Below are positions 1 through 64,000 of a stretch of 64,000 bases of DNA, in pieces; the stretch's first letter is position 1, and every line of letters starts with the position of its first letter. Source of the stretch: Anaerococcus sp. Marseille-P3915 (GTDB lineage Bacteria > Bacillota > Clostridia > Tissierellales > Peptoniphilaceae); NCBI RefSeq assembly GCF_900258475.1, contig NZ_LT984887.1, positions 1,468,593 through 1,532,592 of the forward strand, given 5' to 3'. The translations under genes and the position numbers were made by a program. The notes beneath the pieces are model-generated. The model did not search any database, had not been told where the DNA came from, and saw only the letters and a list, made by a program, of their open reading frames with translations.

Positions 1-39
1 TTCTTTCTTATCTTTTATTTCCTTAACATTAAATTCCAT
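1..39 (-). CDS. N-terminal start of an unidentified gene (runs off the window)
   Basis: An ATG at 39 on the minus strand is preceded by a good ribosome binding site (TAGGAGA, 41-50) that overlaps the stop codon of the upstream KDG permease gene. Only about 13 codons are visible, beginning MEFNVKEIKDKKE. The tight spacing says it is co-transcribed with the permease and so may belong to the same sugar-acid pathway, but the protein cannot be identified from this stub. Confidence 0.5.
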   Translation of the reverse strand, partial: MEFNVKEIKDKKE

Positions 40-47
40 CTTGTCTC

Positions 48-977
48 CTACTTATTTTTAAATCTCTTAGCCCAAAAATCTGTAATTATGGGTGTGAGAA
101 TAATTGTAACTACAACAGAAGCTGCGACTTGGGCTGTGGCAAGACCTACAAAGGCTTGCCAGGTCGGGTCAATTTCTGCAATCATGGCAGGAACAGCCAC
201 TGCATTGGCCCCAGTTGTAGCAAGGGCCCAGCCAGCATGGCCTGGTCTTTTGTTAATCTTCATATCAGCAAAGACTGTAAAAGAGCCCACTATAGCAATT
301 ACAATGAAGGCGAGGATTAGCCCTGAAAAGCCGGCTCTATAGACATTTCTAAGGTCAATTGCTGACCCCATGGAAAAACCTAAGAAGGGAATAATCATCT
401 TTTGACTTGTAGAAAAAATCTCCCTAGACCCCTTTATGAAATGTCCAATAAATATCCCCAAAATCACAGGCATGGCAGAATCTAAGATTGACAAAAATGG
501 AATATTAGCAAGACCTCCCATGCCAAGAACTAGCATAGCGAGCATAGGACCTGTTATAAGGGATCCAAAGCCTGCCAAGGCCTGGTCAATCCTATCCCCA
601 TAATTTATATTTAGGCTGATAAAGACGGAGTTATTGTGGTTTAAAACCCCGCAGGCAAGGGCCAAAAGTGATAGACCAAAAACCCCTTCCCTGCCAAAAA
701 GCTTTGAAATACCAAAGACAAGGATAAGTCCCATAGAAATCCTTGCTAGGGAAATAACACCAGCCCTCTTTATAACTTCGCCAATATTTGAAAAATCTAT
801 CTGAGAACCAGCCGCCATAAGGTTAAGGGCCATGAGGACCTTGACAGACCCATTTGAAAATAGGGCCTGGCTAAATTCTCCAAATCCAATCCCATCAGGA
901 AAAGACGTATGAATAAGGGCCGCAAGCAAGAGGGGCACCATCATATTTCCCGCAGGAATTTTTTTAATAAAATCCAT
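48..977 (-). CDS. 2-keto-3-deoxygluconate permease family transporter (KdgT-like)
   Basis: Multi-pass membrane protein of about 309 residues resembling KdgT, which imports 2-keto-3-deoxygluconate with protons. The N-terminal IKKIPAGNMMVPLLLAAL matches the KdgT opening in my memory of E. coli KdgT, and the central IIPFLGFSMGSAIDLRNV and later GANAVAVPAMIAEIDP segments match its conserved blocks. About ten hydrophobic helices fill the length. The start is the ATG at 977, which has AAAGGAG six bases upstream; an ATG 27 bases further out has no such site. The gene is followed with no gap by another reading frame, suggesting an operon for hexuronate or pectin-derived sugar-acid use. A decayed relative lies at 7440-7785. 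The substrate is inferred from family only. Confidence 0.85.
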   Translation of the reverse strand: MDFIKKIPAGNMMVPLLLAALIHTSFPDGIGFGEFSQALFSNGSVKVLMALNLMAAGSQIDFSNIGEVIKRAGVISLARISMGLILVFGISKLFGREGVFGLSLLALACGVLNHNNSVFISLNINYGDRIDQALAGFGSLITGPMLAMLVLGMGGLANIPFLSILDSAMPVILGIFIGHFIKGSREIFSTSQKMIIPFLGFSMGSAIDLRNVYRAGFSGLILAFIVIAIVGSFTVFADMKINKRPGHAGWALATTGANAVAVPAMIAEIDPTWQAFVGLATAQVAASVVVTIILTPIITDFWAKRFKNK

Positions 978-1026
978 AAAATCTCCTTTATAAGACTTTA
1001 CCATTCTTAAAAGCCAAAGTAGAAAT

Positions 1027-1052
1027 CCCCCGATTTTTTTATAAATCAGGGG
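1027..1052 (-). terminator. hairpin between the MalY-like gene and the KDG permease gene
   Basis: A ten-pair stem (CCCCTGATTT with AAATCGGGG, one G-U pair) closes a short A-rich loop just after the MalY-like stop codon on the minus strand. The tract after it is only moderately T-rich, so it may be a weak or leaky terminator. Confidence 0.6.
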
Positions 1053-1059
1053 ATAAATC

Positions 1060-2268
1060 TCATTTGATCACATATTTTTTAAGTCTATCAAAGGCTTCCT
1101 TAACCTTGGCATGAGGCAAGGCTAGATTCATCCTTATAGAATATTTGCCGTGGAAAGGCCTGCCATCTTGCCAAGCTACTCCCACATCCCAGCCAGCTTT
1201 TAAGATATGACCGATATCCACTCCCTTATCCTTGCAATATTTTTCAAAGTCAACAAAGAGCATATAGGTGCCTTCTGGTTTAAAGACTTCTACTCCAGCA
1301 AAATTATCCCTTATAAAGTCACAAGCATAATTCACATTCTCACCTATAGTTTTATTAAGCTCGTCAGTCCATTCATGACCTGTCTTAGAATAGGCGCCAA
1401 TTAGGGCGTGCATGGATAAGACATTCATGGAATTGTAGTGGGAAAGAGAGGCTTCCTTATTTATCCTATTTCTTATATATTCATTGTAGATAATATGGTA
1501 AGATCCTACAAGACCTGCAAGGTTAAAGGTCTTGCTTGGAGCGTAGAGAGCCACGGTATTTTCGTGGGCATAGGTACTTACTGACTGGGTTGGGATTTGC
1601 TTGTGACCAAAAAGAATTATATCTGACCATATTTCATCAGAAATAATCTTTACCTGGTGGCTTTCAAAAATATCGATAGCCTTTTTCAATTCTTCCCTTG
1701 TCCAAACCCTGCCTGTTGGGTTGTGAGGGTTGCAGATGATGGCTGTAGTAATTTTTTGGTCAATTATTTTTCTTTCCATATCCTCATAATCCATGACCCA
1801 TTTTCCATCCTCATCCTTTATTAGGTCTGAATGGATGATGTGGTAGCCATTATTAGCCAGAGAATTTGTAAAGCCAATGTAGGTAGGAGAATGAACCAGA
1901 ACCTTATCTCCTCTGGAGCAAAAGACATTTAGGGCTGATATAAGACCGCCCAAGACCCCATTTTCATAGCCGATGTCTTCTTTTTTGATATCATAAATTC
2001 CCTTTCTCTCCTTGTGCCAAGAGATGATTGCCTTATAATATTCATCTGTCGCCATAAAATAGCCAAAGGCTGGATGATTTACCCTATTTATGATGGCTTC
2101 TTGGATGGAAGGTGCTGTTGGGAAATTCATATCAGCAACCCACATAGGAATGACTTCAAAGCCTTCCTTTGGCCTATCAGGACTCATACCAGGCATAAGA
2201 CCAAGCCCATCGACAGCTATAGCATCCATCCCATGCCTTTCAAGCATCTGGTCAAAGTTAAATTTCAT
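1060..2268 (-). CDS. MalY/PatB-type pyridoxal-phosphate C-S lyase (aminotransferase fold)
   Basis: Fold-type I PLP enzyme of 402 residues in the MalY/PatB group, which cleaves cystathionine or cysteine to pyruvate, ammonia and a thiol or H2S. The PLP lysine is K246 in YAPSKTFNLAG; the cofactor-binding CNPHNPTGRVW lies at 179-189 and DEIWSD at 211-216. The N-terminal FDQMLERHG and IPMWVADMNFP are typical of the group. The start at 2268 has GAGGAGG five bases upstream; a further ATG at 2319 lacks a site. It is a single gene between terminators with its own likely promoter. Whether it acts mainly as a cystathionine beta-lyase, cysteine desulfhydrase or aminotransferase cannot be told from sequence. 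Confidence 0.9.
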   Translation of the reverse strand: MKFNFDQMLERHGMDAIAVDGLGLMPGMSPDRPKEGFEVIPMWVADMNFPTAPSIQEAIINRVNHPAFGYFMATDEYYKAIISWHKERKGIYDIKKEDIGYENGVLGGLISALNVFCSRGDKVLVHSPTYIGFTNSLANNGYHIIHSDLIKDEDGKWVMDYEDMERKIIDQKITTAIICNPHNPTGRVWTREELKKAIDIFESHQVKIISDEIWSDIILFGHKQIPTQSVSTYAHENTVALYAPSKTFNLAGLVGSYHIIYNEYIRNRINKEASLSHYNSMNVLSMHALIGAYSKTGHEWTDELNKTIGENVNYACDFIRDNFAGVEVFKPEGTYMLFVDFEKYCKDKGVDIGHILKAGWDVGVAWQDGRPFHGKYSIRMNLALPHAKVKEAFDRLKKYVIK

Positions 2269-2308
2269 AATCTCCTCCTCGTTTAATTCTTTTATATGTC
2301 TTATTTTC

Positions 2309-2337
2309 ATTATACTCATTTTGCTTTAGGAAAATAA
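2309..2337 (-). promoter_or_regulatory. candidate promoter of the MalY-like gene
   Basis: A perfect -10 hexamer TATAAT (2309-2314, minus strand) lies about 40 bases before the chosen start codon. The -35 at 17 bases spacing (2332-2337) reads TTATTT, a weak match. Confidence 0.4.
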
Positions 2338-2342
2338 GGCAT

Positions 2343-2373
2343 AAAAAATCAACCCCCTGAGGAGTTGATTTTT
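2343..2373 (-). terminator. terminator after the large surface protein gene
   Basis: The stem AAAAATCAAC / GTTGATTTTT closes a small C/G-rich loop directly after the surface protein stop codon and ends in a T-run on the minus strand. The symmetric A/T tails would let it work in both directions. Confidence 0.85.
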
Positions 2374-2378
2374 AAGCT

Positions 2379-5300
2379 TTAATATTCTTTTTTCTTCTTG
2401 CTTGCCTTTAGGCCTGCCATAGAAGCTGCTGCTAGGATTGCATAGATTGATAGGCCTGGTACACCTGTTTTTGGTGCTGATAATGGGTTATTTTTAGCTT
2501 TTTTTCCAGCTACTACATCACCCATAGCTACTCCACCTTTTGCCTTTTCATCCTTCTTGGCTTCTTTTTCTTCTTGGTCTGTATCTTTGCTAGCTTCTTT
2601 GTCGGCTTCTTTTTCTTTGGCTTCTTCTTTTTTAGATTCTTCAGCCTTGTTTTCTTTGTTTTCTTTGTTTTCTTTGTTTTCCTTCTTGTCTTTCTTCTCA
2701 ACTGTAGCTGCATAAGAGTTAGAAGAGAAGAAATACCATGGATAGGTCATTCTTTCTTGGGCTAGGAAAGATTCGTAGAGAGCCTTGGCCTCTAGATAAG
2801 CCTTGTAAGCTAAGTCATAGGCTTCTTTGGCCTTATTGTAATCAGCTGCAACTAGTTTGAAATTATTTTCAGCAGCTTTCTGTGCCTCTCCTAGAGGTTT
2901 AATCTTATCATTAAGGGCCTTGTAAGTTGCAAGCATGGCCTTAAATAAAGGATTTTCCTCTAAAGTATTGTGGTTTTTAGCATCTAGCTTGGCTGCTTCT
3001 TTGTTAGCTTCTTCTGCCTTAGCTAGTTTTTCTTTAAGGTCTGCTAACTTTTTATTTAGTTTTTCCTTAGCTTCTTGAGCTTGCTTTAAGTCTTCTTGAG
3101 AATTTGCTAGGTTTTCTTCAGCTTGGTCAAGGGCTTTAAGGGCTGCCACATAGGCCTTATTCTTATCTGTCAATGCATCAAGGGCTTTTTGAGCATCATC
3201 TTTTGCCTTTTGACTTGCTGCTAGCTTAGCCTTGCTTGCCTTAAGATTTTCTTCTGTGCTTGCTAGGATATTATTCTTTGCTTCTAATTCTGCCTTAGTT
3301 TCTTCGATTTGTTTTTGTAAATCATCTAGCTTTGCCTTATCCTCTTTACTTTGGCTAGTTTTAGCTTCTAAGTCTTTATTCTTTTGACCTAGGCTTTGGT
3401 TAAGGTCAGATAGGGTAGATTTTTGCTTATTAAATTCAGCTTGGGCCTTATCTTTAGCTGCTTGTTTCTTATCTAAATCTGCCTTAGCTTCATCTAGTTC
3501 TTTATTTGCAGCATCTAGTTGAGTTTCAATACCTGCTATATCTTGTTTTAAAGCTTTAATTGCTTGGGCATTTTGATCATTTTTAATTAAATCAGCAATT
3601 TTCTTATTGGTTTTATCTAAGGATGATTTTTTCGAATTTAAGGTATCGATTAAAGTTGAATTTGCCTCGTCTAAATCCAGAATTTGTTTTTTATTAGCTT
3701 CTTGGGTCGCCTTATCTTTATTTATAGATTCATTTCTAGTATTGATGGCATTATTTAGCTTTGTTATAGACTCATCAAGCTTAGCTATTTCAGCTTCTTT
3801 AGCATCTACCTTCTCCTTGATACCTGCTAGTTGAGCTCTAAGATCAGCAAGTTTTTTCTTATCATCCTTGCTTATAGATTTATTACCTTCCATGACATCT
3901 TTTAGGTCTTGGTAGTATTCTAAAAATCTTCTTTTGTATTCTTCTACTGAGTACCTTTTACCTTTCGAAAAAGAATCTCCATTTAACACTAAAGATTCTA
4001 CCCAAGGATATTCGCCACCGCTTCTACGAGCATAACCCATATCAACATTGTCATATTTTTCATATATACCATACCAAGCATCATCAACCATATTTAGATA
4101 GTGACCGATTTGTGGATCCTCAAATTTTAGGTCTTTTTTGTGGGTGCCGATATACTCATTCATTTGGTTTACATTAGTAAGACCCAGGCTTCTTAAATGG
4201 TCGAAAACTTTCTTTTCAGAATCCCACCATGCTTTTATAGCTTCATCTACGCTATAGTCATATTGCCAATTTAGGTTTTCAAATTGGCCATTCATGCTCG
4301 CATGCTCTATATGAAATGCAGAGAAGTTGGCATTAGCTTGAGCGCTAGCCATAGCATAATCTGTTACTCCCAATTCTTTTAATTCTCTACCACCTATACC
4401 TTTAGCTGTCTGTCTTTTATTATTAATGGCATCAAGGTCCATGATTGATTGGAGCATATTATCCAAGTGTCTAGAGTCATCTTTAGAAATGTAGTCTACT
4501 TGGTTTCGTCTTAAATATTCGTCTTTAATAGGTGAATTACTATTCCTGCTGCTAACCCCTTTAAAAACATCGTTCACTTTACCTACACCCATAGCATCAA
4601 AGAAGCCCACAGAGCCCTTATTCCATTGCTCTTGGGCTTTTGCTTTTTCTTCATGGCTTGGTGTTTTTTTAGTTGCCGCGACCGCTTCATCAAGAGCTTT
4701 TTGTACTTTTTCTTGGTCTTCTTTTAATTTTGCAAGCTCTGTTTGGGCTGTCTTTTTCTTTTCTGCTAGTTCATTCTTTTCTTGCTCTGCAGCCTTGTTT
4801 GCATTTTTGTTATTATTAATTTTTTCCTCGAGGGCTTGATTATTTTTCTTTAACTCTTCTATGATAGTTGTGTTGTCAGCTATTTTCTTATTTGTTTCTT
4901 CTATCTCTTTTTCAAGCCTAGTTTTTTCTTTTCGGGCTTCTTCTAGGGCCTTGTTATTGGCAGCACTTTCTGCTAAGCGTTTATTTAATCTGTCATTTAG
5001 ATTTTTTAGGGTAGTTTCTAAATCCTCTTTAGCCTTTTGTTTTTTATTTTGATTAGATTTAGCAACTTCTAGGTCATTTTCCTTATTTGTTAGGTCTTGT
5101 GAAAGACTTTCTAGGTCGATTGCATTTATTTTTTCTTCTGTTTCTGCTATTTCCTTTTTTAAATTTTCTATATTGGCTAAGTTTTCTTGATTGGCTTTAT
5201 TTAAATCATTATAAGACTTTTCTACTTGATTTTTCTTTGCTTGAGCTTTTTGGACTTCTTCCTTATCTTTTCCAAGCTTATCTTCTATCTCTTGTGTAGC

Positions 5301-5888
5301 TTTCTTATCTTCTTCTAATTTAGCCTTGGCTGCATCTAGGTTTTTTGTGGCTTCTGTAATTTGATTTCCTAGTTCAGGATTGGCCTTGTTTAGTTCTTCG
5401 ACTTTTTTCTCTGCTTCTTCGACCTTGGTTTCATTATTTGCTAAATCGTTCTTAGCTTTTGTTTCTTTTTCTTCAGCTTCTTTTATCTCAGCCTCAGTTT
5501 TCCCTATATTTTCTTTGCTTTTATCGACTTGGGCTTGATTTTCCTTTTTTTCCTCAGCTACCTTGTCTGATATTTGTTTTTGAGTATCATCTATTTGTTT
5601 TTGATTATCATCCACTGCCTTTTGGGCTTGGTCTAGTTCTGATTTTGCCTTGTCATAAGGTTCTTTCTTTTCGTTTAGATTTTTCTCTTCCTTGGCAAGG
5701 TCTGCTTCTTTGGCATCTAAATTTGCTTTTGCTTTTTCTTTAGTATCAATTACTTCTTCTTTAGTCTTTCCGTTTGCTTGCTTATCGTTAGCTTGATTGC
5801 TTTCTTCTGCGTAGGCTGTATTTGGTAGTATTGCACCAATTGAAAGGGCCATTAATAAAACAATATTTTTAAAATTTTTATTCTTCAT
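2379..5888 (-). CDS. giant coiled-coil cell-wall protein with central CAP (SEC10/PgrA-like) domain
   Basis: A secreted, wall-attached protein of about 1,170 residues. A signal peptide (MKNKNFKNIVLLMALSIGAI, cleavage near TAYAEE) is followed by roughly 400 residues of Lys/Glu/Gln-rich heptad coiled coil. A globular block of about 250 residues comes next, containing SAQANANFSAFHIEHASM and DPQIGHYLNMVDDAWYG, which look like the CAP-type domain of SEC10/PgrA surface-exclusion proteins. A second coiled coil of about 350 residues, an ENK-repeat charged linker, the sorting-type motif SAPKTG, a hydrophobic helix and a KKKKEY tail finish it. The motif departs from classical LPXTG at the Leu position. 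GGAGG touches the ATG at 5903, so the ATG at 5888 (longer spacing, clean signal peptide) is preferred. A likely role is adhesion or cell-cell contact. Confidence 0.8.
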   Translation of the reverse strand: MKNKNFKNIVLLMALSIGAILPNTAYAEESNQANDKQANGKTKEEVIDTKEKAKANLDAKEADLAKEEKNLNEKKEPYDKAKSELDQAQKAVDDNQKQIDDTQKQISDKVAEEKKENQAQVDKSKENIGKTEAEIKEAEEKETKAKNDLANNETKVEEAEKKVEELNKANPELGNQITEATKNLDAAKAKLEEDKKATQEIEDKLGKDKEEVQKAQAKKNQVEKSYNDLNKANQENLANIENLKKEIAETEEKINAIDLESLSQDLTNKENDLEVAKSNQNKKQKAKEDLETTLKNLNDRLNKRLAESAANNKALEEARKEKTRLEKEIEETNKKIADNTTIIEELKKNNQALEEKINNNKNANKAAEQEKNELAEKKKTAQTELAKLKEDQEKVQKALDEAVAATKKTPSHEEKAKAQEQWNKGSVGFFDAMGVGKVNDVFKGVSSRNSNSPIKDEYLRRNQVDYISKDDSRHLDNMLQSIMDLDAINNKRQTAKGIGGRELKELGVTDYAMASAQANANFSAFHIEHASMNGQFENLNWQYDYSVDEAIKAWWDSEKKVFDHLRSLGLTNVNQMNEYIGTHKKDLKFEDPQIGHYLNMVDDAWYGIYEKYDNVDMGYARRSGGEYPWVESLVLNGDSFSKGKRYSVEEYKRRFLEYYQDLKDVMEGNKSISKDDKKKLADLRAQLAGIKEKVDAKEAEIAKLDESITKLNNAINTRNESINKDKATQEANKKQILDLDEANSTLIDTLNSKKSSLDKTNKKIADLIKNDQNAQAIKALKQDIAGIETQLDAANKELDEAKADLDKKQAAKDKAQAEFNKQKSTLSDLNQSLGQKNKDLEAKTSQSKEDKAKLDDLQKQIEETKAELEAKNNILASTEENLKASKAKLAASQKAKDDAQKALDALTDKNKAYVAALKALDQAEENLANSQEDLKQAQEAKEKLNKKLADLKEKLAKAEEANKEAAKLDAKNHNTLEENPLFKAMLATYKALNDKIKPLGEAQKAAENNFKLVAADYNKAKEAYDLAYKAYLEAKALYESFLAQERMTYPWYFFSSNSYAATVEKKDKKENKENKENKENKAEESKKEEAKEKEADKEASKDTDQEEKEAKKDEKAKGGVAMGDVVAGKKAKNNPLSAPKTGVPGLSIYAILAAASMAGLKASKKKKEY

Positions 5889-5924
5889 AATGTGCGCAGG
5901 CATCCTCCTTGTCTATTTTATATT

Positions 5925-5952
5925 ATTATATCATATATTTATTTATTTTTAA
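5925..5952 (-). promoter_or_regulatory. candidate promoter of the surface protein gene
   Basis: TATAAT (5925-5930) with TTAAAA (5947-5952) 16 bases upstream on the minus strand, in the divergent AT-rich spacer shared with the alcohol dehydrogenase gene. Confidence 0.4.
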
Positions 5953-6048
5953 GCATTTTATCTATATTGTCTATCTTTTTAATATAATGAAATAAAATAA
6001 TTTATTTTTAACAATACTTTTTATATTCTTAAAATATACTTTTAACTA

Positions 6049-6077
6049 TTGCTTATAAATAGCCCTTGGAGTATAAT
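6049..6077 (+). promoter_or_regulatory. promoter of the iron alcohol dehydrogenase gene
   Basis: TTGCTT (6049-6054), a 17-base spacer and a perfect TATAAT (6072-6077) sit about 50 bases before the start codon. This is one of the best sigma-70-type promoters in the window. Confidence 0.7.
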
Positions 6078-6129
6078 GTTTGCAGATAGTTAGTTATTTA
6101 ATTAACAAAATATAGAATCGGAGGAATTT

Positions 6130-7284
6130 ATGACTTATACAACTTTTTCAGTACCTAACAATATTGTACATGGAGAAAACGCTCTTACATATCTTGCTAG
6201 TCTAAAGGGCAAGAAGGCTTGCCTTGTTACTGGCGGCTCTTCTATGAAGAGATTTGGCTTTTTAGACGAGGCCAAAGAACAGCTTGAAAAGGCTGGTATG
6301 GAAGTTTTAATAATCGATGGAGTTGAACCAGATCCATCTGTTAAGACTTGTCTAGCTGGTGGAGCTAAGATGGCTGAATTTGAACCTGAGTGGATTATCG
6401 CTATTGGTGGCGGTTCTGCTATGGATGCTGCTAAGGCTATGTGGGTTTTCTATGAATATCCAGATTGGGATTTCGAAAGACTTGCTGCTTTTGATAACCC
6501 ACCACTTAAGAACAAGGCTAAGATGATTTGTATACCTTCTACATCTGGTACAGCTAGTGAAATTACAGCCTTCTCTGTTATTACTGATACAGAAAAGGAA
6601 ATCAAATACCCACTTGTTCACCCAGATTTCGTACCAGAAGTTGCCCTTCTTGATATGAGAATCCCTGCCACTATGCCTCCTAAGATTACAGCAGCTACAG
6701 GTATGGATGTTATGACCCATGCTGTTGAGGCTTTTGTTTCTACAGCAGCTGATGACTTTACAGATCCTTATGCTATTAGAGCTATAGAGCTTGTCTTTGG
6801 ATATCTAAAGAGAGCCTATGACAATGGAGATGACATGGAAGCTCGTGAAAAAATGCATATTGCTTCTTGTATAGCTGGTATGGCCTTTACCAATGCTTCA
6901 CTTGGTATAGTTCACTCTATGGCCCACAAAATCGGCGGCATCTTCCACCTAACCCACGGCGAAGCCAATGCTATTATGCTTCCTTACATCATCGATTACA
7001 ATAGAAAATCAACAGATAAATATGATAAAATCGAAAAAATCCTTGGAGTTGATGATATAGCTGAAGAAATTAGAAAGTTAAATGCAGCTGTTGGTATAAG
7101 TGCTAATATTAAAGATGGTAAGAACACTGTTATTCCAGAAGATAAATTCGAAGAAGTTTTAGATACAATGAGCGAAAATGCCTTCAAGGATGCTTGTACA
7201 CTTACAAACCCAAGACAAACAAGCCCAGAAGACATCAAAAAAATCTACCACGCCGCTTATTACGGAGAAAAGGTAGACTTCTAA
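6130..7284 (+). CDS. iron-containing alcohol dehydrogenase (butanol/1,3-propanediol type)
   Basis: Group III Fe-dependent alcohol dehydrogenase of 384 residues, the usual family length. It reduces aldehydes to alcohols with NAD(P)H, a typical step for disposing of fermentation electrons. The nucleotide-binding GGGSAMDAAK starts at residue 93, and the metal ligands appear as D193 and H197 in TGMDVMTHAVEAF, a His in VHSMAH (about 262) and H276 in HLTHGEAN. Translation starts at the ATG behind GGAGGAAT. It is monocistronic, with its own strong promoter and a terminator directly after. The exact aldehyde substrate cannot be fixed; butanol dehydrogenase-like enzymes are the closest in feel. Confidence 0.93.
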   Translation: MTYTTFSVPNNIVHGENALTYLASLKGKKACLVTGGSSMKRFGFLDEAKEQLEKAGMEVLIIDGVEPDPSVKTCLAGGAKMAEFEPEWIIAIGGGSAMDAAKAMWVFYEYPDWDFERLAAFDNPPLKNKAKMICIPSTSGTASEITAFSVITDTEKEIKYPLVHPDFVPEVALLDMRIPATMPPKITAATGMDVMTHAVEAFVSTAADDFTDPYAIRAIELVFGYLKRAYDNGDDMEAREKMHIASCIAGMAFTNASLGIVHSMAHKIGGIFHLTHGEANAIMLPYIIDYNRKSTDKYDKIEKILGVDDIAEEIRKLNAAVGISANIKDGKNTVIPEDKFEEVLDTMSENAFKDACTLTNPRQTSPEDIKKIYHAAYYGEKVDF

Positions 7285-7321
7285 TAAAATATAAGTGGCT
7301 GTTGGAAAAGTCCTAATATAG

Positions 7322-7356
7322 AAAAAAGACGAGGAAACTAAAGATCCTCGTCTTTT
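7322..7356 (+). terminator. terminator of the alcohol dehydrogenase gene
   Basis: A 12-13 pair stem (AAAAAGACGAGGA / TCCTCGTCTTTTT) ends in a T-run 40 bases after the stop codon. Confidence 0.9.
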
Positions 7357-7439
7357 TCTGATACAATGTATTTATAAAAAAAAATAGTAATACATCATCA
7401 TTAACTAATCCTACACTGGTTGGCGATACAATTGAATTA

Positions 7440-7785
7440 AAATTAAATTTTAACACAGACGTATATCCAAGATGACATAAAACTAAGGCTTGTAAAAAAT
7501 ATAATTGAAAGGACAGGATAGATAAAACTATACCCTAAATTCCTCCATTAAATATCGCCTTTAAATCTATACCAGATCCTATGGCGAAGCCTAAGCCTCT
7601 TTATGGTAGGCTGGCTAACTACAACAGCTAGGGTTATATAAATTAAGCATTAAGACCTCCCTTGCTAGTCATCTGCCCAAGCTTAAGGAGACTTGGGGCA
7701 AGGGTATTTAATATAGAAGCCAAAATCATAGGCACAACTATGGTTGTTGCCGGCACTTTTTGTAAGTATAATTTTCAATCTTATC
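7440..7785 (-). pseudogene. decayed KdgT-like permease
   Basis: Minus-strand translation yields scattered but recognisable permease pieces. Near 7650-7785 the frame reads LQKVPATTIVVPM and continues as an N-terminal KdgT-type helix before a stop. Near 7480-7600 another frame reads LGFAIGSGIDLKAIFNGG, matching IIPFLGFSMGSAIDLRNV of the intact permease at 48-977. Stops and deletions separate them and most of the gene is gone. The fragments are diverged from the intact copy, so this is a second family member that has decayed rather than a recent duplicate. Confidence 0.65.
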
Positions 7786-7804
7786 CCCCCCTAAAAGCAA
7801 ATCA

Positions 7805-7838
7805 AAAAACGCCAAGGGAATTTCCCCCTAGCGTTTTT
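7805..7838 (-). terminator. terminator of the alpha/beta hydrolase gene
   Basis: The stem AAAAACGCTAGGG / CCCTTGGCGTTTTTT (minus strand) follows the hydrolase stop codon by about 20 bases and ends in a T-run. Confidence 0.85.
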
Positions 7839-7857
7839 GTTGTTAAAGCTTCCTTGC

Positions 7858-8661
7858 TTATATTCTATTATTTATCCAGCTAATTATATCGCCAATTACT
7901 TCGTCTTTGGCGTATTCATTCATGATTTCGTGGTAAAGACCCTTATAGATTTTAATTTGGCAGTCTTTAGAAGAATTGTTTTCAAAAAAGTCAAAAGAAT
8001 CTTTAAAGTTAACTAGGGCATCGTCCCTGCCGTGGAGGATTAAAACTGGGTAAGAAAAGCCTTTTTCATTTTCCTTAAACCAAGCTATTCCGTCTTTTAC
8101 TGCATATAAAAGACCCAGTTGGTATTTTTTAAGGTTTAATGGATCAGCAACATAGGCTTCTACAACTTCTTTTACAGAGCAAACCCCGTCGCCAAGCTCG
8201 TTTGGAAGTTCTGTGTGTGGGTCAAGGCAAGGACCTACCATTTCAGTCATCTTATTATTATCATGAGTAAGACCTCCAGAAGTAATGACTCCAGCAAGGT
8301 TCTTATCTTTATACTTAGCCCCGTATAGGCTTACGGCAAAACCACCCATAGAATGGCCTAACAAAAATACTGGCTTATCAGGATTTTCTTCTATGGCCCT
8401 ATCTACAACAACATTTACATCTTCTAACATATCATTGTAGTCTTTGTAAAAGCCTCTCTCGCCTTCAGATTGGCCGTGACCCCTATGGTCAAACCTATAG
8501 GTCGAAAAACCTGCATTGTGAAATTTCTCAGCCACATAATCGTACCTACCAGAATGTTCTGCCAGACCATGGACAATAACAACTGCAGCCTTGGCATTTT
8601 TTGCTTCTTCCTTGTTGTAAAATAAAGCTGTGCCATCAAAAGATTCAATAAAATTTGTCAT
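7858..8661 (-). CDS. alpha/beta hydrolase, monoacylglycerol lipase / lysophospholipase type
   Basis: A 267-residue serine hydrolase of the Hydrolase_4 group, which releases fatty acids from monoacylglycerols or lysophospholipids. The oxyanion-loop motif VIVHGLAEHSGRY (28-40), FDHRGHGQSEG (58-67) and nucleophile elbow GHSMGG with S104 are all clear. The acid is probably the Asp in HGRDDALVN and the His is in GLYHEIMNE near the C terminus. No signal peptide, so it is cytoplasmic. The ATG at 8661 has GGAGG seven bases upstream and is preferred over the in-frame ATG two codons earlier. It stands alone with its own terminator; the natural ester is unknown. Confidence 0.88.
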   Translation of the reverse strand: MTNFIESFDGTALFYNKEEAKNAKAAVVIVHGLAEHSGRYDYVAEKFHNAGFSTYRFDHRGHGQSEGERGFYKDYNDMLEDVNVVVDRAIEENPDKPVFLLGHSMGGFAVSLYGAKYKDKNLAGVITSGGLTHDNNKMTEMVGPCLDPHTELPNELGDGVCSVKEVVEAYVADPLNLKKYQLGLLYAVKDGIAWFKENEKGFSYPVLILHGRDDALVNFKDSFDFFENNSSKDCQIKIYKGLYHEIMNEYAKDEVIGDIISWINNRI

Positions 8662-8717
8662 GATCATTCCTCCAATTTTTTCTATATAGAATATTTGCTT
8701 TCCTAAACAAAAGCTTC

Positions 8718-9296
8718 TTATACATTAATACCCATAAAATCGATTTCCTTTTCAATTAATTTTGCTTCTAAAACAATATTTGTTTCTGCCTTTTCATCAT
8801 TTAAAATCTTTAGAAGCTTATCTATAGCAAAATCAACCTGGTCGGAAATTCTCTGATCTATGGAAATTATGGCTTGGTTGGTAAAGTCTGTAACATGGAT
8901 ATTGTCAAAACCTATAATGCCAAGATCTTCAGGTATTTTTATTTCTTCATTTGCCATAAATTTATAGGCCTTTACGGCAAGCCTATCTAACTCAAATTGG
9001 ATTGGGTCAAATTCTGGGTTTTTCCTTAGAAAACCAATTAATTTCAAGAGGTCTTACTCTGGGTCTTTTACTTTAAATTCAACAAAATTCGCTTCATCAT
9101 AATACTTATAAAGAACCTCGACAAAACCTGATTTTTTGGCAATATAGGACCTAGACATATAAGCAGTATCCAAAGGACACATAGAGGGGTTTCTTGTAAG
9201 AATTATCCTTAAAAAGCTTGACAGTCTGGTCTATAGCCTCAATTTCATCTATATAGACGTTTACAATTTTCTTGTCAGTTGTTTTAACATCCTTTT
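8718..9296 (-). pseudogene. broken LacI-family transcriptional regulator (effector domain only)
   Basis: The last 109 codons (8718-9047) read as the C-terminal half of a LacI/PurR periplasmic-binding-like domain, with IPEDLGIIGFDNIHVTDF followed by a typical dimer-interface end. Upstream, out-of-frame pieces continue the fold (VKTTDKKIVNVYIDEIEA; PLDTAYMSRSYIAKKSGF), giving at least two frame breaks. The helix-turn-helix N terminus is missing, and the remnant stops at the edge of the small mobile element at 9308-9574. It may once have controlled a sugar operon; no such operon survives beside it. Confidence 0.75.
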
Positions 9297-9307
9297 AGGA
9301 TAAGAAA

Positions 9308-9574
9308 AAGGGGCTGTTGCAGAATGAATAAATCGTCGCCAATTCATTAGAGGAACCTTGTGAAAAGTCTCACACGCCGACGGGCTAATTACCTCCATGA
9401 GCCGGCAGGCAAACCGAAGCCGACGGTCGGCCCAAAAATTTTCCACATGAGTCTCAAGGAGCCGACGGGCTTTTCTCGCTTCGCTCGAGTGCTCCGCACG
9501 GGTCCTCCATGAGCCGGACAGGCTATCTTCTAATAATGGGACGATAGTTATTCATAGTTTTGCAACAGCCCCTT
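9308..9574. mobile_element. MITE-like element with 14-bp terminal inverted repeats
   Basis: A 267-bp non-coding segment begins AAGGGGCTGTTGCA and ends with the exact reverse complement TGCAACAGCCCCTT. The next bases inside both ends are also similar (ATGAATAA in each). The interior is GC-rich and full of GAGCCGACGGGCT-like strings also found around the tRNA array, plus small hairpins (GTGC-TCC-GCAC). No ORF of transposase type. The end sequence resembles ends I know from IS1182-like elements, so it may be mobilised in trans. No clear target duplication was seen. Confidence 0.65.
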
Positions 9575-9596
9575 AATTCTTTGTTATTTATAATAT

Positions 9597-10334
9597 TTAG
9601 CCAAATAAATGTCCCAAGAAGTAAGGCAATTGATTGCGCCAAGATGGCCAATCGTGAGGCACATCATAGCCCCACTCATCAAACCAGGCAGGGATTTGCT
9701 TAGCTTCAAAGGCTTGCTTTAAGGTATAGAATGATGGCAGGCCATCATCTTCCCAAGCTCCGTGGCCTGTGCAAACAATAATATCTCCAGCCCTGTACTT
9801 ATCCAAAAACCAAGGGTCGTTTTGATTCCATAAATAATCTGCCGGACTATTTTCATAAACTACCATATCTGACCCATAGTCGCCCCCAAAGAACCTAACA
9901 TCATAAACTCCAGATAGGGCCAGAGTCTTAGCAAATACATCAGGATGCCTTAGGTAGAAATTGACAGCGTGAAAGGCTCCCATCGAACAACCTGTTGTCA
10001 TCATTGGGTCAAACCAAACGGTCTTATGCTTTATAAAGGGAATAGCCTCTTCAATTATATATTTATCGTACTGGTTATGGGCAAGGGCCCTATCGTGCAT
10101 AGATTTATTAGCTAGCCAAGATTCTCCATCAATAGAAGATAGGGTAAAAAATTGAACCCTACCTGCTTCTATAAAGTCTTTGGCAGCATCAATCATGCCA
10201 AAGTCGGCAAATTCGTTGTGACTTCCCCCAGATGATGGGAAAACTAGGACAGGCATTCCCGAATAGCCATACCTATTCATATACATTTCCCTGCCCAAAA
10301 TCCCCGAATAATGGCTTAAAAATTCAACGTGCAT
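9597..10334 (-). CDS. alpha/beta-fold esterase (COG4947-like)
   Basis: A 245-residue putative esterase. The nucleophile elbow GCSMGA places the serine at residue 117, with VFPSSGGSHNEFADFGM near the N terminus as the oxyanion region; a His in YDVPHDWPSW near the C terminus is the likely base. No signal peptide. Its ATG (RBS AGGAGG) overlaps the stop codon of the upstream ATP-grasp gene as TAATG, so the two are translationally coupled. The same esterase/ATP-grasp pairing is one I recall from other Firmicutes, which suggests a joint pathway in which a ligated product or protecting ester is cleaved. The substrate is not known. Confidence 0.8.
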   Translation of the reverse strand: MHVEFLSHYSGILGREMYMNRYGYSGMPVLVFPSSGGSHNEFADFGMIDAAKDFIEAGRVQFFTLSSIDGESWLANKSMHDRALAHNQYDKYIIEEAIPFIKHKTVWFDPMMTTGCSMGAFHAVNFYLRHPDVFAKTLALSGVYDVRFFGGDYGSDMVVYENSPADYLWNQNDPWFLDKYRAGDIIVCTGHGAWEDDGLPSFYTLKQAFEAKQIPAWFDEWGYDVPHDWPSWRNQLPYFLGHLFG

Positions 10335-11506
10335 TAGTCCTCCTTGTGCTTGTGGACAAAATCAATGATTTGGTCAATATCACTTACATCATCAGTCGTG
10401 ATTATATATTTAAAATCACCCTGGATTGAAGCAAAGGCCTTTTCAGCGCGACTTGCTTCCTTGACCCTATCGCCAAATTTTGCCCTGATATCATCTTCGT
10501 AATGGCAATAAGTATAAATATCTCTTTGGCTTAGACCAAGGGCATTGTGAGGAGCCTTTGGTATTTTAGAAATCTTCTCACCCTTAACCATTCTGGCATA
10601 GATATCATAAAGATCAATTGCAAAGGCGTGATTATAGACATCTATAGCATAGCCACCTGTAACCCTATTATTGTATTCTATAGCTATATAAGACCCATCA
10701 GCCCTTTTGAAAAACTCAATATGGAAAAATCTCCCCTTCATGCCAAATGCCTTGACAGCAGCCCTGCCATATTCGACGATTTTTGGATCGAGGTCACTTT
10801 TTACAATAAAAGCTAGATCAAGCTGGTCACGGACAAGCTCAAGGGTAGGAATGGTGTGATAAAGACCAGTTTCAAAAATTATCTCCCCATCCATATCAAC
10901 AATCCCATCATAGGTACAAAGAAGACCATCTTCGACATAAGGCTCTATGAAATATTCTATAGACCTATCCCGCTTGGCTAAAAAATCATTAGCATCGGCC
11001 TCATTTTCAATCTTAAAAGTCCCACCAGCCCCAACACCATTATCAGGCTTAGCCACAAAAGGATAGGAAATTTCTTCAACAACTTTTTTAAAATCAGCAT
11101 CATTTCTAATCACATAACCATCAAGGACAGGAACACCAGCCTCCTTGAAATACTTTTTCATTCTAGACTTATACTTAAATTTAAGAAGGTCATCCGGCTT
11201 AAGGCCTGGTATATTAAATTGTTCACGAAGCTTAGCATCAAGCATCAACCAATATTCATTGTGGCTTTCAAGCCCACCAATAGGCCCATGCTTATAAAAC
11301 AAAAAGGCCACAGCCCTCTTAACTTCATCAAGATTTTCTAGAGAATCAACCCTAAAATATTCTCCAAGAGAGCCCTTAAGCTCATCAGATAAGTTCTCAT
11401 AAGGCTCATCTCCTATACCCAAAACATTGACTCCATTAGCCCTTAGGCGGTGGGAGAAATTTTGAAAATTTGGTGGAAAATGAGGAGAGATTATTATAAA
11501 ATTCAT
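10334..11506 (-). CDS. ATP-grasp ligase (carboxylate-amine/thiol ligase fold)
   Basis: A 390-residue ATP-grasp enzyme. The central domain carries SYPFVAKPDNGVGAGGTFKI (lysine and glycine-rich loop of the ATP site), FIEPYVEDGLLCTYDGIVD, and metal-binding FHIEFFKRADGSYIAIEYNN with the Glu and Asn expected for Mg-ATP. The family activates a carboxylate as acyl-phosphate and joins it to an amine or thiol. It is translated ahead of, and coupled to, the esterase gene. RBS AAGGAAT precedes the ATG. The pair could make or modify a peptide-like small molecule, but the substrate cannot be deduced. Confidence 0.82.
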   Translation of the reverse strand: MNFIIISPHFPPNFQNFSHRLRANGVNVLGIGDEPYENLSDELKGSLGEYFRVDSLENLDEVKRAVAFLFYKHGPIGGLESHNEYWLMLDAKLREQFNIPGLKPDDLLKFKYKSRMKKYFKEAGVPVLDGYVIRNDADFKKVVEEISYPFVAKPDNGVGAGGTFKIENEADANDFLAKRDRSIEYFIEPYVEDGLLCTYDGIVDMDGEIIFETGLYHTIPTLELVRDQLDLAFIVKSDLDPKIVEYGRAAVKAFGMKGRFFHIEFFKRADGSYIAIEYNNRVTGGYAIDVYNHAFAIDLYDIYARMVKGEKISKIPKAPHNALGLSQRDIYTYCHYEDDIRAKFGDRVKEASRAEKAFASIQGDFKYIITTDDVSDIDQIIDFVHKHKED

Positions 11507-11765
11507 TTTTCTTATTCCTTTCTTTTTTATCCAATATAAGTTATCTTAGGGGGCTTCCCCCTAATAACCCCCTAGTTAAGGTTTTTTTATCCAAGATAAT
11601 AATATTATTATATGCTTTTTTTTAGTGATACAATATTATGTAGTATTTTTCTTTGTAACTTTATTGCTTAATAAATTATTTTTATTTGCTATTTTTCTTC
11701 GTAACTATATCTTATAGTAAATGATTGTCATCAAGCTGATGACTTCGCCAAAGGGGGAGGGCCAA

Positions 11766-11877
11766 GGACCCTTTCGCATGGGTCCTCATCGGACGGAAAC
11801 CCGTTTGCTACGCAAACTCCTCCGTGCTACCGCACTATGTTTCCGGCATAAACGCCCCAAATCAAGGGGCGTTTATG
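11766..11877 (+). ncRNA. candidate structured RNA: covarying hairpin cluster, copy A
   Basis: GGACCC...GGGTCC (11766-11785) is followed by an outer stem GGAAAC (11795-11800) with GTTTCC (11839-11844). The outer stem encloses GTTTGC-TAC-GCAAAC (11803-11817) and GTGC-TACC-GCAC (11824-11835). After it comes a 12-bp hairpin, CATAAACGCCCC with GGGGCGTTTATG around loop AAATCAA (11847-11877). Copies at 55690-55772, 18073-18155 and 18361-18443 keep the order while changing stem bases in pairs. Whether it is transcribed is not known. Confidence 0.6.
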
Positions 11878-12587
11878 TCCCCCTTAAACCCCTCCCCGTT
11901 ACACCCCGCAAGCGACTCCTTAGCGGAGGGCAAAATATGTAGATTTTTTTCAAAAATCTTCTTTAGTATAGCAGTTTGCTTCGTATGTAGGTGGCCTTGT
12001 TCTTACTGATTTAAAATCAAAAATCCCCTAAAAATCACAATCTAGTCCAAATAGGAATTTTATAGTTACTTGTCATCTTAGTAGTTACAATATTTTTATT
12101 TAAGTATGGTTGTCAGTGTGATTTTCTTAACGGTGACTTTTTATTTTAAATCTCCCCATAGATTAGTATTTTAGACCCTATTATCGCAATGTTTGCCAAA
12201 GGCAAACGAGCCTTAGCCCTACTTTGACGTCGATATTCTCTCAGAATACAGAATAATTCTCCCATGGTCGTGAGATTTTGTAAATGGAGATGCCGTTAAG
12301 AAAATCTCCTGACGCACGAGTACAAATTATAATTCTGTAACTACTGAGATGTAGAGTATATACAAAACATAAATTTGGACTAGATTGAGATTTTTAGGCA
12401 TCGGAATGTCAAAATCAGTAGGAATAAAGATGGCTAGTACAAAGAGTTTTGCCTACTTATAGAGGATTGCCGTTAGGCAATCTTCACTGTTCGCACTCCG
12501 CCTAAGGAGCAGAGGGGGTGAGGGAAAAGGGGGTTTAAGGGGGAAATGTAGGACTCCCCAAAAGTTGTAGCTAGAAAAGAGGCTGCA

Positions 12588-13136
12588 ATGAAAAAATATA
12601 GTTTAGAATTAAAGAAAAAAGTAATAAAAGAATACGAAGAAGGCGAAATAAGTTTAAATAAATTAGCAAGAAAATATAAAATAAAAAGTCCCAAAAGCAT
12701 AAGAGAATGGGTAAGAAAAAGCAAAATATTTGGTGAAACTAGTCTAGAAAATCCTAAAATCAACGAATATCCTTTAGAAATAAAGCAAAGTGTGATAAAA
12801 TGTGCCTTAACAGGAGATTTAAATTTTAGGGAAATATCTGATAAATTTGGAATAAGAGATCCGAAAACAGTAAGTTCTTGGGTAAAAAACTTTCAAAAAG
12901 AAAAAAACTTCCCTAAAATCAATCTAACAATAGATTTAAAGGAAGAATACTTAGACATGAAGAAGAAAAATAAAAAGAAAGACTACACCGAAAAAGAAAT
13001 CCAAGAAATCCTAGAAGAAAACCTCCACCTAAGAATAGAAAATGACTATTTAAAAGAACTCAGGAGGTTGGTATTAGAAGAAGACTTGACAGATGCGATA
13101 AACAATACAAACAAACCAGAGCAATCTGCAAAGTAA
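12588..13136 (+). CDS. IS3-family transposase, OrfA (helix-turn-helix subunit)
   Basis: A 182-residue DNA-binding subunit with two tandem helix-turn-helix units: LNKLARKYKIKSPKSIREWV (about 21-40) and FREISDKFGIRDPKTVSSWV (about 79-98). A basic stretch and a coiled coil (EKEIQEILEENLHLRIENDY) follow. It recognises the element ends and multimerises with OrfB. The double HTH resembles IS150-group OrfA. Ribosomes slipping at 13049-13055 would make the fused OrfAB transposase. Confidence 0.9.
   Translation: MKKYSLELKKKVIKEYEEGEISLNKLARKYKIKSPKSIREWVRKSKIFGETSLENPKINEYPLEIKQSVIKCALTGDLNFREISDKFGIRDPKTVSSWVKNFQKEKNFPKINLTIDLKEEYLDMKKKNKKKDYTEKEIQEILEENLHLRIENDYLKELRRLVLEEDLTDAINNTNKPEQSAK
13049..13055 (+). 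other. -1 ribosomal frameshift site of the IS3 element
   Basis: T TTA AAA in the OrfA frame is a canonical X XXY YYZ slippery heptamer. The -1 frame is open from here through the orfB ATG to the orfB stop (FKRTQEVGIRRRL and onward), so slippage yields one OrfAB protein. Confidence 0.6.
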
Positions 13137-13207
13137 TAACCAGCCTCCGTGAGAACTATCAATTAAAAGACATACTAAAAGTAGTAAAAATAAGCCAATC
13201 AACCTAC

Positions 13208-14020
13208 ATGTACTGGCAAAGAAAAGAAAAAGAAGAAAATCCAGACGCTGAAATACTAGAAAAAATACTAGAAATAAGAAAAAAACATGAAGATTGGGGA
13301 TGTAAAAGAATCCATGGATATCTAAGCAGAAGCATAAAAATAAACATAAAAAAAGTTCATAGAATAATAAAAGAAAATAACCTACAAGTAAGAACATATC
13401 ACAAGAAAAATGGAAAATACAACTCATATAGAGGAGAAGTAGGAAAAGTAGCAGACAATATAATAGATAGAAATTTCAAATCAGAAAAACCACACAAAAA
13501 AATAACAACAGACACAACAGAATTCAAATACTATGAAAAAGACAAATCAAACAACTATCAAATAAAAAAACTTTACTTAAACCCATACTTAGATATGTAC
13601 AACTCAGAAATAATAAGTTATTCAATAAGTAAAAGCCCAAACTATGCAGCAGTAGAAAAAGCCCTAGATAAAGCATTAGAAATAACAAAAGATCAAACAG
13701 AAGTAATCTACCATTCAGACCAAGGCTGGCTGTATCAGATACCAAGATATGTAGAAAAGTTAAAATATAAAGACATAATCCAATCAATGTCAAGAAAAGG
13801 CAACTGCCTAGACAACTCCATAATGGAAAACTTCTTCTCAATAATAAAGCAAGAAATGTACAACAAAAAAACATTTCATAGCTACAAAGAATTAGAAAGA
13901 GCAATAATTAAATACATGGACTATTACAACAATGAACGAATAAAAGAGAAATTAGGCTTTATGAGTCCAGTAGAATATAGAGAAAATAGGTCGAAAGAAA
14001 AAATCAGTATATTATCTTGA
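13208..14020 (+). CDS. IS3-family transposase, OrfB (DDE integrase domain)
   Basis: The catalytic subunit with an rve-type DDE core. The first Asp is in KITTDTTEF, the second in VIYHSDQGW, and the Glu in NSIMENFFSIIKQE, with the usual spacing of IS3 enzymes; the C-terminal YYNNERIKEKLGFMSPVEYR is the family hallmark. An HTH_21-like region (KHEDWGCKRIHGYL) precedes the core. The ATG at 13208 is only the first in the frame. The functional product is probably the frameshifted OrfAB starting at 12588. No internal stops, so the element may be active. Confidence 0.9.
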   Translation: MYWQRKEKEENPDAEILEKILEIRKKHEDWGCKRIHGYLSRSIKINIKKVHRIIKENNLQVRTYHKKNGKYNSYRGEVGKVADNIIDRNFKSEKPHKKITTDTTEFKYYEKDKSNNYQIKKLYLNPYLDMYNSEIISYSISKSPNYAAVEKALDKALEITKDQTEVIYHSDQGWLYQIPRYVEKLKYKDIIQSMSRKGNCLDNSIMENFFSIIKQEMYNKKTFHSYKELERAIIKYMDYYNNERIKEKLGFMSPVEYRENRSKEKISILS

Positions 14021-14296
14021 TAAATCGCCCTTTTCTATAGAAAAGGGCCACCATCAATCTATAATATATTTGTATTGTAAGAAATTGAGCTACAACTTTT
14101 TGGGGGTACCATAAAAGCTGGAGGGGGCCTCTGCCGCCCCCTTAGCGTTCCACCTTATTACGAAGATTCAATAATAAATAATCATAATTTAATAAAAGAT
14201 AAAATAACGAAGAATTAAACTAAATAATAATATTATCTTGGATAATAAAACCCCCAATAATAACATATTATTTTATTGTAAAACAATCATCCAATT

Positions 14297-15091
14297 TTAT
14301 TGTAAAACAAATTCCAAACATTCTAATAAATATTTTGCCCAATCCTCTTCCGAATGGGTATCTCCGCTTATTATTTTTAATTTTATATTTTCAATTGGAA
14401 TCCCTGCCTTTATTAGGAGATCATAATATTTTATCGATGAGTCTATATAGGCTTGGCTTATTTTTCTTTCTGCACTCTCTTCTGTGCCTACTTTGATGTA
14501 GATTTTTTGGTTGGCTTTTAGTCTTGCATCTTTAAAGTAACTTTCAAATTCATCCTTAAAAGCGAAGCTTGCTAGGGAGAATATGCCTAAGCTTCCGATT
14601 TTGCCTTGGTATTTTTCACCTATAAAGGCTGATATATTGGCTCCGGCTGATGAGCCTATCATTGATGTAAATTTCTTACTTTTTTTAGTCCTATATTTCT
14701 GGTCTATGAAGGGCTTTAAGGTATTTAAAATGAAATCTGCATAAGCATCCCCTTCTGGCCTTTCTATTCTTAAGTCTGCTAGGCTTTGATCAAGGGGCCA
14801 AGGGCTATATTCTGCCATCCTTGCTGGGCTATTGTCTATGGCTACTCCTATAAATTCTTTAAGATTTTTATTCTCCCTGATTGTTTCTATTAGGCCCCAG
14901 GATTTGCCTGAGTAGGATTCATTGTCAAAGAAAATATTTTGCCCATCGTGAAAGTAGACTACCGGATATTTTCTAGATTTATTTTGATAGTAGGATTTAG
15001 GTAAGATGACCCTTATCCTTCTTATTTCTTTTTTATAATCCATTTCTAGGTAATATTCTTCAAGAATATTTTCCCTTTTTATATTAGACAT
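14297..15091 (-). CDS. enterochelin-esterase-like alpha/beta hydrolase (Esterase D family)
   Basis: A 264-residue hydrolase of the Esterase/Fes-like group. YPVVYFHDGQNIFFDNESY near residue 43 is the usual oxyanion region, and the nucleophile elbow is GSSAGA around residue 148. GDTHSEEDWAKYL at the C terminus supplies the catalytic His. No signal peptide or membrane segment. RBS AAAGGAAA lies before the ATG. It follows the His-rich lipoprotein gene on the same strand but a terminator separates them. Possible roles are siderophore ester or xenobiotic ester hydrolysis; the substrate is not evident. Its 3' end abuts the right end of repeat element A. Confidence 0.82.
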   Translation of the reverse strand: MSNIKRENILEEYYLEMDYKKEIRRIRVILPKSYYQNKSRKYPVVYFHDGQNIFFDNESYSGKSWGLIETIRENKNLKEFIGVAIDNSPARMAEYSPWPLDQSLADLRIERPEGDAYADFILNTLKPFIDQKYRTKKSKKFTSMIGSSAGANISAFIGEKYQGKIGSLGIFSLASFAFKDEFESYFKDARLKANQKIYIKVGTEESAERKISQAYIDSSIKYYDLLIKAGIPIENIKLKIISGDTHSEEDWAKYLLECLEFVLQ

Positions 15092-15174
15092 GGCTTTTCC
15101 TTTCTTTTTATTTCTATAATTATATAATTTTATAAATATATATCAATAAAAAGGTCCTCTTGGTTATTTATATA

Positions 15175-15212
15175 TAAAAAATCCAGCCTATTTTAATCCA
15201 AGCTGGATTTTT
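15175..15212 (-). terminator. terminator of the His-rich lipoprotein gene
   Basis: The stem AAAAATCCAGC / GCTGGATTTTTT around an AT-rich loop has T-runs on both strands. It lies after the lipoprotein stop codon. Confidence 0.85.
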
Positions 15213-15266
15213 CTTAATCATGTATAGTTTTATATATCGATATGATTTCGAGTGAATATAAGGCCC

Positions 15267-15998
15267 TTAATCGTGGTGATGATGGTGTGTATAGGCCCAC
15301 TTGTCATGTTCTGTAAATATTATTCCTTGGGTCTTGTTGTATAAGATTATTCCATAAGCCTCAAAAGCTTCATCATGATCATGATCATTGTCTTCTTCAT
15401 CATGATCTTGGTGATTATGATCATGGTCCTCATGACCTTCATCCTCATGAAGCTCTTCCATAATTTCCTTATACTGGTTATTTTCTAAAAGATAAGCATC
15501 AAGTGGGGCTCCCTTTAGGTAGAGAATGTATTCATCATCTACTCCCAAGCCATTTGCAAAATCTACCCAAGATTGGTATTTGATTTCCTCATCTGGCCCC
15601 TTTTGATTATTTATTGAAAAATCGGTTAACTTTAGCTTATAGATTCCCTTTTCTATTGTATCGACTATTTTAAATTTACCAGAAAAAATAGACTTATGAA
15701 TCTCAGACCTATTATAGGTCTCCTGACTTTCTGTCTTTAGTCCAAAATCTTGACCATCCAAATCAGAATTAGATAAAAAATCTCCATCGAAGTCGCCCTT
15801 GTCATAAAAATTGAGCGAGCTATAGGCGTGAGGATTTGAAAATGAATCTTTTAGATTTTTGCCATCAAGAAAGCTAAAGACTTGTTCATTTAAGGATTTA
15901 GCTTGGCTTATTTGTTTTTTAGAATTTTCTTTTTCATAGCCTTTGCCTGCACATCCTACTAATATCAGGCAAAGCCCTAATAAAAATATTTTTTTCAT
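15267..15998 (-). CDS. His/Asp-rich lipoprotein, probable metal binder
   Basis: A 243-residue lipoprotein with a short lipobox signal (LCLILVGC, Cys about residue 16), so it is membrane-anchored outside the cell. The body has no domain I recognise. Residues about 190-215 form a strongly acidic His-rich tract (HDHNHQDHD, HDHD), and the protein ends in YTHHHHHD, both classic zinc, nickel or copper-binding features. The overall look recalls zinc-binding lipoproteins next to metal transporters, but no transporter is adjacent. It is monocistronic, with RBS GAAGGA. A role in metal buffering or capture is inferred only from composition. Confidence 0.75.
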   Translation of the reverse strand: MKKIFLLGLCLILVGCAGKGYEKENSKKQISQAKSLNEQVFSFLDGKNLKDSFSNPHAYSSLNFYDKGDFDGDFLSNSDLDGQDFGLKTESQETYNRSEIHKSIFSGKFKIVDTIEKGIYKLKLTDFSINNQKGPDEEIKYQSWVDFANGLGVDDEYILYLKGAPLDAYLLENNQYKEIMEELHEDEGHEDHDHNHQDHDEEDNDHDHDEAFEAYGIILYNKTQGIIFTEHDKWAYTHHHHHD

Positions 15999-16059
15999 AT
16001 CATTCCTTCATTATCAGTTATTAAAATATTTTACTCTTTTTTAAGCTTCCTTTAAATTT

Positions 16060-16082
16060 AAAAAGGCCCGTTTAAGGGCCTT
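16060..16082 (-). terminator. terminator of the nitroreductase gene
   Basis: The hairpin AAGGCCC-TTAAAC-GGGCCTT is followed by a T-run on the minus strand, immediately after the nitroreductase stop codon. Confidence 0.8.
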
Positions 16083-16480
16083 GCTTAAATAAATTTAAAT
16101 GTTTCTGATAGGTCTTTGCGGTTGGTGTGATTAGCAAGTGGTTTGCCATCACCATTGGCATAGCCTAAATCTATTAGGCAGACTATTTGCTCATTTTCTG
16201 GTAAATCTAGGGCCTTTGCAAGCTCATCTGGATCAAAGAAATTAATCCAACAAGAATCAACCCCTTCATAAGCAGCAGCAAGGACCATGTGGGTTGCCAC
16301 AATTGTCGCATCTTCCACACCAGAATCATACTTATCGCCAGGATATGTATATATATTATCCTTATCGAAGGCAACAACAAGCACTGTAGGTGCCCCATAA
16401 CGGCATGGTGTATGCTCATCTATTGGATTGTCAACACCTATTTGTACAATCTAAAATCGAACGTACTAATTTAAGATTAA

Positions 16481-17293
16481 CTAATAATATCTATTTAATC
16501 TTAAATGTCTATATTTAACTGGTGGCAAGTAACCTAAGGATCCATGGATCCTTAGGTTGTTGTACCAGTAAACATACTCTGATAGTTCTAATTTTAGTTG
16601 ATTTAAACTTCTAAATTCTTTCTGATAAACAAATTCTGTTTTCATTACCTTATTAAATGCTTCAGCTACAGCATTATCATAAGGACTTCCTTTTTTGCTT
16701 AAGGATCTTTCTATTCCAAATACAACTAGGATTTTATCTATGCTCTTATTATCAAATTCTCGTCCTCTATCTGTATGGAATATTTTTATTTTATTTAATG
16801 GATATCTTATTGAGTAAATTGCTTCTTTTACTAATTCAGCACTTTTATTTTTACCTGCTGCATAGCCTATTATTTCCCTGTTGTGTAAATCTATTATTGC
16901 ACATATATAGTTCCAGCTATTTCCTACTCTTACATAGGTTAAGTCACTTACACATGCTTCTAAAGATTCTCTATTATCAAAGTGTCTGTCTACTTTATTT
17001 TTTATTTGTTTATTGTTACATGTAGTTTTTTCTACCTTGTATTGTTTTACTGTATAGCTTGAGATTAAGGCGTGTTTTTTCATTACTTTACATATTTTTC
17101 TTCTTGATGCTATTATGCCTTGATTTTCTAGTTCTACTTTGATTTTTCTAGATCCATACGCGTTTTTACTTTTTCTGAATATTTCTTTGATTTTCTCTTC
17201 TAAAAGCTCTTCTGTTTTTAGGTTGTTTTTAGATTCTTCTTTGTTTATATGATAGTATATTAAGCTTCTTGTTATTCCTAAAAACTTACACAT
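16481..17293 (-). CDS. IS3-family transposase, OrfB (DDE integrase domain)
   Basis: A 270-residue catalytic subunit. DDE residues: Asp in ACVSDLTYVRVG, Asp in KIFHTDRGREF, and Glu in NAVAEAFNKVMKTE; the C-terminal WYNNLRIHGSLGYLPPVKYR is typical. The N-terminal LLEEKIKEIFRKSKNAYGSR is the HTH_21-like region. The -1 frame is open upstream to the end of orfA (KLIISNRDKYSISAMCKFLG), so a fused OrfAB is expected. Different in sequence from the IS at 12550. Confidence 0.93.
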   Translation of the reverse strand: MCKFLGITRSLIYYHINKEESKNNLKTEELLEEKIKEIFRKSKNAYGSRKIKVELENQGIIASRRKICKVMKKHALISSYTVKQYKVEKTTCNNKQIKNKVDRHFDNRESLEACVSDLTYVRVGNSWNYICAIIDLHNREIIGYAAGKNKSAELVKEAIYSIRYPLNKIKIFHTDRGREFDNKSIDKILVVFGIERSLSKKGSPYDNAVAEAFNKVMKTEFVYQKEFRSLNQLKLELSEYVYWYNNLRIHGSLGYLPPVKYRHLRLNRYY

Positions 17294-17334
17294 TGCACTA
17301 ATACTGTATTTATCTCTATTTGAGATTATGAGCT

Positions 17335-17610
<276 letters not shown>

Positions 17611-18072
17611 TTTAAAATCCTCCTATGATTTCTTATTATTTATTGTATCATATATTCGATTTTAATTTGTACTATTTATTGTATCCATACCATATAATAG
17701 CAAGAGTCTTTTTAGATTCTGCCACATATATTCTTTGAGGTTGGTTATTTTTAGCAGTAGGTGCAAGGCGACCAGCCTCAAGTACTCTCTCCAAATCATC
17801 CCTATCTAAGGCAAGACTAGCAAAATTCTTGCATGAATAACGCTCTTTAACTAAATCAATAAATTCCATAAAAACTCCCTTCTATCTATATTTACCCAAA
17901 AATTGCAAAAATAAAATAAAGCTGCTTAGTTAAGGTGAAAAGTAAGCAGTTCTTTTGAAATGCTTGGTGGGGCTTTATAGACTTGTCCTTGCGAATCGAA
18001 GATGAGCAATGGAAAGTCTTATGCCGTAGCCAGGGACTCGAACCGCCTCACACGCCGACGGGCTATCCACCT

Positions 18073-18155
18073 GGTAAACACCCCTTGATTTGGGGTGTTT
18101 GCCCCGACATCTAGCGCGATAGCTCGGATAAGCTTGCGAAGCAAGCGGGATGTCG
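18073..18155 (-). ncRNA. candidate structured RNA: covarying hairpin cluster, tRNA-tail repeat 1
   Basis: Minus-strand reading: outer stem CGACATC (18149-18155) with GATGTCG (18105-18111) encloses GCTTGC-TTC-GCAAGC (18132-18146) and a short AGC/GCT hairpin. A 12-bp hairpin, AAACACCCC with GGGGTGTTT around AAATCAA (18073-18103), follows. Same order as in elements A and C with different, still paired, stem bases. Confidence 0.6.
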
Positions 18156-18360
18156 TCAGGTTATGAGCCCTCCATAAGCTGGGCAGGCTTGTTACCGGTA
18201 GGTCCGCTCCCAAATTTCACAAAAAAATAAGCACTTCTTTAGAAATGCTTGGTGGGACTTTATAGACTTATCCAGGTGAATCCAAATGATGAGCCATGGA
18301 AAGTCTTATGCAGTAGCCAGGGACTCGAACCGTCTCACACGCCGACGGGCTATCCACCTA

Positions 18361-18443
18361 TTCAAAGCCCCTTGATTGGGGCTTTGAAGGCTGAAATATA
18401 GGGCGGTAGCCCGAAAGAGTCTGCGAAGCAGACGGATTTCAGC
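18361..18443 (-). ncRNA. candidate structured RNA: covarying hairpin cluster, tRNA-tail repeat 2
   Basis: Minus-strand reading: outer stem GCTGAAAT (18436-18443) with ATTTCAGC (18390-18397) encloses GTCTGC-TTC-GCAGAC (18419-18433) and GGGC-TACC-GCCC (18401-18412). An 11-bp hairpin, CAAAGCCCC with GGGGCTTTG around AATCAA (18361-18388), follows. All four stems pair perfectly although bases differ from the other copies. Confidence 0.6.
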
Positions 18444-18509
18444 TCGGTTTGAGCTGGAGGCTCATAACCGGTTCTGCGCACAAAAAAAGCACTCCATCTC
18501 AGAAGTACT

Positions 18510-18586
18510 TGGTGGGGCTTCAGGGACTCGAACCCTGGACCTACCGGTTATGAGCCGGGCGCTCTAACCGACTGAGCTAAAGCCCC
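18510..18586 (-). tRNA. tRNA-Ile2 (CAT anticodon, probable lysidine type)
   Basis: 77-nt cloverleaf with encoded CCA. The anticodon loop reads CTCATAA. The GGCTCATAACC anticodon arm resembles tRNA-Ile(CAU), whose C34 becomes lysidine, more than elongator Met; elongator Met remains possible. It is the last gene of the array. Confidence 0.85.
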
Positions 18587-18612
18587 ATATAACTGGTATC
18601 CTATGAAATTTA

Positions 18613-18689
<77 letters not shown>

Positions 18690-18840
18690 ACAAATATAAA
18701 GATTTCTCGCTTCGCTCGACCATTCTGCCTCTGCACCAGACCTACAATCCACTTCTTTCAGAAATGGTGTTAGGACTTCGCATGGAGGGTCCTCTATGAG
18801 CCGGACGGGCTATCCTCATCGAACCGGACGGGCTTGCTTT

Positions 18841-18916
18841 TGGCAGGGGAGACAGGATTTGAACCCGCGACATCCGGTTTTGGAGACCGACGTTCTGCCA
18901 GCTGAACTACTCCCCT
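18841..18916 (-). tRNA. tRNA-Trp (CCA)
   Basis: 76-nt cloverleaf with anticodon CCA (GGTCTCCAAAACC arm) and encoded 3' CCA. Confidence 0.93.
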
Positions 18917-19008
18917 AAATCCTTTCATTAAAAGCTAAAACTTCTAAAAAATAAAGCCTTGGGCTTTTATAAGCCCCATGACTTAGGATTTAGTCATATT
19001 AGCTTATT

Positions 19009-19084
19009 TGGTGCCCAGAGGCGGAATCGAACCACCGACACGGGGATTTTCAGTCCCCTGCTCTACCGACTGAGCTATCTGGGC
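19009..19084 (-). tRNA. tRNA-Phe (GAA)
   Basis: 76-nt cloverleaf, acceptor GCCCAGA/TCTGGGC, anticodon GAA, CCA encoded. Confidence 0.93.
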
Positions 19085-19089
19085 ATATT

Positions 19090-19183
19090 TGGCGGAGAAG
19101 GAGGGATTTGAACCCTCGCATCCCTTTTGAAAGGATCTACTCCCTTAGCAGGGGAGCCTCTTTAGCCACTTGAGTACTTCTCC
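19090..19183 (-). tRNA. tRNA-Ser (GCT)
   Basis: 94-nt class II tRNA with a long variable arm, anticodon GCT, CCA encoded. Directly abuts the next tRNA-Ser. Confidence 0.93.
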
Positions 19184-19274
19184 TGGCGGAGAGGAAGGGA
19201 TTCGAACCCTTGTGAGCCGAAAGACTCTAACGGTTTTCAAGACCGCCCCGTTATGACCGCTTCGGTACCTCTCC
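19184..19274 (-). tRNA. tRNA-Ser (TGA)
   Basis: 91-nt class II tRNA with a long variable arm and anticodon TGA; acceptor GGAGAGG. Zero spacing to tRNA-Ser(GCT). Confidence 0.93.
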
Positions 19275-19419
19275 TTATTTTATAATAAAAGTATTCAAAT
19301 GGCTTGCCTCTAATATCCTTTAGGGATATAAAATTAAATCGTTGATAAAAATCAACGAGTTGGCCTTAAGCCTACTTCTCTCCTGCTCACTTATGTAAAG
19401 TGAGCTAGGTGGAAGTTAT

Positions 19420-19495
19420 TGGTGACCCATCGGAGATTCGAACTCCGGACACCCTGATTAAAAGTCAGGTGCTCTACCGGCTGAGCTAATGGATC
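19420..19495 (-). tRNA. tRNA-Lys (TTT)
   Basis: 76-nt cloverleaf with anticodon TTT (GACTTTTAATC arm) and encoded CCA. Confidence 0.93.
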
Positions 19496-19498
19496 ATA

Positions 19499-19574
19499 TG
19501 GCTGGGATAGCAGGACTCGAACCTACGCATACCAGAGTCAAAGTCTGGTGCCTTACCGACTTGGCTATATCCCA
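19499..19574 (-). tRNA. tRNA-Gln (TTG)
   Basis: 76-nt cloverleaf, acceptor TGGGATA/TATCCCA, anticodon TTG, CCA encoded; three bases from tRNA-Lys. Confidence 0.93.
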
Positions 19575-19654
19575 ACAGTCACGTACTAATATAGTATAAC
19601 ACATCTTTGACGTTTTTGCAAGTTTTTTTTATAATTTCTTACATATGTAAGATT

Positions 19655-19731
<77 letters not shown>

Positions 19732-19787
19732 ATAATCATCCTGCATGGCATTAGTAGTTGCCGCTATTAGATTTATTTATCTTTTAG

Positions 19788-19861
19788 TGGAGCGGGTGAA
19801 GGGAATCGAACCCTCGCAACCAGCTTGGAAGGCTGGGGCTCTACCACTGAGCTACACCCGC
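19788..19861 (-). tRNA. tRNA-Gly (TCC)
   Basis: 74-nt cloverleaf, acceptor GCGGGTG/CACCCGC, anticodon TCC, CCA encoded. Confidence 0.93.
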
Positions 19862-19866
19862 AAGGT

Positions 19867-19952
19867 TGGTGGGGATGAGCGGATTCGAACCACTGAAAGC
19901 TAAGCTAACGGATTTACAGTCCGTCCCATTTGGCCAACTCTGGAACATCCCC
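19867..19952 (-). tRNA. tRNA-Tyr (GTA)
   Basis: 86-nt class II tRNA with a variable arm, acceptor GGGGATG/CATCCCC, anticodon GTA. Confidence 0.93.
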
Positions 19953-19982
19953 ACAATTATTATATTTTTATATGAAACTTAC

Positions 19983-20058
19983 TGGAGCTGATGATAGGAC
20001 TTGAACCTACAACCTATTGATTACAAATCAATTGCTCTGCCAATTGAGCTACATCAGC
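19983..20058 (-). tRNA. tRNA-Thr (TGT)
   Basis: 76-nt cloverleaf, acceptor GCTGATG/CATCAGC, anticodon TGT, CCA encoded. Confidence 0.93.
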
Positions 20059-20084
20059 ACATTGGATCACTATTGCAATCCAAA

Positions 20085-20161
20085 TGGCGACCTGGATGGG
20101 ATTCGAACCCACGACCTCCGCCGTGACAGGGCGGCATTCTAACCAGCTGAACTACCAGGCC
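20085..20161 (-). tRNA. tRNA-Asp (GTC)
   Basis: 77-nt cloverleaf, acceptor GGCCTGG/CCAGGTC with one G-U pair, anticodon GTC, CCA encoded. Confidence 0.93.
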
Positions 20162-20217
20162 TCATCAACATTTTATTATAGGATAACAAAATGTAATGAG
20201 TAATATTTTATTACTTC

Positions 20218-20293
20218 TGGTGGAAGTAACAGGGCTCGAACCTGTGACCCCCTGCTTGTAAGGCAGATGCTCTCCCAACTGAGCTATACTTCC
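20218..20293 (-). tRNA. tRNA-Val (TAC)
   Basis: 76-nt cloverleaf, acceptor GGAAGTA/TACTTCC, anticodon TAC, CCA encoded. Confidence 0.93.
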
Positions 20294-20387
20294 AAAAACA
20301 GAACATTTTGTAAGTCCTCGGACTTCGTCCTGCGGTATTTCGCGCCTGTAGGGCGCGCCTCCTCCAAGAGCCGGAGTGGCTTGCTTT

Positions 20388-20462
20388 TGGTGACCCCACC
20401 GGGATTCGAACCCGGGATACCACCGTGAAAGGGTGGTGTCTTAACCGCTTGACCATGGGGCC
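20388..20462 (-). tRNA. tRNA-Glu (TTC)
   Basis: 75-nt cloverleaf, acceptor GGCCCCA/TGGGGTC, anticodon TTC, CCA encoded. Confidence 0.93.
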
Positions 20463-20562
20463 TTAATTTAAACATTAATTCAAGTATTTAATTCTATTTT
20501 GTTCACACTATACGAGCGGTAACCAGACCTACCAGCCAATTGTTTCACAATTGGGGTTAGGG

Positions 20563-20587
20563 GCTTCGAACCGCTTGACCATGGGGC
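20563..20587 (-). pseudogene. 5' fragment of a second tRNA-Glu
   Basis: The first 20 bases of the tRNA-Glu gene (GGCCCCATGGTCAAGCGGTT) recur exactly, then homology stops; the following bases include a hairpin (CCAATTG / CAATTGG). A broken duplicate upstream of the intact gene in transcription order. Confidence 0.7.
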
Positions 20588-20609
20588 CTCATTCATCTTT
20601 TTTATGTAT

Positions 20610-20686
<77 letters not shown>

Positions 20687-20761
20687 ATAATTCGCATTAG
20701 ATATGGTAATCTAATTGCTTGCAACTGTACATTTATTTAACTTTTAGCTTCTCTAAGCTAT

Positions 20762-20850
20762 TGGTGCCGAGAATCGGAATCGAACCGATACGGTGTTTAA
20801 CCACCGCAGGATTTTAAGTCCTGTGCGTCTGCCAGTTCCGCCACCCCGGC
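20762..20850 (-). tRNA. tRNA-Leu (TAA)
   Basis: 89-nt class II tRNA with a long variable arm, anticodon TAA, CCA encoded. Confidence 0.93.
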
Positions 20851-20898
20851 ACATATTAAGTTAAAAGCGGCTTCGGCTTCAAACTAATAAAAGTTTGT

Positions 20899-20973
20899 TG
20901 GCGCTCAGGGTGGGACTCGAACCCACAACCTACCGGTTAACAGCCGGGTGCTCCACCATTGAGCTACCTAAGC
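20899..20973 (-). tRNA. tRNA-Asn (GTT)
   Basis: 75-nt cloverleaf, acceptor GCTTAGG/CCTGAGC, anticodon GTT, CCA encoded. First tRNA after 5S rRNA. Confidence 0.93.
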
Positions 20974-21076
20974 ATGACATGATAATATAATAGCATGTTT
21001 TTTTGATTTTGTCAATACTTATTATGAAATTTACAGTTAGTACAAACTAGCCAAATAGGCTAGTTGTATTAAACTG

Positions 21077-21191
21077 TTTGGCGACTTCCTACTCTACCAC
21101 CCAGTTGCCCAGGCAGTACCATCGGCGTTATGAGGCTTAACTTCTGTGTTCGGTATGGGAACAGGTGTATCTCTCATGCAATCATCACCAT
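21077..21191 (-). rRNA. rrf: 5S ribosomal RNA
   Basis: The minus strand reads TGGTGATGATTGCATGAGAG at the 5' end and includes CCCATACCGAACACAGAAGT and GCCGATGGTACTG, all 5S hallmarks. It lies between 23S and the tRNA array. Confidence 0.95.
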
Positions 21192-21249
21192 ATTTTTTGA
21201 ACCTTTTAAATAGCATCCACTTTTTTGTGGACCCCACCTTAGTGGGAAA

Positions 21250-21259
21250 CAATATTTCC

Positions 21260-21267
<8 letters not shown>
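21250..21267 (-). other. 3' strand of the 23S processing stem
   Basis: TCTTGACTGGAAATATTG on the minus strand is exactly complementary, over 18 bases, to the sequence just before the 23S 5' end (24379-24396). Such closing stems are RNase III processing sites. Confidence 0.75.
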
Positions 21268-24384
<3,117 letters not shown>

Positions 24385-24449
24385 CTGGAAATATTGTTTG
24401 CTATTTAGTTTTTATGGTTCTTTTTTGCAAATTCGCTTGCGAATTTGCA

Positions 24450-24525
24450 TGGTGGAGATAAAGAGATTCGAACTCTTGACCCCCTGCGTGCAAGGCAGGT
24501 GCTCTCCCAGCTGAGCTATATCCCC
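24450..24525 (-). tRNA. tRNA-Ala (TGC)
   Basis: 76-nt cloverleaf, acceptor GGGGATA/TATCTCC, anticodon TGC, CCA encoded. The only tRNA in the 16S-23S spacer. Confidence 0.94.
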
Positions 24526-24612
24526 ATATTTTTATTTGGCTTTGAACCAAATTGTATATCAATGGTTTTTGTTTTTGTTTCCGTGTGAGGAGAGAGCGTA
24601 CCCTCTCCTCAT

Positions 24613-26144
<1,532 letters not shown>

Positions 26145-26306
26145 AAATTTGTATGAAAGTCTTAGATCAAGACTCTATTCATTTACACTTGACTTAATCA
26201 AATGCGTGATTTATATTCTTGTATATCAAGAATCATTACTGTAAAGAAATTTAACTAGGTTATAGTTGTTATTCTTTAAAGTTTTTGTTTTGCTATTTTA
26301 AATAGC

Positions 26307-26324
26307 AACAAAAACCATTGATAT
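26307..26324 (-). other. 5' strand of the 16S processing stem
   Basis: Exactly complementary over 18 bases to 24556-24573 beyond the 16S 3' end. Expected RNase III substrate in the primary rrn transcript. Confidence 0.7.
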
Positions 26325-26390
26325 TTAATTTGTATGAAATGCCTTAGCATTTCTGGTTCATGTCTCAGCATTTATCGTGCTGACTATTAT

Positions 26391-26419
26391 ATAGTACCAC
26401 AGGTTTTTTATCTTGTCAA
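26391..26419 (-). promoter_or_regulatory. rrn promoter P2
   Basis: Minus strand TTGACA (26414-26419), 17-base spacer, TACTAT (26391-26396). It lies about 250 bases before 16S. Confidence 0.8.
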
Positions 26420-26486
26420 GACTTTTTTTCATTTTTTTATGATTTTTTTATCTTGGCGACTAGTTCCTGTCGCACCGACATTTAAT

Positions 26487-26515
26487 ACTATAACATCTAT
26501 TTTTGTCCTTGTCAA
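26487..26515 (-). promoter_or_regulatory. rrn promoter P1
   Basis: Minus strand TTGACA (26510-26515), 17-base spacer, TATAGT (26487-26492), with A-rich tracts upstream that could act as an UP element. With P2 it forms a classic tandem rrn promoter. Confidence 0.85.
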
Positions 26516-26598
26516 ATTTTTTTTGTATTTTTTTATCTTATTTTTTTTGCTTCTTTATATATATTATTTTTTATCCTCTATCTTTTTTCTATAATGAA

Positions 26599-26620
26599 AA
26601 ACCCTCCTTATGGAGGGCTT
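26599..26620 (-). terminator. terminator after the DUF951 gene
   Basis: AAGCCCTCC-ATAA-GGAGGGTTTTT on the minus strand directly follows the stop codon. It insulates the rrn promoters from the upstream operon. Confidence 0.85.
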
Positions 26621-26623
26621 ACT

Positions 26624-26854
26624 TTATTGATCTTCTTCTGGTTCATAGTTTACTATTGATACCATTTTTCCATTTTTATCTTTTATTTTTCTGATTCTTT
26701 TATCAAATTCCAATCTTTTCATCCATATTATTTTATCACAACCTGTACATCTTAGCTTGATGTCTGCTCCTACTCTTTCGATTTGCCAGAGGTTTTCTCC
26801 ACATGGATGGCCCTTTTTTAGGGTTATTACGTCATCTACTTTATATTTTTTCAT
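26624..26854 (-). CDS. DUF951 family protein
   Basis: A 76-residue small basic protein matching the DUF951 pattern: VDDVITLKKGHPCGENLWQI, then RVGADIKLRCTGCDKIIWM and RLEFDKRIRKI. The conserved HPCG and CTGC cysteines look like a metal or nucleic-acid binding site. The family is widespread in Firmicutes, often next to MscS or parB/rpsF-region genes, with unknown function. Its ATG overlaps the end of the mscS gene, so expression is coupled; it is last in the operon. The extra C-terminal acidic tail (NYEPEEDQ) is unremarkable. Confidence 0.9.
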   Translation of the reverse strand: MKKYKVDDVITLKKGHPCGENLWQIERVGADIKLRCTGCDKIIWMKRLEFDKRIRKIKDKNGKMVSIVNYEPEEDQ

Positions 26855-27710
26855 TTGTTTCGTACCCCACTAAGCTTGCTTTTATCCCTCTTTTTTCCAT
26901 CTCTAACTTTATTAGCTCTCTTGCTTTTCTTGCTATAGCCCATTGGCTTCCTGCTTTGACTTCCGCTAGCATTCTTACTTTATAAGAGAATTCATCAAAA
27001 CTGTTTATTTCAAAAAAGCTAAAGTCCTCTATAAAGTCTTTTTTATATTCGCTATTTTTTAGTTCTTTTGATACTTTTTCTATTATTTCTTTTGCTTCTT
27101 TTAGGTCCGTGTCATAGGATAGTCTGAAGCTTACATCTGATTTAGCCGGCCCTCTGTTAAAGTTTTGAACTTTTTCTATTTGGGAGTTTGGGATTATGTG
27201 GATTGACCCGTTGAAGTCTCTTATTTTTGTTGTTCTTAGGTTTAGCTCTTCTACTTCTCCTTCTGCACTTGCTGTCTGTATCCATTCTCCTACTCTTATC
27301 TTATCATCTATTATTATAAAGGCTCCTTTTATAAAGTCGCTGATTATAGATTGTGATGCGAAGGCTATGGCTAGACCTCCAACTCCTGCTGTAGCTATGA
27401 GTGCTGAGGTATTTATTCCTAGACCATCTAATATTCCTATAAGTACTACAAAAACAACTATTGTTTTTATTATTGAATAGAGGAGGTTGCCTGCAGTTTC
27501 TATTTTCGACTTGTTGGCAATTTTCCCTGACCTTTCACTTTCTATTAGTTTGTCTATTAGCTTTCTTGCTATTTTCAGAAAAACTAGCCCTATTAATATC
27601 ATTATCAGTGTTGATGTTAATTTTAGGACCAACTGATTTTTGACTAATTCTGATATGATGGGTGTTTTTTCTAGAGTATCTGCTATTTGCTCATTTGCTG
27701 TTTCTGTCAA
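26841..27710 (-). CDS. small-conductance mechanosensitive channel (MscS family)
   Basis: A 289-residue membrane channel that opens under membrane tension to release osmolytes. Three N-terminal helices are visible (about 29-50, 75-97, 103-128). The pore-lining third helix and signature GVGGLAIAFASQSIISDFIK are followed by the beta domain (RVGEWIQTASAEGEVEELNL, FNGSIHIIPNSQIEKVQNF) and the alpha-beta C-terminal cage. The start is a TTG at 27710 with AGGAG six bases upstream; the frame overlaps the end of the SGNH esterase gene by about 20 bases, so it is translationally coupled. Confidence 0.93.
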   Translation of the reverse strand: MTETANEQIADTLEKTPIISELVKNQLVLKLTSTLIMILIGLVFLKIARKLIDKLIESERSGKIANKSKIETAGNLLYSIIKTIVVFVVLIGILDGLGINTSALIATAGVGGLAIAFASQSIISDFIKGAFIIIDDKIRVGEWIQTASAEGEVEELNLRTTKIRDFNGSIHIIPNSQIEKVQNFNRGPAKSDVSFRLSYDTDLKEAKEIIEKVSKELKNSEYKKDFIEDFSFFEINSFDEFSYKVRMLAEVKAGSQWAIARKARELIKLEMEKRGIKASLVGYETNEKI

Positions 27711-28215
27711 TTTCTTCTCCTAGAATTTTTTCTATTTCTCTGGCTAGATTTTGATGAAAGTCGCTTGCTAGGTGGATTCCATCTAAGTAATGTCCATCAA
27801 TTTGGCTCGCTCTTATATAGTAATCTGCCCCATGAACTTTTTCTTCTAAGGCCTTTAATTTCCTATTGACTCCTTCATAGAAGCTGAAGATTTTTTCTTC
27901 TTCTATATAAGGAGGGCTTATTAGCATCGTTTTTCTTGCCTGAGATATATTTAGTATACTTTTTAGATTCTCTTCTACAAACTCGAGGCTTTTACCATTC
28001 ATAAAGTCATTGGTCCCACCAAATATTATTAGTAGATCTTCTTTTTCTTTTAATTTTTGATATCTCTTGTATCTATTTAACATCTCTTCTGTTGTCGACC
28101 CATTTACTCCAAGGTTTTTAATTTCAAAACCCGCCTTTTGTAAAAAGCGGGTGTATGATTTTTCTTCTACTAAGTAGCCTAGGGTAAAAGAATCTCCTAA
28201 TGCTGTTATTTTCAT
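27691..28215 (-). CDS. SGNH/GDSL-family esterase
   Basis: A 174-residue SGNH hydrolase. Block I is ITALGDSFTLG with the catalytic Ser at residue 9, block II Gly/Asn in LGVNGSTTEEM, block III GGTNDF, and block V DGIHLASDFH with Asp and His. No signal peptide, so it probably acts in the cytoplasm as an acyl-esterase or lysophospholipase-type enzyme. The ATG overlaps the stop codon of the branching enzyme gene (TAATG). Confidence 0.88.
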   Translation of the reverse strand: MKITALGDSFTLGYLVEEKSYTRFLQKAGFEIKNLGVNGSTTEEMLNRYKRYQKLKEKEDLLIIFGGTNDFMNGKSLEFVEENLKSILNISQARKTMLISPPYIEEEKIFSFYEGVNRKLKALEEKVHGADYYIRASQIDGHYLDGIHLASDFHQNLAREIEKILGEEIDRNSK

Positions 28216-30206
28216 TATTTGACCTTTTTTAAGACTAGGGCTGTTCTTGATGGTATATAGATTTTTATGCCATCATAGTCAGTGCCCGGAAGTTTTTCTG
28301 TTGTGTATGTGTAATCGTGACTTATTCTGCCAAAACCACCAAATCTAAATTCGTCTGAGTCCATTAGAACTTTAAATTCTCCTATATCATGGATTGGTAG
28401 GTGGAAGGATTCGTAGGAATCTGTTGGGTGGAAATTAAATAGGTAGACTAGGTCTCCATTTCTGAAGGCTATAATTTTTCTATCGTTATCCAGCCATAGC
28501 CTATATGTTGTTTTGCCTAATTGATGGTATTCTTTAACAAATTCTATCATGGCCCTATCAAATTCATTTAGATATTGGTATTTTAGATAATCTGCATCGG
28601 CTAGAGACCACATACGACGTGCATAATGGTAGGAGTAGCCATTTCCTTCTCTTGGAAAGTCTATCCATTCTGGATGACCAAATTCATTGCCCATGAAGTT
28701 TAGGTAACCATCTGTTCCCATTGATATGGTTATCCATCTTATCATCTTGTGGAGGGCTATGGCCCTGTCTATGATTAGATTATGGCTGTCTTTGGACATG
28801 GAATCGTACATTTCCTTATCTGCTAGCCTAAAGATGGTGGTTTTTGAACCTACTAGGGCTTGGTCGTGACTTTCTACATAGCCTATTCTTTTTTCATTTG
28901 GTCTGTGGGTTGTTAGTTCGTACCACATGTTGGATAGGTTCCAATCGTAGTCATTTTTCTCTAGGGCTTTTTCCCAGAAATCTGGCATTCCCATCGCTAG
29001 CCTATAATCAAATCCTATACCGCCCTGGCTTACTGGCAAACACATACCTGGCATACCTGACATATCTTCTGCTATGGTTATGGCCTTTGGCTTGATTTCT
29101 CTGATTAATTCATTGGCCATTTGCAAATAATTTAAGGCATCTATGTCTGTATTCATTGAGAAATATTTGCCATAATTATCAAAAGCTTCTCCCCTGCCGT
29201 GATCTCTATAGATCATGGAGGTGACTCCGTCAAATCTAAAACCATCGAAGTGATATTCTTCTAGCCAATATTTAACATTTGATAGAAGGAAGTGATTTAC
29301 TCCTGCCTTGTGATAATCAAAAAGCTTGGAATCCCAGTCTGGATGGTTACCTTCTCCGCCTGCATGGAAAAATTGATAGTCGGTGCCGTCAAATTCATTG
29401 ATACCTTCAGCTGTGTTTTTGACTGAGTGTGAATGAACTAGGTCCATTATTACATTAAGACCCATTTGGTGGGCTGTGTTTATTAGGCTCTTTAGGTCGT
29501 TATTTTCCCCATACCAGGAAGATGGCGCAAAGAAATTTGATACTTGATAGCCAAATGATCCATAATATGGGTGTTCGGCTATAGCCATAAGTTGAACTGT
29601 GTCATAGCCCGCCTTTTGTATTCTTGGCAAGATATATTTTTCAAATTCTTTGTAGGATGATACCTTGCCTTCTTCACCTGCCATTCCTATGTGGGCTTCA
29701 TAAATTAGTGGATTGTCCTTTTTTATTTCAAAATCTTGGTCTGTCCACTCAAATTCTTTCCTTGGATTTTCTAGAACCATAGCATAGTCAAAGTCTTCAT
29801 TTCTTTCGACCCTTCTTGCATAAAGTGGTATTCTTTCTGATAATCTACCATTTGCATCTACTAGGACTTTTATCCTTGATTTGTGTGGGATTGTCCTGAT
29901 TCCTTCGACAAAGATTTCCCAATCTTCGTCATTTATTTTATGGAGAGGATGGGAGTGCTTATCCCATCCATTAAAATCTCCTATTAGATAAAGACCGTCA
30001 GCATTTGGAGCCCATTCTCTATATATCCAGCCTCCTTTTACCTTGTGGAAACCGTAATAATTGTGGGCATTGGCAAAATCTTTAAGTGATTTGCCATCTG
30101 CTAAAAACCTATTTTTTTGCTCTTGTAATCGATCCATCCTTAGATTAATATCATTTTCATAATCACTCAAATAAGGGTCAATATCGAGTATTTCCCATCT
30201 TGCCAT
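28215..30206 (-). CDS. 1,4-alpha-glucan branching enzyme of eukaryote-like type
   Basis: A 663-residue GH13 branching enzyme that makes alpha-1,6 links in glycogen. An N-terminal CBM48 (GGWIYREWAPNADGLYLIGD) precedes the barrel, with nucleophile D326 in DGFRFDGVTSM and acid E380 in TIAEDMSG; MDLVHSH (254-260) and the C-terminal beta domain are present. Many stretches (DIDPYL near the N terminus, LPRIQKAGYDTVQLMAI, FDGTDYQFFHAG) resemble eukaryotic GBE1/starch-branching enzymes more than the common bacterial GlgB with HWVPAHFP-type motifs. No other glycogen gene lies nearby. Confidence 0.9.
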   Translation of the reverse strand: MARWEILDIDPYLSDYENDINLRMDRLQEQKNRFLADGKSLKDFANAHNYYGFHKVKGGWIYREWAPNADGLYLIGDFNGWDKHSHPLHKINDEDWEIFVEGIRTIPHKSRIKVLVDANGRLSERIPLYARRVERNEDFDYAMVLENPRKEFEWTDQDFEIKKDNPLIYEAHIGMAGEEGKVSSYKEFEKYILPRIQKAGYDTVQLMAIAEHPYYGSFGYQVSNFFAPSSWYGENNDLKSLINTAHQMGLNVIMDLVHSHSVKNTAEGINEFDGTDYQFFHAGGEGNHPDWDSKLFDYHKAGVNHFLLSNVKYWLEEYHFDGFRFDGVTSMIYRDHGRGEAFDNYGKYFSMNTDIDALNYLQMANELIREIKPKAITIAEDMSGMPGMCLPVSQGGIGFDYRLAMGMPDFWEKALEKNDYDWNLSNMWYELTTHRPNEKRIGYVESHDQALVGSKTTIFRLADKEMYDSMSKDSHNLIIDRAIALHKMIRWITISMGTDGYLNFMGNEFGHPEWIDFPREGNGYSYHYARRMWSLADADYLKYQYLNEFDRAMIEFVKEYHQLGKTTYRLWLDNDRKIIAFRNGDLVYLFNFHPTDSYESFHLPIHDIGEFKVLMDSDEFRFGGFGRISHDYTYTTEKLPGTDYDGIKIYIPSRTALVLKKVK

Positions 30207-30217
30207 AGTATTTCCTC

Positions 30218-32278
30218 TTAGTCTTTCTTGTAATTTTCTATTACTTTTTGGGTTATTTCTTTTGGAACCTCTTCATATCTTACAAAGTCCATTGAGAAGC
30301 TTCCTCTTGCTGATGTTTGGCTTCTTAGGTCTATTGCGTAGGTTAGAACTTCTGAAAGTGGTGCTTCTGCTTTGATTATTTGGCTACCATCTTCTTGTGG
30401 TTCCATGCCTAAGATTCTACCACGTCTCTTATTCATATCTCCCATTACATCACCCATGTTAGCGTCTGGAACATTGATTTCAAGAGCCATTACAGGTTCT
30501 AATAGGATTGGGTCTGCTTCTTCTATACCTTTTTTGAAGGCTATTCTTGCTGCAGTTTTGAAGGCTTGTTCGTTAGAATCTACTGGGTGGTAAGAGCCAT
30601 CATAAAGGGTTGCCTTTACGCCTGTTACCTTAAAGCCTGCTAATGGGCCTTCTAGTAGAGATTCCTCTAGACCTTTTTCTACAGCTGGGAAGTAGTTTTT
30701 AGGAACTGCTCCACCGAATACTTCTTCATCAAAGACGAAGTCTTCTTCTGTTGGTTCAAACCTGATAAATACATCACCATATTGGCCTGCACCACCGGAT
30801 TGTTTTTTGTGTTTACCTTGAACATCTGATTTGCCCTTAATTGTTTCTCTATAAGGGATTCTATATTCTACTATTTCTGTATTTACAGAGTAATTATCTT
30901 TTAGCTTATCCATTATTACTTCAAGCTGAACATTGCCAAGACCTGATAGGACTTGTTGACTTGTTTCTCTATTCATCTCGTTGTTAAAGCTTGGATCTTC
31001 TTCAGCTAGTTTTTGAAGAGCTTCAGAAATCTTATCCTCATCAGCACGGCTTACAGCCTTTATCGCGTAAAATAGGACTGGTTTTGGATATTTAACTTGT
31101 TTATAAAGGATTTTGTTTTCTTTAGAGCAAAGTGTATCGCCAGTAGAAGTTGCTTCTAGTTTAGCAAAGGCTCCTATATCACCAGCTACGACCTTATCTG
31201 TTTTAATTTGTTCATTTCCTCTTAGGTAGAAGAGTGAAGCTATCTTTTCATCTCTATCTTTGCTTGCATTATAAAGCTTGTCATCTTTTGAAATTGAACC
31301 TGATAGAACCTTAAAGATTGAAATCTTTCCTAAGAATGGGTCTGCAAGGGTCTTAAATACTACTGCAGAAAATGGCGCATCTTCTTTTGCTTCAAAAGCC
31401 TCATAGCCATCTGCTACCCTAAAACCTATATTAGCCGCTTCATCATCGATTGCTGGCATGTATTTGATTATGCAGTCAAGTAGGCTTGTTAGACCTATCA
31501 TTTTTTCTGTAGAACCTGCTATAAGTGGAACTACCTTACCATTTAGGATTGCCTTTGATAGACCTTCTCTAATTTCTGCTTCTGAGAATTCTTCGCCTTC
31601 AAAGAATTTTTCCATTAGAGCGTCATCACTTTCAGCTACAGCTTCTATGACTTGGTTGAAAACTTCTTCAACTTCTGCCATTCTTATTTCTGGAATTTCT
31701 GCTTCAGCCTTTTCATCATTGTGATAGGTGTAAGCTTTTTTGTCCATGACATCTATGATGCCTTCGTATTCATCACCTTCGCCAAGCATTAGGGTTAGAG
31801 GAATGATGTTTTTACCAAATTCTATGTGAAGATCACTTACGACCTTGTTAAAATTAGCGTTTTCCTTATCAAGTTTGTTTACAAAAATAATGGAAGGTAA
31901 ATTAATTTTTTGAGTATATTTCCAATATTTTTCTGTACCAACTTCTATGCCCTTTTCACCATCTATTACAAAGAGAGCTGATTCTGCTGCCCTTAGAGCC
32001 TGCAATACTTCACCCTCAAAGTCAAAAAATCCTGGAGAATCTATGAAATTTAATTTATAATCGTTGTATTCTATCGGAATAATTGATGTTTGTAGGGAAA
32101 TATTTCTCTTTTTCTCTTGTTTTTCGTAGTCTGAAACTGTATTTCCAGATTCTACTTTTCCCTTTTTATCGATAACACCAGTTTTAAATAAAAGGGATTC
32201 AGTAAGTGAAGTTTTACCAGCTCCCGAATGCCCTACCAAGGCGAGATTCCTGATCTTAGATGTATTATAGTTTTTCAT
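30218..32278 (-). CDS. elongation factor G-like GTPase (EF-G2 type)
   Basis: A 686-residue translational GTPase. G1 is GHSGAGKT (16-23), G3 DSPGFFD, G4 NKLD, then domains II-V with the EF-G IV-V signature region (GGAVPKNYFPAVEKGLEESL; RRGRILGMEPQEDG). The first G domain lacks the usual RGITI switch (KKRNISLQTS instead), which is common in the secondary EF-G-like group rather than canonical FusA. It is therefore probably a paralogue with a specialised or unknown ribosome role. RBS AAGGAG. It lies 11 bases upstream of the branching enzyme gene, so likely in the same operon. Confidence 0.88.
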   Translation of the reverse strand: MKNYNTSKIRNLALVGHSGAGKTSLTESLLFKTGVIDKKGKVESGNTVSDYEKQEKKRNISLQTSIIPIEYNDYKLNFIDSPGFFDFEGEVLQALRAAESALFVIDGEKGIEVGTEKYWKYTQKINLPSIIFVNKLDKENANFNKVVSDLHIEFGKNIIPLTLMLGEGDEYEGIIDVMDKKAYTYHNDEKAEAEIPEIRMAEVEEVFNQVIEAVAESDDALMEKFFEGEEFSEAEIREGLSKAILNGKVVPLIAGSTEKMIGLTSLLDCIIKYMPAIDDEAANIGFRVADGYEAFEAKEDAPFSAVVFKTLADPFLGKISIFKVLSGSISKDDKLYNASKDRDEKIASLFYLRGNEQIKTDKVVAGDIGAFAKLEATSTGDTLCSKENKILYKQVKYPKPVLFYAIKAVSRADEDKISEALQKLAEEDPSFNNEMNRETSQQVLSGLGNVQLEVIMDKLKDNYSVNTEIVEYRIPYRETIKGKSDVQGKHKKQSGGAGQYGDVFIRFEPTEEDFVFDEEVFGGAVPKNYFPAVEKGLEESLLEGPLAGFKVTGVKATLYDGSYHPVDSNEQAFKTAARIAFKKGIEEADPILLEPVMALEINVPDANMGDVMGDMNKRRGRILGMEPQEDGSQIIKAEAPLSEVLTYAIDLRSQTSARGSFSMDFVRYEEVPKEITQKVIENYKKD

Positions 32279-32399
32279 ATATTGCTCCTTCTTGGACTTG
32301 TTGTTAATTTTATGTCCATTTTTATTTTTATACTATAATTATATAATAACTTCTAATAAATTTCTACCCCTTTGAGAAAATGTTTTCACTTTCTTGATA

Positions 32400-32600
32400 A
32401 AAAAGCACCCCATCCTTATAGCTACAAAAGGGCTTTTAGAATTTATTTTAAAATATATTCTTCAGCGGGTTTTGCTGCATTTCTAGCAAATAATATTATT
32501 TCTGTCACAGCCTTGCCTCCTAACTAGTTGGCTCTGTGGATAGCTCCTGTGCCCTCGCTTGCTGGATATTGACCTTGGCAAGCGTAAAAATAAGAAGGCC
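32400..32600 (-). pseudogene. unidentified gene remnant with its own terminator
   Basis: On the minus strand GTDGLLIFTLAKVNIQQARA and, in another frame, GGKAVTEIILFARNAAKPAE ending in a stop at about 32448, look like pieces of one coding sequence broken by a frameshift. A hairpin (AAAAGCCC / GGGGTGCTTTT, 32400-32437) with a T-run follows. I cannot name the family. The rest of the 390-base gap before the PH-domain gene shows only AT-rich spacer. Confidence 0.35.
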
Positions 32601-32668
32601 ATCAGTGCCAAAAAATATATTTTGTAAAATAAAATCTATATGGGTAAACAATTTGTACTCACTAGTTC

Positions 32669-33058
32669 TTAAAGTACATATGAGCTTATAACCTTTGAGA
32701 TGCTAACTATATCAACGCTAGTTTTAAAGTCAAACGAAAGAGACTTGCCATCATTAAATGCAAGGAAAAGCTCACTATCAATGTCCAAAACACCTGCAGT
32801 TTCAACACCAAAATATTGAATCTTTGAATAAGGATAAGAAATATAAGCTCTTTTTTTGCCGGTAATTCCTTGAACATTGACGACAAGAATCCTCTTATTA
32901 GAAAAAACAACCTGATCTCTAATTGTCTCAAAGGCCGATATGATTTCCTCTCCATCAACAAAAAAATCTAAAAGCTCACTTCTTACCTTAGATGAGTCAA
33001 TCTCTTTTAAGTTAAAAGTGTTAGAGTCTCCCCAAAGACCTGTGCTAATTGTTGCCAT
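32669..33058 (-). CDS. bacterial PH-domain protein
   Basis: A 129-residue cytoplasmic protein consisting of one bacterial pleckstrin-homology-like domain: a beta-rich sandwich (GEEIISAFETIRDQVVFSNK, RAYISYPYSKIQYFGVETAG) capped by a C-terminal helix. Members are common in Firmicutes, usually as small hypothetical proteins; function is unknown but some bind membranes or act in stress responses. RBS AAGGAG. It stands alone between the EF-G-like gene and the PTS operon end. Confidence 0.78.
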   Translation of the reverse strand: MATISTGLWGDSNTFNLKEIDSSKVRSELLDFFVDGEEIISAFETIRDQVVFSNKRILVVNVQGITGKKRAYISYPYSKIQYFGVETAGVLDIDSELFLAFNDGKSLSFDFKTSVDIVSISKVISSYVL

Positions 33059-33211
33059 AATATCTCCTTAAATATATCTTTTAGATATATATACCCGTTT
33101 TTATCTTGCTTACTTGTATTGTATATAAATACTTATTATCTATTGCATAGAAAAAGTAGATGAGTTTGTGCTTTTCATCTACTTTGTCCTCAGTCTAAGC
33201 CCGATTAGGAC

Positions 33212-33568
33212 CTATCTTTTAAATATTTTCTTTACATAATCCATAAGAGTGAGAGATTTTCTTAATTTATCATCCGGAAGATACTTATTTATAGCCCTTA
33301 AGACTTTTTTGTTGTCTTTGGTGTTGAAGATAAAATCGCCGTTTGCCTTGGTGTGAATGGCAAATCTGGATATTTTCTTATCAAGTATTACGGATGCTGT
33401 TATGAGTTTTATTTCCTTATAGGGAATCTGTATAAAATCTCTTACATCTCTTTCGTTATAATATTCTATAGCCTTATTACCTATAAGGAGGTCCCCCCTG
33501 CTGAGGAGACCTCCCAATAGATTAGCCTTTATCTTAAGATCGACTTTTGAATTTTGGCTTTGAATCAT
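33212..33568 (-). CDS. DUF956 family protein (mannose PTS-associated, ManO-like)
   Basis: A 118-residue protein matching DUF956, a family almost always found as the last gene of mannose-type PTS operons (called ManO in some lactic acid bacteria, with a proposed regulatory role). Seen: VDLKIKANLLGGLLSRGDLL at the start, FIQIPYKEIKLITASVILDK centrally, a C-terminal basic helix. The ATG follows the IID stop codon by a single base; the SD is weak, so translation probably depends on the upstream gene. Confidence 0.88.
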   Translation of the reverse strand: MIQSQNSKVDLKIKANLLGGLLSRGDLLIGNKAIEYYNERDVRDFIQIPYKEIKLITASVILDKKISRFAIHTKANGDFIFNTKDNKKVLRAINKYLPDDKLRKSLTLMDYVKKIFKR

Positions 33569-33569
33569 C

Positions 33570-34508
33570 TTACATTATTCTAAAGAATTTAGCTATTACA
33601 CCGATTACAAATAGGGCTAAGATTATTGTAATTGGAGAAACATTTTTCTTTAGTAATTTACAAATACCTAGGGTTAGTAGAAGTGGTACTAGACCAGGTA
33701 TTAGTGAGTCCAAGTTTTGTTGTAAAGTCGTGACTTTTACTGGATCTAGGGCTGTTGGTCCTATTGCTGAAAATTGTTTAAGGGCCGCTTGGATTCCTTC
33801 AGCTCCTGCTGGTAGGGCTGCCCAGTCAATGTATGAACCTGGTTGTTGTTGAACAGCTGATACATCTAGGGCAAATTTGATTGATACCCATCTTTGTACT
33901 AGGGCACCTACTATAAACATACCTAAAATTGATGCCATGGTTGTAATCCTACCAAGGACACCGCCTGAAAGGTCTTTTGTTATTTCATTACCAGCCTTAT
34001 AGCCTAGCTCTTGGGTTTGCCATTCAAATATCATTCTTAGGGCATTCCAAAGAATAAAGAATAAAAGTGGACCTAAAGGAGAACCTGTTAGGGCAAGAGA
34101 TGCACCAAGGGCACCTATGATTGGTCTAAAGGTAAACCAGAATACTGGATCTCCTACACCTGCAAGAGGTCCCATCATACCTACCTTAACACCGTTTATT
34201 GCCGCATCTTCGATTGGTGTACCATTAGCTCTTTCTTCTTCCATAGCTAGGGTTACACCCATTACTGGGCTTGATACGTATGGGTGGGTATTATAAAATT
34301 CTAGGTGACGCTTAAGGGCATCAGCTTGGTCTTTTTTATCTTTGTAAAGTTCTTTGATGGCAGGAATTATAGAGAAAGCCCAACCACCATTTTGCATTCT
34401 TTCATAGTTCCAAGATCCTTGTAGGAATTGGTGTCTCCACCAAACCTTAACACGAGCAGATCTTGAAAGACTTATTTTTTTCTCATTATTTATTGTTTTA
34501 TCAGTCAT
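33570..34508 (-). CDS. manZ: mannose-family PTS component IID
   Basis: A 312-residue membrane subunit of a mannose/fructose/sorbose-family phosphotransferase system. The conserved start (SARVKVWWRHQFLQGSWNYE) and GGWAFSIIPAIKELY, HPYVSSPVMGVTLAMEEE and MGPLAGVGDPVFWFTFRPI match IID (ManZ) closely. With IIC it forms the sugar channel; IIAB phosphorylates the sugar. RBS AAGGAG; nine bases after IIC. Confidence 0.95.
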   Translation of the reverse strand: MTDKTINNEKKISLSRSARVKVWWRHQFLQGSWNYERMQNGGWAFSIIPAIKELYKDKKDQADALKRHLEFYNTHPYVSSPVMGVTLAMEEERANGTPIEDAAINGVKVGMMGPLAGVGDPVFWFTFRPIIGALGASLALTGSPLGPLLFFILWNALRMIFEWQTQELGYKAGNEITKDLSGGVLGRITTMASILGMFIVGALVQRWVSIKFALDVSAVQQQPGSYIDWAALPAGAEGIQAALKQFSAIGPTALDPVKVTTLQQNLDSLIPGLVPLLLTLGICKLLKKNVSPITIILALFVIGVIAKFFRIM

Positions 34509-34517
34509 AGCTTCTCC

Positions 34518-35336
34518 TTAATAATCATTGATTATATCGCCAAGTGGGTCACCGCTTCCGGCATTACCACTTCCACTATTAGATGTAGCTAGTTGTTTTA
34601 GGGTCATGTATACTACTGCTAGTACGCAACCTATAACACCTAGAGCAATTAGGGTTAGGTTTGGAATTGCAGCAAGTACAAAACCTAGGGCAAAGAATGG
34701 CCAAGTTTCTTTTGTACTCATCATATTGATAACCATAGCATAACCTACAGCTGCTACCATGCCGCCGCCTACTGCCATACCACCTGTTAGCCATTCTGGC
34801 ATCCTATTAAGAGCTTCTGTTACAGCTGCTGGTGGGATAAAGCATAGTGCTAGAGCTGGGACAAGGATACGAAGACCTTGCATAGCTACTGCTATCCATG
34901 AAAGGGTTTCAATTTTGCCAAAGTCAGCATTTTCTGCTGCAGCATCCATACCGTGAACTAATGGAATAGCTAGAGTTCTGGCAAGCATTGTAAGGAATAA
35001 ACCTGCTACTGATAGAGGAATAGCAAGGGTTATAGAAGTGTTAATAGCTGTAGTTGGATCAGCTGTTCCACCTTCTAGGGCTAAAACCATGATAATAGCT
35101 GAAGCAACTGATGCTAAAGCCGCATCTGGAGCAACCGCAGCACCGATATTTGCCCAACCTAGGGCAATCATTTGAAGTGAACCGCCAAGTATAATACCTT
35201 CTCTAAGATGGCCTGTTACAAGACCTATAAGGGTACAAGCAACAAGTGGTTGGTGGAATTGGAATTGGTCCAAAATACCTTCACAACCAGCTAGGAAAGC
35301 TACTAGGCCGATTAAAATAATATTAAAAATACTCAT
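34518..35336 (-). CDS. manY: mannose-family PTS component IIC
   Basis: A 272-residue polytopic subunit. FLAGCEGILDQFQFHQPLVA near the N terminus and TLIGLVTGHLREGIILGGSL are the ManY hallmarks, followed by alternating hydrophobic helices with AALGGGMVAA-type turns. The short Gly/Ser-rich segment before the C terminus (NSGSGNAGSGDPLGD) is typical. Substrate could be mannose, glucose or fructose. Confidence 0.95.
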   Translation of the reverse strand: MSIFNIILIGLVAFLAGCEGILDQFQFHQPLVACTLIGLVTGHLREGIILGGSLQMIALGWANIGAAVAPDAALASVASAIIMVLALEGGTADPTTAINTSITLAIPLSVAGLFLTMLARTLAIPLVHGMDAAAENADFGKIETLSWIAVAMQGLRILVPALALCFIPPAAVTEALNRMPEWLTGGMAVGGGMVAAVGYAMVINMMSTKETWPFFALGFVLAAIPNLTLIALGVIGCVLAVVYMTLKQLATSNSGSGNAGSGDPLGDIINDY

Positions 35337-35344
35337 AATTTCTC

Positions 35345-36349
35345 CTACATATTTAATTCGCTTTTAGCTTTTTTGATAATAGATTCGTAATTTTCTGGGC
35401 TGTCAGCTGGTACTTTTCTTACATCGTACTTAACACCCATTGACTTAATCTTCTCAAGAGTTTCAACATCGTCCTTGTCCATGGCAAGTACATTTGTAAC
35501 AACAACTTTGCCCTTAGAGTGAGCCATAGATCCGATATTTACAGTATCAAGCTTACCACCCATTTCCAAGAATTCTAAAACCTCTTGAGGTTTTTCAAAT
35601 AGAAGCAAGGCACGAGTAGCCCCAAATCTTGGGTCATCTTGAATCTCTTTCATCTTCTTGATAGGGACAACGTGAGCGTGAACTCCTGGAGGAGCAGCCT
35701 CCATAATCATTTGCTTACGAAGAGCATCGTGAGCAACATTGTCAGATACAACAATAATCCTGTCAGGCCTTATAGCCTTAGTCCAGTTACTTGCAACTTG
35801 ACCATGTAAAAGCCTAGTATCAATTCTTGCAACAGGTATATCGATTTCACCTGTACCAAGAACAGTACCCTCAGGAATAGTTCCACCTACCATCTTCTTT
35901 TCAACTTCGCTATCTGTCTTAGCTTCAGCCTCAGCTGCCTTTTCAACAGGATTTAGGCTGTCAGGCTTAGCCTTGATGCCCTCCTTAGCAGATGTAATGA
36001 TTGTAGTTGCAATCTTATGAGCAGATTCTTCAGTAAATCTCTCGCTAAGAGCCTCTATAACCATTGGAAGGTTAAGACCTGCGACAATAGCCCACTTATC
36101 TTCGTGTCCATCAAGAACAGCAGAAGATTGGTTAAATGGGGTACCTCCCCAAAGGTCGCATAGGAACAAAACTTCATCGCAATCGAGTTTTTCGATAGCA
36201 GCTTCTAGATTTGCCCTAAAGTCATCTGGCCCCATAGAAGGTTTAAGAACAACCGCTTCAAACTTATCTTGATTTCCAAAAATCATTTGAGCAGATTCCT
36301 TAATACCCTCAGCAAAGGCCCCGTGGCTTGCTAGGATAATTCCTACCAT
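35345..36349 (-). CDS. manX: mannose-family PTS fused IIAB component
   Basis: A 334-residue cytoplasmic subunit. IIA at 1-130 with the phospho-His H9 in GIILASHGAFAEGI; an Ala/Pro/Glu-rich hinge at about 130-165; IIB with the phospho-His near residue 184 in VARIDTRLLHGQVASNW. Phosphate passes from HPr to IIA, IIB and the sugar. It is the first gene of manXYZ-DUF956; RBS GAAAGGAG. Confidence 0.95.
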   Translation of the reverse strand: MVGIILASHGAFAEGIKESAQMIFGNQDKFEAVVLKPSMGPDDFRANLEAAIEKLDCDEVLFLCDLWGGTPFNQSSAVLDGHEDKWAIVAGLNLPMVIEALSERFTEESAHKIATTIITSAKEGIKAKPDSLNPVEKAAEAEAKTDSEVEKKMVGGTIPEGTVLGTGEIDIPVARIDTRLLHGQVASNWTKAIRPDRIIVVSDNVAHDALRKQMIMEAAPPGVHAHVVPIKKMKEIQDDPRFGATRALLLFEKPQEVLEFLEMGGKLDTVNIGSMAHSKGKVVVTNVLAMDKDDVETLEKIKSMGVKYDVRKVPADSPENYESIIKKAKSELNM

Positions 36350-36505
36350 AATAACTCCTTTCTTGTATAAAATACAAATATTTTGATTTATTAAACAGTT
36401 ATAAAAACTGATTTAATCCTAAATCACCGATTCCAAAACTTAAAACCTCTAGAACCTTTTAAAATACACATAATATCTTAAATCTGTCCAATAAACCTTA
36501 TGTTA

Positions 36506-36535
36506 ATTATAACATAATTCATTTAAATTAAACAA
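36506..36535 (-). promoter_or_regulatory. candidate promoter of the mannose PTS operon
   Basis: Minus strand TTGTTT (36530-36535), 18-base spacer, TATAAT (36506-36511), giving a leader of about 150 bases. No convincing catabolite-response element was seen. Confidence 0.45.
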
Positions 36536-36546
36536 ATTTTTAACAA

Positions 36547-37536
36547 CTAATTCTCATCAGATGGGAAAAATATGCCCGCCTCAATCCTAGCTTGATTTAT
36601 AGCTTCGACAGTTGCCAAAGTTAAATCAGCAAGGTCATTTGCCTTTTTGTAATTCCTGTCTTTTATAATTTTATCAAAGTCAATCCATTCATAGTAAAGT
36701 CTAGACTTAGTCCCATCAAGTTCTAAAAGCTCATCATCCTGACCCTTAATAGAAATAACAGCTGTGTCAAAAGAATTTAAGGCATCCTTAATAGTAATAG
36801 TTCCATGTTCTCCTTGGATAGTATTTAAAAATTCTGCAGAAGAATCCTTAGCCCCTATACAAACAGCCTTAAAATCTCCATAATCCATAACCATGACTCC
36901 AGAAGTATCGATAGAATTTTCAATATTTGGAAAATATTTCACATCCTCTGGCACGCCAAAAAGATTAATCACATAATCAATATTATAAACATTGAGATCC
37001 ATAAGGGCTCCACCAGCATGACCAAGGCTAAAGGCTGGGGCAATCTCCCCCTTCTTAAAGGCATCATACCTAGATGAATATTGGGAATAATTAAAAGAAA
37101 CAATCTTAAGCTTACCCAAATCCTTTATCCTCTCCTTAACAGCAAGAGCATTTGGATTAAAACGGTTACTCATAGCTTCAAGGACGATTAGATTTTTCTT
37201 TTCAGCCTTCCTAAAAATCTTAAGGGCCTGGTTGATATCAGCAGTAAAAGGCTTCTCACAAATAATATCCTTACCATAATCAAGGGCCTTATCCATAACC
37301 TCATAGTGGAGATTATTAGGAAGAGCTACATAAACAACCTCAACCTCATCATCAGCTAGAAGCTTCTCATAATCAGTGTAATATTTATGAATTTCATATC
37401 TTCGGCATAAATCTTTGAGTTTATCCTCACTACGGCTAGTAGCCGCAATAGCAAGAAGATCAATACCATCTATATCATTTAAAAAAGTGAGCTGTTCCTT
37501 GACAATTTTCCCAGCCCCAATAATTCCTAATTTCAT
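36547..37536 (-). CDS. Gfo/Idh/MocA family oxidoreductase
   Basis: A 329-residue NAD(P)-dependent dehydrogenase. The Rossmann GIIGAGKIVKEQLTFL opens the protein; the catalytic-type EKPFTADINQA (about residue 93) and MDLNVYNIDYVINLFG in the C-terminal domain are family features. Such enzymes oxidise or reduce sugars, inositols or related hydroxy compounds. The start at 37536 has AAAGGA; an upstream ATG at 37596 gives an extra segment lacking a site. Monocistronic, next to the PTS but on its own. Confidence 0.88.
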   Translation of the reverse strand: MKLGIIGAGKIVKEQLTFLNDIDGIDLLAIAATSRSEDKLKDLCRRYEIHKYYTDYEKLLADDEVEVVYVALPNNLHYEVMDKALDYGKDIICEKPFTADINQALKIFRKAEKKNLIVLEAMSNRFNPNALAVKERIKDLGKLKIVSFNYSQYSSRYDAFKKGEIAPAFSLGHAGGALMDLNVYNIDYVINLFGVPEDVKYFPNIENSIDTSGVMVMDYGDFKAVCIGAKDSSAEFLNTIQGEHGTITIKDALNSFDTAVISIKGQDDELLELDGTKSRLYYEWIDFDKIIKDRNYKKANDLADLTLATVEAINQARIEAGIFFPSDEN

Positions 37537-37639
37537 AAAAATCCTTTCATTAAGTATTGTTATATTAATACCCAAAAAAGCTAGACTTTTATACAATATA
37601 AAATTATTTTAGGGGCTTGCCCCTAAAACCCCTACTTTA

Positions 37640-38528
37640 TTATCCAAGACAATATTATTATGAGGTTTAATTCTTCGTTATTTTATCTTTTATTAAATGA
37701 TTATTATTTACTATTGAATCTCCGTCTCAAGGGGAGGCCCAAGGACCCTTTCGCATGGGTCCTCATTGCCCTCCCCCTTAAACCCCTCCCCGTTACACCC
37801 CCAGGCGGCCCCTAAAGCGGGGAGCATGAACAGAAGCTTGCCTTCGGCAAGCCTCTCTTGGCAGGCATAATCCTTTGTTTTAGCCATCCTAATTCTTACT
37901 AGTTTTGACATTCCGATGCCTAAAAATCTCAATCTAGTCCAAATTTATGTTTTGTATATACCCTACATCTTAGTAGTTACAGAAATTTAATATTCACTCG
38001 TGCGTCAGGAGATTTTTTTAACGACATCTCCATTTACAAAATCTCCCGACCTTTGGGGATATAGTTCTGTATTCTGAGAGAATATTAACGTCAAAGTAGA
38101 TTTAAGACTCGTCTGCCTTTGACAAACTTTGCGATTAGTTGTTTAGAGAATAGAACTTTAAGATATACTTAATTAAAATCGTTAATTATTTCAAATCAAG
38201 TCGGCGTCCAAAAATTTTGTTGAACGAAACGAAGTGGAGTGAATCTAAATTTTTAGCTGACGAGATTTGAAATAATAGATTTTGTACCAGGATGAATAGC
38301 AGTCAGGTCTAATAAAGAAGATTGCCAGAGGCAATCTTCATTTTGCCCTCTGCAAGAGTCGCTTGCGGGGTGTAACGAAGTGGGGGTGTAAGGGGGAGGG
38401 CAATGAGGACCCATGCGAAAGGGTCCTTGGCCCTCCCCCTTTGGCGAAGTCATCAGCTTAATGACAATAATTTATTATGATAAAAAATTACAAAGAATTA
38501 AAGTAAATATTAATATTATCTTGGATAA
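37640..38528 (-). repeat. non-coding dyad-symmetric repeat element, copy B
   Basis: An 889-bp element bounded by TTATCCAAGACAA (37640) and TTATCTTGGATAA (to 38528), inverted relative to copy A. Order: AT-rich end, GC-rich module (37725-37845) with hairpin GGACCC/GGGTCC, core with TTTTGACATTCCGATGCC (37903-37920), hairpin arms around 38000-38070, a GATTTGAAATAAT block, and a second GC-rich module in inverse orientation (38330-38460). Beyond both ends lies the small palindromic unit (TAGGGGCTT...). Copy B lacks the four-hairpin cluster. No ORF of substance. Confidence 0.75.
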
Positions 38529-38642
38529 TAAACCAACCATCTTGGATAATAAAACAGGGATTTTTAGGAGAAGCCCCTAGAATACTTTATCTTGGATAAA
38601 AATGGTATAATTATCTTAAAAGCAAAAAGTAAAGGATATATA

Positions 38643-41498
38643 ATGAATAAAAATTACGAATTAATTAAAAGTGAAGGCTTTGATAAGTTAGGGATCACTG
38701 CCTTTTACTACAAACATATAAAAACTGGGGCGAGGATTGTCTTTGCCAAGTCGACCGATGCTAATAAGACTTTTGGGATTGGTTTTAAGACTCCTCCTAC
38801 AAATTCTAAGGGCATGGCCCACATTATGGAACATTCTGTTCTTAATGGGTCTAAGAAATATAGGACTAAGGATCCCTTTATGGATATGGCTTCTTCGAGC
38901 CTACAGACCTTCCTAAATGCTATGACCTATCCTGATAAGACTGTTTTCCCTGTTTCTAGTGAAAACGACAAGGACTTTAGAAACCTAGTTGATGTCTATA
39001 CAGATGCGGTTTTTGCACCCCTTGTCCTTGAAAAAAAGGAAATCCTTGACCAAGAGGGTTGGCATTTTGATCTTGATGACAATGATAAGGTCGTCGGCGT
39101 ATCTGGCGTAGTTTATAATGAAATGAAAGGGGCTCTTTCTGATCCAGAAAGCCTTATCTCAAATGAAATAAATTCTTACCTCTATAAAAATAGTCCTTAT
39201 GAATACGAATCAGGTGGAAATCCTGCTGATATCAAGGATTTGACCTTTGATGACTTTGTGGACTTTTACAAAACTCACTACCACCCATCAAATGCCTATA
39301 TCTATTATTATGGAAATATAGATGACATCGATGCCTATCTTACAAGGCTTGATGAGGAATATCTAAGCCACTATGATTATAAGGATATAGACCTTGCCAT
39401 AGAAGTTGTGGAAAATCATTATGAAGCTCCAATCGAGGGGACTTATCCATCTGCAAGGGAAAATGAAAACGAAGACTACCTATCCTATGCCATGCTCACC
39501 CACTCAAGCCTGGATATAAAGGAAACACTCACAGCAGCTGTTCTTGTCAATGCACTTTTTAATATGGATTCATCAAAGATTAGGCTAGAAGTCCAAGAAA
39601 AATTATCACCAGAATATTTCTATGCAAGAAATACCTACGGCAACCGCGCTGGCCTTATCATCCAAGCCCAAAAGGCTGATGGCTATAAGCTAGATGATTT
39701 TGTAGACATAATTGAAGATGGCCTTAAAGAAGCAAGCCAGGGCCTAAATAAGGAAGCCCTAAAATCTGCCTTTTCTCTCTTTGAATTTGGTCAATTGGAA
39801 AACCTAAATTCTGTAAATGCAGGCCTTACTTATTACCTATCCATGTCCTTTGACGCAGATCCTTTCGAAGTATTCAAAATCGTTGACTATCTAAAGGAAT
39901 TAAGGGAATTAATAGATACAGATTATTATGAAAATTTCATCAAAGATTTCTATATAAATAATCCTACAAGGCTAATTCACCTTTCAAAGCCAAGCATGGA
40001 CTACAACAAAAAGAAAGACGCCGAATTTAAAGATTTTCTTGCTAGGGTCAATAGAGAGATGTCTGATGAAAAATTAGAAGAGATAAAGGCATCTCTTAAG
40101 AATCTTGAGACCTACCAAAATAGGGAAAATACCGAGAAAGAAAAGGCCACAATCCCAGTCCTTGACCTAAGAGATGTGCCAACAGCAACTGTAAAAGTAA
40201 AAAGACTCGTTGAAGAAGAAAAATTCCAATATGTTTTCAACGACCTAAATACAGCAGGCCTAATCTATACAGAGCTTTATTTTGATATCAACCACCTAAG
40301 CCTGGAGGACTTAAAATACGCCCAAATCTTTGCAGAGCTTGCTGCATCAATAGATACCAAAAATATATCATATACAGAAATTGACGATATAATCTGGCAA
40401 AAACTTGGTTCTATCAATTTTTCAATAACAAATTTTAGACAAGGACCAGAAAAGATTGACAGGAATTTCAAAATCGGTTTTAAAACCCTAAGGGCCTATG
40501 CAAAAGATGCCATGAACCTCGTAAATGACTTTGCCTTTAATTCTATTTTTGACAATAAGGCGAGAATCCTTGAGCTTTTAAGGATTAGAAAGTCGATATT
40601 TGAATCAAGAATGTATGATTCAGGCCACATGATAGCTATAAATAGAAACAATTCACACCTAGATAAGGCTGCCTTCATCCAGGAAAATATAACAGGTCTA
40701 GCCTATTATGACTTTATAAAAGATGTCATCAAGCTTTGCGAAAATGATTTTGAAAGTCTCAGAGAAAAACTAGAGAAAATTAGCAAGAAAATCTTTACAA
40801 AGAGCCTTTCAATTAATATTGCGGCAACTAAAGAAGATTACCTAATAATGAAGAATGCAATCAATGATAATCTAGTAAATCTTAAGGATAAGCCAGAAGA
40901 TGTAGAAATTGACTTTTCGCCAAAGCCTGTAAAAGAAGCCATCGCATCAGATGCCAATGTAAATTACGTATCAAAATCAGCAAAGCTTGATGCTAAAAGC
41001 TTTAAAGGCTCTTACATGCTAGCAAGCTCTATAATTTCAAATCCTTACCTATATTCCCTAATCAGAGCCAAGGGCGGTGCCTACGGGGCAGGAATGACCA
41101 TAACAAGGGCCCTAAACCTTGCAACTTACTCCTACAGGGACCCTAATATAGAAAAAACCCTAGAAGCCTATGACCAGATTCCAGAAATCGCTGCAAGTCT
41201 TGAAATGAGTCAGAGAGATTTTGACAACCAAAAAATCTCATCCATGGGCTCTATCCTAAGACCTAGGTCACCAAAACAAATGGCAGATAGCGATTATTCC
41301 TACTTTAGGATCAAAAACGCAAAAAAAGAAGATGATATCCTTGCTGAAATCAAGGCTACAAAAATCGAAGACATAAAAGCTATGGCAGATGATTTCAAAA
41401 AGGCCATGGACCTTAATAATATAACAGTTTTTGGCTCTAGGGAAGATATATTTGCCATCGAAGACAAGTTCGATAAAGTTATAGACCTAAAAGATTGA
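38643..41498 (+). CDS. M16C metallopeptidase (presequence protease/PreP-like insulinase family)
   Basis: A 951-residue zinc peptidase with two M16 halves. The inverted zinc motif HIMEH (60-64) and a downstream Glu in VVYNEMKGAL (about 160) give the active site; GGAYGAGM near the C terminus is the usual substrate-clamping loop. PreP-type enzymes degrade short unfolded peptides inside a closed chamber. No signal peptide, so probably cytoplasmic. The ATG at 38643 has AAAGGA seven bases upstream; an ATG 17 codons earlier runs into the repeat element. It is read away from element B. Confidence 0.92.
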   Translation: MNKNYELIKSEGFDKLGITAFYYKHIKTGARIVFAKSTDANKTFGIGFKTPPTNSKGMAHIMEHSVLNGSKKYRTKDPFMDMASSSLQTFLNAMTYPDKTVFPVSSENDKDFRNLVDVYTDAVFAPLVLEKKEILDQEGWHFDLDDNDKVVGVSGVVYNEMKGALSDPESLISNEINSYLYKNSPYEYESGGNPADIKDLTFDDFVDFYKTHYHPSNAYIYYYGNIDDIDAYLTRLDEEYLSHYDYKDIDLAIEVVENHYEAPIEGTYPSARENENEDYLSYAMLTHSSLDIKETLTAAVLVNALFNMDSSKIRLEVQEKLSPEYFYARNTYGNRAGLIIQAQKADGYKLDDFVDIIEDGLKEASQGLNKEALKSAFSLFEFGQLENLNSVNAGLTYYLSMSFDADPFEVFKIVDYLKELRELIDTDYYENFIKDFYINNPTRLIHLSKPSMDYNKKKDAEFKDFLARVNREMSDEKLEEIKASLKNLETYQNRENTEKEKATIPVLDLRDVPTATVKVKRLVEEEKFQYVFNDLNTAGLIYTELYFDINHLSLEDLKYAQIFAELAASIDTKNISYTEIDDIIWQKLGSINFSITNFRQGPEKIDRNFKIGFKTLRAYAKDAMNLVNDFAFNSIFDNKARILELLRIRKSIFESRMYDSGHMIAINRNNSHLDKAAFIQENITGLAYYDFIKDVIKLCENDFESLREKLEKISKKIFTKSLSINIAATKEDYLIMKNAINDNLVNLKDKPEDVEIDFSPKPVKEAIASDANVNYVSKSAKLDAKSFKGSYMLASSIISNPYLYSLIRAKGGAYGAGMTITRALNLATYSYRDPNIEKTLEAYDQIPEIAASLEMSQRDFDNQKISSMGSILRPRSPKQMADSDYSYFRIKNAKKEDDILAEIKATKIEDIKAMADDFKKAMDLNNITVFGSREDIFAIEDKFDKVIDLKD

Positions 41499-41599
41499 TA
41501 TATTGAATTTTTCAAAAAATAATCTTAAATATATTAAATTCTATTTAAATTATATTGAGCTAGCGTATAATGATTATAGAAAATGAAAGTGAGAGAAAA

Positions 41600-42700
41600 A
41601 TGGCAAAGAAAAATAATAACTTTAGATTTGACCTAGACGATTTAGATTTCGACCTAGATAATATAGACTTTGCCTCAATCGGGCAAAAAATTAAAAATTC
41701 AGTAACATCAGCCATAAATGGCTTTAGCAGAGGATTTTCTACAAATCTACCAGCCATAAGAGACCCAAATGTGTGCGAGCAAAAAAATCCAATTGGTCCA
41801 GGAAGGGTTAATGGCCTTAAATTCTTTGCAGTCATTATTGGCATTACCTGCATTAGTATAGGTCTAGATGAATTACTTTATATGGGCTTAGCGAATTTTA
41901 TATTTAAATCATTACTAATTGCTGTAGGGATAGGAGTACCTATCTACATGTGGCAAATAGCCAATAACAACAAGCGCCTAGCCATAAACTATTCTAGATT
42001 TAAAAGGGAGCTTGGGACAAACACTATTATTTCAATAAAAGACTTGGCAAGTGCGGTAAGCCAGAGTGAAAAACAGACAATCAATGATTTGCTATATTTT
42101 ATGAAGCAAAACTACTTCAAACAAGCAAGAATTGTTGAAAATGATTCAATTTTCATCCTTGATATACCAACCTTCAAGCTCTACAAGGAAAAGATAGCAG
42201 GCCTTCCTTACTATAAGAGGGAAGAAATTACAGATGATGTGTCAGTTGAAGATATAAACAAGGACCAGGCAGAAAATATAATCACAAACTCAGACCAAAT
42301 CCTTGAAAAGATGAACAAAGCCGGATCAAATATAAGGTCAGAATCCTTTAAGGCCAAGCTTTCTGTTCTTTTCACAAATATAGCTGACATCTTAAACATA
42401 GTCAAAAAATATCCACAAAAGGCAAGTAGCCTTACAAAATTTAACGACTATTACATGCCAACCTCCCTCAAACTAATCGAATCATTCGAAGAATTTGAGC
42501 TGATGAATACAGATGATATAAAGATTAGAAAGGCCATGGCAGAGATTGAAAATTCAATCAAAACCATTGCTGAAGCCTTTGACAACATCAAGGTAGACCT
42601 TCTAAGCGACAGGGCTATGGATGTAAAAACAGACATAGACACCATAGAGCTAATCCTAAATCAAGAAGGCCTACTAGAAAATGATTGGAGTGAAAAATGA
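41600..42700 (+). CDS. xpaC: XpaC family protein
   Basis: A 366-residue protein of the XpaC (5-bromo-4-chloroindolyl phosphate hydrolysis) family. It has an acidic N-terminal stretch (DLDDLDFDLDNIDF), two hydrophobic segments around residues 80-125, and a C-terminal helical domain (LTKFNDYYMPTSLKLIESFE) diagnostic of the family. The biochemical role is unclear despite the name. The start at 41600 is preferred because the upstream ATG at 41570 overlaps the TATAAT box. Its stop overlaps the telA start (ATGA), the usual xpaC-telA pairing. Confidence 0.87.
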   Translation: MAKKNNNFRFDLDDLDFDLDNIDFASIGQKIKNSVTSAINGFSRGFSTNLPAIRDPNVCEQKNPIGPGRVNGLKFFAVIIGITCISIGLDELLYMGLANFIFKSLLIAVGIGVPIYMWQIANNNKRLAINYSRFKRELGTNTIISIKDLASAVSQSEKQTINDLLYFMKQNYFKQARIVENDSIFILDIPTFKLYKEKIAGLPYYKREEITDDVSVEDINKDQAENIITNSDQILEKMNKAGSNIRSESFKAKLSVLFTNIADILNIVKKYPQKASSLTKFNDYYMPTSLKLIESFEEFELMNTDDIKIRKAMAEIENSIKTIAEAFDNIKVDLLSDRAMDVKTDIDTIELILNQEGLLENDWSEK

Positions 42701-43809
42701 GTGACATCAAATTAAGCCTAGATGGCGCAGAAGAAAACGACCCAAAGCTAGAAGCAATCACAAATGATAGCCCAGACTTGATTGAAAATAAAATCACATT
42801 TTCAGAAGCAGAAGAGAAGATGATAGATGAGTTTTCCAAAAAAATTGACCTAGAAAATACAAATATCATCTTGCAATACGGCTCAGGAGCCCAAAAGAAA
42901 ATCTCAAACTTTTCCGAAAAAACCCTAGACACAGTAAGAAACAAGGACTTAGGAGAAATCGGAGGCCTGCTTGATAAGGTAGTTGTTGATATCAGACACA
43001 TGGAAGATGATGAACCATCTGGCCCACTTGGCTTTTTCAAAAAAGCCACCAACAAGCTAGAAGACCTCAAAGTCCGCTACCAATCAGCCGAAAAAAATAT
43101 AAATGACGTAGCAAAGGTCCTAGAAAATCATCAGATAACCCTTATGAAGGATATATCAATGCTAGATCAGATGTATGATTTAAATGAAGACTACTACAAG
43201 GAAATCTCCATGTACATTGAGGCAGGAAATAGAAAGCTAGCCGACCTTTACAAAAATGACATCCCAGCCCTAGAGCTCAAGGCTCAGGCAAGTAACCTCC
43301 CACTAGATGCCCAAAAGGTAAACGACCTAAAGGCCCAGGCTAACCGATTTGAGAAAAAGCTCCACGACCTTGATCTAACAAGGATGGTATCAATCCAGAT
43401 GGCTCCACAAATAAGGATGGTCCAATCATCAAACTCTATAATGGCAGAAAAAATCCAAACAACCATAGTAAACACCATCCCACTCTGGAAAAACCAAATG
43501 GTCCTAGCCCTAGGCATGAACCACACCGACCAAGCCATAAGAACCCAACAAAGGGTAACCGACCTAACCAATGAACTCTTGAGGAAAAACGCGGACACCC
43601 TAAAACAAAACACCATAAAAACCGCCAAAGCAACAGAACGTGGAATAATAGACCTAGAAACCATAAAACATACAAACGAAGCTTTAATAACAACCATAGA
43701 AGAAGTAAGAAACATCCAAATAGAAGGCAAGAAAAACCGAGAACAAGCCAAGGCCGAAATAGCAAACCTAGAAGCCGAACTAAAAAGAAACTTGACACAA
43801 AGAAACTAA
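42697..43809 (+). CDS. telA: TelA family protein (toxic anion resistance)
   Basis: A 370-residue all-helical cytoplasmic protein of the TelA family, originally linked to tellurite resistance and also to cell-envelope stress or antimicrobial tolerance in Firmicutes. Visible: LDKVVVDIRHMEDDEPSGPL, ENHQITLMKDISMLDQMYDL, and NTIPLWKNQMVLALGMNHTD, all conserved TelA stretches. Translationally coupled to xpaC. Real function is uncertain. Confidence 0.92.
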   Translation: MSDIKLSLDGAEENDPKLEAITNDSPDLIENKITFSEAEEKMIDEFSKKIDLENTNIILQYGSGAQKKISNFSEKTLDTVRNKDLGEIGGLLDKVVVDIRHMEDDEPSGPLGFFKKATNKLEDLKVRYQSAEKNINDVAKVLENHQITLMKDISMLDQMYDLNEDYYKEISMYIEAGNRKLADLYKNDIPALELKAQASNLPLDAQKVNDLKAQANRFEKKLHDLDLTRMVSIQMAPQIRMVQSSNSIMAEKIQTTIVNTIPLWKNQMVLALGMNHTDQAIRTQQRVTDLTNELLRKNADTLKQNTIKTAKATERGIIDLETIKHTNEALITTIEEVRNIQIEGKKNREQAKAEIANLEAELKRNLTQRN

Positions 43810-43869
43810 GGTATAATTTATAAAAGTAAGCTTATCGGTTAAAGAAAATCTATTGAAATAACTATCCTC

Positions 43870-44010
43870 ATTACTCAAGAAGCTTGCCGAAGGCAAGCAA
43901 CCTTATTCGCCCTCCGCTAAGGAGCCGGATGTGGGGTGTAACGGGGAGGGGGTTTAAGGGGGAGCCCAATGAGGGACCATCCGGAAGGTCCCTTGGGGCT
44001 CCCCCTTGAA
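43870..44010 (+). repeat. isolated GC-rich end module of the repeat-element family
   Basis: A hairpin GCTTGCC-GAA-GGCAAGC (43882-43898) is followed by GGGGTGTAACGGGGAGG, GTTTAAGGGGGAG and the hairpin GGGACC-ATCCGGAA-GGTCCC. This is the same module that ends copies A-D, here alone in the 287-base gap after telA. It keeps the IS110 target-type junction GAG/GGACC intact. Confidence 0.65.
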
Positions 44011-44096
44011 CGAAGAGAATCGATAAATAGATACTGTTCATCATGATATAAACAATTAAGATGAAAATAATTTATTTTGAATAAGGGGGACTAATA

Positions 44097-44378
44097 ATGC
44101 ACGAATTTAAACCAGGCGAAAAAATCGAATTCAAATTTGATTGCCAAATGTTAATAGCAAGAACAGACAAAGACCTAGACGAAGATGAAATCTTTGACTA
44201 TATATCAGACAACCTAGAGGGTGATTCCCTACTTGCAGTTGGGGATGAAGACTTAATAAAAATCCACTTCCACTCCAATAAACCATGGGAAGTCCTAGAA
44301 TACGCAGCAAGCCTAGGCGATATACACGATATCGTGGTAGAAAATATGCAAAGACAAGCAGACGGCTTGCAAGGATAA
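44097..44378 (+). CDS. stand-alone FakA-like middle-domain protein
   Basis: A 93-residue protein resembling the region after the kinase domain in FakA (fatty acid kinase subunit A): KIEFKFDCQMLI, then GDSLLAVGDEDLIKIHFHSN, PWEVLEYAASLGDIHDIVVE and NM at the end, which follow the FakA pattern of a VVGDDDLVKVHVHT-type strand and a GEL..I.I.NM end. No kinase domain is nearby. It may be a partner or remnant of a lipid or dihydroxyacetone kinase system. RBS AAGGGGG seven bases before the ATG; its own terminator follows, so it is a genuine short gene. Confidence 0.7.
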   Translation: MHEFKPGEKIEFKFDCQMLIARTDKDLDEDEIFDYISDNLEGDSLLAVGDEDLIKIHFHSNKPWEVLEYAASLGDIHDIVVENMQRQADGLQG

Positions 44379-44382
44379 AAAT

Positions 44383-44421
44383 AAACCCAGTTATTAAGCA
44401 AAACTTAATAACTGGGTTTTC
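44383..44421. terminator. bidirectional terminator between convergent genes
   Basis: A perfect 15-bp stem (AACCCAGTTATTAAG / CTTAATAACTGGGTT) with A- and T-tails serves the FakA-like gene (+) and the DUF4300 lipoprotein gene (-). Confidence 0.92.
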
Positions 44422-44436
44422 TTTATATTTCAACAT

Positions 44437-45273
44437 TTATTCAATGTATTTTCCATTATCCATAATAAAAGGTGGAGCCGCTTCTGGATCTATGAAGTCC
44501 TTAAACTTATCCTGCAAATACTTATAACAAGCATCCTTTGTAGGGAATTTTATGGCTTGATAAGGTTCCTCAAAGGAGATTTTTTCTACAAAAAGATATC
44601 CCCCATCTATTTCAGTCAAAACTCCAATATGGCCGATAAAAAGCTTATCTCCGTCTAATTTGTCATGGATCATGACAGATACTAGGTCAAATTTTTCTGG
44701 ATAGGTCCAGTTCTGATAATATTTTTCGGCAATCTTGCCCTGGACAGATGGGTCTTTGGATGATTCTGTCGGAATGCTTGTAAAAAACTCCTTAAATTTC
44801 GAAGTTTCATCATCGTTAAAGATTTTTCCTTTTTTTATCATATCGAGGTCTGTAAAAAGCATGGAATCATCGATTTCTGTTTTATTTTTATTAGTAAGCT
44901 CATCTCCACTAAGCAAGAAAGCATTTATCCTACAATTAGTATCTACTAAATCTTTTCCATCCCTCTTCTCGATAATTTTGCCAGTATCATAGGTCTTATT
45001 TATATCCTTGATAAAACCATCAACAAGCAAGTCACTACCAACAGCCTCATTATAGTCCTTAACAAGCTTCATAAAGCTATCTACCCTATCAGGTTTAATT
45101 TTGCCCTTAAGAGTATTTTCTACAAATTTTTGGCTGTCTTCATCAGCCATATTGCTAAGACTTAGCTCTACTATCTGATTTTGAATTTCTTTTCCTTCTT
45201 CGAGACCTTTATCCTTTTGGCTACATGCTCCTAAAATTATAGTCATGGCAAGGATTGCTAATATTTTTTTCAT
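44437..45273 (-). CDS. DUF4300 lipoprotein
   Basis: A 278-residue lipoprotein (lipobox ILGAC, Cys about 17). The body matches the DUF4300 pattern: LVKDYNEAVGSDLLVDGFIK, a NCR motif (DTNCRINAF), SMLFTDLDMI, and LFIGHIGVL then GYLFVEKISFEEPYQAIKF. Members are surface lipoproteins of streptococci and relatives with no known function. A divergent second lipoprotein gene starts upstream at 45407; the pair may share regulation, but there is no proof. Confidence 0.85.
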   Translation of the reverse strand: MKKILAILAMTIILGACSQKDKGLEEGKEIQNQIVELSLSNMADEDSQKFVENTLKGKIKPDRVDSFMKLVKDYNEAVGSDLLVDGFIKDINKTYDTGKIIEKRDGKDLVDTNCRINAFLLSGDELTNKNKTEIDDSMLFTDLDMIKKGKIFNDDETSKFKEFFTSIPTESSKDPSVQGKIAEKYYQNWTYPEKFDLVSVMIHDKLDGDKLFIGHIGVLTEIDGGYLFVEKISFEEPYQAIKFPTKDACYKYLQDKFKDFIDPEAAPPFIMDNGKYIE

Positions 45274-45350
45274 TTTTTCTCCTATTTTATAAATATCTTA
45301 TATTATACCAGAAATAATTTCCAGTTTTTATTTTTATTTGCAAGAAACTT

Positions 45351-45378
45351 TTTACATATTAAAGCAATATGATATAAT
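45351..45378 (+). promoter_or_regulatory. promoter of the 45407 lipoprotein gene
   Basis: TTTACA (45351-45356) and TATAAT (45373-45378) with a 16-base spacer, 28 bases before the start codon. Confidence 0.6.
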
Positions 45379-45406
45379 TATCTTAACAAGAAGAAAGGAT
45401 GCGAAC

Positions 45407-46813
45407 ATGAAAAAAATTCTATTAAGTCTTTTGACCCTGACCCTAATGCTTAGTGCTTGTAATAACAAGGGTAGTGTTAAGAAGGAAAATAGCAAAAGCG
45501 ATATTGAAGCAAATTATGAAACAGATAGCAGTGTAGATTCCGCTGAGTCTAATGATGAAGATGGCCTAAGTCTTGGCGAACAAAAAAGAATTATCCTAGA
45601 TAGAGTAGAAGTAAAAGACCAAAAGGCTAAAAAATTTAAGGCAAAACAAACAGATGATATCTTTAAAGAACTTGCTGGCAAAGAATTTTCAAACTATCCT
45701 GCTAGTGGGTCTGAAAGAATTTATTTCCGAGAAAATGGTAATGTAGACGGAGCAGCCCTTTATGGCAATGGTAATATGTTCTCATCTACCCTATATAAGG
45801 CCAAATTTGACCTAGTCAAAAAAATTGATGACCTAACTTATGAAATAAAACTAACTAGCCTAGACTATCAAAATCCAGTAGATAAGGAAGAAAAAATCAA
45901 CAAGAATGGTTATGAATATATCCACAACTTCGTAAGGTCTCCATATTTTGATAAAAAAGTAGGTCAGACTTTTAAAATCTATTTGCCTAAAACAAAGGTC
46001 AGTTCCTTAAAAGATAGGGACATAATGTCCATCGAAGGTACAGATAACCACATAGCAAATGGCCAAATCAATGTTTTTGCCCTAGCGGGTAAGGATAAAA
46101 ACTCTAACAATGAAGACTTTGTAATAATGTCAGAATTAGTAGATAAGAAGATGAAAAGCGCCAAAAAAGATGACAAAAATTACCTTGCTTACTTTGAAGC
46201 AGGATGGAAAAGATTTATAGATGAGGTAGCTAAAGAGAAGGATAAAAATACTGATGATAAAACAAATCCTGGTGATGAAAATTTTGATATCCTAGCTAAA
46301 ATGATTCTAGATTCCTATGAAATGGATACAGAATCTGGCAAGGACATTATAAACCTAGATAAGGCTCAAAAATTCTTAAAAGAAAATGCTGGAATCTTTG
46401 CCGATATGAAATATGCTGAGAAATATAAAGATAGGTTCAAGGATATAGGCATAAGCGGCCTAGATTTAAAAGCTGACAAAGACCAACCAATCATAAAAAT
46501 AAGAGGATCCTATGTCGATGAAGCTGAAATAGAGCCAGAAAACGGCAAATTTGGCCTATGGGATAACTACCTAAGGGCAAGGCTAAATTCAGGCGAAGAT
46601 ATAATAATAAAGCTCAAACTCCTAGGAAATAGGCTTAACTATACTTATGATGCATCTGATGGATCTAAGGTAGTAAATGTTTGGGCCCTACCACTAGGCG
46701 TCTATAAAACAACAGATGATAATGGCAAAGAAATAAGAGTATTTGAATTTGTCAGTGGTAAAGGCGTTCAAGATCAAGCTTATAAACTATTTGGAGATGA
46801 CTACAATAAATAA
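45407..46813 (+). CDS. lipoprotein of unknown function
   Basis: A 468-residue lipoprotein: signal MKKILLSLLTLTLMLSAC (Cys 18), a charged linker, a first globular part (LAGKEFSNYPASGSERIYFR through ALAGKDKNSNNEDF), and a second, shorter all-alpha/beta domain near the C terminus (GLDLKADKDQPIIKIRGSYV to VFEFVSGKG). I recognise no family. The N-terminal half looks like lipoproteins with DUF4767-like folds that report on wall stress, but the match is only impressionistic. The ATG at 45407 has AAGAAAGGA and its own promoter. Confidence 0.75.
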   Translation: MKKILLSLLTLTLMLSACNNKGSVKKENSKSDIEANYETDSSVDSAESNDEDGLSLGEQKRIILDRVEVKDQKAKKFKAKQTDDIFKELAGKEFSNYPASGSERIYFRENGNVDGAALYGNGNMFSSTLYKAKFDLVKKIDDLTYEIKLTSLDYQNPVDKEEKINKNGYEYIHNFVRSPYFDKKVGQTFKIYLPKTKVSSLKDRDIMSIEGTDNHIANGQINVFALAGKDKNSNNEDFVIMSELVDKKMKSAKKDDKNYLAYFEAGWKRFIDEVAKEKDKNTDDKTNPGDENFDILAKMILDSYEMDTESGKDIINLDKAQKFLKENAGIFADMKYAEKYKDRFKDIGISGLDLKADKDQPIIKIRGSYVDEAEIEPENGKFGLWDNYLRARLNSGEDIIIKLKLLGNRLNYTYDASDGSKVVNVWALPLGVYKTTDDNGKEIRVFEFVSGKGVQDQAYKLFGDDYNK

Positions 46814-46820
46814 GATAACA

Positions 46821-46843
46821 AAAGCCGGCAAAATAGCCGGCTT
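46821..46843. terminator. bidirectional terminator between convergent genes
   Basis: The stem AAAGCCGGC / GCCGGCTT with an AT-rich loop and T/A tails, between the 45407 lipoprotein and the YgjP-like peptidase. Confidence 0.85.
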
Positions 46844-46849
46844 ACTTTT

Positions 46850-47530
46850 TTAGGGCTTAGGCTCCTTAAGTAGGGCCTCAGCCTTTTTATATTCTGGAAA
46901 AAAGCTTTCCACCAAAGCATAAAAGCTCTTGCTGTGGTTAGGTTCAAGCAAATGACAAAGCTCATGGACAAGGACATAAGTTAGGCAGATGGGCTCATAC
47001 TTAGCAAGATTTGTATTAAGCCAAACTCGCTTCTTAGAAGTATTACAAGACCCCCAACGAGTCTTCATCTTTCTGAGTCTATATTCATCAGCTTTTAAGC
47101 CTGTCAATTGTTCAACTTCCTTAATAGCATCATCTTTCTTAGTTTTTAAAGATTTTCTATAAAAATCATCAAGGAGCTCATCTTTTAAAGCCCCACTTAA
47201 GTCCCCCTTATAAAAAAATATCATCTTTGAATCACAAAGCTTAAAAGTATTTTTATTATCTTTAATAAATTCAAGCTTATAGGCCCTGCCCCAAAGATAA
47301 ATAAGCCCCTCATCCCTGGTATCCCTAGCCTTAGCAAACTTAGCTTGATTTTTAATAATCCAATCTTTCCTAGCAGATACAAAAGCCTCAAGGTCCTTAT
47401 TACTGACGTGGGAAGGAGCGGAAAGAACAAGATCTCCAAAAGGCGGAGTAACCTTTAAAATTATATTTTTTTGATTTTTTCTCTTTCTTAGAGAAAGAGA
47501 GAAAGAAGCTATTGTCCTTTGGGTTTTCAT
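46850..47530 (-). CDS. YgjP/SprT-like zinc metallopeptidase (DUF45)
   Basis: A 226-residue protein with the DUF45 architecture: a beta-rich N-terminal half, KMKTRWGSCNTSKKRVWLNT, then the zinc motif HELCHLLEPNHSKSF with H-E-x-x-H plus the downstream His, and a short C-terminal helix. The family is related to SprT and Wss1-type proteases; physiological substrates are unknown. Start at 47530. A mini-hairpin CTATC-CTA-GATAG lies in its leader. Confidence 0.88.
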   Translation of the reverse strand: MKTQRTIASFSLSLRKRKNQKNIILKVTPPFGDLVLSAPSHVSNKDLEAFVSARKDWIIKNQAKFAKARDTRDEGLIYLWGRAYKLEFIKDNKNTFKLCDSKMIFFYKGDLSGALKDELLDDFYRKSLKTKKDDAIKEVEQLTGLKADEYRLRKMKTRWGSCNTSKKRVWLNTNLAKYEPICLTYVLVHELCHLLEPNHSKSFYALVESFFPEYKKAEALLKEPKP

Positions 47531-47575
47531 AAAAAATTCCTTTTTTCCTATCCTAGATAGGAGTATTTTTTTCTT

Positions 47576-47642
47576 TATTATCCAAGATAATAAAGTGGGA
47601 TTTTTAGGGGGAAGCCCCCTAAAATACTTTATCTTGGATAAA
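47576..47642. repeat. 66-bp double palindrome, stand-alone border unit of the repeat family
   Basis: TTATCCAAGATAA and its mirror TTTATCTTGGATAAA enclose a central hairpin TTTTAGGGGG-AA-CCCCCTAAAA (one G centre). The same unit lies at the outer edges of copies A, B and D. Here it overlaps the stop-codon end of the ECF T gene and probably terminates it. Confidence 0.7.
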
Positions 47643-48462
47643 AAGGATTAAAGAATCTTCCCTCATTCACAAAAAACAAAGCAATTCCAAGTCCTACTAT
47701 CAAAACCACTCCTATTATTACAAATATGTCTGATTTTTTAAAGGGCTTTGCCCTGTACCAGGTTCTTTCTTTGTTCTTGCCAAAACGTCTTAATTCCATG
47801 GCTTGGGAGATTGTTTCTATTCTCTCTAGACTGTCAAAAATTAGGGGCAATACTATATTTGAACTTGCCTTTACTCTTTTTACAAAGCTTGTCTTCCTAC
47901 TCATCTCTATGCCTCTGGCCTGGCTTGCGCTTCTTATGTCGTAGTAGGAAGCCTGGATATCTGGTATATATCTTAAGGCTAGGGCTACTGCGTAGGAGAT
48001 TTTGTAGGATAGGCCTATCCTATTTAAGCTTGAAGAAAATTCGCTTGGATCTGTTGTTAGAATAAAGATTATGGCAAGGGGGATGGTTGAGAAGTATTTT
48101 AAGCCTACATTTAATTCGTAAAATAATTGCTCGGCTGTTAGACTATACCTACCAAAGCCCTCCCAAAGAACTGTCCTAGTACCATAAAGTTTGACCCCGT
48201 ATTCTGGCTCGAAGATATAGATAGCTAGAAGATTTATTATTGAAAAAACCGCCACTATTTTTACCAAAAATGATATCTCTTCCCATTTGATTTTTGCTAC
48301 TTTCATGGTTATTAGGGATAGGACCATGACAAAGATTAGAAATCTCGTGTCAAAAGATGTCATAACGATAATTGATAAGAGGATGAAGGCTATTAACTTG
48401 CTTGCCCCTGATAGGTCGTGGACTAGAGTGTCTTTTTTGATATAGCCTAGGGTATTATTCAT
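47629..48462 (-). CDS. ECF transporter transmembrane T component (MtsC-like)
   Basis: A 277-residue CbiQ/EcfT-family membrane protein that couples the ATPases to the S component. Helices at about 20-60, 95-125 and the C terminus; the cytoplasmic coupling motifs ALRYIPDIQASYYDIRSASQ and ARG with SFVKRVKA are EcfT hallmarks. The ATG at 48462 (GAGGAGG upstream) overlaps the ATPase gene end. The last codons run into the 66-bp palindromic unit. Confidence 0.88.
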   Translation of the reverse strand: MNNTLGYIKKDTLVHDLSGASKLIAFILLSIIVMTSFDTRFLIFVMVLSLITMKVAKIKWEEISFLVKIVAVFSIINLLAIYIFEPEYGVKLYGTRTVLWEGFGRYSLTAEQLFYELNVGLKYFSTIPLAIIFILTTDPSEFSSSLNRIGLSYKISYAVALALRYIPDIQASYYDIRSASQARGIEMSRKTSFVKRVKASSNIVLPLIFDSLERIETISQAMELRRFGKNKERTWYRAKPFKKSDIFVIIGVVLIVGLGIALFFVNEGRFFNPFYPR

Positions 48463-50173
48463 CTTTCCCTCCTCTTTCATACGCAATAAAACTTTCTATG
48501 AAGTCTTTTGGATCTATTCCTTCTAATTTTTGGCCCAGTTTATAAAGAGATGTCTCCGCAAGGTGTGCCCTAGCTATTAGGTCTTTCTCAGAAAATAAAT
48601 CTGCTGGATTAGTGTCAGCTAAGATTTTTTTACCTTCTATAACTATGACCCTATCTGTATATTCCTGGATTAGGTGCATGTCATGGCTTATCATAAGTAT
48701 ACTTAGTCCGTACTTATCCCTTAAATCTTTGATAAAATCCATCATCTGCCTGTAGTGGCCTAGGTCTTGGCCTGCTGTTGGTTCATCTAAGATTATGACT
48801 TCTGGGTCTAGGACTAGGATCGAAGCTATAGTCACCCTTCTTTTTTGACCATAGGAAAGGGCTGATATTGGCCAATTTCTAAATGGATAGAGGCCACAAA
48901 TCTTTAGGGTCTCTTCTACTTTTTCCCTTATTAGGTCTTCGTCAATATTTCTTATCCTTAGACCAAAGGCGACTTCATCATAAATCATGGTTTTAGATAT
49001 CATGGCATTAGGGTTTTGAAGGACAAAGCCAATCTTTTCTGCAATTTCTTTTATGGAAAGGCTGCTTGTATCCTCGCCTTTGATGTAGATTTTGCCTTTA
49101 TTTGGCCTTAGAAAGCCTGCCATTAGCTTGGCTAAAGTTGATTTACCTGCTCCATTTGGCCCTACAATTGAGGTAAGCTCTCCCTCTTTTATCTCTAAAT
49201 TTATATTTTCTAGAATTAAGTCCTTGTCATAGGCAAAGGATAAATCTTCAATTTTTATTAACTCTTCCTTAGAATTTTCCTTGACCTCTTCTTTGATATT
49301 TGTTGACCAAGTCCTTAGCTTATCCAGGTCACAATCCTTTATATTTACCTGGTCAATGTCTCCTAGCTTGTCATAGGCTTTTATGTCGCATCCCGCATAG
49401 GTTAGGGCATCTAGGTAGAGAGGCTTTCTGATTGTGATTTTATCTAGGATATCTGATTTTAAAAGATCAGTAGGAGATAGGTCTGCTAATATTTTGCCCC
49501 CATCTACCGCTATTATCCTGTCTGGATCAAGGAGGAGAGCCTCTTCTAGCCTGTGTTCTATGACTATGACTGTAACTTTGAGTCTTTCTGCCAAGTCCCT
49601 TACAAGCTTCATTGTTGCCCTGCCGCTTTTTGGGTCTAGGTTTGCCAAAGGCTCATCTAAAAGCAAGATTGGTACTTGACTTATCAAAACCCCACCTATT
49701 GATACAGTCTGCTTTTGTCCACCCGATAAATCGCTTGGTTTTCTGTCTAAGAGCTTTGTAATCTTTAGCTCATCAGCCCATTTTTCTACAAGTTCTTTCA
49801 TCTTTTCCTGGTCCACCTTATCATTTTCAAGACAAAAGGCCATATCTTCTGCTACAGTAAGGCCTACAAATTGGCCGTCAGTATCTTGGAGGACTGTTCC
49901 TGTCGATAAGGAGAGGTCAAAGATTGATGAATCCTTGATGTTTTTTCCATCAACAAAGACCTCCCCCTCTATATCTCCGGGGAAGGTATTTGGTATTTGG
50001 CCATTTAGGCTCTTAGCAAGGGTCGACTTGCCAGAGCCTGATGGGCCTACTATTACAATTTTTTCACCCTTTTTGATTTCTAAATTGATATCTATAAGGG
50101 AGGGCTCAGCCTGTGCTCTGTATTTAAAAGAGTAATTATTAAATTTTACTAAGGACTGGCTCTTATCTGTCAT
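48455..50173 (-). CDS. fused duplicated ECF ATPase (MtsB-like)
   Basis: A 572-residue protein with two ABC ATPase domains in tandem. Domain 1: Walker A GPSGSGKS (43-50), signature LSGGQKQ (149-155), Walker B LLLDEP. Domain 2: GPNGAGKS (338-345), LSYGQKRR, IILDEP. The duplicated fusion, rather than separate EcfA1/A2, is what SEED-type annotations call MtsB in methionine-regulated ECF transporters. It lies one base after the S-component gene. It hydrolyses ATP to drive uptake by the T and S subunits. Confidence 0.9.
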   Translation of the reverse strand: MTDKSQSLVKFNNYSFKYRAQAEPSLIDINLEIKKGEKIVIVGPSGSGKSTLAKSLNGQIPNTFPGDIEGEVFVDGKNIKDSSIFDLSLSTGTVLQDTDGQFVGLTVAEDMAFCLENDKVDQEKMKELVEKWADELKITKLLDRKPSDLSGGQKQTVSIGGVLISQVPILLLDEPLANLDPKSGRATMKLVRDLAERLKVTVIVIEHRLEEALLLDPDRIIAVDGGKILADLSPTDLLKSDILDKITIRKPLYLDALTYAGCDIKAYDKLGDIDQVNIKDCDLDKLRTWSTNIKEEVKENSKEELIKIEDLSFAYDKDLILENINLEIKEGELTSIVGPNGAGKSTLAKLMAGFLRPNKGKIYIKGEDTSSLSIKEIAEKIGFVLQNPNAMISKTMIYDEVAFGLRIRNIDEDLIREKVEETLKICGLYPFRNWPISALSYGQKRRVTIASILVLDPEVIILDEPTAGQDLGHYRQMMDFIKDLRDKYGLSILMISHDMHLIQEYTDRVIVIEGKKILADTNPADLFSEKDLIARAHLAETSLYKLGQKLEGIDPKDFIESFIAYERGGKDE

Positions 50174-50174
50174 A

Positions 50175-50726
50175 TTAGTCTCTACTTAATGAATTGTCTG
50201 CTGTTTGGGTCTTAGCATAAGCTGCAATTAAGATTGTTCCCAAAATTCCTACTGCAAGGCTGTTAAGGCCTGCTGATACAAAACCTTGGGCAAACACCTT
50301 ATTGGCTGGCTCTGAATAAATTAGGATGTCTAAAACTGGCGCAACTAGGCCCCAAGAGATGACATTGGTTATGATTTGTCCGATGTTAAATTTGATTATA
50401 TCTTTTTTCTCAAATTTACCCTTGCTTAGATCAAGATTTTTTCCAACTAGGCCAAATCCTGCTCCTGTTACCCCGCTTGTGATAACCCATGACCACCATA
50501 GGCCGTAAGTTAATAGGTCCTTGATAGCATGGCCTATAAGTCCAATTAGGCATCCAACAACCGGTCCAAAAAGCACGCTCATTAGAGCTAGGAATGGGTA
50601 GGTTGTTTCTACTGATGTATTTGGAATGAAACCTACTGGTATTGATAAAAATCTACCTAGAATAAAAAACACTGCAGCACCAATGCCTATAGCAACTATG
50701 CTTGTAATTGAATTATTTTTTTTCAT
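50175..50726 (-). CDS. ECF transporter S component, UPF0397 family (MtsA-like)
   Basis: A 183-residue membrane protein with about six helices, matching the UPF0397 pattern: [60 protein letters not shown] and [13 protein letters not shown]. As S component it binds the substrate. Gene order (SAM hydrolase, S, fused A, T) under a SAM-I riboswitch fits a methionine- or SAM-related substrate. The ATG at 50726 overlaps the stop of the preceding gene (TAATG); RBS AAGGAG. Confidence 0.85.
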
Positions 50727-51562
50727 TATATCTCCTTTTTGATAAATATGGTCCAATCTGCACCTGTCCCTATCTGGTAGGTGTCAGAAAATGATGCTTG
50801 GTTGATGGCTATACCTAAATTTATTAGGGAATTGATATAGGCTATAGTCTCCCCAAGTCCAACGTCTGCGAAAGAATGGCCAAAGGTCATTTGATTTTCA
50901 TATTTTTTGATATTTTTATAGAAAATTGTAACCTTAATAGCATCACCCTGCTTGATATCCGCCTTCTTTAATAAGTCTAGCGGAATATTTGTCCATAAAG
51001 ATCCAAATCTAATATCTAGGATGTCGATAGTTCCCTCTATTACTCCATCTTTAAATACAGCCTCCTTGATAGGTGAATATACCAATTCATCAAGGCTAAT
51101 TTCTTTTAGAAAATGATAATAACCCTCATCACTTGCAAGCTTTGCCCCATTGTAGGCATAGACATCCCTGCCATGGAAGGTGTGGGAATTTTCTGAGAAT
51201 GGGAGCCTATCCTTAACCTCATCGATAATCCTTGCAGATTCTAGGCCAATAAATTTAGCTACATGGGAAATAGTTCCATTATCAGGAGTGACAATGTAGT
51301 GGCCGGCCTTGGTTTTTACAACAATAGAGTGCCTATCGCTGCCTACTCCTGGATCCACTACTGATACAAAAACTGTTCCCTTTGGCCAATATTCTATGGT
51401 TTGCAAAATCCTATAGGAAGCCTCAAAAATATTGTAAGGTTTGATATCGTGGGTTAGATCATCTATTATTAGATCAGAATTTACCATTCTAGCAACCCCG
51501 TGCATGGCAGATACTGCCCCATCTCCTAAACCAAAGTCTGATTGAAAAACTAAAGCGTTCAT
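50726..51562 (-). CDS. S-adenosyl-L-methionine hydrolase (adenosine-forming), DUF62 family
   Basis: A 278-residue enzyme of the SAM hydroxide adenosyltransferase / SAM halogenase fold. It splits SAM with water to adenosine and methionine. Motifs: [16 protein letters not shown] at the N terminus, [29 protein letters not shown], and [11 protein letters not shown]; the C-terminal domain holds [19 protein letters not shown]. The halogenase-specific loop is not obvious, so hydrolysis is the safest call. The start at 51562 has GAAAGGA. First gene of the riboswitch operon. Confidence 0.87.
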
Positions 51563-51620
51563 TTTAATAAGTCCTTTCATAAATAAAATGCCTAGGCGGA
51601 AAATTTTCAAATTTTTAATC

Positions 51621-51755
51621 AAAAAACACCCACCTGCGATGGATGTTCATTTTCTACCTATCCATCATTCAAGCTTTAGCACCTTAGCCTTTGCTAGGTT
51701 GCTGAAGGGTCATCAAGCTTGTCTCTCGCCTTCTCTTTATGGTAAGAACATTATA
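51621..51755 (-). promoter_or_regulatory. SAM-I (S-box) riboswitch with terminator and promoter
   Basis: Minus strand: -10 TATAAT (51750-51755); aptamer 51646-51749 with GTTC/GAAC closing ends and the S-box core GAGAAGGCGAGAGA, GATGACCCTTCAGCAACC, AAGGTGCTAAAGCTTG; then a terminator ACATCCAT...GTGGGTGT followed by TTTTTT (51621-51648). High SAM should stabilise the aptamer and allow termination. It controls the SAM hydrolase and ECF transporter operon. Confidence 0.88.
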
Positions 51756-51787
51756 CCCCTAAAAAAACCTTTGTCTTTAAAAAAATC

Positions 51788-51820
51788 AAAAAGCACCCTC
51801 ATAATGAAAGAGTGCTTTTT
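51788..51820 (-). terminator. terminator after ribU
   Basis: AAAAAGCACTC...GGGTGCTTTTT with a T-run, between ribU and the SAM riboswitch promoter. Confidence 0.85.
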
Positions 51821-51859
51821 GATAAACAGAATGTTGTAGGATAATAATATAATAAGAAT

Positions 51860-52453
51860 TTATCTTGCTTTTAATATTGGCGAAACCCTCTTATAGATTA
51901 GGTCTGTAACTAAGGCTGCAACTGCACCCTTGACTAGGTTAAATGGCACAATTGAAAGTAGCATTAGGCTTACATAGGATTTAACAAGTGGGTTGCCTGG
52001 TACTTGGCCAGCAAAGGCTTCAAGTGGGAATCCCATTGCCTTAGCATAGGCTGGGAATACTACAAAGGCATTTGAAAGTGTAGCTATAGCTGTCATTGCG
52101 ATAACTCCACAAGCAAGTGCAAAGATAGCAGTTTTCTTAGTCTTCCTGTTTTTATAAATTGTAGATGCTACAAATACGAATGTTGAACCAACTATAAAGT
52201 TTGATAGTTCGCCAACTCCAACAGTTTGTGTCTTAGTTAGATTAAGAATATTTTTAACTAATTGAATAGCAACTCCTGCCCAAGGTCCCATAGCAAAGCC
52301 TCCTATAAGGGCTGGCACATCTGCCAAATCCACTCTCATAAATGGTGGGGCTATTGGAATTGGTACTTGGAAAAACATGAGTATAAAAGCCAAAGCGGCT
52401 AAGATACCAATTTTAGTAACGTTGCTTAGTGAAATAGATCTTGTTTTGTTCAT
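51860..52453 (-). CDS. ribU: riboflavin ECF transporter S component RibU
   Basis: A 197-residue membrane protein with six helices. Start segment NVTKIGILAALAFILMFFQV, then PIPIAPPFMRVDLADVPALI and GFAMGPWAGVAIQLVKNILN are RibU hallmarks. It binds riboflavin and works with a shared or own EcfAAT. The ATG at 52453 lies behind GGGAGG, which is itself inside the expression platform of the FMN riboswitch. Monocistronic. Confidence 0.93.
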   Translation of the reverse strand: MNKTRSISLSNVTKIGILAALAFILMFFQVPIPIAPPFMRVDLADVPALIGGFAMGPWAGVAIQLVKNILNLTKTQTVGVGELSNFIVGSTFVFVASTIYKNRKTKKTAIFALACGVIAMTAIATLSNAFVVFPAYAKAMGFPLEAFAGQVPGNPLVKSYVSLMLLSIVPFNLVKGAVAALVTDLIYKRVSPILKAR

Positions 52454-52471
52454 ATAATACCTCCCTTTGGG

Positions 52472-52496
52472 CATAAAAAATGCCCTAAAATCAGGG
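52472..52496 (-). terminator. FMN riboswitch expression platform
   Basis: GCCCT-GATTTT-AGGGC with a T-run on the minus strand, partly exclusive with the next hairpin GGGCATTTTTTATGCCC just ahead of the ribU Shine-Dalgarno. The two could give transcription and translation control. Confidence 0.7.
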
Positions 52497-52509
52497 CTCG
52501 AAAAAAATT

Positions 52510-52640
52510 ATAATAATCTTCTTCCATCCAGACTATACTGTCGGTTTTGGAATTGCACCAAATCGGTCCAAAGGGACTCGCAGACTATAACTGCCGGTTA
52601 AGGAATTTCACCTTTCCCTGAAGAAGCAATGGTTTTCATT
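52510..52640 (-). promoter_or_regulatory. FMN riboswitch (RFN element)
   Basis: Minus strand CTTCAGGGAAAGGTGAAATT, ACCGGCAGTTATAGTCTGCG, GATTTGGTGCAATTCCAAAA, CCGACAGTATAGTCTGGATG and GAAGAAG form the conserved RFN five-stem junction. It senses FMN and represses ribU. Confidence 0.96.
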
Positions 52641-52705
52641 GCTATATAATATCTATTAATTTATCTACTTATATTGTAAACTATCGTCTATAATATGTCA
52701 AATTT

Positions 52706-53368
52706 TTATTCAGGGGAACAAGAATCAAGTGTCCACCTATATCCTTGCCTACTAACTGTCTCAATTGGAGCAAGATCTGCCTTTTTAAACTCATTTCTAA
52801 TCTTTCTGATATGTTCTCTAACAGACCTAGGTGTGGTGTCAAGGTTTTTGTCAGTTTTCATGATCTCCACTATATCTTCCTTGCTAAGGGTCTTGCCCAT
52901 ATTAGAGATTAAGATTGCACAAATAGCAAGCTCAGACTTGGTTAAATCCAAAATCTTATTGCCAACCCTAAAGATACCATTATCTTCTTCCATGGTGCAA
53001 AAACCAAGCTTAATAATATTGGCCTGACTTATCTCTTCTACCTTCTTAAAAATATTTTGGATAAATTCATCCCTAGTTACAGAATGGATAACAAAATCCT
53101 TATCATCAAGTTCTTGCTCGTAAGGATTTTTCTTATATCTTTCAGTTAGGTAGATTACAGGAATTTTGGTCTTTTGTTTGATATATTGGATAAATTGTAG
53201 ACACTTATTATGAGTCATATCAACAAGGATAAGATCATAAACGCTACAATCTTTAAACAAAAGCTCATCCATAGATTCGATTTTCTCCACAAGAACATCA
53301 TTCTTATTAAAGTGAGAATTTATTAAATTTGATACACCATTCTCATATTCAACAGAAGCAATTCTCAT
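52706..53368 (-). CDS. winged-helix (OmpR/PhoB-type) transcriptional regulator with an atypical receiver
   Basis: A 220-residue protein. The C-terminal Trans_reg_C winged helix is clear: FRVGNKILDLTKSELAICAI, LSKEDIVEIMKT, TPRSVREHIRKIRNEF and PIETVSRQGYRWTLD. The N-terminal about 115 residues look like a receiver fold (YDLILVDMTHNK, KTKIPVIYLTERY), but the paired acidic residues normally near residue 8-10 are missing (VEYENG), so classical phosphorylation is doubtful. No histidine kinase is adjacent. The ATG at 53368 has AAGAAGGA; an upstream ATG at 53470 gives an unlikely basic extension. Confidence 0.8.
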   Translation of the reverse strand: MRIASVEYENGVSNLINSHFNKNDVLVEKIESMDELLFKDCSVYDLILVDMTHNKCLQFIQYIKQKTKIPVIYLTERYKKNPYEQELDDKDFVIHSVTRDEFIQNIFKKVEEISQANIIKLGFCTMEEDNGIFRVGNKILDLTKSELAICAILISNMGKTLSKEDIVEIMKTDKNLDTTPRSVREHIRKIRNEFKKADLAPIETVSRQGYRWTLDSCSPE

Positions 53369-53680
53369 TTTTTCCTTCTTTCCTAATAAAGATTTAATAA
53401 AATCATTTTCGTAAAACCTACAAATACTTTTATGTTTCTTTAAAATTAATAATTTTTTATAAGTTAACATTTAAAATATAAAGCAATACATGTAAATCTT
53501 ACTATCTATGTAGAATATCTTTAAACAACTTTAACTTAGCCAAGTTTATTTTATAAATCTTTATAATATATTTTAATTAATCCTGTTAACACTTTACGCT
53601 CATAAGGGATATTTACAAGATATTTTTATTATCACAATTAAAAGTGTAATAAATATGTTTAATATTAAAATATCAATAAA

Positions 53681-53703
53681 AAAGAGTCCTTAAGGACTCT
53701 TTC
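53681..53703 (-). terminator. terminator after gpmA
   Basis: AAGAGTCC-TTAA-GGACTCTT and a T-run (minus strand). The rest of the 340-base gap to the regulator gene is AT-rich with no further gene. Confidence 0.85.
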
Positions 53704-53709
53704 AAAGAT

Positions 53710-54399
53710 TTATAGATAATATTTTTTAACTACATTTAGTTCATCATCTAGTTCATAAACTAGTGGTTGACCTGTTGGGATTTCTAAATCCATTATGTCA
53801 TCATCTGAGATTTTTTCTAGGTGTTTAGCTAGGGCTCTTAAGCTGTTGCCGTGAGCTGCTACTAGGACTGTGTCGCCTTCAAGTAGTTGTGGAGCAATTT
53901 TGTCGAAGTAATAAGGTAGTACTCTTTCAAGTGTTACCTTTAGGTTTTCTGCACCTGGAATTACATCTTTTGGAAGGTGAGCAAACATTGGAAGTGCTGC
54001 TTGTCTTTCTTTTTCTTCTGCTGAGAGTTCTGGTGGAAGTGTATCATATGATCTTCTCCAGATGTGAACTTGTTCATCACCGTATTTTTCAGCTGTTTCT
54101 GCTTTGTTTAGACCTTGTAGGGCACCGTAGTGTCTTTCGTTTAGTCTCCAAGATTTTTCAACTGGTACAAATAATTGGTCAGAATATTCAAGAGCAAAGT
54201 TACAAGTTTTGATAGCTCTTTTTAGGATTGATGTGTGAGCATAATCAAATTTGATGCCTGCTTCTTTAATCTTTCTTCCAGCTTCCTTAGCTTCTTCTAC
54301 ACCCTTATCAGATAGGTTTACATCTACCCAACCTGTAAATTTGTTAGCTAGGTTCCATTCACTTTGGCCATGTCTTACTAATACTAATTTTTTTGTCAT
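53710..54399 (-). CDS. gpmA: 2,3-bisphosphoglycerate-dependent phosphoglycerate mutase
   Basis: A 229-residue GpmA that interconverts 3- and 2-phosphoglycerate in glycolysis. Phospho-His motif [10 protein letters not shown] at residues 6-15, [13 protein letters not shown], the catalytic Glu and Arg in [12 protein letters not shown], and the second His in [14 protein letters not shown]. Full length. The start overlaps the mreB stop (TAATG). Confidence 0.97.
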
Positions 54400-55448
54400 T
54401 ATCTTCTCCTTAGTTTTTCAAAAGCTTCATTTTCTGCTTGCTTGCTTTTGATAGCTTCGTTCCTATTCTCATCTAACTGGTCTATCCAATTTAGGGCCTT
54501 GGCAGTTCCCTCAATTACACATTCTTGAGGATTATCAGCTATCCTTGCCTCAATCCTAAATTTCTCTTCGATCCTATCCTTTAGACCCAAGGTATAGGCG
54601 CCTCCCCCTGTAAGGATAATTTGCCTATCAAATATATCACTTGCAAGTTCTGGCGGAGTTACTTCCATAACTCTTTTTACCCCTTCTACAATCAAATCAA
54701 TCTGACGTTTTATAGAATCCTTGACCTCACTAACAGGTATATAAACCTTAGATGGGAGGCCATTAGCTATTTCCCTACCCTTAACCTCGATTGAATCATC
54801 GACTGTAAGCTTACCTGCTTCTTTTTTGATAGCTTCTGCACTTTGATCGCCAATAAGTAGCCCATAGCGAGTCCTAATATAATCCTTTATAGCCTTATCA
54901 AATGTTAGACCTGCTACATCAACAGACTTACTAGATATGATTTGGCCCATGGATATAACCGCTATATCACAAGTGCCTCCTCCTACATCGACAACCATAG
55001 ATCCCTTAGGATCTGTTATATCTACACCTGCGCCAAGGGCTGCAGCTAGGGGTTCTTCAATAAGATAAGTCCTGTGAGCTCCAGCATTTTCAGCCGCCTG
55101 GAGGACTGCTCTTTTTTCAACTTGGGTAGACCTTGCTGGTACACAAATAAGTAAATCAGGTTTGAAAAGGGATTTTTTGACAGATTTATTCAAAAAATGT
55201 TCAAGCATCCTCTCGGTAGCTCTAAAATCTGCAATAACCCCATCTTTCATCGGAAGGATACAGGAAACATTCCCAGCAGCCCTACCAATCAATTTCTTAG
55301 CATCTTCACCAACCGCAAGTATCTCATCTGTAAGGACATCTATAGCTATGACAGATGGTTCATTTAAAACTATTCCTTTGTTATAAACATAGACTAGCAC
55401 ACTAGCCGTTCCTAGGTCAATAGCAACCGACCTTCTAAATCTTGCCAT
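54399..55448 (-). CDS. mreB: MreB/Mbl family actin-like shape protein
   Basis: A 349-residue bacterial actin. [14 protein letters not shown] (phosphate 1), [17 protein letters not shown] (phosphate 2) and [13 protein letters not shown] (adenosine) are all present with the connect-1/2 loops. MreB proteins form filaments that guide wall synthesis. The start at 55448 is chosen by alignment to the family start; its SD is weak. A hairpin CCCATC-CGA-GATGGG lies 20-35 bases upstream. Coupled to gpmA, with no mreCD nearby. Confidence 0.92.
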
Positions 55449-55557
55449 AATATTTTTCTCTTTCTCCCATCCGAGATGGGGTATCATTTTAATCTTTTCG
55501 TTTATTAAAATTATATCATAATAGGGTAATTTTTTCACCCAAGAATAGATTTTTCTT

Positions 55558-56516
55558 TTATCCTAGATAAAATTATTATATAGTTTTGATCTTCGTAACT
55601 TTATCTCATAATAAATTATTATTATTTACTATTGAATCTTCGTTCCAAGGGGAGGCCCAAGGGACCTTCCGCATGGTCCCTCATCGGACGGAAACCCGTT
55701 TGCTACGCAAACTCCTTCGTGCTACCGCACTATGTTTCCGGCATAAACGCCCCAAATCAAGGGGCGTTTATGTCCCCCTTAAACCCCTCTCCGTTACACC
55801 CCCAGGCGGCCCCTAAAGCGGGGAGCATGATTAGAAGCTTGCCTTCGGCAAGCAACTCTAAGTAGACAGAACACTTCGTAAAAGTTATTCTAATCATAAC
55901 TGATTTTGACATTCCGATGCCTAAAAATCTCAATCTAGCCATAATAATCTTCTATATAAACTCTACATCTCAGTAGGTACAGAATTCTTATTTGTACTCG
56001 TGCGTCAGGAGATTTTCTTAACGGCATCTCCATTTACAAAATCTCCCGACCTTGGGAGAATTATTCTGTATTCTGAGAGTATATTGATATCATAGTAGGT
56101 CTAAGCTCGTTTGCTCTCGCAAACATTGCGATAAACAGGTCTAGGGAAGATAGTCTTAAGACTTATATAAATAAAATCGTAAATTATTTTAAATCGAGGA
56201 AGCGTTGAAAAATTTTGTTGAGCGTAGCGAATCTAAATTTTTAGCTGACGAGATTTAAAATAATAGATTTTGAACCAGGATGAATAGCAGTCAGGTCTAA
56301 CAAAGAAGATTGCCAGAGGCAATCTTCTTTTTGCCCTCTGCAAGAGTCGCTTGTGGGGTGTAACGAAGAGGGGGTGTAAGGGGGAGGGCGATGAGGACCC
56401 ATGCGAAAGGGTCCTTGGCCCTCCCCCTTTGGCGAAGTCATCAGCTTGATGACAACCATTTTATACGTGATAAAATTCCGAAGAATTAAAGTAAATAATA
56501 ATATTATCTTGGATAA
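55558..56516 (-). repeat. non-coding dyad-symmetric repeat element, copy C
   Basis: A 959-bp element, same orientation as copy B, bounded by TTATCCTAGATAA (55558) and TTATCTTGGATAA (to 56516). It has the GC-rich module (55640-55840) with GGGACC/GGTCCC and the four-hairpin cluster, the core string TTTTGACATTCCGATGCC (55904-55921), the CGTGCGTCAGGAGATTTT hairpin arms (56000-56050), and the inverse GC-rich module (56325-56440). It fills the whole gap between mreB and metK. Confidence 0.75.
55690..55772 (+). ncRNA. candidate structured RNA: covarying hairpin cluster, copy C
   Basis: GGAAAC (55690-55695) with GTTTCC (55734-55739) encloses GTTTGC-TAC-GCAAAC and GTGC-TACC-GCAC. The hairpin CATAAACGCCCC with GGGGCGTTTATG (55742-55772) follows. 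Nearly identical to copy A except the upstream hairpin, which changes from GGACCC/GGGTCC to GGGACC/GGTCCC. Confidence 0.6.
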
Positions 56517-56528
56517 TAAAGAAAAAGG

Positions 56529-56551
56529 TTATTAGGGAAACTCCCTAATAA
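56529..56551 (-). terminator. terminator at the end of metK
   Basis: TTATTAGGG-AGTTT-CCCTAATAA hairpin followed by a T-rich tract (minus strand). It includes the last metK codons and the stop. Confidence 0.75.
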
Positions 56552-57714
56552 TTCCTAAGGTCTTGGACCTTATCAAGCCTCTCCCATGTGAATTCTTCTT
56601 CATCTCTTCCAAAGTGTCCGTAAGCTGCTGTTTTTTTGTAGATTGGGCGTCTTAGGTCTAGGTTTGCTATTATGGCTGCTGGTCTGAAGTCGAAGTTTTC
56701 TTCTAGGATTTCTAGGAGTTTTTCGTCATCGTATTTGCCTGTTCCAAAGCTATCTACATAGATTGATAGGGGTTTTGCTACTCCTATGGCATAAGATACT
56801 CCTATTTCTAGCTTATCTGCTAGGCCTGCTGCTACCATGTTTTTGGCTGCATATCTAGCCATATAAGCTGCTGACCTGTCTACCTTTGTTGGGTCTTTGC
56901 CTGAAAATGCTCCGCCACCTGCTTTTGAATAGCCGCCGTAGGAATCTACTATTATTTTTCTTCCTGTAAGTCCGCTATCTCCCTTTGGGCCGCCTATTAC
57001 GAATTTGCCTGTTGGGTTGATGTAGATTTTGGTCTTTTCATCTATTAATTTTTCATCTACTACTGCTTTTATAACATGATTTATTATGTCTTCTCTTATT
57101 TTTTCTAAGGATACTTCTTCCTTATGTTGGCTTGAGATGACTATGGAGTCGATTCTTACTAGCTTATCATCATCATATTCTACTGTTACCTGGGTCTTGC
57201 CATCTGGCCTTAAATAGTCTAGGATGCCTTCTTTTCTAACTTGGGCTAGTCTTTTAGCTAGGGCTTGGGCCATAGCTACTGATACTGGAAGGTATAAGTC
57301 TGTTTCATTATCTGCGTAGCCAAAGACCATTCCTTGGTCTCCTGCTCCTATTTGGTCAAATGGGTCAGAGCCTTCTTTATATTCGCTTGCCTTATCTACA
57401 CCTTGGGCTATGTCTGCTGATTGCTCGATTAGGCTGGTGAGTACTGCCACATTTTCATAGTCAAAGCCTGTATCTCCATCTGTATAGCCAATTTCTTTTA
57501 TGGTCTCTCTTACTATAGATTCTATTGGAGCATAGGCTTCTGTTGAGATTTCTCCTACTACTAGGACAAGGCCTGTGGTTGTGACTGTTTCACAAGCTAC
57601 TCTTGAGTTTTTATCTTGTCTTAGGCATTCATCTAGGATTGCATCTGATATTTGATCGCAGACCTTATCTGGATGGCCTTCTGTTACTGATTCGCTGGTT
57701 ATTAATTTTCTCAT
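56545..57714 (-). CDS. metK: S-adenosylmethionine synthetase
   Basis: A 389-residue MetK making SAM from methionine and ATP. N-terminal [20 protein letters not shown] with the ATP/metal residues, [12 protein letters not shown] (the signature hexapeptide region), and [20 protein letters not shown] followed by [19 protein letters not shown]. Full length. Its start overlaps the ispF stop (ATGA), so it is read as the last gene of the carD-yacL-ispDF operon, an uncommon place for metK. No separate SAM riboswitch here. Confidence 0.97.
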
Positions 57715-58187
57715 TCTTTCTCCTTTAGGTAAACTATTGCTCTTGATTCTATGCCTAGGCCCTTTCCTGTAAAGCCTAATTTCTCGCTAGTTGAGGCCTT
57801 TACTGATACACTTGCTAGGTCAGTTTTTAGGTGGCGAGCCAATAATTTTACTATTTCTTCTCTTTTTGGTGATATTTTTGGCATTTCACAGATTATTACT
57901 GAGTCGATGTTGCCTATTTCATAGCCCATATCTTCCATTTTTTGGACAACCCTATCTAAAAGGTCAATGGAATATATATCCTTGTAGGCTGGGTCTGTGT
58001 CTGGGAAGAGGTTGCCTATATCAGGGAGGGCCAGGGCGCCAAGGATGGCATCCATTATGGCATGGGTTAGGACATCTGCATCTGAATGGCCTAAGAGGCC
58101 CTTTTCATAATCAAATTTGACTCCACCTAGGATTAGGTCCCTTCCTTCTACTAATTTGTGGACGTCATAGCCTATTCCTACTCTCAT
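57711..58187 (-). CDS. ispF: 2-C-methyl-D-erythritol 2,4-cyclodiphosphate synthase
   Basis: A 158-residue IspF of the MEP isoprenoid pathway. [20 protein letters not shown] with metal ligands D8 and H10, [20 protein letters not shown], the third His ligand in that block, and the C-terminal [19 protein letters not shown] all match. Overlaps ispD (ATGA) and metK (ATGA). Confidence 0.97.
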
Positions 58188-58888
58188 TTTGCTTCCTTTC
58201 TTAAAAATCCTTCGCCAAAGATTATATCTTCTTGGGTTGTAATTTTTATATTTTGATATTCGCCTTCTACGATTTTCACCGGTGTTTTCTTGTCAAAAAA
58301 TTCGAAAAGTTGGCTGTCATCGGTGACTTTTGCTTCACTTGTCATATATTTTTCGTAGAGGGTCTTGATTTTTTCTACCTCAAAGGCTTGGGGTGTTTGG
58401 ATATTATACACAAAGTCTCTATTAGGAGTGAAGTCTACCTCTCCCCTCTCATTGGCTACCTTTATGGTATCCTTGGCTTTGGTCGCAGCTATGGCGGCCT
58501 TATAATTATCCATTTCTTTTAATGTTCTTCTAAAGAGTTCTAAGCTTGCAAAAGGTCTTACCCCATCGTGGGTTAAGACCAGTTGACTTTTTTTATTTAA
58601 GGCTTTTAGGCCCTTGTATGTTGACTCTTCACGGCTTTTGCCGCCCTTTACTATCTTTATTCGCCTGTCACTTATTTTTTCTACTAGGCTAGCTGCCATT
58701 TTTCTGTCTTCTTCTCTTATGACTAGGATTATCTCATCAAATTCAAATAATGAGCTAACTTTTTCTAGGGTTATTTCTAGGATTTTCTTGCCTGCTATCT
58801 CTATATATGGCTTGTTTGTGGCTAGACCCATCCTAAGTCCTGATCCTGCTGCTGTTATGATGGCTGATAGGTATTTTCCTTTATACAT
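58184..58888 (-). CDS. ispD: 2-C-methyl-D-erythritol 4-phosphate cytidylyltransferase
   Basis: A 234-residue IspD, MEP pathway. AIITAAGSGLRMGLATNKPY holds the nucleotide loop, VLTHDGVRPFASLELFRRTL the active-site DGVRPF, and NIQTPQAFEVEKIK the substrate region. The ATG at 58888 (AGGAG five bases upstream) is preferred to a GTG two codons earlier. Overlaps the yacL end. Confidence 0.95.
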   Translation of the reverse strand: MYKGKYLSAIITAAGSGLRMGLATNKPYIEIAGKKILEITLEKVSSLFEFDEIILVIREEDRKMAASLVEKISDRRIKIVKGGKSREESTYKGLKALNKKSQLVLTHDGVRPFASLELFRRTLKEMDNYKAAIAATKAKDTIKVANERGEVDFTPNRDFVYNIQTPQAFEVEKIKTLYEKYMTSEAKVTDDSQLFEFFDKKTPVKIVEGEYQNIKITTQEDIIFGEGFLRKEAK

Positions 58889-59984
58889 CCTCACTCCTTA
58901 CAAATATCATCCTGCCTGCAGATGTTTGAAGGACGGATGTTACTTTGGCATTTATGACCTGATCTATGAGGCCTGCTCCATCTTCTACTACTACCATGGT
59001 TCCATCTTCTAGGTAGCCTACGCCTTGGTTTTTACCCTTGCCTTCTTTGATTACCTCTATTCGCATTAGCTCACCTGGTATTACTACTGGTTTTAGGGCA
59101 TTTGCTAGGTCGTTTATATTTAGGATTGGTATACCTTGTACATTGGCTACCTTGCTTAGGTTGTAGTCATTTGTAAATACCTTGGCTCCCAAATCTAGGG
59201 CTAGTTTTAAGAGTTTGGCATCTACTTCTTTTATGTCTTCGTAGTCCTTATCTAGGACTTTTAGGTTAATCTTATCTGTTTCTTGGATTTTCTTGATTAT
59301 ATCAAGGCCCCTGCGACCTCTTTCTCTTTTTAAGTCATCTGGGCTATCTGCTATGTGCTGGAGCTCTTCTAGGACAAATTCTGTCACTATTAGCTCACCT
59401 TCTAAGAAGTCTGTATTTATTATATCAAGGATTCTTCCATCTATTATTACAGATGTATCGAGAACCTTTGGACTTGCTGTCATATTTGCCCTGTCAAAGG
59501 CTATTTTTTCTTTTTTGTCTTTTTTATCTTCTTTTGACCTTGTCATGAAGGCTATTAGGTCATCTGCATTTCTTATAGCAAGTCTCCATCCAAGATAACC
59601 AAAACCGATATATAATAAAATAGATAATAGCACAAAAATAGAATTTCCTACTACAGGTAGGGATAGTTTGGTTAATGGGGTTGATGCTAGTGCTGCTACT
59701 AAGAAGCCTAGAATTATACCAAGTACGCCTATAACAAGGTTTGCTGCTGGCAATTTACTAATCTTCTTTTCTAAAATTGAAAAACTTATTGTTGCTTTGT
59801 TGGCAATCGGGTCTGCAATTAAATAAAAAATAAATGCAAATAAAGCTGATGCTAGAATATTAGCCCCTATAAATAATTTGCCGCTATTAGGGATAAACCC
59901 AAAAGCGGCGTTAACTACTTTTAAGACTACTATTCCAAGAACAGCCCCGATTAGCATGAAAACTAATCTGATTATTCTCTTCAT
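58881..59984 (-). CDS. yacL: YacL-type PIN/TRAM domain membrane protein
   Basis: A 367-residue protein with four N-terminal helices (about 5-130), a cytoplasmic PIN ribonuclease-like domain (KVLDTSVIIDGRILDIINTD; acidic residues also in LKLALDLGAKVFTNDYNL) and a C-terminal TRAM domain (GVGYLEDGTMVVVEDGAGLI). Families of this kind sit between carD and ispD in many Firmicutes. Function is unproven, possibly a membrane-bound RNase. RBS AAGGAG; nine bases after carD. Confidence 0.9.
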   Translation of the reverse strand: MKRIIRLVFMLIGAVLGIVVLKVVNAAFGFIPNSGKLFIGANILASALFAFIFYLIADPIANKATISFSILEKKISKLPAANLVIGVLGIILGFLVAALASTPLTKLSLPVVGNSIFVLLSILLYIGFGYLGWRLAIRNADDLIAFMTRSKEDKKDKKEKIAFDRANMTASPKVLDTSVIIDGRILDIINTDFLEGELIVTEFVLEELQHIADSPDDLKRERGRRGLDIIKKIQETDKINLKVLDKDYEDIKEVDAKLLKLALDLGAKVFTNDYNLSKVANVQGIPILNINDLANALKPVVIPGELMRIEVIKEGKGKNQGVGYLEDGTMVVVEDGAGLIDQVINAKVTSVLQTSAGRMIFVRSEDV

Positions 59985-59993
59985 AATATCTCC

Positions 59994-60473
59994 TTATAAA
60001 CCGATAGACTCATCTATCATCTTTTCTGCCTCTTCTTTGTCTAGAGAACCCACCATGACTAACTCACTAGCAAGGATTCTCCTTGCCCTATTAAGAAGCT
60101 TTTTCTCAGTTGTTGAAAGTCCCTTATCATTATCCAAAATTGCAAGATTTCTAACCATCTTAGCGATTTCAAAGACATCTCCAGTCTTTAGAATATCTTG
60201 ATTGTCCCTATATCTTTTAGTCCAATTAGTATTCATCTCTGTTGGCTTGTCATCTAGGATTTGTAAAACTTCTTTTCCTTCTTCCTTGGAAATAATACTT
60301 CTGATGTTCATTTCACCTATTTTCTCAGCTGGAATTGATATATCCATATCTCCAATAGGCATCTTTAGAATAAAATATTCCTTCTCCTCGCCCATAAAAG
60401 TCATCTTTTCAATGGAATCAATCACGCCAGCCCCGTGCAATGGGTAAACTATCTTATCGCCTACTTTAAACAT
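59994..60473 (-). CDS. carD: CarD family transcriptional regulator
   Basis: A 159-residue CarD-like protein. The N-terminal Tudor-like RNA-polymerase-interacting domain (MFKVGDKIVYPLHGAGVIDS, YFILKMPIGDMDISIPAEKI) is followed by an all-helical DNA-binding domain (NWTKRYRDNQDILKTGDVFE, EKKLLNRARRILASELVMVG). It binds polymerase at promoters, often stabilising rRNA transcription. First gene of the operon; RBS AGGAGG. Confidence 0.95.
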   Translation of the reverse strand: MFKVGDKIVYPLHGAGVIDSIEKMTFMGEEKEYFILKMPIGDMDISIPAEKIGEMNIRSIISKEEGKEVLQILDDKPTEMNTNWTKRYRDNQDILKTGDVFEIAKMVRNLAILDNDKGLSTTEKKLLNRARRILASELVMVGSLDKEEAEKMIDESIGL

Positions 60474-60563
60474 ATAACCTCCTAGGTTCTCTAGTAGTAT
60501 TATACCATAAATTTAAAAATACGCTTATAGTAAGCTATCAGTATATTCCAAAAAATATTTTTA

Positions 60564-61463
60564 TCAATCCTTAAGGCCTGTTTTTATGTTAATTCTTTTA
60601 TGAATAACCTCAATGTTGGCATCTGTAGTTTTGCCACCAAAGTCGCCATCAAGCGACCAGGAGACTTCTTCATCAGTCTTTACTCTAAGGCTAGATGCCT
60701 GGCGCCTAATAACAAAGTCATTTGACTCATTATTAGTAAGAGCCTGGATAATCTTATTTAGGTCAATAAGGCTCTCAGGTCTTTTAACCAGGGTAATTTC
60801 AAAAAGCCCATCAGAAAGGCCAACCTCTCCATCAAAAATATCAGTAAAGCCACCCACAGAAATAGAATTAGAGGCCATAAAATGGATGAAATCACCCTTA
60901 ATAAGCTCATGATCAATTTCAATTTCTGCCTGGTAGGATTTCATAGATTGGATAGGAAGTAAATTCTTAAGTCCTTCAACAATATAGGCAGAGCGGCCCA
61001 AAATATTTTTCATATCCTGATCAGTAGAAAAACTTATATCAGAGAGAGCTCCAAAGGCTGCCACATAGACAAAATACTTATCATCAATCTTTCCAACATC
61101 AATCCTCTTAACCTTACCCCTGACAGCAGTTCTAGTCGCCTTATCTATTTCTGGAGAAATATTAACAGACCTTGAAAAATCATTTGTAGAACCTGTAGGT
61201 ATATAGGAAAAAGTCGGATCAATGTCAGCTCTTAGGGCAGCAGAAACAGCCTCATCCAAAGTCCCATCACCACCTGATACAAGGATGTTATCAAAGTCCT
61301 TTCCATATTTTTCAACAATCTCACGACAATCTCCAGACTTTTGGGTAGCATAAACAGTAGGAAAAATCCCCTTGCTAGATAGGTATTCAATAATAGAAGA
61401 AAGGCTATTCTGAATAGCCCTCTGACCAGAGTTTGGATTATAAACAAATAACATTTTTTTCAT
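60564..61463 (-). CDS. diacylglycerol/lipid kinase family protein (YegS/BmrU-like)
   Basis: A 299-residue DAGK-catalytic domain protein. FVYNPNSGQRAIQNSLSSII near the start, the nucleotide motif VSGGDGTLDEAVSAAL (about 62-77), PTGSTNDFSRSV and the C-terminal beta sandwich (DGEVGLSDGLFEITLVKRPE) are all there. It phosphorylates diacylglycerol or a related lipid. RBS AAAGGTGA. Monocistronic; upstream lies repeat element D. Confidence 0.9.
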   Translation of the reverse strand: MKKMLFVYNPNSGQRAIQNSLSSIIEYLSSKGIFPTVYATQKSGDCREIVEKYGKDFDNILVSGGDGTLDEAVSAALRADIDPTFSYIPTGSTNDFSRSVNISPEIDKATRTAVRGKVKRIDVGKIDDKYFVYVAAFGALSDISFSTDQDMKNILGRSAYIVEGLKNLLPIQSMKSYQAEIEIDHELIKGDFIHFMASNSISVGGFTDIFDGEVGLSDGLFEITLVKRPESLIDLNKIIQALTNNESNDFVIRRQASSLRVKTDEEVSWSLDGDFGGKTTDANIEVIHKRINIKTGLKD

Positions 61464-62465
61464 AAAATCACCTTTTCTTAGGGCAAATTGCCTAAATCAC
61501 CAATAATATATATTTGATTTTACTACAAAATATTGAAATTTTTAGGGGCTTCCCCTAAAAATCCCTGTTTTTATCCAAGATAATAATATTTTCTTTATTC
61601 TTTAATGAATGGTAATTATTTAGTGTTTTTCTTCGTAATTTAATCTTATAATAAATTATTTCTATTTACTATTGAATCTCCGTCTAAAGGAGGGGCGAAG
61701 GGGGCGACCGATGCCCCCTCATGCCCCTCCTTAAACCTCCCCATTTCACCCCCTCCCGGCTCCTTAAGCGGAGTGCGAAACAGGAAGATTTTTTTCAAAA
61801 ATCTTCTTTATTATGGTGGATTACTTCGTATTCATCTAACCTTATTCTTACTGATTTAAAATCAAAAGTCCCCTAAAAATCACAATCTAGTCCAACTGTC
61901 ATCTTTATAGTTAAATATCGTCTTAGTATTGACAAATATATTATTTGAGTATAGCTGTCAGTGTGATTTTCTTGACGGGTACTTTTTATTTTAAATCTCC
62001 CAATAGATTAGTATAGAAGTCTCGCTTCGCAATGTTTGCAAAAGCAAACGAGCCTAATAACTAATATGACGTTAATATCCTCTCAGAATACAGAATAATT
62101 CTCCAAAGGTCAGGAGATTTTGTAAATGGAGATGTCGTTAAGAAAATCTCCTGACGCACGAGTACAAATAAAGATTCTATAACTACTAAGATGTAGAGTA
62201 GATACAATACAAAAATTTGGGCTAGATTGAGATTTTTAGGCATCGGAATGTCAAAATCAGTAAGGATAGGGATAGCTAATACAAAGGGTTCTGTATACAA
62301 AGAGTGGCTTGCCACAGGCAAGCTTCTAATCATGCTCCCCGCTTTAGGGGCCGCTTGTGGGGTGTAACGGGGAGGGGTTTAAGGGGAGGCCGATGAGACT
62401 AACTATCGGAAGTCAAGTAAAAATTAATAAATTAAAATACATAATAATTTGAATAAAATCCTAAA

Positions 62466-62501
62466 TTATTCAACGCTAATAGACTTCCGTTAGGTTGAAT
62501 A
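62466..62501 (-). ncRNA. hairpin in the 3' non-coding end of the IS110 element
   Basis: ATTCAAC-(G)-CTAA / TTAG-GTTGAAT with loop TAGACTTCCG. The loop octamer GACTTCCG (62482-62489) is complementary to CGGAAGTC at 62407-62414, which could pair to form a pseudoknot or kissing contact. A candidate part of a guide or regulatory RNA. Confidence 0.4.
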
Positions 62502-62572
62502 ACGAAATTTGGGCATGACAAATAAGCTATCACTTTTGACAGCTTAAAAATTGTATAATATTTTTTAAATCA

Positions 62573-63742
62573 TTAATTTTTTTGACTTATAAATTTTTGA
62601 TTAGTCTTTAGAAGATGAAATATTACTCTGGTCAATTTCCTAGCCACATGGGTTAAGGCTACATAATGATGTTTGCCTTCGCTTTTCTTTTTCTCGTAAT
62701 AGAGTCTAAACGTTTCATCATTTTGGCATATGAGAAAGGCTGCTAGGAATAGAGCATCCCTTAAATATGAACTTCCTCTTTTACTCATACTACTGTAGGA
62801 TGAATTCATTGTTCCTGATTGGTTAATTGATGGATCAAGTCCTGCATAGGCTAAGAGTTTGCTTGGGCTCTCAAACTTATCTATGTTTCCTATCTCAGCT
62901 ATTAGACTAGGTCCTATCTCAATACCTACGCCAGGCATAGTCATTATTGGATTATCCATTTCATTCAAAAGTAGTTTGATTTGCTCATTAACTTCATCAA
63001 TTTGTTCTATTAGAAATTCTAAGGCTTTGATATCTTGAACTAATCTAAAAGATACAGCGGGTGAATTAATACCTATAGACTTCCTTGCAGCCTCCCTAAT
63101 TTCTATGGCTCTCTCCTTAGAATGATTGCCATTAGAAGCCTTTTTAATTAGGTTAGTTATTCTAGTGAGGTTAGCCTTAGCTATCTTATCTGCTGATGGA
63201 TATTCTTTTAATACTTCTAAGGTGTATTTACAGAATACATCCTTACAGACTTTAGCTAATTCAGGAAATATTAAATCTATGTATCCAACAATAGCATTTT
63301 TAAGCTTAATCCTGTCATTTTTTAAAGAAGATTTGTATCTAGTTAGTGACTTAAGTTCGTAATTATGATACAATTCATTATGAGTAGGATTAGAGTCAGT
63401 AGCTCTTAGAAGCTTTGCAATGAAGAAAGCATCAACCTTATCGGTTTTTGTATTTCTAAAACTATCAGCCTTTCTGTAAAGACTAGTTTGATAAGGGTTA
63501 AAGAAATGAATGTTAAAATTCAAATCTAGTAGAAATCTTGAAAGATTAAGATGATAGTGACCGGTGGACTCTAATCCTATTCTAATTTTATCCTTACCAA
63601 AATCAGAAAGTTTTCTAAGCAAATACTCAAAACCATCTTTAGAATTCTTAATTTCAAAATGACACCCCTTATCAAAGTTATTCTCATCAGCAAGATAGCA
63701 GTTATGCTTAAACTTAGAAACATCAATACCCAAATAGATCAT
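62573..63742 (-). CDS. IS110-family transposase (DEDD recombinase)
   Basis: A 389-residue IS110-type recombinase. The N-terminal DEDD RuvC-like domain starts MIYLGIDVSKFKHNCYLAD and includes IGLESTGHYHLNLSRFLLD and KTDKVDAFFIAKLL. The C-terminal Transposase_20 domain holds MTMPGVGIEIGPSLIAEIG and KLLAYAGLDPSINQSGTMNS with the nucleophilic-type Ser, then SKRGSSYLRDALFLAA. These enzymes use a structured bridge RNA from the element to choose donor and target. The ATG at 63742 (AAGGAG, six-base spacer) replaces a poorer start at 63805. Intact. Confidence 0.95.
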   Translation of the reverse strand: MIYLGIDVSKFKHNCYLADENNFDKGCHFEIKNSKDGFEYLLRKLSDFGKDKIRIGLESTGHYHLNLSRFLLDLNFNIHFFNPYQTSLYRKADSFRNTKTDKVDAFFIAKLLRATDSNPTHNELYHNYELKSLTRYKSSLKNDRIKLKNAIVGYIDLIFPELAKVCKDVFCKYTLEVLKEYPSADKIAKANLTRITNLIKKASNGNHSKERAIEIREAARKSIGINSPAVSFRLVQDIKALEFLIEQIDEVNEQIKLLLNEMDNPIMTMPGVGIEIGPSLIAEIGNIDKFESPSKLLAYAGLDPSINQSGTMNSSYSSMSKRGSSYLRDALFLAAFLICQNDETFRLYYEKKKSEGKHHYVALTHVARKLTRVIFHLLKTNQKFISQKN

Positions 63743-64000
63743 AGAAAACTCCTTAAAAATTATTGTTGTGCGTCCACATAAGTTATGCCTCGTATCCTTG
63801 TACACTAAATCGTCTAGCGATATCTAACTAATTAACAAAAAAACATAGTTATGTGGTTGTAGTCTCGTCGCAATAGTCAAAGCTATAGGGACCTCATACA
63901 CATTCCACAACACTATGTTTAATGTATAGTATTCCATTGTTTTTTCCATAGAATGACTATGGTTATATGATACAAGGGACCATGCGGAAGGTCCCTTGGG

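Follow-up and report, generated by a model that had tools for sequence, protein, structure and literature searches.

A probable non-autonomous mobile element of about 85 bp, dispersed in Anaerococcus genomes, with a folded DNA strand as its predicted moving form

The 64-kb window analysed here (the whole stretch of Anaerococcus sp. Marseille-P3915 DNA, 64,000 nucleotides) carries four copies of a short folding sequence whose stem bases change in pairs from copy to copy. Does this pattern mark a working RNA, or can it have another origin? The initial annotation listed four copies with their stems; all of these are present in the sequence, and a covariance model recovers the same four places, at 11793-11877 (copy 1) and 55688-55772 (copy 2) on the plus strand and at 18073-18156 (copy 3) and 18360-18443 (copy 4) on the minus strand, and at E up to 0.01 it finds no others in the window. 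Each copy has an outer stem that encloses two hairpins, with a third hairpin after it. In copy 1 (~85 bp, delimited by sequence and covariance model), these are the outer stem 11794-11800/11839-11845, hairpin 1 at 11803-11808/11812-11817 (loop TAC), hairpin 2 at 11824-11827/11832-11835 (loop TACC) and hairpin 3 at 11848-11858/11866-11876 (loop AAATCAA), all on the plus strand. The outer stem reads GACATC/GATGTC in copy 3, which has an A-G mismatch in its second enclosed hairpin, and GCTGAAAT/ATTTCAGC in copy 4. As the annotation had supposed, no match to a known RNA family emerged. Rfam gave no match over the four copies at the gathering threshold, and a permissive search of 11700-12000, around copy 1, returned a single chance-level match (E 1.8) at 11883-11966, outside the element; a known riboswitch or RNA family was therefore rejected.

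The ~900-bp repeat that surrounds copy 1 occurs again around copy 2, which makes these two copies near-identical and leaves three distinct element sequences in the window. The host repeat around copy 1 spans approximately 11659-12472 (repeat families D2, D3 and D7; inverted pairs I2, I6 and I7), and that around copy 2 spans 55553-56521, between mreB-like and metK-like genes. Copies 3 and 4 occupy sister units of a tandem repeat (17938-18148 and 18223-18435, respectively, minus strand; repeat families D9 and D14) just downstream of a tRNA cluster. Repeat comparison located another ~900-bp repeat, at 37636-38532, that lacks the element. Its segment 37730-37811 (plus strand) is an element-free counterpart, in which TCCTCATTGCCC is followed directly by TCCCCC, where copies 1 and 2 have CCTCATCGG, the element and then TCCCCC; the flanks differ by two extra bases and substitutions, so the counterpart does not count as an exact empty site. 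A related flank without the element lies at 9369-9403 on the minus strand (weak match, E 0.004). The dispersed-insertion nature of the sequence, with this counterpart in the same window, was missed by the initial annotation.

The source genome contains 19 element matches at E up to 1. Element-positive genomes number 30 of 130 in Peptoniphilaceae and 26 of 31 in Anaerococcus, one of the latter (G038) being matched by a variant form only; the same variant is present in two genera related to Anaerococcus. Among the matches listed, the element lies in ~900-bp repeats, in copies of 5S rRNA (in either orientation relative to the 5S), in one copy of tRNA-Met and in further repeats. Since 5S and tRNA genes are functional when intact, the element was presumably gained at these sites. 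At least five copies (L002, L077, L109, L129 and L137, from four genomes) are nested in hairpin-2 loops of other copies, and the sole copy examined beside a gene (L052) lies where the end of uvrB is partly duplicated. Neither one element pattern nor one copy, used as queries, had a match in viral, plasmid and phage collections, and a title-level search of open-licence literature found no published account of such an Anaerococcus element.

Insertion precision was assessed at exact empty sites, defined by nine exact bases per side with gaps of 0-8 allowed. Such sites were found for 38 of 166 copies, in six of 36 flank clusters, and were absent for the other 128. In 37 of the 38 the element replaces one base, in the remaining one two bases, and no target duplication is seen. 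Among the example sites, five clusters show T as the replaced base and the sixth shows T, A or G. The upstream ends are CAC; ACT or GAC; GTT; TCC; CCT; and AGC. The six clusters are not fully independent, since TCCCCC flanks two of them and TCGAGA another two; they may represent four target types. The one-base rule is derived from exact flanks alone: in looser pairs (the window's own repeat, 5S and tRNA-Met) the junctions differ by at least two bases or by substitutions. The element-free sites are mostly paralogous repeats rather than the same locus in sister strains. By eye or by fold, some insertions appear to lie within hairpins (the hairpin-2 loop, a CTCGA hairpin and 5S loop C), and the mean junction value was 0.69 vs 0.56 in a bare comparison of means. 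However, a permutation test was not significant (499 of 2000 as high, with poor clustering that put 118 of 168 copies in one cluster), and neither was a second test (8, 9 and 16 of 60 as high), so a general rule of insertion into hairpin loops was rejected.

The paired stem changes seen by the initial annotation extend to the whole family. Standard pairs fill 97.8% of 3612 pair cells in 135 distinct rows, and double-change cells number 730, against 181.8 (sd 13.2) in shuffles, none of 500 shuffles being as high. A tree-simulated null of our own making (60 simulations) was applied to the 122 rows of A4, with A5 excluded for its mismatched columns. It yielded 13 significant column pairs, 12 of them structural and one extending the last hairpin; the other 16 of 28 structure pairs fell short of significance.

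This covariation is strong yet not RNA-like. Mispairs in 4364 stem cells (158 rows) comprise 39 G-T, 45 A-C and 55 others. A position-based control on tRNA stems from the same DNA gave 32 G-T and 1 A-C in 492 pairs, a control that may undercount mismatches, since ARAGORN detects tRNAs partly by pairing; a first version (62 G-T, 0 A-C in 891 pairs) was discarded, as ARAGORN annotates standard pairs only. Pair states common to at least four rows are 63 Watson-Crick, no G-T, one A-C and no other. Between nearest neighbours, double changes are Watson-Crick in 41 cases and other in three, and single changes lead to G-T in 27, to A-C in 31 and to other mispairs in 33; recent single stem changes fall without regard to pairing. 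Selection for RNA (or ssDNA) structure, as originally proposed, is thus unsupported in its RNA branch, because wobble is as rare as A-C, no G-T state recurs in at least four rows and recent changes are blind to pairing; the ssDNA or DNA branch fits. The accompanying view of fixed loops is borne out by the last loop (AAATCAA), whose columns are 87-99% conserved, and not by loops overall: across the whole model, mean conservation is 78.5% in unpaired and 77.6% in paired columns. Unpaired columns are thus not better conserved than paired ones, which makes general loop recognition by a protein less plausible.

The repeat is present in many copies and in hosts of several kinds, some sites carry it and related ones do not, some copies are nested in others, exact empty sites show no target duplication, and the stems covary through Watson-Crick pairs only. 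We consider the ~85-bp repeat most likely to be a non-autonomous mobile DNA element and predict that its moving form is a folded DNA strand. Spread would be limited to copies with intact DNA hairpins, and copies once inserted would decay neutrally; such a regime would produce perfect covariation between spreading lineages alongside unconstrained recent changes. A putative enzyme supplied in trans would act on single-stranded or extruded DNA, recognise the fold and do the joining.

Perfect stems might also persist without selection. In template-switch homogenisation, the polymerase slips between the arms of a stem during replication and copies one onto the other, which would keep stems perfect, and insertion too would occur via slippage between hairpins. 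The mechanism is described for short inverted repeats (PMC8604942). It accords with Watson-Crick double changes, few wobble intermediates and mismatches that are alike on both strands. However, alone it leaves unexplained the conserved last loop, the fixed ends and the one-base replacement at exact empty sites, and fresh single mismatches persist (27 + 31 + 33, as above); we regard it as unlikely.

Candidate mobilising enzymes were sought in 26 element-bearing and five element-free Anaerococcus genomes. A Y1 transposase had no match in nine of the 26 and was present in four of the five; the IS200 element of the source genome was rejected as parent, as its ends differ by eye and Y1 does not track the element. 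An IS110 transposase had no match in 12 of the 26, and only sub-cut-off matches in three more; it was rejected as a required mobiliser. Reverse transcriptase was matched in 17 of the 26 and in none of the five. Nine element-bearing genomes without a match, among them the high-copy G010 (84% complete) and G011, led us to reject it as a required mobiliser and to retain the association, which, with no match in any element-free genome, would favour an RNA route. The mobilising enzyme was thus not found among these three types in the 31 genomes. A half-element search of 685 kb (overlaps counted) recognised no long autonomous form; it returned 82 unpaired halves, and those inspected were nested copies or look-alike flanks.

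An RNA route would take the form of retro-insertion, with element RNA joined into other RNAs and then reverse transcribed into the genome. The 5S rRNA and tRNA hosts and the distribution of reverse transcriptase speak for it. Against it stand the two high-copy genomes without a reverse transcriptase match, the lack of G-U pairs among shared variants, although an RNA fold would tolerate them, and several hosts that are repeats without sign of RNA genes, and we judge it very improbable. Least credible of all, to the point of being highly implausible, is a structured RNA (a regulatory or processing element) maintained by transcript-level selection at each site: the 12 significant structure pairs with their one extension, and the position of copies 3 and 4 just downstream of the tRNA cluster, where they could be transcribed, would suit it, but wobble is as rare as A-C, opposite to tRNA, single stem changes show no wobble preference, and the hosts differ, include other copies and carry the element in both orientations relative to 5S.

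As a mobile DNA element, the repeat resembles several known systems in part. REP elements are short bacterial palindromes with many copies, mobilised by the Y1 enzyme RAYT and thought to move as folded single strands, with a GTAG or CGTC tag at the palindrome foot. The Anaerococcus element is likewise a short, many-copy, folding bacterial repeat, but neither tag occurs in the first or last six bases of 156 distinct copies (GTAA occurs in 18), and nine of 26 element-bearing genomes lack a Y1 match. Like MITEs of DDE transposons, it is short, non-autonomous and dispersed; it differs in replacing one base at 37 of 38 exact sites instead of duplicating the target, and it has no terminal inverted repeat: of 10 terminal bases, 3.8 are complementary on average in the 156 copies, and never more than 7. 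IS200/IS605-type MITEs have a fixed target of 4-5 bases just 5' of the insertion, whereas the example upstream ends here vary across the six exact groups. Integron attC sites carry GTTRRRY and RYYYAAC boxes at their ends; none of the 156 copies has them in its first and last 15 bases. Rickettsia palindromic elements are mobile, self-folding bacterial repeats of similar size (~100 bp), known in frame inside protein genes, whereas L052, the only gene-adjacent copy examined, lies in a partial uvrB-end duplicate. To our knowledge, the double-hairpin elements (DHE) and repetitive hairpin-forming elements (RHE) of mitochondria have no known mobiliser. These elements of fungi and sponges are small, self-folding, dispersed and non-coding, are regarded as potentially mobile, and occur in intergenic regions and rRNA genes (PMC10085805, PMC2800124). 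The Anaerococcus element is also dispersed, self-folding and optionally present at otherwise alike sites; DHE and RHE are mitochondrial and for the most part consist of shorter hairpins, with one triple-hairpin insert of 90 bp also on record. Sponge RHE conserve their stems and vary in their loops (PMC2800124), in contrast to the covarying stems and fixed last loop of the Anaerococcus element.

A bolder proposal, which we offer tentatively and hold to be rather doubtful, is that bacteria harbour a novel type of transposable unit that has no inverted ends and no fixed target. In it the 85-base DNA fold would be the substrate, and a putative single-strand enzyme would swap one target base, usually T, for the element, sometimes within the loops of further folded DNA, its own copies among them. 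If the one-base replacement does reflect an enzyme, its DNA joining would fit none of the transposon types compared here.

Strong stem covariation can thus be yielded by a mobile DNA fold and not only by RNA, and comparing G-T with A-C mismatches can separate the two. An RNA-motif survey could otherwise class this element as a new noncoding RNA, although in Anaerococcus it probably does not work as an RNA and is instead a tiny DNA parasite able to move.

The structure reported in the initial annotation, an outer stem enclosing two hairpins and followed by a third with the loop AAATCAA, was present at all four places in the window: 11793-11877 and 55688-55772 on the forward strand, and 18073-18156 and 18360-18443 on the reverse strand. 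The two forward copies are one repeat occurring twice, which leaves three distinct element sequences. A covariance model of the kind proposed in that annotation, trained on five copies, recovered the four window copies and nothing else in the window (E ≤ 0.01). No Rfam family was found over any of the four at the gathering threshold, in agreement with the earlier claim; the permissive Rfam search was confined to the surroundings of the copy at 11793-11877.

The paired stem changes are real covariation, as judged by shuffling and by a tree-simulated null. Double-change cells in the stems numbered 730, against 181.8 (sd 13.2) after shuffling. The home-made tree-simulated null, applied to 122 rows of the A4 alignment of copies (rows of the A5 alignment were excluded, as their columns did not match), gave 13 significant column pairs. 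Twelve of them belong to the structure and one lengthens hairpin 3; the remaining 16 of the 28 structure pairs were without significance. G-U is tolerated in an RNA helix and A-C hardly. Among 4364 stem cells, mismatches comprised 39 G-T, 45 A-C and 55 others, in 158 distinct rows drawn from the 194 in A4 and A5 after removal of duplicates and of rows in which more than three pairs were gapped. As a control, 41 tRNAs encoded in that DNA were read at fixed positions, which gave 32 G-T and one A-C among 492 pairs; these tRNAs were found partly via pairing, so mismatches may be hidden. A covariance model inherently favours G-U above A-C, and therefore model-based row choice should raise G-T, not lower it. 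The pairing of the element is of DNA type, with G-T as rare as A-C, so that of the proposed selection for RNA (or single-stranded DNA) structure the DNA fold fits and the RNA is not supported.

Nearest-neighbour rows were compared at no more than eight stem differences (124 pairs from 157 rows). Single stem changes led to G-T in 27 cases, to A-C in 31 and to other combinations in 33; transitions in a Watson-Crick pair yield G-T or A-C with equal frequency, and single changes therefore look unconstrained. Double changes gave Watson-Crick pairs 41 times and others three times, and the states present in at least four rows were Watson-Crick (63), A-C (1), G-T (0) and other (0). Resident copies thus seem to decay freely, with DNA pairing kept in spreading lineages. 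Because of this pattern on two time scales, we favour a mobile DNA element whose fold would be needed for its spread.

The surroundings of the copies vary and include, among those listed, ~900-bp repeats, small hairpin repeats and other element copies; at least five copies lie within the hairpin-2 loop of another. Further hosts are incomplete 5S rRNA copies that follow rRNA operons, one tRNA-Met copy and, by eye, tRNA-Gln-like stretches. A flank-joined match spanned the junction for 163 of 179 distinct copies, some of these being weak or self matches. When nine exact bases were demanded on either side, exact empty sites were obtained for 38 of 166 copies (6 of 36 flank clusters), and in 37 of the 38 the element replaced a single base: in the examples examined, a T in five of the six clusters, and T, A or G in the remaining one. 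Since TCCCCC is shared by the flanks of two clusters and TCGAGA by those of two others, independent target types may number four. In looser pairs (5S, tRNA-Met, and the window's 55688-55772 versus its element-free counterpart at 37730-37811, forward strand) the junction differs by more than one base. As 5S and tRNA genes function in their intact form, these hosts probably gained the element rather than lost it. Some targets are hairpin loops; flank-complementarity and folding tests of loop targeting as a general rule were not significant, and we do not claim it as established.

Several loci with element copies showed additional arrangements. In L102 (480-1120) and L096 (1388-3036) a full 5S gene is followed by tandem truncated 5S rRNA copies bearing the element, and L096 also has reversed element copies near the 5S 3' end. 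In L052 (1465-1701) the end of a uvrB-like gene is partly duplicated directly behind the gene, and the element lies inside this second copy. A second hairpin repeat of ~25-30 bases (AGCCCGTCCGGCTC...GAGGAC) was seen by eye close to tRNA genes and within copies derived from 5S (window 18820-18850 and 9395-9530; L011, L024, L027, L043 and L090); in L024, L027 and L090 the 85-base element is placed within a unit of it. The ~900-bp repeats form a non-coding, partly palindromic family (11659-12472, 37636-38532, 55553-56521 and 61598-62397; partial copies at 14153-14256 and 43872-44016). The window also contains genes or gene fragments for transposases of the IS110 and IS3 families (62573-63805, 16481-17293 and 12588-13136), a reverse-strand, nitroreductase-like ORF starting near 17869 and apparently interrupted by the IS3 copy (by eye), and FMN and SAM riboswitches found by Rfam search on the reverse strand (52512-52629 and 51659-51745).

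Three gene families were compared as candidate mobilisers across the 31 genomes of the genus, 26 with the element and five without. The Y1 transposase had no match in nine element-bearing genomes and was present in four of the five element-free ones; the IS110 transposase had no match in 12 of the 26, with only sub-cut-off matches in three more. The reverse transcriptase had no match in any of the five element-free genomes, and its association with the element remains; it also lacked a match in 9 of the 26, including the high-copy G010 (84% complete) and G011, and therefore, on the evidence of these assemblies, is not a requirement. Conservation of the hairpin-3 loop (87-99% per column) would fit a putative protein reading that loop; unpaired columns overall show no higher conservation than paired columns.

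The element is most like double-hairpin elements and repetitive hairpin-forming elements, both mitochondrial (PMC10085805, PMC2800124). Unlike the element described here, the latter, in sponges, keep their stems conserved while their loops vary (PMC2800124). The copies have no REP tags, inverted ends or integron boxes, no fixed 5' target upstream and no target duplication at their exact empty sites.

The genus carrying the element is Anaerococcus. The window's own genome has 19 matches (E ≤ 1), and 30 of the 130 genomes of the taxonomic family were matched (E ≤ 0.01): 26 of the genus's 31 and four from two other genera. The order-wide search found it in at least 31 of 249 genomes (3 of 92 genera) and the class-wide sample in at least 3 of 391; candidates per genome were scored in part, and copy counts are lower bounds. 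No match was found in viral contigs searched with one element pattern, or in plasmids and phages searched with one element copy. The sole match in G038, one of the 26, is a variant, which also occurs in the two related genera and adjoins a conserved stretch in all three. In L101 (G032) a full Anaerococcus copy holds the variant's position in that stretch, which supports common descent. A match to Rfam RF02446 (SpR18 sRNA), an RNA described from Streptococcus, adjoins the variant at three of the five tested loci (L057 of G108, L148 of G110 and L059 of G038), suggesting that SpR18 may be part of a wider repeat. The structure first noticed in the window is real and of interest, but its meaning has changed: instead of a new regulatory RNA, it most likely represents a small mobile DNA fold.
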